Shown here: positions 1-29,371 of the stretch, piece after piece | Layout: each line of letters begins with the position of its first letter | Position numbering within the stretch: position 1 is the first letter of the stretch | Source of the DNA: a virus | Strand: one strand, 5' to 3' | DNA: 29,371 nucleotides | IMG/VR virus record: IMGVR_UViG_3300004369_000098 | Location: 1 to 29,371 of that record | The notes under the pieces: generated by a model | Database searches by the model: none | What the model was told of the DNA's origin: nothing | The model's input: the letters and a program-made list of their open reading frames with translations, nothing else | Translations under genes and position numbers: made by a program

Positions 1-2
1 CA

Positions 3-437
3 GAAAAGTTCTGGCAACTCTGTGATATGGCTCTGAGTGAGGACGCAGAAGGTAATGTTGTCGAAAGAGAAATCACTGCTGGTTGGTATTGCACAGAAGA
101 TGGGCACACGACCTCAGTAGCACACTGGTTAGAAGAAGATGACTTCCGTCGTAACGGTGGAGTCATGAATCATGAAACTCTGGACACCATGAGCAAGCGT
201 AAGAAACCCTTCACAGTTGACTATACTGGTTTTGGTTGGGTTATGATTAAGAACGGAGTCTTTGAGAATCTTGAGTATCCTTGGTTTGCTCCTAAGATGC
301 AAGTCTTTGAGTCTGGTGCAGTTCAGGATATGTGTGGAGAAGACGTATCGTTCTGTCTCGATGCAAAAGAAAAAGGCTTTGATATCTGGTGTGATCCTCG
401 GATCCGCGTTGGACACGAAAAGACTCGTGTAATCTGA
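3..437 (+). CDS. Glycosyltransferase-like protein, C-terminal part (5' end outside window)
   Basis: The frame is open from the window edge (position 3) and continues upstream of the ATG at 27, so this is the 3' end of a longer gene. The visible part resembles the C-terminal half of GT-A fold (family 2-like) glycosyltransferases found in cyanophages. It has an aromatic segment (DYTGFGWVMIK), then a CGEDVSFC motif whose acidic pair would sit near the sugar-nucleotide/metal site, then GFDIWCDPRIRVGH with a conserved late His. Such enzymes transfer a sugar from a nucleotide donor; the acceptor (virion protein, DNA or host surface glycan) cannot be told. The stop (TGA 435-437) overlaps the next ATG by one base. 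Base composition is richer in G+C than the structural genes downstream. The family call rests on motif reading only, because the nucleotide-binding N-terminus is not in view. Confidence 0.7.
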   Translation, partial: EKFWQLCDMALSEDAEGNVVEREITAGWYCTEDGHTTSVAHWLEEDDFRRNGGVMNHETLDTMSKRKKPFTVDYTGFGWVMIKNGVFENLEYPWFAPKMQVFESGAVQDMCGEDVSFCLDAKEKGFDIWCDPRIRVGHEKTRVI

Positions 438-589
438 TGTTTGACATTGTATATCGCGGGAGAGTTCTATACCGTAATCTCACACATGAAGAGTGTGCTG
501 AGGTCCTTGATGAACTCTCTCAGAAATACTATGAAGATTCTGATTTTGATGTAAACGAACTTGAATTAAGGGAGAAAAAGAATGGCTAA
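437..589 (+). CDS. Small acidic hypothetical protein, 50 aa
   Basis: The ATG at 437-439 overlaps the previous stop codon by one base (TGATG), a typical translational-coupling arrangement, and the frame runs 50 codons to TAA at 587-589. The product starts MFDIVYRGRVLYRN and continues into a helix-like stretch rich in Glu and Asp (EECAEVLDELSQKYYED). It contains no signal peptide or membrane segment. The gene is too short for any family to be assigned confidently, but its tight overlap on both sides and ordinary codon use support it as real. Its tail end carries the ribosome binding site of the next gene. Function is unknown; a small regulatory or accessory protein is possible but not shown. 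Confidence 0.65.
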   Translation: MFDIVYRGRVLYRNLTHEECAEVLDELSQKYYEDSDFDVNELELREKKNG

Positions 590-728
590 AGGTGCTTCAA
601 TGAATAAGAGCAGTCATGTGCCCGGACCCCCGAAAAAAACTCGGCAGGGTAACAGCAAACTGACACTGCTCTCCGCTACTTCTCGCAATGGGCGTAAGAA
701 AAAATATCGCGGACAAGGTAGAGGATAA
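582..728 (+). CDS. Small highly basic hypothetical protein, 48 aa
   Basis: The start at 582 overlaps the upstream gene by 8 bases and is preceded by a strong Shine-Dalgarno stretch (AGGGAG, 569-574) seven bases away. The product begins MAKGASMNKSSHVPGPPKK and ends in an Arg/Lys/Gly-rich tail (RNGRKKKYRGQGRG). I count 13 Lys+Arg in 48 residues and no Asp or Glu, so it must be strongly positive. That composition, with Pro and Gly and little hydrophobic content, suggests a disordered nucleic-acid-binding or ribosome-associated peptide, but that is inference. Small proteins with this kind of start are familiar from cyanomyovirus genomes, where they are unnamed. An in-frame ATG at 600 is a weaker alternative start. 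Confidence 0.7.
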   Translation: MAKGASMNKSSHVPGPPKKTRQGNSKLTLLSATSRNGRKKKYRGQGRG

Positions 729-729
729 G

Positions 730-1326
730 ATGTACTTAGAAGGTAATGATGAATGGAATCAGATTCATTCTGAAGACCTTTGGATCTACAATAAATTAAT
801 CCTAAGTCGGGTTTTGGGTTATACTTGTGGTCCTGTTGGGACTACAGTACCCAAGCCCGACTTTTATATTGTACGTCCATGTATGAATTTACTTGGAATG
901 GGACGCAATGCACGTATTGATTTCATTCATAAGTACACTGAACGTTATCATCCAGGTGAATTTTGGTGCGAAATCTTTGAAGGGGATCATATTAGCGTTG
1001 ATTTTCAGAATCAAGAGTGTAAGTTATCCGTTTTAGGTACTCGTGAAGAGAGTGATCCTCTTTATAGATGGCAAAAGTGGGAAAAAATTGATTTTACAAT
1101 CAATTTTCCAGAAATTCTAAAGAATCTAAAGGGCAACTATGAGTGGATTAACTGCGAATTTATAGGTGAAAAGTTGATTGAAGTGCATTTTCGCCAAAAT
1201 CCAGACTTTAGACATGGAAATTCAATTGCAATTCCCGTATGGAATGACCAAAGTGTTGAGAGTATAGATAATTTGGAGTATATAAACGACTCCGACTATC
1301 TTCGAAAAGGTTTTTACATTGATTAA
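730..1326 (+). CDS. Conserved-type hypothetical phage protein, 198 aa, faint ATP-grasp resemblance
   Basis: The frame is open from an ATG at 688, but that start lies inside the preceding gene. I prefer 730, which gives a start two bases after the upstream stop, with AGAGGA (720-725) four bases before it. The protein is Trp/Tyr rich with no membrane segment. Segments such as YIVRPCMNLLGMG, GEFWCEIFEGDHISVDF and WINCEFIGEKLIEVHFR read like the nucleotide-binding and late Asn/Glu-His segments of ATP-grasp enzymes, but the usual glycine-rich loop is not obvious and the protein is short for that superfamily. I do not assign an activity. The neighbours are two tiny genes and a 61-codon gene, all before the baseplate block. 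Its G+C content falls from about 40 percent at the start to near 25 percent in the middle. Confidence 0.8.
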   Translation: MYLEGNDEWNQIHSEDLWIYNKLILSRVLGYTCGPVGTTVPKPDFYIVRPCMNLLGMGRNARIDFIHKYTERYHPGEFWCEIFEGDHISVDFQNQECKLSVLGTREESDPLYRWQKWEKIDFTINFPEILKNLKGNYEWINCEFIGEKLIEVHFRQNPDFRHGNSIAIPVWNDQSVESIDNLEYINDSDYLRKGFYID

Positions 1327-1367
1327 CGGGATAGGAACCCCGTAAAAAGTTCTGTTCAACCCCTAAA

Positions 1368-1373
1368 AAGGAG
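1368..1373 (+). promoter_or_regulatory. Strong ribosome binding site (AAGGAG)
   Basis: AAGGAG lies seven bases upstream of the ATG at 1381. It is one of the best Shine-Dalgarno matches in the window and fixes the start of the 61-codon gene. The preceding 54-base gap (1327-1380) also has a weak 5-bp inverted repeat (ACGGG/CCCGT), too short to call a terminator. Confidence 0.7.
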
Positions 1374-1380
1374 AAAACAG

Positions 1381-1566
1381 ATGGCAAACTCGCCAGTTGA
1401 TAAAGGAAGTGACTTTATAAAGTCCGGAATGACACTGATTACAGAAATTGCTTCCGAAAAATACCTCAAAAAAACAAAAAAATACGAAGTTCCAAAGGAT
1501 CGCTACTCAAGACCATGTGGTGGAGCTGGAGGATTTGACGATTTTGTTGAAAGATGGCATGAATAA
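1381..1566 (+). CDS. Small hypothetical protein, 61 aa
   Basis: This short gene has a strong ribosome binding site and sits between the 198-codon gene and the gp25 gene. The N-terminal half (residues 1-30) reads as a helix with mixed charge. It is followed by a lysine-rich stretch (KYLKKTKKYEVPK) and a C-terminal signature, SRPCGGAGGFDDFVERWHE, which is unusually Gly- and Trp-rich for so small a protein and probably the conserved part. There is no signal peptide or membrane helix. I do not recognise the family. Its place just before the baseplate genes and ahead of a candidate late promoter suggests an accessory gene and not a wedge component, but nothing in the sequence proves a role. Confidence 0.75.
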   Translation: MANSPVDKGSDFIKSGMTLITEIASEKYLKKTKKYEVPKDRYSRPCGGAGGFDDFVERWHE

Positions 1567-1581
1567 CCACAAAAAACGCAT

Positions 1582-1588
1582 CTAAATA
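1582..1588 (+). promoter_or_regulatory. Candidate T4-type late promoter (CTAAATA) before gp25
   Basis: CTAAATA lies 20 bases before the gp25 start in the only gap ahead of the baseplate block. T4 late promoters use TATAAATA at -10, read by the gp55 sigma factor with sliding-clamp activation, and cyanophage versions such as CTAAATA and NATAAATA have been reported. The match is short and AT-rich, so position is the main support. It would drive the gp25-gp6-gp7 transcript. Confidence 0.55.
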
Positions 1589-1608
1589 AGATAGATTTAT
1601 ACAACTTC

Positions 1609-2010
1609 ATGCCTGTAGAAAGGGTAAGTAAAGGTTTTAAAGATATAAGTGCTACTTTTCAGGTAAGTGCTTTAAATCGTGACTTGATCGGACTCAAAAA
1701 TGAGTCTGCAATTGCTCGTTCTATCAGAAATCTTGTACTTACCCTTCCAGGAGAAAGACCTTTTAGTGAAAAATTGGGATCCAATGTCTCAAAATCCGTT
1801 TTTGAGAACATGGATAACCTTAGCGCAAGGATTATAGAACAAGAAATTGAAGTTACTATTAATAATTATGAACCAAGAGTAAATTTGCTCGAAGTTGATG
1901 TTGCACCAAACTTCGATAATAACGAATTTAATGTAACAATTCGATATGAAATTGTTGGAATTGACGTATTACCACAGCAATTGACATTTGCCTTACAACA
2001 GACACGATAA
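1609..2010 (+). CDS. gp25: Baseplate wedge subunit gp25
   Basis: The protein is 133 residues, matching T4 gp25 (132), the smallest wedge protein, related to the GpW/gp25 and type VI secretion TssE family. In T4 gp25 joins gp6 and gp53 near the inner baseplate where the sheath begins. Family features visible here are an N-terminal VSKGFKDISATFQ segment, the LTLPGERPF turn (about residues 44-52) and the EPR motif (88-90, in NNYEPRV), followed by beta strands ending in a hydrophobic tail. The ATG at 1609 gives the family-typical length. No strong Shine-Dalgarno precedes it, but a late-promoter-like CTAAATA lies just upstream. The gp6 start follows its stop codon with no gap, so the two are probably translationally coupled. 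Confidence 0.95.
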   Translation: MPVERVSKGFKDISATFQVSALNRDLIGLKNESAIARSIRNLVLTLPGERPFSEKLGSNVSKSVFENMDNLSARIIEQEIEVTINNYEPRVNLLEVDVAPNFDNNEFNVTIRYEIVGIDVLPQQLTFALQQTR

Positions 2011-3924
2011 ATGGCACTAGTAAATTTTAGCAATCTCGATTTCGATCAAATTAAGAGTTCTCTCAAGGAATATCTGAGAGCGAACTCAAATTTTACTGAC
2101 TATGATTTCGAAGGTTCCAATTTATCAACAATTATCGATACGCTTGCATATAATACCTACATTACTTCGTACAACGCTAACATGGTTAGCAACGAAGTTT
2201 TTATTGACTCGGCAACATTAAGAGAAAACGTCGTTTCTCTTGCAAGAGCTATTGGATATGTTCCAAAGTCCAGAAAGTCTTCAACTGCAACAATATCTTT
2301 CTTTGTTGATACTTCATCATTATCAAGTATACCACAAACATTAACTCTCCAAAAAGGACTTGTATGTACAAGTACCAATGTTGTACAGGGTGAGAGTTAT
2401 TCTTTTAATATTGTAGATACAATTACTAAACCAGTAATTAATAATATAGTATCTTTCGATTCCTTTGAGGTATATGAGGGAACATATGTTACCCAGTCAT
2501 TTACTGTTGATGCAAATAACCAAAACCAAAAATTTATACTTAACAACTCTGGAATTGACGTAAGTTCGATTAGAGTTTCTGTTAGAAATACTCAGGATAG
2601 TACCGTAACAAGAAAATTTAGTCTTTCCGAGAGTCTTATTGATATTGGACCAGAATCAAAAGTATTTTTTATTCAAGAAATAGAAGATCAGAGATATGAA
2701 TTGATCTTTGGTGATGGTGTTTTTGGTGTAAAACTTGATAATTTAAACTACATTGAAGTTTCTTATATTATTTGTAATGGAAAGAGTGGTGATGGAATAT
2801 CTAAATTCACTTATGCCGGAAGAATCCTAGACAATAATGGAAGTGTAGTAACAGAAACTATATCTGCAGTTTCTACTGATATTAGTTCAAATAATGGTCA
2901 AGAACTCGAAAGTGTAGATTCTATCAAAAAGTTCGCTCCAAGAATCTATGCATCTCAAAATCGTGCAGTAACAGCTTCTGACTACGAATCAATTGTCCCA
3001 ACAATTTTTCCCGAAGCAGAATCGGTCTCTGTATATGGTGGAGAAACATTAGTTCCACCAAGATATGGAAAAGTTTATATTTCAATTAAACCATATAATG
3101 GAGATTTTGTTTCTAGTATTATAAAAGATAATATTGTAAAAAGATTGAGAACATATGCTGTTGCAGGAATTGTTCCAGAAATCATAGATCTTAAATACCT
3201 TTATGTCGAATATGATACGACGGCATATTATAATGAAAATCTTGCATCTGGAGCTGGATCTATAAAATCTATAATTGAAAGAAATATTTCAGCATACTCA
3301 GACTCCTCAGAATTGAACAAATATGGGGCGAGATTTAAGTATAGTAAATTTCAAAAAATAATTGACGATAGTAATATTTCAATTACCTCAAATATTACAA
3401 AAATAATTATTCGTCGCAATCTACAGGCAAAGATTAATACTCTTGCCGATTATGAAATTTGTTATGGAAACTCATTCCATCTTAAGAATCCAAAATCTGG
3501 ATATAATATCAAATCCTCGGGATTTAACATCGATGGTGTTGTAGATACGGTTTATATGAGCGATCTTCCAAATGGAGATGCGAAAACTGGATCAATCTTT
3601 TTATTCAAATTAACTTCTTCTACAGAACCAGTAATTGTTCGAAACAATATTGGTACAATAAATTATGAGAGAGGAGAAATTAATCTTTATCCCATTAAAA
3701 TAACAAATACTCTGAAATCAAAGAGTGGTGTAAAAATTATAGAAATTTCCGCAATTCCAAAGTCGAATGACGTTATTGGAAAAGAGGATCTTTATTTGCA
3801 ACTAGATATTAATAACAGCGTATTAAATATGCAAACTGATGACATTGAATCTGGAGCTAATATCTCTGGAACATCATACACAGTAACATCAAGTTATACA
3901 AACGGAAGTTTAATCAGATTGTAA
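2011..3924 (+). CDS. gp6: Baseplate wedge subunit gp6
   Basis: The 637-residue protein is close to T4 gp6 (660), which dimerises between neighbouring wedges to form the continuous inner ring of the baseplate and belongs to the broad gp6/baseplate-J group. The N-terminus is diagnostic: FSNLDFDQIKSSLKEYLR, then EGSNLSTIIDTLAYNTY (about 34-50), then FIDSATLRENVVSLARAIGY. The motif SQNRAVTASDYESIVP (near residues 315-330) is the typical baseplate-J-like loop before the C-terminal domain. The ATG abuts the gp25 stop, and the stop is one base before the gp7-like ATG at 3926, so gp25, gp6 and the giant gene are probably one coupled unit. The last 80 or so residues look less conserved and include a Ser/Thr-rich tail. 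Confidence 0.95.
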   Translation: MALVNFSNLDFDQIKSSLKEYLRANSNFTDYDFEGSNLSTIIDTLAYNTYITSYNANMVSNEVFIDSATLRENVVSLARAIGYVPKSRKSSTATISFFVDTSSLSSIPQTLTLQKGLVCTSTNVVQGESYSFNIVDTITKPVINNIVSFDSFEVYEGTYVTQSFTVDANNQNQKFILNNSGIDVSSIRVSVRNTQDSTVTRKFSLSESLIDIGPESKVFFIQEIEDQRYELIFGDGVFGVKLDNLNYIEVSYIICNGKSGDGISKFTYAGRILDNNGSVVTETISAVSTDISSNNGQELESVDSIKKFAPRIYASQNRAVTASDYESIVPTIFPEAESVSVYGGETLVPPRYGKVYISIKPYNGDFVSSIIKDNIVKRLRTYAVAGIVPEIIDLKYLYVEYDTTAYYNENLASGAGSIKSIIERNISAYSDSSELNKYGARFKYSKFQKIIDDSNISITSNITKIIIRRNLQAKINTLADYEICYGNSFHLKNPKSGYNIKSSGFNIDGVVDTVYMSDLPNGDAKTGSIFLFKLTSSTEPVIVRNNIGTINYERGEINLYPIKITNTLKSKSGVKIIEISAIPKSNDVIGKEDLYLQLDINNSVLNMQTDDIESGANISGTSYTVTSSYTNGSLIRL

Positions 3925-3925
3925 T

Positions 3926-6900
3926 ATGTCAGAAACAAGAGTAAAGATCGGTTCAATTATTGAGAATCAAGTACCTTCTTATGTTAGAGAAGAGTTTCCT
4001 CTTCTTGTGGAATTTTTATCTCAATATTATCAATCATTAGAATATCAAAGTGGTCCATCAGACATAATTCAAAATATTGATAAGTACGTCAAATTGGATA
4101 ATATTACCAATTTGATTGAATCGACTACTCTCACATCATTTGTAGAATTTTATGATAGTACAATAAATGTAGAATCTACTGCAGGATTTCCAGACACCTA
4201 TGGTTTAATCTTAATTGACAATGAGATTGTTACTTATAAATCAAAGACTTCAACTTCATTTAATGAATGTGTAAGGGGTTTTGTTGGAACAAGTTCATAC
4301 CACAACACCATCGAAACAGATGATCTGGTATTCCTCGATTCTAATGTCGATGAGCATGAGAGCGGATCTGCGGTATCCAATTTAAGCGTTATATTTTTAA
4401 AAGAGTTTCTAATAAAATTAAAAGGCCAAATTTCGCCAGGATTTGATAGAAAAGATCTTTATTCTGAAGTAAATGAATCTTTATTCTTAAAGCATTCAAA
4501 AGATTTTTATTCCTCAAAGGGAACTGACAGTTCTTTTAAAATTCTATTCAATGTATTGTATGGTGATACAGATTCTTCGGTAATAAAACCAAGAGATTAT
4601 TTAATTCAACCATCCGATGCACAATATTACATTACCAAAGATTTAGTTGTTGAAGCATTATCTGGAGATCCAAGAGATCTTGTTGGCTCAACTCTATATC
4701 AAGATGATGATGGATTTTTTGAGTCTGCAAAGGGAACGGTTTCTAAAGTAGAAAGAATTCTTAGAGGGGAAAAAGAGTATTTCGTAGTAAGTCTTGATTA
4801 CGATCAAGACAAAGATACGGATACCAACCAGGAACTCGGTGAGTTTACAATTCATCCTAAAACAAGGGCAACAAGCACAATAGGGATTGGCAAAACAACA
4901 ATCGATGTAGATTCTACAGTTGGATTTCCAGCATCTGGAAAACTTGTAGTAAACTCTGCAACTAACACCCAATTTTATATCGATTATTCGGATAAAACTA
5001 TTAATCAATTTTTAGATTGCTCCGGAATAACTCAAGAAATTTCTATCGGAAAAGAAATTTCTTTGGATTCATATGCTTATGCTTTTGTTGGAGTATCAAC
5101 ATCAAATCTTGTTACTGTTAGGGTAACTGGTGTTTTATCTGATTTACAAATTCTCGATAAGACATACTATTACGAGAAAAATGATACAATTCAAATCGAA
5201 ACTTTGGGATCAAAACTGAGTGACCACAAAGCAAATAATTGGTTTTTTAATGTATCAGGAAGATATGATGTAAAATCAGTAGAATTAATTGATATATCAA
5301 ACTATACGTATAAAATAAATTTATATGATGAGCACGATTTTGTCGTCGGAGATTCGATCACTATTATTTCTTCCGATAGTAGAGAATTCTATGGACAAAT
5401 AATACCAGAAAATATTACATCTATTCACCATTCAAGTGTTACTGGTTTTGATAATAAGACTTCATTTAATATTAGTGGACAAGGCGAGCTTAGTACAAAT
5501 AATTTCTATACTGTCAGAAAAGATGTAAAGAAAGTATCTACCACAAATTATTCTGAAATTGAAAAATATTCTGCGAATGTTCAGAATGTATATACTGATT
5601 TAAATTCTAATTTATATGTGGCATCCAATTCATTGCCAGCATATTACAATAATCCATTATCAATTATTGATAGATCTATTATTTTTTCTGGATCATTTTC
5701 TGGAACGGAATTAGTAATAGGTTCTCATAAGTTTATAACTGGAGATGCGATTGTTTACAATCCAACAGATGACTCAAATAAATTGGATCTTTTCCCCGGA
5801 ATTTATTTTGTTAAGGTAATTAATGGCACAACAATAAGTCTATCAAGAAGTTTAGAGAATATTTACACCGAAAATTATATCTCAGTATCCGGTACTGTAT
5901 CAAGTAATAAATTTTCTATACTCCAATTTAGCAACAGCGAATTAATTGAAGAAAGAGTAAAACCCCAGAAATTGATTAGAAAGTTGACAACTCCAGTCAA
6001 CGATAATTTAGACCACCAGACCCCCGTAGGATCGACTGGAATCTTCGTTAACGGCGTTGAACTGATAAACTATAAGACAAATGATTATATTTTCCATGGA
6101 CCAATTGAGAGGGTATCAACTACTTCTCCGGGAAGTGGATATGACGTTATCAATCCACCAGAATTAACAATTTCTGATGACTTGGGATCTGGGGCAACTG
6201 GAGTTGTAACTGTAACTGGTTCATTAAAAAGAGTTGATATTATTGATCCCGGTTTTGATTATCTCGAAGATCCAATTATAACAATTTCTGGTGGCGGTGG
6301 ATCTGGAGCTACCGTTAGAGCAAATTTGGTAGAATTTGAACATAGTTCCCAATTTAACTCCGAATCCACATCATTAAATGTCAATCTTACAAATGATACT
6401 ATTGGATTTGGTACATATCACAAATTTAGGGATTCTGAGGAGATTGTTTACAACCCTCAGGGTGGAACTGTGGTCGGTGGACTTTCCACGGGAGCAAAAT
6501 ATTACATATCTATTCAGGATGGATATACCGTTAAACTTCACAACACATTTAACGATTCTGCAGTAGGAATTAATACTATCAATTTAACTTCATTTGGAGG
6601 GGGCATTCATAAATTAGTTTCCACCGAAAGAAAGAAGAAAATAGGATCAATTTCTGTAGTAAGTGGTGGAAGTGGATATGTAAGTACCGGATCAAGCATT
6701 GCTTTTAATATTAAAGAAAGAATCGGAATTTCTACTTTATCTGGACAATCTTTTGGTGCAGTATTAAATCCGATTTTTAGAGGAGAAATCACATCAGTTT
6801 CTGTCACTTCGGGTGGTGATGGATATGGTAACGAAAATATTATTAATTACGACAAACAACCACAGTTTACACTTAACTCTGGTTCTGGAGCAGAAGTACT

Positions 6901-9900
6901 GCCAGTAATATCTGATGGAAGGATAAAGCAGGTATTTGTTACGAATGGTGGTAGTGGTTATAATTCCTCACCAGACCTTGTTATAAGCGATTCTGGGGGC
7001 GTTGGGGCTATTCTTTCACCAGTTGTTAGTGGTGGGCAATTAATTCAAGTAAATGTAATTTTTGAGGGAATTGGATATTCTGATGGATGCAATATTGATG
7101 TGATTGCAGCTGGATCGGGTGCGGCATTTGAAGCAAAAATTAGTTCTTGGAATATAAACAAAGTGGAAAGATTGATTTACTTCAATCAATTATCTGATGA
7201 TGATGGAATCATTCAAAAGTCTCATAAAGATGATTATGGACTTCAATATGGTCACGCATATGCACCAAGGAATTTAAGATCTGCAGTTCTTGCGGAAGAA
7301 TATGTAAATGAAGTTGCAATTTTTGTTCCAGACTTAAAAATTCTTTCTGGAGTAGAAATTGATTCTTCGGTACACTCACCAATAATTGGATGGGCATATG
7401 ATGGCAATCCAATTTATGGCCCATATGGATTTGATTCAAATGGAAATGTTAAGAGAATGGTATCTGGTTATGTACAATCTTTAAGTTCTACTAGACCAAA
7501 TACTCTACAATATCCAGTAGGATTTTTTGTTGAGGATTATATTTACACTGGATCTGGAGATCTTGATGAGCATAACGGAAAATTTGGACCAACTCCAGAA
7601 TATCCAGATGGAGTATATGCATATTTCTGCACCATAAACTCAACAACCGATTCTATCGGTCCATTCCAGTTCTATAGAAAACCAGTATTTCCATATGTAA
7701 TAGGAAATGCTTATAAATCAAAACCAATAGATTTTAATTTCTTATCAAATTCAAACCAAGATGAAATAGATATAAACAAAACTGAATGGAGTAGAAATAC
7801 TGCACCATATAACTTCACCTCATCAAGAAGTTATTATGACTTTGTTCTCGATTCCAATAAAATAAAGAAGCAATTATCAATTGTTAAAAACTCAACAAGA
7901 TCTGGAATAGATTCCATCGGAATTAAAACTGGTGGAACAAATTACCAAATTGGAGATCAAATAATCTTCAACAACACAAATACTGGTGGATTTGGAATTT
8001 CTGGAAAAGTATCTTTGATTGATGGTAAAGATATAACGAACATTGGTGTGACAACATCAACACTCACTGGTGTTCAGATGATTCCTCTTGCAGAATCTAA
8101 ACAGTTTGTTGGTTATGTGACGGATCCACATACTCTCATAAACAATCAATTAGTAACATTCTCAGCCTCAGGAATTAGTACAAGTGGAAAGATATCGGTT
8201 TTAAATAACAGATTACTACTTACAACTGGAATAGGATCTACCGGATATACTGGATTGGTCACTTATTTTAATGTAAGTGGAAGTCTCAGCAATATTCTAG
8301 AAAATGACATATACCAAATTCTTGATGAAGACATTAAGATTTTAAATGTAGACCCGACTTCATCTAGAATTAGAGTTTTACGTAGTTATAATGAAACGCA
8401 GGGGATAACTACAATATCATCTGGAATTGCATTAACTGAAAAAACCAGAAGAATCAATTTGCCTTTTGAAGTTTCATCTTTATCAAACAATTTAAAACTT
8501 GATAGGGAATATTATTTTGATCCTTCGGAATCTATTGGTATTGGAACGATTTCGGGCCCCGGAATAGGTTATACCTTAACATTTACAAATCCTGGAGTTG
8601 GACTTACTCAGATTAATATTCCAGTTGGATCCATATGGATCCCTAAGCATGGGTTAGAAACTGGAACGGAATTAACTTATTTTGATAATGGTGGAACGGC
8701 TGTTTCAATATCTACAGATGGCGTATCCAGTTATCAACTACAAAATAATTCTACAGTTTACGCAACTAAACTTGGGGATAATTTGATTGGAATTTCAACA
8801 ATTAAAGTTGGATTGGGAACGACAGGATCTTTTGTTGGAATTTCTACTACAGCATCTCTATTATATTTCACCAATGTTGGGTTAGGAAATTCGCATAGTT
8901 TTAAAACAAGCTATCAAAATACCCTCAAAGGAGAATTGACAACAAATTTAGTTACCGTTTCTACATCTTCCACTCATGGATTGAATGTTGGAGATTCTAT
9001 CAAGGTTTCCGTTTTACCAGGAATAATAACAAGTTTATATTCTGGTAATTACAATACAGTATCAGTTGCAAATACTCAGTTTTCTTATTCAATTTTAGAT
9101 TATCCAGAAGTTTCTTCTTATACTTCCTCCGATGGAGAACTTAAATATCAAACAACATCAAGAAGTGCCTATGGCCCCATTCATGAAATTTCGTTAAAAT
9201 CTAAGGGATTATCTTATAAATCTTTACCAGCAATATCCTCAGTACAATCTGGTGTTGGAACCGATGCAGTATTGATACCATATGGTAGAGATATTGGAAC
9301 AATCAATACAGTTGAATTGCAAGATATTGGTTTTGATTATCCTTCAGACCTTAGTTTAAGACCAACTGCAATCATACCTCAAATTTTAGAAGTAGAAAAT
9401 CTCGTTTCTTTTGATTATATTGGAATTAATTCTGTTGGAAGAAATTATAATATTGCCCCAGATCTGGTTGTAATTGATACCCTAACCAGACTTCCAAATG
9501 AGGAGGTAATTTTAGACTACAATCTTGGAGATTCTAATGTAACTATTTTAAAGAATGCTAAGAATCTTGATAGAAATACAACTACAATTTTCCCAGTAAA
9601 CAACGGTAATGGTGTTGGAATTAGTACTATACGATTTATTCCTTCATCTGAAGATGTTATTGTAACACTTGGATCAAGTTTTAGCAATGCTGCAGACTTC
9701 CCATTTGCAGTTGGTGACAAAGTTTTGATCGAAAATGTTAGCGTTGGTGTTGGATCTACTGCAAAGGGGTACAATTCTTCCTCATATGGATATGAATTTT
9801 TCACCATTGTAAATATAGATCCAAATATTGGTGGAATTGGAGCCACTGTTTCATATAATATTTCCGACAGACTTGGAAGTGGTGAAATAGTTGGAAATTA

Positions 9901-12900
9901 TGATCCAGTCAATTCTTATGGAAGAATAATACCCGAGAAAGATCTTCCAATATTTGATCCCCAGTATAAGGAAAATAACTTCTTTACTGGTGAAGGAGTA
10001 TTTTCACAAACTACATCAGGTAATATTATAAAATGGGATCCTTTCTCATTGCAAATGAAAGTTTCAACAAACAAAAATTTTGAAGTTGGTGAAACTATTA
10101 TTGGAGAGTCTTCAAAAACTGAAGCTCAAATTTTGAGAGCGATTTCTTTTGATTCAATATACAATGTCAAATCTTCTTCAATTGTTAAAAAAGGTTGGCA
10201 AAAAGAAACGGGATTCTTGAATAATGATCTTCAAAGAATTCATGACAATGACTACTATCAATACTTTGCATATTCTATAAAAACTAGTGTTCCATTTGAA
10301 ACTTGGGATAAAAATGTCGATGAATTAAATCACACTTCTGGATTTAAAAAGTTTGGCGATTTACAAATTCAATCATCAACCGAATCTGTTGGCATAGGAT
10401 CCACAGTTGATGCGGAAGTTAGTTCTATTGCAGAACTGGATTCTGTAATCAATACACATTGTAGAACAGACTTTGATATTGCTAGAGAAAATAATATAAT
10501 TATTTCTAATCAATATGCATCCAGTCAAGTAATATTTGATAATATAATTCTTCAGGATTACCTTGAATCTATCGGAAATAGAGTTCTGACTATTGATGAT
10601 CTTGCCCCACAATTTAATAGCAATCCAAGAACTACTCGTTTTACAAATATTGACACATTTAATCTTTCAAATAACAGATATAAAAAGTATATAACTTTTG
10701 TAAATGATTTGGTATATGCTGATGAAAATCAAGTAATGCTTGTATCATTGCTTCATGACAACGATTATGGATATCTAAATCAGTATGGAAAAATTTATAA
10801 TAATAATGATCTAGGATATTTTGATTTTAGTATTGCCGGAACGGAAGGAACTTTAGAGTTTCATCCAGTATTTTATGAAGAAAATAATTATAATATTTCA
10901 TTCTCATCATTATCAGTTGGCGACTTAACAACTTCCGTTGGAGAACAGAGTCTTGGCGATATCGTAAGTATTGCTTCTTCTTCAACAGTGCTTGCAGCAG
11001 GAACTTCAACAGCAACTACTGTTGTTGGGATAGCATCAACATATAGAGCATCCAAAATTTACGTTGTAGTTGGTGCTGAAGATGGATCTTACTATGAGGT
11101 TGATGAACTGGGCATTATCCACAATGATGTAGATGTTACATTTAATAACTATGGCCAATTATCCAATGATGATTTAACTTCCTTTGGATCAACTGGAATT
11201 GGTACATATCATGCATACTTGTCTGGTTCCGAATTGAAGGTTGATTTAACACCAAATGTTGGATTGGCGACAAATCATTATGTAAACACGATCAGAGTTT
11301 CTATTGCCAATACGTCTGCAGTTGGTGTTGGAACTTCCAATATGTTTGATAGTTTTGTTTCATCAAACTTTACAGATATTGCTGCGTCTGGATCGCCAAC
11401 TGCAATTACGGTGGCACAATTCCCATATGATTTTGATGCAGCATATTATATTGCGGTTATTGAAGATTTGACTAATTTAGAATATCAAATATCAGAATTA
11501 GTTGTTCTAAAGAATCAATCAAACGCATATGTTTCTGAATTTGGTTATGTTGAGACAAATGGAAATCTTGGCACATTTACTGTAGATATAATTGGTGATG
11601 ATACAGTATTACAGTTTACCCCAAATACAAGTATTGAAACTTCTGTAAGAATATTCCAGCAAGTGTTAACTTCAATACATAGTCACAATTATCCAACACA
11701 AATTTCTCTAAACAATGGATCAATAACCAGTGGACATGGATCTTATGAAGGTACTTTAGTCGCATCAAGAAAAACTTTCCAATTGACCCACGATGAGTTG
11801 CCAATCTTTGAAAGATATTTCCTTGGAAACGATTCCACAATAGTTGACGAAGATTCTGATCAATTAAAAATTCCATCACATTACTTTACTACTGGTGAAA
11901 AATTAACCTATGAATATACCGATTCCGACAGAGATAGTGGAAATGCTGTTGGAATTGCAACAACGACTATAACTGGTATTGGATCTACAGATAAACTTCC
12001 AAGGACATTATATGCTGTTAAAACAGATGATCTGTACTTAAAGTTTGCTGGATCTGCTGCTGATGCACTTTCAGCTCCACCAAATATTTTAGATATTACA
12101 AGTGTTGGAATTGGAACATCACACATATTAAAATCTAATGGACAAAATGCAAGATCAATAATTGCAATTGATAATGTAATTCAATCTCCAATTGTATCTA
12201 CCGCAATTACAACAACGGTTGGAACATATGTTGAGACTATTACAAATGTGATTACATTATCCGGAATTACATCATTCTTTAGTGGGGATTTGATCGATAT
12301 TGGTGGAGAAACTATGAGAATAGAAACTCTTGGGTATGGTGCAACAAATGTTGCTATTGTACAAAGAGGATGGCTTGGAACCGGTATTAGCACTCATGAA
12401 GTAGGATCATTAATTACAAAATTAGCAGGCAATTACAATATTAGTGGAAACACAATTAATTTTGTCACATCTCCTTGGGGACGAGTTCCATTTACAAATC
12501 CATCAAACAGACCAGATGAGCAAGATTATGTTGGTTTGGACACCGGTTCAACATTTAATGGTAGAGTTTTCTTGAAATCTGGAGATGTCAACAGTTCCGA
12601 GCATACTTATTTCTATAATAAAGTTTTTGATGATATCTCAGATTCCTTTAATGGATCAAATACTGATTTTAGATTAAGATCTAATGGATCCGATATTACT
12701 GGAATTAGTACAAGTAATGCAATTGTACTTGTAAATCAGGTTTTCCAAGGTCCTTCTAGATCAACTCTACCAGTTACTGTAGAAGGAAATTATAGTCTTT
12801 CGGAATCTTCCGGAATTACAACTATAACGTTTAATGGAAGTCAGTCACAATCTTACGATATCAATGCATCACAATTGCCAAGGAAAGGAATAATTGTTTC

Positions 12901-14983
12901 TGTCGGTTCAACTGCAGGATTTGGATATCAACCATTGGTTGCTGCTGGTGGAACTGCAACTGTTTCAATTGCAGGAACAATTAGTGCAATTTCTATTGGA
13001 AATAGTGGTTCTGGATACCGAGAAGGATTGCAAACGGTAAATGTTGGTGTGGCAACATTAAGTGTTGGAACTCCAAATATTGAATTTGTTGGAACTGCTG
13101 CAATTCAAGGTGGACATGTCGTAAGTATTGCAATCACAAATCCTGGATTTGGATATACATCAACAAATCCACCATTAGTATTCTTTGATTCTCCATTGTC
13201 ATATAGTAACTTACCACTTGTTTATAGTTCATCTTCACCAACAGGATTTGGAAGTGGGGCTACTGTTGATGTTATTGTTGGTCAAGGATCTAGTGTTATT
13301 GGATTTGAGATTAGAAACACGGGATATGCTTATGGTCAGGGAGAAATTCTTACCATTGGGGTTGGTGGAACAGTTGGAATTCCAACAAATTCTAGTTTGC
13401 CTTTTGAAGAATTCCAGATTTTAGTGGATAGAACTCACACAGATTCTTTTGCTGGTTGGTCACTCGGAGACCTTCAAGTTATTGATCCAATTGACTCTTT
13501 ATTTGACGGAGAAAGAAAGAGTTTCCAGATCAAGATAAACGATGTTCTAACTTCGATCAGAACACGACCTGGATCACAGATTGATATTCAAGCAACATTG
13601 TTGGTGTTCATCAATGATGTCCTTCAATTCCCCGGAAAGGGTTATCTTTTCCCAGGTGGAAATTTGATAACTTTCCCAGAACCACCAAAACAAGGAGATA
13701 CTTCAAAGATTTTATTCTATAAAGGAAATGATGAGGTCGATGTTATCCTTATTGATGTGTTAGAACCTGTAGAAATTGGAGATGATTTACAATTAATTGA
13801 TGATTCAATCTTCTTAACAGAAGAAAAGAGATTGGTAACAAGTATCCCAGCGAGTGATTATGCAGAGACGAGTATCTACTATAATCCAGGATTAAGCATT
13901 GGTGAGACTTATAGAAGACCAGTAACTTTATGTTATCAAACCGAAGATAAGATTATTAATGGTCAAGAAATTGGGAAGTCAAGAGTCATTTATGAACCAT
14001 ATATTCAACCATCATCAAATATTATCAATAGTCTTGGAATTACTTCTTCCGTTATTTTTGTTGAGAGTGTTAAGACCTTCTTTGATGCAGAAAATGAAAA
14101 TACGATTGGAAACAATAATTATAGAAAGATTGTAGTTACTTCTCAGGACTCTGTATCGGGGGCAGCTGCAACGGCAATTGTTTCTGCTGCAGGAACAATT
14201 ACATCATTTGCCATTTCTGATGGTGGTTATGGATATACAAGTTCCCCAGAAGTAACCGTTTCAAATCCAGTTGGTTTGGGAACAACCTACAGAGCTTCTG
14301 GATCTGCCACAATAACAAATGGAGTTGTAACTGCGATTGACGTTTCTGCTATTGGAAGTGGATACACATCTTCAAATCCACCACAAGTTTTAATAGAATC
14401 TCCAAGCGTAATATCAGAAGTAATAACCAACATTTCCTTTGAAGGTGATTTTGGTGTTATTACTGGCGTCAAGACAGATTCGGTTGCTGTTGCAACAACA
14501 GCATTAGTATTCGATTTGTTTATTCCAACAGACTCTTATTTACGAGATTTAGATATTAACTCTGTTGGAATTGCTACCACTGGAGTTTCTGGAATTACAA
14601 CTGGTTATTACTTTGTGGTTAAAAATTCAAATATTGGTGATGGTGTAACGTCCATTAATGAAGATGGAGAATCTGTCGGTATTGGAACATCCTTTATAGA
14701 TAATATTTACAAGGCTGTTGCGGTTTCTATTGCACAAACCGATGTTCCCGGAATTGGATTGACCTATGTTTCTCAAGTAACTGTAAGTCTTTCAGATTAC
14801 AATAATATTTCTGGAACTGGATTTAGTTCATTCTATGGAGAATATAGTTGGGGTAAAATTTCCAGTCTCAATAGAACAAATCCAAAATCTTTTGTAAATT
14901 ACAATAATGGTCTTGTGGGAATTTCGTCATCTCCAACTGTTCAGAGACTTCTTCCATTAAAACACCAAGATTATACCACATAA
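3926..14983 (+). CDS. gp7: Giant gp7-like baseplate wedge protein with YHYH-like domain and multiple repeat families, 3685 aa
   Basis: This 11 kb gene lies between gp6 and gp8, exactly where T4 gene 7 sits. Residues 1-300 carry the gp7 signature. A PSYVREEFPLLVEFLSQYY helix is followed by DFYSSKGTDSSFK (193 onward), which matches my recollection of T4 gp7 (DFYSTKG...), and then a VGSTLYQ strand region. T4 gp7 is only about 1030 residues and has this module near its C-terminus; here it is at the N-terminus and about 3,300 residues follow. The extension contains two RG/H modules near the start, clusters of GGSGY repeats (6109-7135, 12960-13380, 14185-14400), a YHYH-like domain (residues about 1095-1260), four HxFxTGExVxY units, three tandem 85-residue domains (10672-11671), and paired SFxG domains (12628-13750). 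There is no signal peptide. It probably forms the wedge core plus a large exposed decoration. The gp7 call is firm for the N-terminus, while the role of the rest is inferred. Confidence 0.85.
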   Translation: MSETRVKIGSIIENQVPSYVREEFPLLVEFLSQYYQSLEYQSGPSDIIQNIDKYVKLDNITNLIESTTLTSFVEFYDSTINVESTAGFPDTYGLILIDNEIVTYKSKTSTSFNECVRGFVGTSSYHNTIETDDLVFLDSNVDEHESGSAVSNLSVIFLKEFLIKLKGQISPGFDRKDLYSEVNESLFLKHSKDFYSSKGTDSSFKILFNVLYGDTDSSVIKPRDYLIQPSDAQYYITKDLVVEALSGDPRDLVGSTLYQDDDGFFESAKGTVSKVERILRGEKEYFVVSLDYDQDKDTDTNQELGEFTIHPKTRATSTIGIGKTTIDVDSTVGFPASGKLVVNSATNTQFYIDYSDKTINQFLDCSGITQEISIGKEISLDSYAYAFVGVSTSNLVTVRVTGVLSDLQILDKTYYYEKNDTIQIETLGSKLSDHKANNWFFNVSGRYDVKSVELIDISNYTYKINLYDEHDFVVGDSITIISSDSREFYGQIIPENITSIHHSSVTGFDNKTSFNISGQGELSTNNFYTVRKDVKKVSTTNYSEIEKYSANVQNVYTDLNSNLYVASNSLPAYYNNPLSIIDRSIIFSGSFSGTELVIGSHKFITGDAIVYNPTDDSNKLDLFPGIYFVKVINGTTISLSRSLENIYTENYISVSGTVSSNKFSILQFSNSELIEERVKPQKLIRKLTTPVNDNLDHQTPVGSTGIFVNGVELINYKTNDYIFHGPIERVSTTSPGSGYDVINPPELTISDDLGSGATGVVTVTGSLKRVDIIDPGFDYLEDPIITISGGGGSGATVRANLVEFEHSSQFNSESTSLNVNLTNDTIGFGTYHKFRDSEEIVYNPQGGTVVGGLSTGAKYYISIQDGYTVKLHNTFNDSAVGINTINLTSFGGGIHKLVSTERKKKIGSISVVSGGSGYVSTGSSIAFNIKERIGISTLSGQSFGAVLNPIFRGEITSVSVTSGGDGYGNENIINYDKQPQFTLNSGSGAEVLPVISDGRIKQVFVTNGGSGYNSSPDLVISDSGGVGAILSPVVSGGQLIQVNVIFEGIGYSDGCNIDVIAAGSGAAFEAKISSWNINKVERLIYFNQLSDDDGIIQKSHKDDYGLQYGHAYAPRNLRSAVLAEEYVNEVAIFVPDLKILSGVEIDSSVHSPIIGWAYDGNPIYGPYGFDSNGNVKRMVSGYVQSLSSTRPNTLQYPVGFFVEDYIYTGSGDLDEHNGKFGPTPEYPDGVYAYFCTINSTTDSIGPFQFYRKPVFPYVIGNAYKSKPIDFNFLSNSNQDEIDINKTEWSRNTAPYNFTSSRSYYDFVLDSNKIKKQLSIVKNSTRSGIDSIGIKTGGTNYQIGDQIIFNNTNTGGFGISGKVSLIDGKDITNIGVTTSTLTGVQMIPLAESKQFVGYVTDPHTLINNQLVTFSASGISTSGKISVLNNRLLLTTGIGSTGYTGLVTYFNVSGSLSNILENDIYQILDEDIKILNVDPTSSRIRVLRSYNETQGITTISSGIALTEKTRRINLPFEVSSLSNNLKLDREYYFDPSESIGIGTISGPGIGYTLTFTNPGVGLTQINIPVGSIWIPKHGLETGTELTYFDNGGTAVSISTDGVSSYQLQNNSTVYATKLGDNLIGISTIKVGLGTTGSFVGISTTASLLYFTNVGLGNSHSFKTSYQNTLKGELTTNLVTVSTSSTHGLNVGDSIKVSVLPGIITSLYSGNYNTVSVANTQFSYSILDYPEVSSYTSSDGELKYQTTSRSAYGPIHEISLKSKGLSYKSLPAISSVQSGVGTDAVLIPYGRDIGTINTVELQDIGFDYPSDLSLRPTAIIPQILEVENLVSFDYIGINSVGRNYNIAPDLVVIDTLTRLPNEEVILDYNLGDSNVTILKNAKNLDRNTTTIFPVNNGNGVGISTIRFIPSSEDVIVTLGSSFSNAADFPFAVGDKVLIENVSVGVGSTAKGYNSSSYGYEFFTIVNIDPNIGGIGATVSYNISDRLGSGEIVGNYDPVNSYGRIIPEKDLPIFDPQYKENNFFTGEGVFSQTTSGNIIKWDPFSLQMKVSTNKNFEVGETIIGESSKTEAQILRAISFDSIYNVKSSSIVKKGWQKETGFLNNDLQRIHDNDYYQYFAYSIKTSVPFETWDKNVDELNHTSGFKKFGDLQIQSSTESVGIGSTVDAEVSSIAELDSVINTHCRTDFDIARENNIIISNQYASSQVIFDNIILQDYLESIGNRVLTIDDLAPQFNSNPRTTRFTNIDTFNLSNNRYKKYITFVNDLVYADENQVMLVSLLHDNDYGYLNQYGKIYNNNDLGYFDFSIAGTEGTLEFHPVFYEENNYNISFSSLSVGDLTTSVGEQSLGDIVSIASSSTVLAAGTSTATTVVGIASTYRASKIYVVVGAEDGSYYEVDELGIIHNDVDVTFNNYGQLSNDDLTSFGSTGIGTYHAYLSGSELKVDLTPNVGLATNHYVNTIRVSIANTSAVGVGTSNMFDSFVSSNFTDIAASGSPTAITVAQFPYDFDAAYYIAVIEDLTNLEYQISELVVLKNQSNAYVSEFGYVETNGNLGTFTVDIIGDDTVLQFTPNTSIETSVRIFQQVLTSIHSHNYPTQISLNNGSITSGHGSYEGTLVASRKTFQLTHDELPIFERYFLGNDSTIVDEDSDQLKIPSHYFTTGEKLTYEYTDSDRDSGNAVGIATTTITGIGSTDKLPRTLYAVKTDDLYLKFAGSAADALSAPPNILDITSVGIGTSHILKSNGQNARSIIAIDNVIQSPIVSTAITTTVGTYVETITNVITLSGITSFFSGDLIDIGGETMRIETLGYGATNVAIVQRGWLGTGISTHEVGSLITKLAGNYNISGNTINFVTSPWGRVPFTNPSNRPDEQDYVGLDTGSTFNGRVFLKSGDVNSSEHTYFYNKVFDDISDSFNGSNTDFRLRSNGSDITGISTSNAIVLVNQVFQGPSRSTLPVTVEGNYSLSESSGITTITFNGSQSQSYDINASQLPRKGIIVSVGSTAGFGYQPLVAAGGTATVSIAGTISAISIGNSGSGYREGLQTVNVGVATLSVGTPNIEFVGTAAIQGGHVVSIAITNPGFGYTSTNPPLVFFDSPLSYSNLPLVYSSSSPTGFGSGATVDVIVGQGSSVIGFEIRNTGYAYGQGEILTIGVGGTVGIPTNSSLPFEEFQILVDRTHTDSFAGWSLGDLQVIDPIDSLFDGERKSFQIKINDVLTSIRTRPGSQIDIQATLLVFINDVLQFPGKGYLFPGGNLITFPEPPKQGDTSKILFYKGNDEVDVILIDVLEPVEIGDDLQLIDDSIFLTEEKRLVTSIPASDYAETSIYYNPGLSIGETYRRPVTLCYQTEDKIINGQEIGKSRVIYEPYIQPSSNIINSLGITSSVIFVESVKTFFDAENENTIGNNNYRKIVVTSQDSVSGAAATAIVSAAGTITSFAISDGGYGYTSSPEVTVSNPVGLGTTYRASGSATITNGVVTAIDVSAIGSGYTSSNPPQVLIESPSVISEVITNISFEGDFGVITGVKTDSVAVATTALVFDLFIPTDSYLRDLDINSVGIATTGVSGITTGYYFVVKNSNIGDGVTSINEDGESVGIGTSFIDNIYKAVAVSIAQTDVPGIGLTYVSQVTVSLSDYNNISGTGFSSFYGEYSWGKISSLNRTNPKSFVNYNNGLVGISSSPTVQRLLPLKHQDYTT
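4144..5060 (+). repeat. Two N-terminal copies of the 'VdstvGFp' module in the gp7-like protein
   Basis: Two similar units flank the gp7 core. The first (about 4144-4345) reads STINVESTAGFP, then an LIDNEIVTY strand, then CVRGFVGTSSYHN. The second (about 4877-5060) reads TTIDVDSTVGFP, then a diverged tail lacking the RG-T-H ending. The same unit recurs at 12235-12430 in this gene, at 22790-23010 in the DUF4815 protein and at 27391-27630 in gp15. Confidence 0.7.
6109..7135 (+). repeat. GGSGY repeat cluster A in the gp7-like protein
   Basis: At least five units of about 45-60 residues follow one another. Each has a strand, a turn of the form (G/P)GSGY or GGDGY, another strand, and a GSGA turn. 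Turns are seen near 6128 (PGSGY), 6667 (GGSGY), 6811 (GGDGY), 6946 (GGSGY) and 7067 (GIGY), with a further weaker PGFDY near 6248. The GGY/GSGA alternation suggests a stacked beta-hairpin or beta-solenoid. It ends just before the YHYH-like domain. Confidence 0.8.
7210..7710 (+). other. YHYH-like domain inside the gp7-like protein (about residues 1095-1260)
   Basis: HSPIIGWAYDGNPIYGPYG (residues 1150-1168) and LDEHNGKFGPTPEYPDG (1213-1229) are the two hallmark motifs of the YHYH protein domain, an uncharacterised domain usually seen in secreted or surface proteins. The segment where the family has its namesake YHYH reads YAYF here (from about residue 1231). The family resemblance is clear to me by eye; its biochemical role is unknown. 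Confidence 0.8.
10672..11671 (+). repeat. Three tandem copies of an approximately 85-residue domain
   Basis: Three consecutive units (about 10672-10930, 11042-11307 and 11429-11671) share one plan. It is a hydrophobic strand (KYITFVNDLVY; KIYVVVGAEDG; AYYIAVIEDL), then a SLLHDN, LGIIHND or LVVLKNQ strand, then YGxxxxNxDLGxF, then LxFxPx (FHPVF, DLTPN, FTPNT), and a closing strand. They are separated by Ser/Thr/Ala-rich spacers. Units 2 and 3 resemble each other most. Confidence 0.75.
12628..13750 (+). repeat. Pair of 'DSFxG...VxxNxVxQxP' domains flanking GGSGY cluster B
   Basis: Two copies of a strand-rich unit bracket a second run of GGSGY-type repeats. Copy 1 (12628-12830) reads ISDSFNGSNTDFRLRSNG and IVLVNQVFQGPSR. 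Copy 2 (13484-13750) reads IDSLFDGERKSFQIKIND and LVFINDVLQFPGKG, and ends ILFYKGNDEVDV. Between them are GSGY, FGYTS and GYAYGQG units (12960-13380). This kind of unit is common in phage fibre and baseplate proteins. Confidence 0.6.
14185..14400 (+). repeat. GGSGY repeat cluster C at the end of the gp7-like protein
   Basis: Two clear units occur, turning at GGYGYTSSPEV (near 14222) and GSGYTSSNPPQV (near 14353), separated by about 44 residues. They closely resemble the units in gp14 (GYGYTSLPQV, GYGYTVAPAV), which lie more than 11 kb away in a different gene. Confidence 0.8.
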
Positions 14984-14986
14984 ATA
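14979..14986 (+). promoter_or_regulatory. Candidate T4-type late promoter (CATAAATA) before gp8
   Basis: CATAAATA fits the NATAAATA late-promoter form. It overlaps the stop codon of the giant gene (TAA 14981-14983) and lies 16 bases before the gp8 ATG. It would give gp8 and the following genes a transcript independent of the 11 kb gene upstream. Confidence 0.6.
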
Positions 14987-15002
14987 CATAAAAAACTTTA
15001 AA

Positions 15003-16556
15003 ATGTCTGCAATTATAACAGATCAATTTAGAATCTCAAGTGCAAAGAATTTTGTTTCAGCAGCAAGTTCTTCTGATAATTCATATTATGTATTTGTGGG
15101 TCTTCCAAATGCTACGGACTATAGTCCGACTTGGAATGCCAATCCACCAGCACCAAAAGATAGTTTTGATGAAGAAAATTCGTACTGGGATACTGCAATA
15201 GCACTGAAAAAAATATCACCAGAGAATATAAAGCAAGTAGTTAGAAAAATAACATGGAGCTCTGGAACTACTTACGATATGTATCGTCATAATATAACGC
15301 GAACAAATACATCAAAACCATCTGGATCGACTAATTTATATTCTGCAAATTATTATGTGGTAAATAGCGATTACCGCGTTTATATTTGCATTCAAAATGG
15401 AACGAATCCAGAAAATCCAGAAGGAAGACCATCTCTTGATGAACCAACATTCACGGACTTAGAACCAAGATCTGCTGGGACAAGTGGTGATGGATATGTT
15501 TGGAAATATTTGTACACTATTGCCCCTAGCGACATTATTAAGTTTGAAACTTCCAATTTTATCCCCGTTCCTAAAAATTGGGAAACAAATGATGCGGATT
15601 CTGCTGTAAGAAATAATGCCGCAACCAGTGGCCAAATTAAAATTGTAACAATTAAAGACCGTGGAGTTGGAATTGGAACGGCAAATACAACATACACTAG
15701 AGTTCCAATTAAGGGTGATGGAAACGGTGCCGAAGCTACAATTATTATTAATAACAACTCTAAAGTAGAATCGATTACTGTTTCTAGTGGTGGTTCTGGA
15801 TATACCTATGGAACTGTAGATTTAATCGCAGGAAATGTTCCTACAGGAACAACATCACCAGATTTTGATGTAATTATTCCACCAAAAGGTGGACACGGTG
15901 CAGACATTTATAGAGAACTTGGTGCTAATAGAGCAGTTCTTTATGCAAGAATTGAAAATGACACCCAAAATCCAGATTTTATTACCGGAAATGAAATTTC
16001 TAGAGTAGGAGTTGTTGAAAATCCATATTCTTTTGGATCTAGTTCAATATTGACTGAAGATAAAGCAAGTGCTGTGTATGCGGTGAAACTTGTTGGTGCT
16101 GGTTATAGTACGGCAGTGTTTGAAGCAGATTCTTTGGTATCGCAAACAGTTGGTGTTGCTTCAACTGCTGTTGGTAAGGTGGTGTCATATGATCAAAATA
16201 CTGGAGTTTTAAAATATTGGCAGGACAGAACTCTTGCTGGATTCAATACTGATGGATCAAAGAATGTATCACCAATATATGGATTCAGATTAAATAGATT
16301 TACATCATCTCCTGGTGTCGGTGGAACGACATTGGTGCAGGGTGGAAGTATAAATTTAGCAATTGATGAAAACTTTAATGGCATATCAACCTCAATAAAT
16401 AGTAGGACATATTATTTTGGACAGAATTTTATTAATGGAGTGTCCAATCCAGAAGTTCAAAAATATTCTGGAAATATTATTCATGTAGATAATAGACCTT
16501 CCGTAACTAGATCGTCTAGTCAAAAAGAAGATATCAAGGTAATTTTGCAATTCTAA
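15003..16556 (+). CDS. gp8: Baseplate wedge subunit gp8 with a repeat-bearing insertion, 517 aa
   Basis: In T4, gp8 (334 residues) is a dimeric wedge protein bound to gp7 and gp10. Here the N-terminus (ITDQFRISSAKNFV), the central GDGYVWKYLYTIAPSD (about 162-177) and the C-terminus (VDNRPSVTRSSSQKEDIKVIL) match the T4 gp8 scaffold as I know it. T4 has GDGYVWEYLF and a similar MENRPPI tail. The extra 180 or so residues lie mostly between these anchors. They include a GGSGY unit (near 15788, about residue 262), a KGGHGADIYRELG stretch and an ExVxG-like unit (16123-16240, SQTVGVASTAVGKVVSY). There is a candidate late promoter upstream and six bases to the next gene. The start codon at 15003 is the first ATG and has no strong Shine-Dalgarno. 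Assignment is firm because both ends match. Confidence 0.9.
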   Translation: MSAIITDQFRISSAKNFVSAASSSDNSYYVFVGLPNATDYSPTWNANPPAPKDSFDEENSYWDTAIALKKISPENIKQVVRKITWSSGTTYDMYRHNITRTNTSKPSGSTNLYSANYYVVNSDYRVYICIQNGTNPENPEGRPSLDEPTFTDLEPRSAGTSGDGYVWKYLYTIAPSDIIKFETSNFIPVPKNWETNDADSAVRNNAATSGQIKIVTIKDRGVGIGTANTTYTRVPIKGDGNGAEATIIINNNSKVESITVSSGGSGYTYGTVDLIAGNVPTGTTSPDFDVIIPPKGGHGADIYRELGANRAVLYARIENDTQNPDFITGNEISRVGVVENPYSFGSSSILTEDKASAVYAVKLVGAGYSTAVFEADSLVSQTVGVASTAVGKVVSYDQNTGVLKYWQDRTLAGFNTDGSKNVSPIYGFRLNRFTSSPGVGGTTLVQGGSINLAIDENFNGISTSINSRTYYFGQNFINGVSNPEVQKYSGNIIHVDNRPSVTRSSSQKEDIKVILQF

Positions 16557-16562
16557 GAAATC

Positions 16563-19500
16563 ATGCCAGAGTCAACCAATCTCAACGTTTCCCCATATTT
16601 TGACGATTTTGATTCATCGAAAAACTACCACAAGGTTTTATTCAAACCTGGATATCCGATTCAGGCTAGAGAACTAACAACCCTACAGTCTATCCTTCAG
16701 GATCAGATTGAAAAGTTTGGTAACCATGTATTCAAAGAAGGGTCAGTAGTAATTCCCGGACAACTGAATTACACAAATCAATTTAGATTTGTAAAGATTG
16801 AAAATTCATATCTGGGAGTAGATGTTAGCACTTACATTGAAGATCTGGTTGGAAAGAAGATTACTGGCGACGAATCTAAAGTAGAGGCACAAATCATTCA
16901 TGTTTTGCCGCAGAATGAATTGGAAAATGAATATACAACTTTATATGTAAATTATTTGTCTTCTGGATTATCGGATCAAAATACATTTTCCGATAATGAA
17001 AAATTAACTCTTAATACATCATATACCCAAAACTCAGTTATCATCCAATCTGGAGAAGGATTTGCAAATACAACAGCAAATTCCACTGGAACCGGATCTG
17101 CTGTAATTCTCAATACTGGAGTATATTTTTTAAGGGGTTATTTTGTAGAAGTATCAAATCAAATTCTGGTTTTAGATCCATATACCAATATCAGTAGTTA
17201 CAAGGTTGGTTTTGATATAGTTGAGGAGACAGTTACTGCAGACGAAGATACATCATTAACAGATAATGCAAAGGGATTTTCAAACTATGCTGCTCCCGGA
17301 GCAGATAGATTTAAAATCACAGCCTTATTGGCAAAGAAAGAAGTAACTGATGTTACTTCAGAAAACTTTATTGGATTATTGGAAGTAAGAAATGGTGAAT
17401 TAATTAAAAATACAACTACAACATCACAATATAATGAGATAGCAAATGAATTGGCAAGAAGAACATCTGATGAATCTGGAGATTATTATGTAACTCCATT
17501 TACAGTATCTGCCAAAGAAACTTTAAATGATAACCTTGGAAACAGTGGGGTTTTCCAAAAGAATTCTCTGACGTATAATAATAATACTCCAAGTAAAGAT
17601 TTAGCAACATATAAAATTGGTGCCGGAAAGGCGTATGTTAGGGGTTTTGAAGTAGAGTCCCTATCTGCAAACTATTTGGATTTTAAAAAACCAAGAACAA
17701 CCAAAACAGTTTCTGACGCAAGCATTGCGTATGTAACTGGACCAACATTTACCTTGAATAGGGCAACTGGAGCTCCAAATTTAAATCTCGGAAATCCATT
17801 TGTAGTGAGTTTAAGGGATTCTAGAGTTGGATCTGCATCTTCTGCTATTCCCGGCAAAGAAATTGGACTAGCAAGAGTTTATGATTATGCATTAGAATCA
17901 GGATCATACAATGCATCAAACCAAAATTTAAATCAATGGGACATTGCTTTATTTGATGTTGAGACATATACGGAAATTGTCTTAAATGAGAACGTATCTT
18001 TAACAACCCCAGTACATATCAAAGGAAAATCCAGTGGCGCATCTGGATATCTTAGATACGATGTAAACAATGCAGGTATTCTTACAGCATACGGCGTAAA
18101 AGGATCTTTTGCTGCGAATGAAAAATTCATCTTTAATGGAATAGAGGCGACGAGTAGAGTATCAACAGCAATTACAGAGTATTCAATTAAGGATATTCAA
18201 TCGTTAAGCAATGTAAGTACTTCATCCACTTCCTTTACTGCAGATTTAGTACCATCCATTACGTACTCTGTTGGATCCGCATCAATTACTGCAAGATCTG
18301 CATCTGGAATTAGTACGATTAGTTTAGATACGTCCGATAGTTCGTTTGCATTTACAAATAACGTAAAAGTTGGTGGTCTGGTCCAATATACAATTTCGGG
18401 ATCATCTGTTCCAACTTTTAATAAGGTGTTGAGTGTATCCCAAAATTCCATCGTTGTTGCGGGAGTTACAACAGTAACAGGAATTTGTGAAGGTTCAGCT
18501 CCATCCACATCAAGTAGTGCAAGCGATCTTGCAATTCTTGGATCGAAATTCCAATCATCAACAGATAACACACTATACACCAAACTTCCGAAAAATTATA
18601 TTTCTTCGGTAGATCTCACAGAGTCCAATTTAACAATCAAAAAAGAGTTTGCAGTAACTATTTCTGGAAATCAATCAAATACATTATCTGCAGGATCAAA
18701 TGAAACATTTTTACCATTTGATGAAGAAAGATATGTTTTGGTTAGATCTGATGGATCCTTCGAAAACTTAAGTTCCGATAAGTTTACTTTTAATGCAACT
18801 TCATCCGAACTTACCATTTACGGTCTAGGTTCAAATGATGCTGGTGCAAGATTAATCGCAACCTTAAGAAAGACAAATGTTAAGTCTAAGGTTAAAAATA
18901 GAAACAGAATTGGCACTTTAATAATTGATAAATCGAAATATAACTATTCTGGAATTGGATCAACTACGGTAAATGACGGTCTAACTTATGGAAACTATCC
19001 ATATGGAACAAGAGTGCAGGATGAAGAAATTTGTCTCAATATCCCAGACGTAACAAAAATTTATGGAGTATTTGAGTCTTCTGGTACATCTGAACCCACT
19101 TTACCGGCACTCACTTTCAGTTCTCTAACTGGTCCAACAAATAAAACTTCGGATTTATTAGTTGGAGAAAAGGTAACAGGTAATATATCTGGTGCAATAG
19201 CAGTCTACGTTGGTAAAGTGAATGATCTTCAGATAAATTTTGTATACTTAAATGATAAGTCTTTCCAGGGTAGTGAAACAGTTTCCTTCGAAGAAAGTGG
19301 AATTGATGCCACAATTTCGGCAGTTATACTTTCCGATAAAAATATCGTTGAAAACTATTCTTTAGATAAATCACAAAAAAATACGATTTATGATTATTCA
19401 AGAATTGTAAGAAATTCAACGTCTAAAGAGCCAGTAAAACAAATCAAAATCATTTTTGAATCTGCAGGATTTGCTTCATCAGATCTTGGCGATATAACTA

Positions 19501-22500
19501 CAGTAAATTCGTATAATAATTTTGACTATTGCGATATATCTCCAGTTAATGGACGTATTGCCAATAGTGATATTTTGGATGTTCGACCAAGGGTATCAGA
19601 ATATTCTGTTACTGTAGGATCTAGATCACCATTTGAATTCTTATCAAGATCATTCTCAGAGTCTCAAAATTCTGGAAGAAACATTCTAGCATCGGACGAG
19701 TCTATTCTCCTTTCCTTTGATCATTATCTCGGAAGAATTGACAGAATTTTCCTAACAAAGAGTGGTGCTCTGCAATTGGTTTCGGGAGATCCAGCAGAAA
19801 CTCCTAGACCACCAAAAGCTCTAGATGATTCGTTGGAGATAGCATCCGCTGTTTTACCACCATATCTTTGCAATGTTAAGGATGCATCTATCAATCTTCT
19901 TTCTCATAAGAGATATCAAATGAGGGATATCTCAAGACTTGAAGATAGAATTAAAAACTTGGAATCATATACAACATTAAATCTATTAGAGACTAATACT
20001 CAAGCATTGAGTATTAAAGATGTAAATGGTCTTGATAGATTTAAATCTGGATTCTTTGTAGATAATTTTAGAAACCTTAACGTACAAAATACAACTACTA
20101 GAATTAAAAACTCTATTGACCAAAAGAATCAAGAGTTACGTCCTGCAGCATATGTTACAGAAGTTGATTTACTGCTTGGATCAAAATCTTTAGTTGGAAT
20201 TGGAGACTCTGTAGATCCAAATGCAGATCCTAGATTTGTAACCGATCTTATTGGCAATAATGTAAAACGCACTGGGCAAGTTATCACTCTGGACTATGAA
20301 GAAGCATCTTTCATAGTACAACCATATGCAACAAGAGTTGAGAATGTAACACCATACTTGGTAACAAATTATGTTGGAAACATTGGATTAACACCGTCTT
20401 CAGATGTTTGGACTGATCAGGTTAGATTGGATGCTAGAGTAATAACACAAGATAACTTTACAGCTACTCAAGCACAACTAGTTGCTGAAGGATTTGATCC
20501 TCAAACCGGTCTTGGTCCGGTAAATTGGGGCGCTTGGGAGACAACTTGGACAGGATCTTCTACTTCACAAAGAGTAGAAAATTCTGGAGACGCAACCACA
20601 ACATTTACAACCACAACCACAACTCAAGAGCAAGTAAGAACGGGATCTCAATTACAACTTACAGAAGAAGTTAATACCACTTCATATGGTGATTCGTTAG
20701 TTTCTTCCGAACTTGCAACTTTCATGCGTTCGAGAAACGTTGAATTTGTTGGAAAACGTTTTAGACCATTTACCACAGTCTATGCATTCTTCGATGGAGA
20801 AGATGTAAATTCGTTTGTTATTCCAAAACTTCTTGAAATTAATATGGTATCTGGAATATTCCAGGTTGGTGAAACTGTTACTGGCACTTTCCCAGCATCA
20901 TCAACAAATACAAATGATGTTCCTGGAATTACTCCTACAGAAATTAAATTTAGAGTTGCATCATCAAACCATAAGTATGGACCATTTAATGATCCTACCG
21001 ACGTATATACCAGAAATCCATATAATCAAGAAGAATCTGGATTCTTAGCATCTTCGTATTCTGCAACTTCTACCATTCTTAATGTAGATATTTCAAGTCT
21101 TTCTGAGCAAACTCAGGGCGAATTCTTTGGAAAAGTTGCTCAAGGACTCAAATTGAAAGGTCTTACAAGTGGAGCGGAAGCTACAATTTCTAGCGTTAGA
21201 CTGGTAACTGATCATGTTGGTACTATTATTGGATCATATTTAATTCCAAATCCAAACGTACCAACAAACCCATCTTTTGAAACTGGTGTAAAGACCTTTA
21301 AATTGACAAATAGTTCATCAAATTCTTTAGTTCCAGGAACTGTTTCCACAGAAGGAGAAGCAACATATTATGCACAGGGTCTTTTAAACAATATTCAAGA
21401 AACTATTGTTTCAACAAGAAATCCATCCTTCGAATCTACAACTCTCACCGACTCCAGAACCACATCCAGTTCTTCAACGTCATCTAATACTACTGTAACT
21501 AGAATTCAACCAGTATTCATCACAAATACTGTTGTTGTTGAAGCTCCAGCACCACAAGTAGATCCTCTGGCACAATCATTTGCAATTCCAGAAGGAAGTG
21601 GTTTATTCGTAACCAAAATTGATTTGTACTTTAGATCAAAAGATGATGTACTTCCAGTTGTAGTACAACTTCGCCCGATGAAACTTGGATTACCAACTAA
21701 GCAAATTTATCCATTCAGTGAAGTTGTTATTGATCCACAGAATGTAAATATTTCTGAAGATGGAACTGCAGTTACAACAATATCTTTCCCATCTCCAGTG
21801 TACCTTAGAGGCGGACAAGAACATGCGGTTGTTCTTCTTTCCGAATCAACGTCATATGAAGTTTGGGTATCAAGGCTCGGTGAACCAGATATTACAACTG
21901 CTGGATTAGCAGAATCTCAGCAAATTTTTGTAACCGAACAACCACTTCTTGGTTCATTATTTAAATCACAAAATGCATCGACTTGGACTCCAAGCCAATA
22001 TGAAGATCTTAAGTTCTCACTTTACCAAGCAGTATTTACTGATCAAGTTGGTGATATTAATTTCTACAATCCAGAATTAAATATTGGCAACAAGCAAATT
22101 GCAAACTTGCTGAAGAATCCTCTTGATATGAATTCAAGAAGAATTCGCGTTGGACTTGGAACAACCGTAACTAGTGCCAATTTTATTGTTGGAACCACAG
22201 TATCTCAGCAGAATTCAACTGCAACTGGTAATTATGTCGGTGCTGCTGGGTCGATAACTGGCAATCTAACATTGACAAATGCAGGAATTGGATACTCTGA
22301 TGGTTCGTATAATGGAGTTTCTCTGACGAATATTACTGGATCTGGTGTTAATGCCACAGCAAATATAACAATTTCTGGAAATGTTGCCACTGCGGCAACT
22401 ATTTCTTCTGGTGGTTCCGGATATAGTGTTGGAGACGTTCTAAGCGTTTCTAATCTTAATGGAAGTACACTTGGATCAAATCTAAGATTATCTGTTGGTG

Positions 22501-24014
22501 AAATTTTTGGTATTAACGAAATTATTCTTGATAATGTTCAAGGCAATTTTGCAACTGGTGCTGGGAGTACCATTGCATATGTTGAAACTGGTGTTGGAGT
22601 CACAGCTTTGAATGGTGGCGGGGTAACTGCAAGTTATGTATCTGTAGACTCTGAAAACTTTGATGGATTGCACATCAAAGTAAATCATAAGAATCATGGA
22701 ATGTACGCATTAAATAATAACTTTGTTATTTCTGGTGTATATTCTGATATTACACCAACAACATTAAATGCGTCGTATGCAAAAGAAGATTCTGGGAACA
22801 TTGTTCTTACAGATGCGAGCGGATTCTCAACTTTTGAAAATGTAAGTGTTGGATCAACAAATCCAGGTTATATCCTCATCGAAGATGAAATTATTTCTTA
22901 TGAAGGTGTCGATGGCAATAGTTTAACTGGAATTACCAGACAAATTGACCAAACAAAGGCATTCTCATACACCTCCGGTACTCCAGTGTTTAAGTATGAG
23001 TTAAATGGAATTTCTCTGAGAAGAATTAACAAAACTCATACTCTTCAAGATGTACAGTTCTCTACAGAGAGACCTTACGATCTCGATTATTATCATATCA
23101 AGATTGATACATCTTCATCTGGAATTGATAGAAGTGTTGCGACATCATTCCCACCACTTTATATTAATGAAACAAAGTCCGCTGGTGGAACGAATGTATA
23201 TGCAACACAGAATGTTCCATTTGAAATAATTAGACCAAATATTCAAACTATGAATTTGCTTGGAACTGGTCTTTCAGCTTCTATTAGAACAGTAACTGGT
23301 TCTAGTGTAGATGGAACAGAAGAATCATATACCGACGCTGGATATGAACCAATTTCTCTCACATCAAACAACTATTTGAATTCACCAAGAATTATTGCTT
23401 CTTCAGTTAATGAGGAATCTGCTCTTTCTACTCTTCCCGGAAATAAATCATTTACACTTAATGTAAAAATGAATACATTTGATAGAAATGTATCTCCTGT
23501 TATTGACCTTGATAGAGTTTCGGCAGTCTTTATTAGCAATAGAGTAAATAGTCCTATCACCAACTACTCAACAGACTTTAGAGTTTCATCACTTGAAGAA
23601 GATCCATCAGCATTTGTATATGCTTCAAAGGCAATTGCACTTGAAGTTCCAGCATCTTCTCTCAAAGTTATTGTTAGTGCATATGTAAACAGAATTGGTG
23701 ATCTCAGAGCATTATATGCAGTTATGGGTGATCCAACCGAAACTCCAATTTATTATCCATTCCCAGGATACAATAATTTGGACAACCTTGGAAATGTACT
23801 TGATATTGCAAACAATGATGGATTATCTGATATTAAGGTTGCCAAATCTGATAGTCTTGCTAATCTAAGTGAGAACTTAGAATATAAAGAGTATACATTT
23901 ACGACAAATAACTTGACAGACTTTAGATATTTTAGTATTAAATTGGTTGGATCATCATCCGATATGGCCCACCCACCAAGGGTGAAGGATCTAAGAGTTA
24001 TTGCCCTTGCGTAA
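16563..24014 (+). CDS. Giant DUF4815-type virion structural protein, 2483 aa
   Basis: The N-terminus (NLNVSPYFDDFDSSKNYHKV, then GYPIQARELTTLQSILQ) is the signature of DUF4815 phage structural proteins, which occur beside baseplate genes in many cyanophages. Further segments recognisable in this family are a short coiled coil (KRYQMRDISRLEDRIKNLES, near 19908-19970), FMRSRNVEFVGKRFRP with VYAFFDGEDV (near 20725-20810), DPLAQSFAIPEGSGLFV (near 21560) followed by an LRPM/SPVYL domain, and a C-terminal jelly-roll-like domain (from about 23590). Thr-rich (near 20594-20640) and Ser/Thr-rich (near 21430-21520) linkers separate the domains. Several ExVTG units, two GGSGY units (22280-22440) and one RG-type module (22790-23010) are added. 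It occupies the place of T4 genes 9-12 and wac, so it probably belongs to the outer baseplate or fibre-attachment layer; that is inference. Confidence 0.85.
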   Translation: MPESTNLNVSPYFDDFDSSKNYHKVLFKPGYPIQARELTTLQSILQDQIEKFGNHVFKEGSVVIPGQLNYTNQFRFVKIENSYLGVDVSTYIEDLVGKKITGDESKVEAQIIHVLPQNELENEYTTLYVNYLSSGLSDQNTFSDNEKLTLNTSYTQNSVIIQSGEGFANTTANSTGTGSAVILNTGVYFLRGYFVEVSNQILVLDPYTNISSYKVGFDIVEETVTADEDTSLTDNAKGFSNYAAPGADRFKITALLAKKEVTDVTSENFIGLLEVRNGELIKNTTTTSQYNEIANELARRTSDESGDYYVTPFTVSAKETLNDNLGNSGVFQKNSLTYNNNTPSKDLATYKIGAGKAYVRGFEVESLSANYLDFKKPRTTKTVSDASIAYVTGPTFTLNRATGAPNLNLGNPFVVSLRDSRVGSASSAIPGKEIGLARVYDYALESGSYNASNQNLNQWDIALFDVETYTEIVLNENVSLTTPVHIKGKSSGASGYLRYDVNNAGILTAYGVKGSFAANEKFIFNGIEATSRVSTAITEYSIKDIQSLSNVSTSSTSFTADLVPSITYSVGSASITARSASGISTISLDTSDSSFAFTNNVKVGGLVQYTISGSSVPTFNKVLSVSQNSIVVAGVTTVTGICEGSAPSTSSSASDLAILGSKFQSSTDNTLYTKLPKNYISSVDLTESNLTIKKEFAVTISGNQSNTLSAGSNETFLPFDEERYVLVRSDGSFENLSSDKFTFNATSSELTIYGLGSNDAGARLIATLRKTNVKSKVKNRNRIGTLIIDKSKYNYSGIGSTTVNDGLTYGNYPYGTRVQDEEICLNIPDVTKIYGVFESSGTSEPTLPALTFSSLTGPTNKTSDLLVGEKVTGNISGAIAVYVGKVNDLQINFVYLNDKSFQGSETVSFEESGIDATISAVILSDKNIVENYSLDKSQKNTIYDYSRIVRNSTSKEPVKQIKIIFESAGFASSDLGDITTVNSYNNFDYCDISPVNGRIANSDILDVRPRVSEYSVTVGSRSPFEFLSRSFSESQNSGRNILASDESILLSFDHYLGRIDRIFLTKSGALQLVSGDPAETPRPPKALDDSLEIASAVLPPYLCNVKDASINLLSHKRYQMRDISRLEDRIKNLESYTTLNLLETNTQALSIKDVNGLDRFKSGFFVDNFRNLNVQNTTTRIKNSIDQKNQELRPAAYVTEVDLLLGSKSLVGIGDSVDPNADPRFVTDLIGNNVKRTGQVITLDYEEASFIVQPYATRVENVTPYLVTNYVGNIGLTPSSDVWTDQVRLDARVITQDNFTATQAQLVAEGFDPQTGLGPVNWGAWETTWTGSSTSQRVENSGDATTTFTTTTTTQEQVRTGSQLQLTEEVNTTSYGDSLVSSELATFMRSRNVEFVGKRFRPFTTVYAFFDGEDVNSFVIPKLLEINMVSGIFQVGETVTGTFPASSTNTNDVPGITPTEIKFRVASSNHKYGPFNDPTDVYTRNPYNQEESGFLASSYSATSTILNVDISSLSEQTQGEFFGKVAQGLKLKGLTSGAEATISSVRLVTDHVGTIIGSYLIPNPNVPTNPSFETGVKTFKLTNSSSNSLVPGTVSTEGEATYYAQGLLNNIQETIVSTRNPSFESTTLTDSRTTSSSSTSSNTTVTRIQPVFITNTVVVEAPAPQVDPLAQSFAIPEGSGLFVTKIDLYFRSKDDVLPVVVQLRPMKLGLPTKQIYPFSEVVIDPQNVNISEDGTAVTTISFPSPVYLRGGQEHAVVLLSESTSYEVWVSRLGEPDITTAGLAESQQIFVTEQPLLGSLFKSQNASTWTPSQYEDLKFSLYQAVFTDQVGDINFYNPELNIGNKQIANLLKNPLDMNSRRIRVGLGTTVTSANFIVGTTVSQQNSTATGNYVGAAGSITGNLTLTNAGIGYSDGSYNGVSLTNITGSGVNATANITISGNVATAATISSGGSGYSVGDVLSVSNLNGSTLGSNLRLSVGEIFGINEIILDNVQGNFATGAGSTIAYVETGVGVTALNGGGVTASYVSVDSENFDGLHIKVNHKNHGMYALNNNFVISGVYSDITPTTLNASYAKEDSGNIVLTDASGFSTFENVSVGSTNPGYILIEDEIISYEGVDGNSLTGITRQIDQTKAFSYTSGTPVFKYELNGISLRRINKTHTLQDVQFSTERPYDLDYYHIKIDTSSSGIDRSVATSFPPLYINETKSAGGTNVYATQNVPFEIIRPNIQTMNLLGTGLSASIRTVTGSSVDGTEESYTDAGYEPISLTSNNYLNSPRIIASSVNEESALSTLPGNKSFTLNVKMNTFDRNVSPVIDLDRVSAVFISNRVNSPITNYSTDFRVSSLEEDPSAFVYASKAIALEVPASSLKVIVSAYVNRIGDLRALYAVMGDPTETPIYYPFPGYNNLDNLGNVLDIANNDGLSDIKVAKSDSLANLSENLEYKEYTFTTNNLTDFRYFSIKLVGSSSDMAHPPRVKDLRVIALA
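16847..21200 (+). repeat. Dispersed 'ExVTGxxSGAxAxV' units in the DUF4815 protein
   Basis: Short units read VGKKITGDESKVEAQII (16847), IKGKSSGASGYLRY (18018), VGEKVTGNISGAIAVYV (19160), VGETVTGTFPAS (20868) and LKLKGLTSGAEATISS (21147). Each is followed by a hydrophobic strand and often by a second half of the form GxFxxxExxxF. The same unit appears in gp14 (26350-26510), gp8 (16123-16240) and the gp7-like protein (10076-10150). Confidence 0.65.
22264..22620 (+). repeat. GGSGY repeat pair in the DUF4815 protein
   Basis: Two units turn at AGIGYSDGSYNG (near 22282) and SGGSGYSVGDVL (near 22406), with a GSGVNATANIT connector between them. They sit between the LRPM/SPVYL domain and the RG-type module. 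Confidence 0.75.
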
Positions 24015-24016
24015 TT

Positions 24017-24250
24017 ATGAATACAAAATTTTCTAAGGTTGAGGGTTATAGTAGTTTAATTCGAGACAACTCAACAAATGCTATTCTCAATACAAATATG
24101 AATGACTATCAGAACTACAAAAACTTAAAAAAGTCAAGGGAATCGGAAGGACAAAAACTTCAGAATCTTGAAGATGATATGACTAGAATGAAAAGTGATA
24201 TTGATGAAATTAAAAATCTTCTAATGGTACTTACTTATGGATCCAAATAA
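24017..24250 (+). CDS. Small coiled-coil hypothetical protein, 77 aa
   Basis: The gene starts two bases after the giant gene ends and overlaps the next by 14 bases. The N-terminal third reads FSKVEGYSSLIRDNSTNAILN, a polar, loop-like stretch. From about residue 38 the protein becomes a strongly charged heptad-like helix (KKSRESEGQKLQNLEDDM and on to IKNLLMVL), which is probably a coiled coil. Proteins of this form occur beside neck genes in cyanomyoviruses, without a named function. A role in linking or trimerising a virion component is plausible in place of T4 wac (fibritin, also coiled-coil and also beside gene 13), but sequence similarity to wac is not visible, so this is only a positional idea. 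Confidence 0.8.
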   Translation: MNTKFSKVEGYSSLIRDNSTNAILNTNMNDYQNYKNLKKSRESEGQKLQNLEDDMTRMKSDIDEIKNLLMVLTYGSK

Positions 24251-24431
24251 AATTTTACTTGAGAATCTCAATAAATCTTTTGAATATGAAAGGATTGCTC
24301 GTGATATAGATAGTATAAGTGATATTAGTGAATTGAGAAATCTTGCTAAATCATACTCAAAATTATACTTGAAGCAACAAGAAGTTTTACTTGAACTCTC
24401 ATGGCCCAACCCAGCACAAGACAAGAACTGA
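24237..24431 (+). CDS. Small helical hypothetical protein, 64 aa
   Basis: The start overlaps the 77-codon gene by 14 bases and the end overlaps the gp13 start by 31 bases, so the gene is squeezed between two others. The product (MDPNKILLENLNKSFEYER... LAKSYSKLYLKQQEVLLEL) is helical, charged and without membrane segments. The amphipathic pattern runs through the whole frame and is unlike a random shadow frame, and overlapping small genes are common here, so I regard it as real. Codon use is like its neighbours. No family is recognised. No strong ribosome binding site is seen; translational coupling with the upstream gene is likely. Confidence 0.7.
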   Translation: MDPNKILLENLNKSFEYERIARDIDSISDISELRNLAKSYSKLYLKQQEVLLELSWPNPAQDKN

Positions 24432-25237
24432 TTGATTATTGTAAAAGAAAACTGGGATATCCAGTTTTAGAAATCAATGTTGCCGATGAGCAAATTGAAG
24501 ATCTTGTCGATGATGCAGTTCAATACTTCCAAGAGCGCCATTTTGATGGTGTCTATCAGACATACATGAAGTATCAGATCACTCAAGATGATATTGATAG
24601 AGGAAGAGCAAAATCTGGTGGAGTTGGTATAACTACTACAACAGTATCAGAAAATCTTGGCAATAGTACTTCATTCCAATATGAAGAGAATGGAAATTAT
24701 CTTCCCGTCCACCCTTCCGTGATTGGGGTTAATAAGATTTTCAAATTTGATGGTGAGAACACTCTTGCCAGCAATATGTTTAGTGTAAAATATCAGTTAT
24801 TCTTAAATGACATTTATTATTGGGGTTCGCTTGAACTTTTAACTTATGCAATGACAAAAACTTATCTTGAAGACATTGATTTCATGTTGACAACAGATAA
24901 GCAAATTAGATTCAATAAGAGACAAGATAGATTATATCTCGATATTGATTGGGCAAGTGTTAAGGCTGGTCAATATATTGTGATTGATTGTTATAGACTA
25001 TTGGATCCATCAACGTATGATAGAGTCTGGAATGATTCGTTTATTAAGCCATATTTGACAGCATTGATCAAGCGTCAATGGGGACAGAACATGATGAAGT
25101 TTACTGGAGTTAAACTCCCAGGAGGAGTAGAACTCAACGGTAGACAAATGTACGATGATGCACAGAAAGAGTTGGATGCGATTCTGGAGAAAATGTCCAG
25201 TACTTATGAGTTACCACCTCTGGACATGATAGGATAA
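24401..25237 (+). CDS. gp13: Neck protein gp13
   Basis: This 278-residue protein corresponds to T4 gp13 (309), which with gp14 forms the neck that closes the DNA-filled head below the portal and receives the finished tail. The N-terminus (STRQELIDYCKRKLGYPVLE, then DEQIEDLVDDAVQYFQERHF) is the diagnostic helix-rich segment of gp13-like connectors, including a QYFQERHFDGVY motif near residues 41-52. A central aromatic region (DIYYWGSLELLTYAM) and a C-terminal helix (KRQWGQNMMKFTGVKLPGGV) complete the family pattern. The ATG at 24401 overlaps the preceding gene by 31 bases and gives the family-typical N-terminus. Four bases separate it from gp14, as in the T4 order 13-14-15-16. Confidence 0.95.
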   Translation: MAQPSTRQELIDYCKRKLGYPVLEINVADEQIEDLVDDAVQYFQERHFDGVYQTYMKYQITQDDIDRGRAKSGGVGITTTTVSENLGNSTSFQYEENGNYLPVHPSVIGVNKIFKFDGENTLASNMFSVKYQLFLNDIYYWGSLELLTYAMTKTYLEDIDFMLTTDKQIRFNKRQDRLYLDIDWASVKAGQYIVIDCYRLLDPSTYDRVWNDSFIKPYLTALIKRQWGQNMMKFTGVKLPGGVELNGRQMYDDAQKELDAILEKMSSTYELPPLDMIG

Positions 25238-25241
25238 GAAT

Positions 25242-26624
25242 ATGGCATTAAATCCCTTTTTTCTTCAAGGTTCAAAAACTGAACAATCATTAGTTCAAGA
25301 TTTGATTAATGAACAACTCCGAATGTATGGTGTTGAGATATATTATATTCCAAGAAAATATATAACAAAAAATAGTGTCATAAGGGAAGTTATAGAATCA
25401 AATTTTGACGAAGCACATCCACTTGAAGCTTATGTAAATACATATGATGGGTATGAAGGACAGGGAACAATACTTTCGAAATTTGGAATTCAACCATTAA
25501 CCGACTTAACAATTACAATCTCAAAAGAAAGATTTGAAAATTATATTGTACCACTTATTCAAGAAAAGCCCGATATTGAATTTTCTTCTAGACCAAAAGA
25601 GGGAGATTTAGTTTACTTTCCTCTTGGCGATAGGCTATTTGAAATTAAATTTGTTGAGCACGAACAACCATTTTATCAATTGCAAAAGACATACGTCTAT
25701 GAATTGAAGTGTGAACTCTTTAGATATGAAGATGAAGAACTTAGCACAGGAGTTTCTGAAATTGATGATAGTATCCTAACAGAAGGATATACTCAGACCT
25801 TAACTTTGGTTTCATCTGGAACTACTGCAACTGCAATTGCAGGAATAGTAAATGGTGGTGTAAGATTAATCACCGTTACAAATAGAGGATATGGATATAC
25901 TTCACTTCCACAGGTTGCAATTTCTTCTGCACCATCTAGTGGATTAACTGCAGTTGGAGTTGCAACATTTATTGATAATATTGTAGATTGCAACGGAACA
26001 CCATCTAATAAAGTTCAGGGAGTTGAAGTTATAAATCCTGGATATGGATATACTGTTGCTCCCGCAGTCGTATTCAATGGCGGTGGAGGCGCTGGAGCAG
26101 CTGCAACAGCAACAATTGGAGATGGTGTAGTTGGTATAATCACAGTTTCTTCTGGCGGTAGTGGATATGCTACTGCACCTATTGTAGCGATTTCTACAGC
26201 ACCAATTGGTGGTATCGATGCGACAGCAAGAGCGTATATCAATTCTGTAGGAATTGTTACTGCAATAAGAATTACAAATGCTGGTGCTGGATATACGGAA
26301 GCACCAACAATCACTATTGAGACACCAACTTCATCTGGAGTTGGAACCTTCATACAAAATGAAACTGTCACAGGAAGTATTAGTGGAACAACAGCACTTG
26401 TAAAATCTTGGAGTGGTGTTACATATGAACTTAATGTTTATAAAATTGATGGAAGTTTTATAAATGGAGATGTTATAACTGGAGCAGCATCATCAGCATC
26501 TTATAAATTAAGAGCATATACATCCGACGATAATGTTGATGCATATGCAGATAATGATAATATTGAATCTGAAGCGGATTTGATATTGGACTTTAGTGAG
26601 ACAAATCCATTTGGTACTCCATAG
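25242..26624 (+). CDS. gp14: Neck protein gp14 with a large GGSGY-repeat insertion, 460 aa
   Basis: Residues 1-180 (MALNPFFLQGSKTEQSLVQD, then LRMYGVEIYYIPRKYI, then GDRLFEIKFVEHEQPFYQLQ and YELKCELFRYEDE) match the gp14 neck protein, which sits between gp13 and the sheath terminator. T4 gp14 is 256 residues. Here the conserved tail IESEADLILDFSETNPFG lies at the very end, and about 240 residues are inserted before it. The insert has four GGSGY-type units (turns near 25884, 26039, 26154 and 26283) and an ExVTG unit (26350-26510). A good ribosome binding site, AGGA (25231-25234), precedes the start by seven bases. The insert probably projects from the neck surface; that is inference. A 47-base gap with a weak late-promoter-like TTAAATA (26643-26649) follows. 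Confidence 0.93.
   Translation: MALNPFFLQGSKTEQSLVQDLINEQLRMYGVEIYYIPRKYITKNSVIREVIESNFDEAHPLEAYVNTYDGYEGQGTILSKFGIQPLTDLTITISKERFENYIVPLIQEKPDIEFSSRPKEGDLVYFPLGDRLFEIKFVEHEQPFYQLQKTYVYELKCELFRYEDEELSTGVSEIDDSILTEGYTQTLTLVSSGTTATAIAGIVNGGVRLITVTNRGYGYTSLPQVAISSAPSSGLTAVGVATFIDNIVDCNGTPSNKVQGVEVINPGYGYTVAPAVVFNGGGGAGAAATATIGDGVVGIITVSSGGSGYATAPIVAISTAPIGGIDATARAYINSVGIVTAIRITNAGAGYTEAPTITIETPTSSGVGTFIQNETVTGSISGTTALVKSWSGVTYELNVYKIDGSFINGDVITGAASSASYKLRAYTSDDNVDAYADNDNIESEADLILDFSETNPFGTP
25810..26510 (+). repeat. GGSGY tetra-repeat plus ExVTG unit in gp14
   Basis: Four units turn at GYGYTSLPQV, GYGYTVAPAV, GGSGYATAPIV and GAGYTEAPTI, spaced about 38-52 residues apart and each followed by a Gly/Ala-rich stretch. 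They are the most regular copies in the window. The trailing unit (NETVTGSISGTTALV, then GSFINGDVITG) is an ExVTG module. Confidence 0.85.
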
Positions 26625-26642
26625 ATAGAGTATCGATATTTG

Positions 26643-26649
26643 TTAAATA
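26643..26649 (+). promoter_or_regulatory. Weak late-promoter-like motif (TTAAATA) before gp15
   Basis: TTAAATA occurs in the 47-base gap between gp14 and gp15, 22 bases before the gp15 ATG, and a good ribosome binding site (AAGGAA, 26658-26663) follows it. The match departs from the usual CTAAATA or NATAAATA forms, so position is the main support. Confidence 0.3.
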
Positions 26650-26671
26650 GAATATATAAGGAATTCCTAAC

Positions 26672-27673
26672 ATGTTTGAATATTTTTATCACGAAATATT
26701 GAGAAGTACCATTGTATCATTTGGAACCCTTTTCAATAATATTTCAATTAAACATAAAGATGAATCTGACAATACCACAAGTGTCATTAAGGTTCCTTTA
26801 GCTTATAGTCCAACTCAAAAATTCTTGGCAAGACTTGAGCAGTCTCCAAATCTGAACAAACCAGTTCAAATTTCTCTTCCAAGAATGTCTTTTGAAATGA
26901 CTGGACTGACTTATGATCCTTCTCGGAAAGTCACAACAACTCAAACATTTGTAGCTGGGTTAGCAACTGATAAAACAAAACCCAGAAAAGTTTTTATGCC
27001 AGTCCCATATAATATGAGTTTTGAGTTATCAATATATACAAAGTTAAATGATGACATGCTCCAGATTGTAGAGCAAATACTTCCATATTTTCAACCGGCA
27101 TATACTTTATCAGTAAATCTGGTAGAAACAATCGGAGAAAAAAGAGATATTCCCGTAGTGTTTGAAGGAATCTCGATGCAAGATGATTATGAAGGAAATT
27201 TTGAAACAAGAAGAGCTCTGATTTATACTCTTAGATTTACAGCAAAAACATATCTGTTTGGTCCTGTTGCAGATGTTTCCAAAGATATTATCAAAAAGGT
27301 CAGTATTGGTTATATTGGTGGAGATCAAACATCTGCACCAACTAGAGATCTTACGTATTCAGTAGAACCTCGTGCAACTAAGAATTACACGGGAACAGTA
27401 ACAACTACTTTGGATGGTGATATTGACGCATTATCAACCACGATTTTCGTCGATGTTGCTGATGCATCCAATATTCCAGAAAACACCTACATTGTTATTG
27501 ACAGCGAAGAAATGTATGTTGAATCTAAGACTGCAAACAAACTCAAAGTAACAAGAGGATCTGATAATACTATCATTGCACCACACGTCAATGGAGCTTC
27601 TGTTAAGAAGATAACCTCAGCAGATGATGCATTGATTAATATTGGCGACGATTTTGGTTTTAGTGGATCATGA
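26672..27673 (+). CDS. gp15: Proximal tail sheath stabiliser / tail completion protein gp15, C-terminally extended
   Basis: The 333-residue protein matches T4 gp15 (272), which forms a hexameric ring on the head-proximal end of the sheath and tube and binds the neck. The start (MFEYFYHEILR, then GTLFNNISIK) and the central DDMLQIVEQILPYFQP (127-142) are almost identical to the T4 pattern as I remember it (DDMFQIVEQILPYFQP). AAGGAA eight bases upstream supports the ATG at 26672. Residues from about 240 on are not part of the T4 protein: IFVDVADASNIPENTYIVID, then KVTRGSDNTIIAPHVNG, which is the RG..H module also found in the gp7-like and DUF4815 proteins. The last four bases (ATGA, 27670-27673) overlap the gp16 start. 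Confidence 0.95.
   Translation: MFEYFYHEILRSTIVSFGTLFNNISIKHKDESDNTTSVIKVPLAYSPTQKFLARLEQSPNLNKPVQISLPRMSFEMTGLTYDPSRKVTTTQTFVAGLATDKTKPRKVFMPVPYNMSFELSIYTKLNDDMLQIVEQILPYFQPAYTLSVNLVETIGEKRDIPVVFEGISMQDDYEGNFETRRALIYTLRFTAKTYLFGPVADVSKDIIKKVSIGYIGGDQTSAPTRDLTYSVEPRATKNYTGTVTTTLDGDIDALSTTIFVDVADASNIPENTYIVIDSEEMYVESKTANKLKVTRGSDNTIIAPHVNGASVKKITSADDALINIGDDFGFSGS
27391..27630 (+). repeat. RG..H module appended to gp15
   Basis: This domain of roughly 75-80 residues reads TTIFVDVADASNIP, YIVIDSEEMYVES, KLKVTRGSDNT, then IIAPHVNGASVKKI. It is the best-preserved single copy of the module found in the gp7-like protein (4144-4345, 12235-12430) and the DUF4815 protein (22790-23010). Confidence 0.75.
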
Positions 27674-28098
27674 AGATGACAAAAAAATTCGACAAGTTAA
27701 ATGAAACTTTTGATGTTTCTAGTGAAATAGTCGAATCAAAACCTATTGAAGAAAAAATTGAAACGATATCTTCATCTATAGAAGATATTCGAAAAGATTA
27801 TGAGTATACAAGAGGTAATCTTTATTCAATTATTGAAAAAGGTCAGGAAGCTATCAATGGAATTCTTGAACTTGCCCAAGAGAGTGAAATGCCTAGAGCA
27901 TATGAAGTTGCTGGACAGTTAATTAAAAACGTCTCCGATGCGACAGATAAATTAATGGATCTTCAAAAGAAACTTAAAGATATCGAAGAAACTAAATCTG
28001 TTCGTGGACCAACTAATGTCACCAATGCTCTATTTGTTGGATCTACAGCAGAGTTGTCCAAACTTCTAAAGGATGGATTGAATACTAACGATAAATAA
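27670..28098 (+). CDS. gp16: Terminase small subunit gp16
   Basis: The 142-residue product resembles T4 gp16 (164), the small terminase subunit that recognises concatemeric DNA and regulates the gp17 motor. The central coiled-coil block (EYTRGNLYSIIEKGQEAING, then PRAYEVAGQLIKNV at 75-88 and KLMDLQKKLKDIEE) is the family oligomerisation core, and the NVTNALFVGSTAELSKLL tail (116-133) is typical of the C-terminus. The N-terminus (1-40) is short and acidic/lysine-rich. The ATG overlaps the gp15 stop by four bases; a second in-frame ATG at 27676 is an alternative start. The large subunit gene 17 is not in the window; two small genes and a fibre gene follow instead. Confidence 0.93.
   Translation: MKMTKKFDKLNETFDVSSEIVESKPIEEKIETISSSIEDIRKDYEYTRGNLYSIIEKGQEAINGILELAQESEMPRAYEVAGQLIKNVSDATDKLMDLQKKLKDIEETKSVRGPTNVTNALFVGSTAELSKLLKDGLNTNDK
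28090..28097 (+). promoter_or_regulatory. Candidate T4-type late promoter (GATAAATA)
   Basis: GATAAATA ends inside the gp16 stop codon (TAA 28096-28098) and lies 13 bases before the next ATG at 28111. It fits the NATAAATA form. Confidence 0.5.
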
Positions 28099-28110
28099 TT
28101 AAAAAAAGTC

Positions 28111-28434
28111 ATGGCAGTCCCAGTAGTAAACATAGGAATTGAAAAAGGTACAGATTACTTTGCAACTTTTACTATTACCAAACCAGATGGAACGGCATAT
28201 GATTTGAGCAATTCTAGTGCTCTAACAACATTAAGAAAGTATCCAGAATCTGATACGGTAAGTGCAACATTTGGTTCTGTACTAACCGTATCTACAGGAA
28301 AAGTAACAGTATCTCTTGGAAATACCATCACAAGTGAATTGGATCATGGCAGATATTATTATAATGTTGTCATAACAAATACTGGTAGTGGTAAAAAAAC
28401 AAGAGTAATTGAAGGAATGGCAATAGTTTCCTAA
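28111..28434 (+). CDS. Small beta-sandwich-like virion-associated protein, 107 aa
   Basis: The protein is strand-rich and ends in a hydrophobic tail. It begins VPVVNIGIEKGTDYFATFTI, continues DGTAYDLSNSSALTTLRK, and later reads ITSELDHGRYYYNVVITNT and TRVIEGMAIV. This plan (an input clause with DGxxxDLS, a late HGxYYYxV strand, then a GxxxV end) recurs in small phage proteins next to fibre and collar genes, often as an immunoglobulin-like sandwich. It is not a named T4 protein. Its own candidate late promoter and its place between gp16 and a fibre gene suggest a virion or fibre-assembly component. The function is unproven. Confidence 0.8.
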   Translation: MAVPVVNIGIEKGTDYFATFTITKPDGTAYDLSNSSALTTLRKYPESDTVSATFGSVLTVSTGKVTVSLGNTITSELDHGRYYYNVVITNTGSGKKTRVIEGMAIVS

Positions 28435-28437
28435 ATA
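28431..28437 (+). promoter_or_regulatory. Candidate T4-type late promoter (CTAAATA)
   Basis: CTAAATA contains the stop codon of the 107-codon gene (TAA 28432-28434) and lies 22 bases before the next ATG. It is followed by a good ribosome binding site (AAGAGAG, 28446-28452). Confidence 0.55.
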
Positions 28438-28459
28438 ATTTTAAAAAGAGAGTATTCCT

Positions 28460-28750
28460 ATGGCAGATTATTCTGTTAGGATAGACGGCTTAAATTCTTT
28501 TTCCGTTTCCGTAGAGAGAACAATCGTGGCAGACAAACTTTCAGAACTCAGCGACGTTTCTGTTTCTGATCTTCCAAATAAAGATCAATATGTGTTGATT
28601 TATAATGCCACTGCACAAAAGTATCAGTTAGTTCCTGCAGATAATGTGTTGTCTAGTGCTGCAGAGGATGCTCAATTGCCAGATCAATTTGTTCAGCAAT
28701 TGGAAGTCGATCTTGATAATCAGATTGATTTTGATGGCGGATCTTTTTAA
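28460..28750 (+). CDS. Small fibre-type hypothetical protein, 96 aa
   Basis: The protein starts MADYSVRIDGLNSFSVSVER, then carries LSELSDVSVSDLPNKDQYVL followed by IYNATAQKYQLVP. The LSDV...VLIYNATxxKY unit is found repeatedly in phage fibre and collar proteins, where it forms a small beta motif. Here it stands alone. The C-terminal third is acidic (QLEVDLDNQIDFDGG) and ends in a short aromatic tail. No signal peptide or membrane segment is present. AAGAGAG seven bases before the ATG and a candidate late promoter just upstream support an independently expressed gene. A fibre chaperone or connector is possible but only by position. Confidence 0.78.
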   Translation: MADYSVRIDGLNSFSVSVERTIVADKLSELSDVSVSDLPNKDQYVLIYNATAQKYQLVPADNVLSSAAEDAQLPDQFVQQLEVDLDNQIDFDGGSF

Positions 28751-28753
28751 AAT

Positions 28754-28760
28754 CTAAATA
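28754..28760 (+). promoter_or_regulatory. Candidate T4-type late promoter (CTAAATA) before the tail-fibre-like gene
   Basis: CTAAATA lies four bases past the previous stop and 27 bases before the fibre-like ATG at 28788. It is the third such motif within 700 bases and precedes the third consecutive small transcription unit. Confidence 0.55.
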
Positions 28761-28787
28761 ATATGAGTATATTGTATACATGGGAAA

Positions 28788-29371
28788 ATGGCATCTCCTG
28801 TAATTCAGTTTAAAAGAGGTCTATTAGCAAATCTTCCTGGATTGCAGGTTGGTGAACCAGGATTTACTACAGATAGTTTTGATCTGTATGTTGGATTGAC
28901 TTCAGAAACAGCAACAAATAAATTTGTAGGATCTCATAGATATTGGACTCGGGAGACAGCAACTACAGGTAGTGGAGTCAACCTTGTAGAAGGAACTGAT
29001 AATGGATCTAGTTTTATAACTCTTGCCGCACCAGCATCTTTGGCCGGGATTGTTACATATTTTCTTCCTGGATCTCAAGGTGCTGCTGGATTTGTATTAT
29101 CAAATGATGGTAGTGGAAATTTAAGTTGGACTAATCCAGCAGAAGGAAGTAGTTTTACTGGAATTGTATCATTTACAGATTCAACAGATAACGAACTTGG
29201 AAATCCAGATAGTGGCGCACTTCAAATTGATGGTGGTCTCGGAGTCAATAAAAACGTAACAATTGGTCAGAATTTAAACGTACAAGGATATTCTGAGTTT
29301 ATTGGAGTAGCAACTTTCCGTGGTGGTGCAATCGGACTTGGTGATTCAAATACTGACACAATCACTGTTGG
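28788..29371 (+). CDS. Tail-fibre-like protein, N-terminal part (3' end outside window)
   Basis: The frame starts at ATG 28788 and is open to the window end (194 codons seen). No in-frame ATG lies between it and the stop codon at 28764-28766. The start MASPVIQFKRGLLANLPGLQ, with VGEPGFTTDSFDLYVGLT and HRYWTRE, is the characteristic N-terminal domain of cyanophage fibre-type structural proteins. Then come strand-rich segments (LSNDGSGNLSW, GGLGVNKNVTIGQNLNVQG, IGVATFRGGAIGLG), repeats of the kind that form elongated beta-helical shafts. The N-terminal part would anchor to the virion and the C-terminal receptor-binding part lies beyond the window. No clear ribosome binding site is seen. The role as fibre is inferred from family resemblance and position next to terminase genes. 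Confidence 0.85.
   Translation, partial: MASPVIQFKRGLLANLPGLQVGEPGFTTDSFDLYVGLTSETATNKFVGSHRYWTRETATTGSGVNLVEGTDNGSSFITLAAPASLAGIVTYFLPGSQGAAGFVLSNDGSGNLSWTNPAEGSSFTGIVSFTDSTDNELGNPDSGALQIDGGLGVNKNVTIGQNLNVQGYSEFIGVATFRGGAIGLGDSNTDTITV

Follow-up and report, generated by a model that had tools for sequence, protein, structure and literature searches.

We found that the giant gene between gp6 and gp8 in a 29,371-base fragment of a marine T4-like virus, hereafter the window, encodes an orthologue of the baseplate wedge protein gp7 that lacks the N-terminal ~640 residues of T4 gp7. Sequence-profile, profile-profile and fold comparisons all support this identity, as well as the enlargement, both of which a sequence-only reading had proposed. 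The gp7 core is present as three colinear pieces, block a (aa 1-60), block b (aa 150-313 and 384-402) and block c (aa 2085-2173), with two small barrels and an insertion of ~1,680 residues breaking them up, while ~1,510 residues trail block c. The best reading, which we regard as probable, is that of a normal wedge core bearing two long beta-domain arms at the periphery of the baseplate.

The gene lies in the gene-7 slot of a T4-like order (gp25, gp6, the 3685-aa gene, gp8, VrlC/DUF4815, and gp13- and gp14-type neck proteins), and this assignment, also made from the sequence alone, was confirmed by matches to PF04965, PF21379, PF09215 and PHROGs:

1609-2010, + strand: gp25 baseplate wedge (Pfam/PHROG match)
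2011-3924, + strand: gp6 baseplate wedge, predicted core-bundle partner of gp7 (PF21379 helical domain)
3926-14983, + strand: gp7-type baseplate wedge protein, 3685 aa, 398 kDa (ORF, slot, profiles)
15003-16556, + strand: gp8 baseplate wedge (Pfam/PHROG match)
16563-24014, + strand: VrlC/DUF4815 baseplate protein, 3' of gp8, the position of gp9-gp10-gp11 in T4 (Pfam/PHROG match)

Re-reading of the sequence gave the same coordinates and length as before for the giant gene, an uninterrupted ORF that begins one base past the end of gp6; its product is about three-and-a-half-fold larger than T4 gp7 (398 kDa vs 119 kDa). Third-position GC is uniform across the gene and resembles that of the neighbouring genes. 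A misassembly or frameshift as the source of the 3685-aa frame was rejected, since relatives carry the same long ORF (3485 aa, complete, in L007; 4156 aa in S-SM2). The product is similar over its full length to PHROG 2885, the giant cyanophage gp7 family (3098 bits). Elsewhere in the window, nearly 390 bases without a long ORF separate VrlC from the gp13-type gene (24015-24400), which is odd for a tightly packed operon.

The identity of the N-terminus was assessed by several comparisons. A phmmer search of the PDB with aa 1-320 returned T4 gp7 as the sole match (E 0.016), and profile A1, built from 12 sequences without Straboviridae, matched only two gp7s among 177,635 PDB sequences (E 2.4e-7 and 3e-6). 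Aligned by hhalign with seven Straboviridae gp7s, A1 gave E 1.9e-11 and covered T4 726-825; the DFYSSKG element near aa 193-199 corresponds to a stretch within T4 gp7 726-757. A Foldseek search, which had been suggested as a check, ranked gp7s as the best two of 350,542 chains. By VIA structural alignment, predicted aa 231-402 superpose on T4 gp7 760-840 (Z 7.5-7.6, rmsd 2.3-2.7, 79 residues, 22% identity), a Z of 7.6 being a value that unrelated folds can attain; several unrelated barrels outscore gp7, but on the inserted barrel at aa 309-383. A scan of PHROGs with T4 gp7 also touches the giant family, PHROG 2885, at profile positions 196-224. The AlphaFold model of aa 1-520 has a mean pLDDT of 63, with the helical core at 30-50. 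A weak, sub-cut-off match to PF23786 ('Baseplate_wedge') raised another wedge protein such as gp53 as a candidate for the N-terminus, and this was set aside because the PDB and fold searches single out gp7. An NCBIfam search with the giant protein returned nothing.

The giant protein lies between gp6 and gp8, it carries the DFYSxKG helices with the gp7 beta domain after them (T4 ~725-840), and the C-terminal core element (T4 861-914) is present at aa 2085-2173. The preceding helical core-bundle element (T4 ~645-690) was recognised through Sinorhizobium phage phiM7 and Desulfovibrio phage 7757: a T4 640-920 profile spans blocks a and b of both gp7s, which in turn match window aa 1-60, the direct T4-window match for this piece alone being not significant. 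The T4 N-terminal domains (1-630) are missing from the giant; they are specific to Straboviridae and are unneeded for orthology, as Vibrio phage XM1 gp17 has none. Their absence had been noted before, and a profile of Straboviridae gp7 1-630 indeed found nothing significant in any window ORF; likewise, profiles of T4 gp7 1-630 and 921-1032 matched neither the window nor VrlC-lineage proteins significantly.

The core had been placed within the first 300 residues, and its DFYSSKG part is there, but the further conserved gp7 element lies at aa 2085-2173, so that ~1,680 residues, the YHYH domain included, are inserted inside the core. The layout is as follows:

3926-4105, + strand: core block a, aa 1-60, a helix-turn-helix ('LPsyvreefPLlveFlsqYY') predicted to pair with two gp6 in the core bundle (profiles; role by analogy with XM1 gp17 aa 1-48, PMC10457771)
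4109-4321, + strand: insertion 1, aa 62-132, STxGFP beta module separating blocks a and b (alignment)
4373-4864, + strand: core block b, aa 150-313, corresponding to T4 gp7 ~690-825, with the DFYSSKG helices and the first part of the gp7 beta domain (profiles, fold)
4850-5074, + strand: insertion 2, aa 309-383, small beta barrel of tail-tip type within the gp7 beta domain (structural alignment)
5075-5131, + strand: end of the gp7 beta domain, aa 384-402, superposing on T4 gp7 as far as residue 840 (structural alignment)
5132-10177, + strand: insertion 3, aa ~403-2084, ~1,680 residues of beta domains between blocks b and c, where T4 has ~20 residues (profiles, alignment)
10178-10444, + strand: core block c, aa 2085-2173, 'DxDYYQxfaYsIKt...HtsGFkkFgd', equivalent to T4 gp7 861-914 (profiles)
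10445-14980, + strand: C-terminal extension, aa 2174-3685, ~1,510 residues (position past block c)

Insertion 1 is missing from phiM7, Menderavirus Ps15 and 7757, and reaches ~500 aa in P-SSM7. The predicted barrel of insertion 2 matches 9n71_A (Z 10.3, rmsd 2.2, 75 residues) and the Chi and lambda tail tips.

Block c was recovered by several routes. In BLAST comparisons of the giant with other slot proteins, aa 2091-2168 match the extreme C-terminus of phiM7 gp7 (931-1004), and aa 2053-2158 match the C-terminus of the S-CREM2 slot protein (1827-1937). Iterated profiles found the block in all slot proteins examined, including T4 861-914, KVP40 928-986 and Astolliot 815-891, the first-round matches of Straboviridae being weak (E 8e-5 to 2e-3) when they were excluded from the model. 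Residues D, Y, Q, Y and H are invariant in 13-14 VrlC-type sequences, and the block was detected in 479 phage records, mainly of marine cyanophages. Alignments by hhalign with Straboviridae gp7 gave E 1.1e-4 and 3.7e-5, the latter at T4 862-898. A PDB search with the long block-c alignment A2 gave no match, and the tighter alignment A6 ranked gp7 first among 177,635 sequences at E 0.24 (~1e-6 for a prespecified target). The 586-aa gp7 of phage 7757 holds blocks a, b and c all within 300 residues; the T4 640-920 profile runs across them in a single alignment (aa 7-285, E 4.7e-14), and PHROG 2885 matches the same protein at profile positions 2398-2467 of 4179. This protein therefore bridges the T4 core and the giant family, and the T4 C-terminal core and the pieces of the giant are one domain. 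Taken alone, the likeness of block c to T4 appears weak (E 4e-5 to 1e-4 pairwise, 0.24 in the PDB), and the case stands on colinearity and the Desulfovibrio bridge. In the model of aa 1050-2210 (mean pLDDT 52) block c is mostly below 35, and a Foldseek search with this model found nothing at E 0.001; given such low confidence in block c and the helical core, a refolding of b and c together is not visible in the models.

The sequence-only reading had the core moved to the N-terminus, which takes the change in the wrong direction: all VrlC-type phages examined have the core from the first residue onward, and XM1 gp17, a gp7 orthologue of 242 aa, likewise opens with the core-bundle helices (PMC10457771). 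The T4 C-terminal core aligns end to end with 7757 gp7, and on sequence comparison T4 and its family are those with an N-terminal extension, a region without counterpart in the window. From the shared position in VrlC-type phages and XM1, the N-terminal core is probably ancestral and the T4 extension derived. Because the core is interrupted, the enlargement consists of nested insertion and a C-terminal extension and is not a repeat tail on a 300-residue head.

The amount of insertion varies widely among phages. The distance between the first residues of blocks b and c is 136 residues in T4, 159 in 7757, 301 in Ps15, 443 in Melnitz-3, 580 in HTVC008M and 845 in phiM7; it is ~1,600-1,690 in S-PM2 (1632), S-H9-2, ACG-2014e and S-CREM2, 1,919 in the window, ~2,200 in S-SM2 and ACG-2014f, and 2,768 in P-SSM7. 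The residues past block c number 1 in phiM7, 4 in S-CREM2, 1,512 in the window and 3,606 in P-SSM7. The separator of blocks a and b also differs by lineage, being STxGFP in cyanophages, another module in HTVC008M and Melnitz-3, and none in phiM7, Ps15 and 7757. Relatives differ from the window gp7 by whole modules, with 90 more residues around aa 940 and 222 more around aa 1690. With 3685 residues the protein is ordinary for its family, as cyanophage gp7s range from 1.9 to 7.1 thousand residues, and giant forms are already on record in S-SM2 (4156 aa), S-SZBM1 (6619 aa, in virions) and P-SSM7 (7124 aa). The slot protein of Prochlorococcus phage P-SSM7 (L033:10051-24318, record 54052-75426), with its long a/b insertion, is the largest gp7 in this comparison.

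Synechococcus phage S-SM2 gp7 (SSM2_097, 'baseplate wedge initiator', PHROG 2885) has the same slot, core blocks and YHYH domain and is 37-42% identical across essentially the whole length; it is ~470 residues longer, and the relatives as a group have extra modules around window aa 900-975 and 1650-1725. T4 gp7 (1032 aa) shares the gene order 6-7-8 and, with block b at 726-840 and block c at 861-914, the order of the blocks, whereas it has ~640 residues ahead of the core, no large b/c insertion, and gp9, gp10 and gp11 rather than VrlC as partners. The gp7s of 7757 (586 aa), Ps15 (503 aa) and phiM7 (1006 aa) are of VrlC type, with the core from residue 1 and block c further on; unlike the window protein, they have little or no insertion (b to c 159-845), and the YHYH domain was not found in them in our scan. 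XM1 gp17, known from cryo-EM (PMC10457771), shares the N-terminal helix-turn-helix in the core bundle and uses a loop inside domain I and the C-terminus as attachment points, but it is 15 times smaller and has no beta-domain arms. The compact gp7 of 7757 (L051:4971-6731, in an unannotated record) stands beside gp25-, gp6-, gp8- and VrlC-like ORFs and would be a useful model of a minimal VrlC-type baseplate. In Methylophilales phage Melnitz-3 (L043:11234-13959), three extra ORFs (294, 489 and 115 aa) lie between the 896-aa gp7 and gp8; block c was located in the 896-aa ORF, so that by this criterion the three are no fragments of gp7.

The arms had been described as about 3,300 residues of repeat modules, which is too strong: no DNA tandem repeats were found in the gene, and we count ~4-5 confident G-x-G-Y copies and two STxGFP barrels, the remainder being diverse beta domains and one YHYH domain. 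The recognisable elements are:

6095-6325, + strand: G-x-G-Y beta module(s), aa 724-800 (module comparison)
6890-7081, + strand: G-x-G-Y beta module, aa 989-1052 (module comparison)
7343-7777, + strand: YHYH domain, aa 1140-1284, PF14240, 'YAYF' subfamily (Pfam)
8201-8449, + strand: predicted beta barrel, aa 1426-1508, like the JBD30 baseplate (8rk3_b; Z 12.1, rmsd 1.6, 78 residues)
9611-9940, + strand: predicted E1-FCCH-like barrel, aa 1896-2005, directly before block c (4p22_B; Z 9.0, rmsd 1.8, 75 residues)
12944-13159, + strand: G-x-G-Y beta module, aa 3007-3078, best-conserved stretch of the C-terminal arm (module comparison)
14162-14368, + strand: G-x-G-Y beta module, aa 3413-3481 (module comparison)

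The G-x-G-Y module is common to gp7, neck gp14, gp8 and VrlC of the window. The gp14-type neck protein (25242-26624) carries three modules of the gp7/gp8/VrlC kind (aa 194-392), so one module type serves both neck and baseplate proteins. The YHYH domain, about midway along the tethered arm, scores 77.9 against a curated PF14240 cut-off of 25 bits, although the Y-H-Y-H motif itself is replaced: the window has YAYF, other phage copies have YAYF or YCYF, and YAYF is also common among bacterial relatives. Conserved in all phage copies compared and in Bacteroidota relatives are H1150, D1159 and an LDxxNG motif (LDExNG in the window copy), and the phage subfamily shares 43-60% identity with proteins of ~400 aa from Bacteroidota and other bacteria. 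A direct PDB search with the YHYH region gave no match. Some YHYH matches in marine MAGs (in L052-L131) are open frames of >1,000 aa that resemble binned phage gp7. Identity along the arms is fairly even (0.3-0.5); it is highest in the N-terminal core, in the YHYH domain and across aa 3001-3150, and the last ~300 residues seem the most variable, judged from only 3 sequences. Such evenness in the aligned sequences is unlike a hypervariable receptor-binding region, which counts against the reading that we prefer.

How the protein might be built into the baseplate can be proposed from relatives of known structure. Block a would join two copies of gp6 in the core bundle of each of the six wedges, and blocks b and c would come together again in the inner wedge domain, which compact gp7s build within ~250 residues, and would close over the core bundle. 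Arm 1 (aa ~403-2084), tethered to the core at both ends, and arm 2 (aa 2174-3685), free-ended, would project outward from the wedge; this proposal draws on XM1 gp17, which holds tail spikes via the loop inside domain I and via the C-terminus (PMC10457771), and on T4 gp7, whose domains touch gp8, gp9 and gp10 and swivel upon triggering (PMC3004832). Together with VrlC, the arms would build the periphery, for which T4 uses the gp7 N-terminal domains along with gp9, gp10 and gp11, and they might serve as a scaffold and as an attachment or contact surface near the host. If there are six copies per baseplate, one per wedge, as we assume from T4 (PMC3004832), the six chains would amount to ~2.4 MDa.

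Relatives of the protein are found in virions. The S-CREM2 slot protein ORF122 was detected in purified virions by 91 unique peptides (27.2% coverage; PMC10665884), and the 6619-aa S-SZBM1_208 by 71 peptides (13.5% coverage; PMC9146016). These coverages of the full ORF, comparable with other proteins in the same data, and the position of block c, a part of the core 2,100 residues downstream, argue against cleavage of the giant after synthesis with only an N-terminal gp7 piece remaining in the wedge. A precursor of such size would be unusual, and the published proteomes of relatives come without peptide positions, but we consider this processing quite improbable. The published view that these phages lack gp7, with VrlC in its place (PMC7029224) and gp7 counted in the non-cyanophage core (PMC3037559), would make the giant gene an unrelated structural protein. 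We find this hardly credible, as four independent comparisons put the gp7 core in the slot, and in the annotated loci compared VrlC comes after gp8, at the place of gp9-11. VrlC as a substitute that contains the gp7 core was rejected as well: VrlC proteins have no significant match to block a, b or c and share single modules only.

The arms might be mainly devices of host recognition, a gp7 fused with adhesin or fibre domains, with surface glycans bound or cleaved by the YHYH domain and the C-terminal tip. YHYH domains have been tied to carbohydrate binding (PMC7029224) or predicted to be metal hydrolases (PMC7824862), XM1 gp17 bears tail spikes, and the variable last ~300 residues, few as the sequences are, fit such a role. 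Furthermore, a non-synonymous change in S-PM2d081 arose in chemostats with the host (PMC9910659); at 3048 aa this protein has the length of the S-PM2 gp7-slot protein, and its mutation during coevolution is a hint of host interaction. However, the arms are fairly evenly conserved, with the YHYH domain among the most conserved parts, and no lectin or fibre family was found in the protein in Pfam or NCBIfam; on balance we hold this explanation to be unlikely, if the most serious competitor. It seems more doubtful still that the YHYH domain is an active tail-associated hydrolase for which the rest of the protein is the carrier. A zinc hydrolase role has been suggested (PMC7824862), and the retention of H1150, D1159 and LDxxNG in phage and bacterial proteins would agree with activity. 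Against this, the histidines that give the domain its name are substituted in the window, in the other phages and frequently in bacterial relatives. We know of no demonstrated activity for the YHYH family.

Since the records of S-SM2, P-SSM2, S-SSM7 and S-RIM8 are already labelled gp7, the identity as such had been recorded before. The literature searched contained no account of the split-core architecture; it appears to be undescribed, and it contradicts the published statement that such phages lack gp7. The statements of PMC7029224 and PMC3037559 may both stem from the split core and from low identity. Several pelagiphage and cyanophage gp7-slot proteins (L044:10916-13966 and PHROGs 3465, 4406, 701 and 19630) carry the misleading labels 'head closure Hc2' or 'head and packaging', the probable reason being that neck gp14 has the G-x-G-Y module too.

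A split core with thousands of extra residues between and after its pieces occurs in almost all cyanobacterial T4-like phages. We tentatively suggest, at somewhat less than even confidence, that gp7 in the VrlC-type T4 superfamily serves as a platform, with module-sized insertions breaking its core at fixed points and the protein reaching ~7,100 residues, and that six such proteins would form megadalton arms replacing the whole gp9-gp10-gp11 periphery, a second baseplate architecture that went unrecognised because the gene was recorded as absent. The preferred reading of a wedge core with two arms offers a concrete target for the first structure of a cyanomyovirus baseplate, accounts in part for the failure to recognise large 'virion structural' genes between gp6 and gp8 as gp7, and points to the protein behind the S-PM2 coevolution mutation. 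Contrary to the literature, marine T4-like phages have on this evidence retained gp7, and they would have extended the baseplate outward from inside its core.

Follow-up and report, generated by a model that had tools for sequence, protein, structure and literature searches.

Four structural proteins of this virus, a gp7-like protein, gp8, a DUF4815 protein and gp14, carry the same small beta-strand repeat, recognisable by a GGSGY motif. The repeat is apparently a common, uncatalogued building block, and its occurrence in tandem arrays of even number is a new result. We consider the chances slightly better than even that pairs of these units close into six-stranded domains, inserted at surface loops as accessory surface modules.

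The GGSGY unit in neck and baseplate proteins

The window, an entire IMG/VR record of 29,371 bases, comes from a cyanomyovirus (Kyanoviridae). The closest isolate found was Synechococcus phage B23, with a gp14 that is 58% identical. Comparison with B23 and Pfam placed the gene starts at 1609 (gp25), 2011 (gp6), 3926 (gp7-like), 15003 (gp8), 16563 (DUF4815), 24401 (gp13), 25242 (gp14), 26672 (gp15) and 27670 (gp16). The gp7-like gene of B23 (L099:7909-19688) is annotated as two overlapping ORFs, at 125908-134445 and 134442-137687 of its record, against the single 3685-aa ORF of the window. The units and the one Pfam domain beside them are located as follows.

6092..6307, + strand: gp7 units 1 and 2, one pair (aa 723-756 and 757-794; HMM 22.0 and 31.6 bits)
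6635..7084, + strand: gp7 units 3 to 6, a probable run of four (aa 904-921, 952-970, 989-1027 and 1031-1053; HMM 9.1, 12.4, 39.5 and 4.3 bits, the last weak)
7355..7642, + strand: gp7 YHYH domain (aa 1144-1239; Pfam PF14240, 77.9 bits)
12944..13195, + strand: two gp7 units (aa 3007-3032 and 3056-3090; HMM 14.0 and 31.7 bits)
14162..14404, + strand: gp7 C-terminal pair (aa 3413-3452 and 3457-3493; HMM 37.0 and 26.8 bits)
15624..15815, + strand: gp8 pair, a degenerate GVGIG unit (aa 208-226) and a GGSGY unit (aa 243-271; HMM 0.2 and 23.0 bits)
22239..22466, + strand: DUF4815 pair, a weak GIGY unit (about aa 1893-1930; by eye, -0.7 bits with the gp14-unit HMM) and a GGSGY unit (aa 1931-1968; 16.5 bits)
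25827..26339, + strand: gp14 run of four (aa 196-234, 256-285, 286-320 and 327-366; HMM 40.2, 33.6, 30.5 and 43.5 bits)

The YHYH domain adjoins the run of units at aa 904-1053 of gp7. Degenerate outer copies in gp7 are suggested, by eye, by GFGY at aa 2998 and GYAY at aa 3131.

A first HMM was built from the four gp14 units only and run against six window proteins. It gave five matches in gp7 (14.6, 17.9, 15.0, 15.0 and 21.8 bits) plus weaker ones, and scored 17.3 bits in gp8 and 5.3 bits in the DUF4815 protein, whilst the best score from 200 shuffled sets of the same proteins was 6.6 bits. The DUF4815 protein was detected only after the HMM was iterated. With a broader HMM of 547 non-redundant units, gp7 contained nine units of at least 9 bits together with weak ones, gp14 contained four, DUF4815 one at 16.5 bits, and gp8 one strong unit and one at background (0.2 bits, residues 208-226).

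These matches bear out the claim of the first-pass annotation that one homologous module is common to the four proteins: the gp14-derived model reaches gp7 and gp8 above the shuffles, and DUF4815 passes with the broader model. Its coordinates were correct to within a few residues, and its counts of at least nine units in gp7 and four in gp14 hold. Only one unit had been claimed for gp8; one is indeed strong, but two are visible by eye, the second (GVGIG) going unscored by the HMM here. In gp8 orthologues, the unit at the position of this GVGIG copy scores 22-24 bits. For DUF4815, where two had been claimed, one unit is solid and the other (GNLTLTNAGIGY) is weak.

The unit consensus is ATATATISGGxVTSITITNGGSGYTSAPTVTISGGGGSG, with G at position 21 in 100% of the profile and Y at position 24 in 98%. 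It is most improbable that these are low-complexity stretches rich in G, S, T and V that score alike by composition. The Gly-rich connectors are compositionally simple, but the 200 shuffled sets peak at 6.6 bits, and shuffled controls give 0 matches at 12 bits against 432 and 355 real units. The near-invariant G and Y and the confident gp14 model also argue against it.

The HMM was then iterated across the window and 12 isolate loci, shuffled decoys scoring no more than 4.7 bits after the first round. It located gp14 units in 11 of the 13 phages, the exceptions being S-SM1 and MC09. In gp14 of these two the block is absent and the flanks align. The same search found units in gp8, gp7, DUF4815 and fibre-like proteins across Kyanoviridae. 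Over 256 loci there were 1337 matches (gp14 559, gp7 464, gp8 117, DUF4815 84, other 113), proportions that are biased by the fetching of loci through gp14 or gp8. T4-type proteins lack the unit, in line with the claim for T4 gp7, gp8 and gp14: it was missing from Straboviridae gp14, and a profile search of the PDB matched no T4 chain.

Sequence searches of NCBIfam, Pfam and the PDB (the last by single sequence and by profile) returned no family for the unit. The best Pfam match to a two-unit consensus was Calycin_like at E 0.028, far below the cut-off, and no Ig family was matched. A unit-rich ORF with 14 units (L292) had no Pfam match, nor did Pfam report a family for the unit block of any protein examined. 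Searching literature text for the motif letters gave nothing relevant, in a coverage that leaves out most subscription journals.

Other modules were observed in the same proteins. In phage S-SSM7, gp14 (L005:20001-22289) has a Laminin_G_3-like domain between GGSGY units (E 7.6e-6; 26.6 bits, just below the cut-off of 27.6), making it a neck protein with a lectin-like domain. A second recurring module, with the signature GExVxGxxSGAxAxVxxW, lies at 26367-26543 of the window (gp14 aa 376-434), at about aa 2034-2068 of gp7 and at about aa 1424-1444 of DUF4815. It is strong in gp14 orthologues and scores 34.9 bits in S-SM1 VrlC/DUF4815 and 19.9 bits in S-SM1 gp7, and is weaker in the gp7 and DUF4815 of the window (8.7 and 9.7 bits). 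In structure it probably corresponds to residues 766-845 of 9f4a_A0, a baseplate-interface chain of a Klebsiella phage.

Descent of the units across genes

The first-pass annotation had attributed the shared unit to intragenomic copying. That the same module occurs in four neighbouring genes favours such an origin, in which a unit that originated in this lineage was recently copied among adjacent baseplate and neck genes. The units group by gene and position, however, and not by genome. For every window unit the nearest relative was in the same gene of another phage (66-96% identity), against 29-61% for other genes of its own genome. On a tree of 108 units, poorly resolved with its 39 columns, gene labels changed 24 times compared with 56.9 when shuffled, and genome labels changed 88 times.

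Cross-gene likeness was the same within genomes as between genomes for gp7-gp8, gp7-gp14, gp8-DUF4815 and gp14-DUF4815. A small within-genome excess was found for the best gp8-gp14 pair (0.436 vs 0.417, p = 0.001) and for pairs of gp7 with fibre-like ("other") proteins, and a marginal one, on the mean only, for gp7-DUF4815 (p = 0.037). These count in favour of copying, and may also reflect clade structure, for which the permutation does not control. Duplication inside gp7, likewise a point in favour of copying, is clearly visible on the tree (a clade of window and B23 units, support 98).

Recent copying between genes is distinctly unlikely and already largely refuted by the grouping by gene and position across genomes, the lack of excess for the remaining gene pairs and the occurrence of the unit in unrelated phages and cells. 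On sequence comparison, the spread of the unit among genes is ancient, with position-specific descent. As units cluster by gene across genomes, they were in place before these genera separated. Given its presence in unrelated phages and cells as well, the module could equally well have come by horizontal spread as by copying within the genome.

Even-numbered arrays and the predicted fold

In the cellular set, 44 arrays had two units, three had three, 23 had four, one had five, 12 had six and three had eight. Considering only non-redundant cellular proteins with at least three units, 38 were even and 4 odd (p = 2.8e-8), and over all sets there were 106 even and 48 odd (p = 1.7e-6), both values assuming independent proteins. 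Taken alone, the cyanophage set gave a weak parity signal (48 even, 34 odd, p = 0.075), partly because degenerate units were missed. That of the viral set, in which weak units easily escape detection, was borderline (p = 0.049). The query that collected the genome and viral sets was a two-unit consensus, which depletes single units but not odd runs of three or more. Counting strong and weak units together, the window fits an even number throughout: gp8 and DUF4815 have two each, gp14 has four, and gp7 has two, four, probably four, and two.

The two members of a pair are distinguishable. In runs of two, 94% of second units had a match to strand 1 as against 44% of first units, and the second unit is followed by an Ala-rich stretch resembling strand 1. 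First units are also more like first units than like second units. Because arrays are even, first units mostly lack strand 1 and the Ala-rich stretch follows the second unit, we infer from these sequence patterns that two units make up one six-stranded domain, permuted as 2-3-1-2-3-1, with its ends close together. Even arrays could instead stem from duplication by pairs, without a paired fold.

Each unit is a three-stranded beta repeat of about 39 residues, and two successive units most likely form a single six-stranded domain of about 75-80 residues. Its order would be strand 2, GxGY turn, strand 3, Gly-rich link and strand 1, repeated once. Because a tight turn joins strands 1 and 2 inside arrays, the final strand 1 could pair with the first strand 2. 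The ends of the domain would then meet, so that it could be placed in surface loops or flexible tails and leave the host protein undisturbed.

Structure prediction supports the beta-rich character that had been proposed for the unit. The AF2 model of gp14 (67 sequences) had a mean pLDDT of 74.8, rising to about 80-94 over the units (aa 190-370), with three strands per unit. The gp8 model was poor overall (pLDDT 53), but its units reached 65-83 and showed the strand order seen in gp14. Residues 3-173 of gp14 match PF11649 (104.9 bits, cut-off 25), and the core of the model matches T4 gp14 (9lu4_M; VIA Z 11.9, rmsd 3.3, 126 residues). A further VIA match, to 9f4a_A0 (Z 8.2, rmsd 2.1, 72 residues), has a range of about aa 181-428, of which only the ends are given. 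In the model, a small barrel appears to be built from the sequences flanking the block (aa 181-190 and 375-429). Reading the match range together with the S-SM1 alignment, the unit block would sit in one of the loops of the barrel. With the whole gp14 model as query, Foldseek and VIA matched the T4 gp14 core and the small barrel, not clearly the unit block. T4 gp14 forms a hexamer in which the final 80 residues, beyond the core, are disordered (PMC12270204); a block at that place would therefore probably be outside the channel gate.

Carriers beyond cyanophages and proposed role

Searching with the consensus pair also matched coliphage tail proteins. In ECO1230-10 the carrier is the tail sheath (PF04984, PF17482), whose two units span aa 147-216. 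The R2 pyocin sheath aligns on either side of ECO1230-10 aa 144-225 with zero residues between, indicating a clean insert, and the P2 FI sheath, compared with that of ECO1230-10, is without it. Both for gp14 and for the sheath, the unit is thus present as an insert in unrelated hosts and absent from relatives of each. Among IMG/VR contigs, T4-type sheaths have four units directly after the Gp18_domIII_N match (L412), and a baseplate wedge protein (L417) and other ORFs also carry units. An ORF of Nostoc foliaceum (L308:2861-4972) combines phage-sheath domains with six units, and is perhaps the sheath of a contractile injection system. Secreted-looking bacterial and archaeal carriers include multicopper oxidase-like, GH64 glucanase, dockerin and FN3 proteins, and long cellular arrays reach 18 matches in one ORF.

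The sheath of Aeromonas phage HJ05 (L261:601-2205) was rejected as a carrier, its insert being unrelated and non-GGSGY. This different insert lies in the region of the ECO1230-10 units, indicating that the sheath loop takes alternative inserts. A phage ORF family (L343, L342, L370 and similar loci) of about 750 aa has the motif KxFKGLNTKANRTAI near its start and 4-6 units at about aa 150-355; L343, the sole member tested, had no Pfam match.

Our confidence is evenly balanced on the broader proposal that a cosmopolitan, uncatalogued beta-domain, made of two GxGY repeats and with its ends close together, works as a plug-in surface module of general use. Its hosts would be cyanophage neck and baseplate proteins, unrelated phage sheaths, a cyanobacterial sheath-like protein (possibly of a contractile injection system) and enzymes secreted by bacteria and archaea. 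In this phage, one to several domains would be set into gp14, after its T4-like core, into the wedge proteins gp7 and gp8, and into the DUF4815 protein. They probably act as accessory surface modules, touching the cell surface or adjacent virion proteins through many weak contacts and serving as arms for other domains, YHYH in gp7 and laminin-G-like in S-SSM7 gp14. We think weak multivalent contact the most likely role and arms for the YHYH and LamG-like domains the second. Extra domains of tail sheaths lie away from the tube, and a part in adhesion or stability has been proposed for them (PMC9230969). From the insertion sites and natural presence or absence, a decoration role is plausible, and we infer a closed fold for the pair, exposure on the virion and a binding role. 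T4 has six gp14 and several gp7 and gp8 per particle; at such copy numbers the phage would bear dozens of these domains.

The units could alternatively be rigid or elastic spacers, an open beta-solenoid stalk that solely extends and orients attached domains, as their position flanking the LamG-like domain and adjoining YHYH and the arrays of up to 18 matches in cellular ORFs would allow. We regard this as unlikely, given that many carriers have two units with no extra domain between them (ECO1230-10 sheath, S-RIM2 gp14) and that a solenoid stalk does not predict even counts. Similarly doubtful is that the units cement adjacent virion proteins together and are needed for particle stability: the gp14 of S-SM1 and MC09 manages without the block, and secreted-looking cellular proteins also carry the unit. 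Such a role would nonetheless suit carriers that are neighbours in the neck or baseplate operon. It has also been proposed for extra sheath domains (PMC9230969).

If surface modules are the correct reading, one module would connect phage virions with secreted bacterial enzymes. The accessory domains known from phage virions usually go under the description Ig-like, and the unit would add a second, unrelated-looking and very widespread class, marked by the GxGY signature and the even-number rule. The annotation of many 'virion structural protein' ORFs would benefit from such a class. Natural pairs with and without the insert, gp14 of S-RIM2 vs S-SM1 and the sheath of ECO1230-10 vs P2, are available for testing decorations.

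The closest parallel is with the Ig-like accessory domains of phage virion proteins, as in tail sheaths of types 2 and 3 (PMC9230969), which are likewise promiscuous beta-domains on the tail and sheath proteins of phages that are unrelated, dispensable to judge by their distribution and probably engaged in weak surface binding. Here, by contrast, two GxGY repeats joined by a Gly-rich link make up the module, and in sequence comparison none of the Ig families in Pfam reaches its cut-off over the units. The BACON domain of crAssphage (PMC6949934) is also a small domain repeated in tandem in a phage protein, a parallel by analogy. The window gp14 shares with the T4 neck protein both family and fold over residues 3-173, but has a four-unit block (aa 196-366) in the C-terminal region that is disordered in the in-vitro structures of T4. 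In the same manner, carriers related to T4 gp8 (PF09215) and to Phage_sheath_1/1C (PF04984, PF17482) keep these family domains and add one or more inserted pairs of units.
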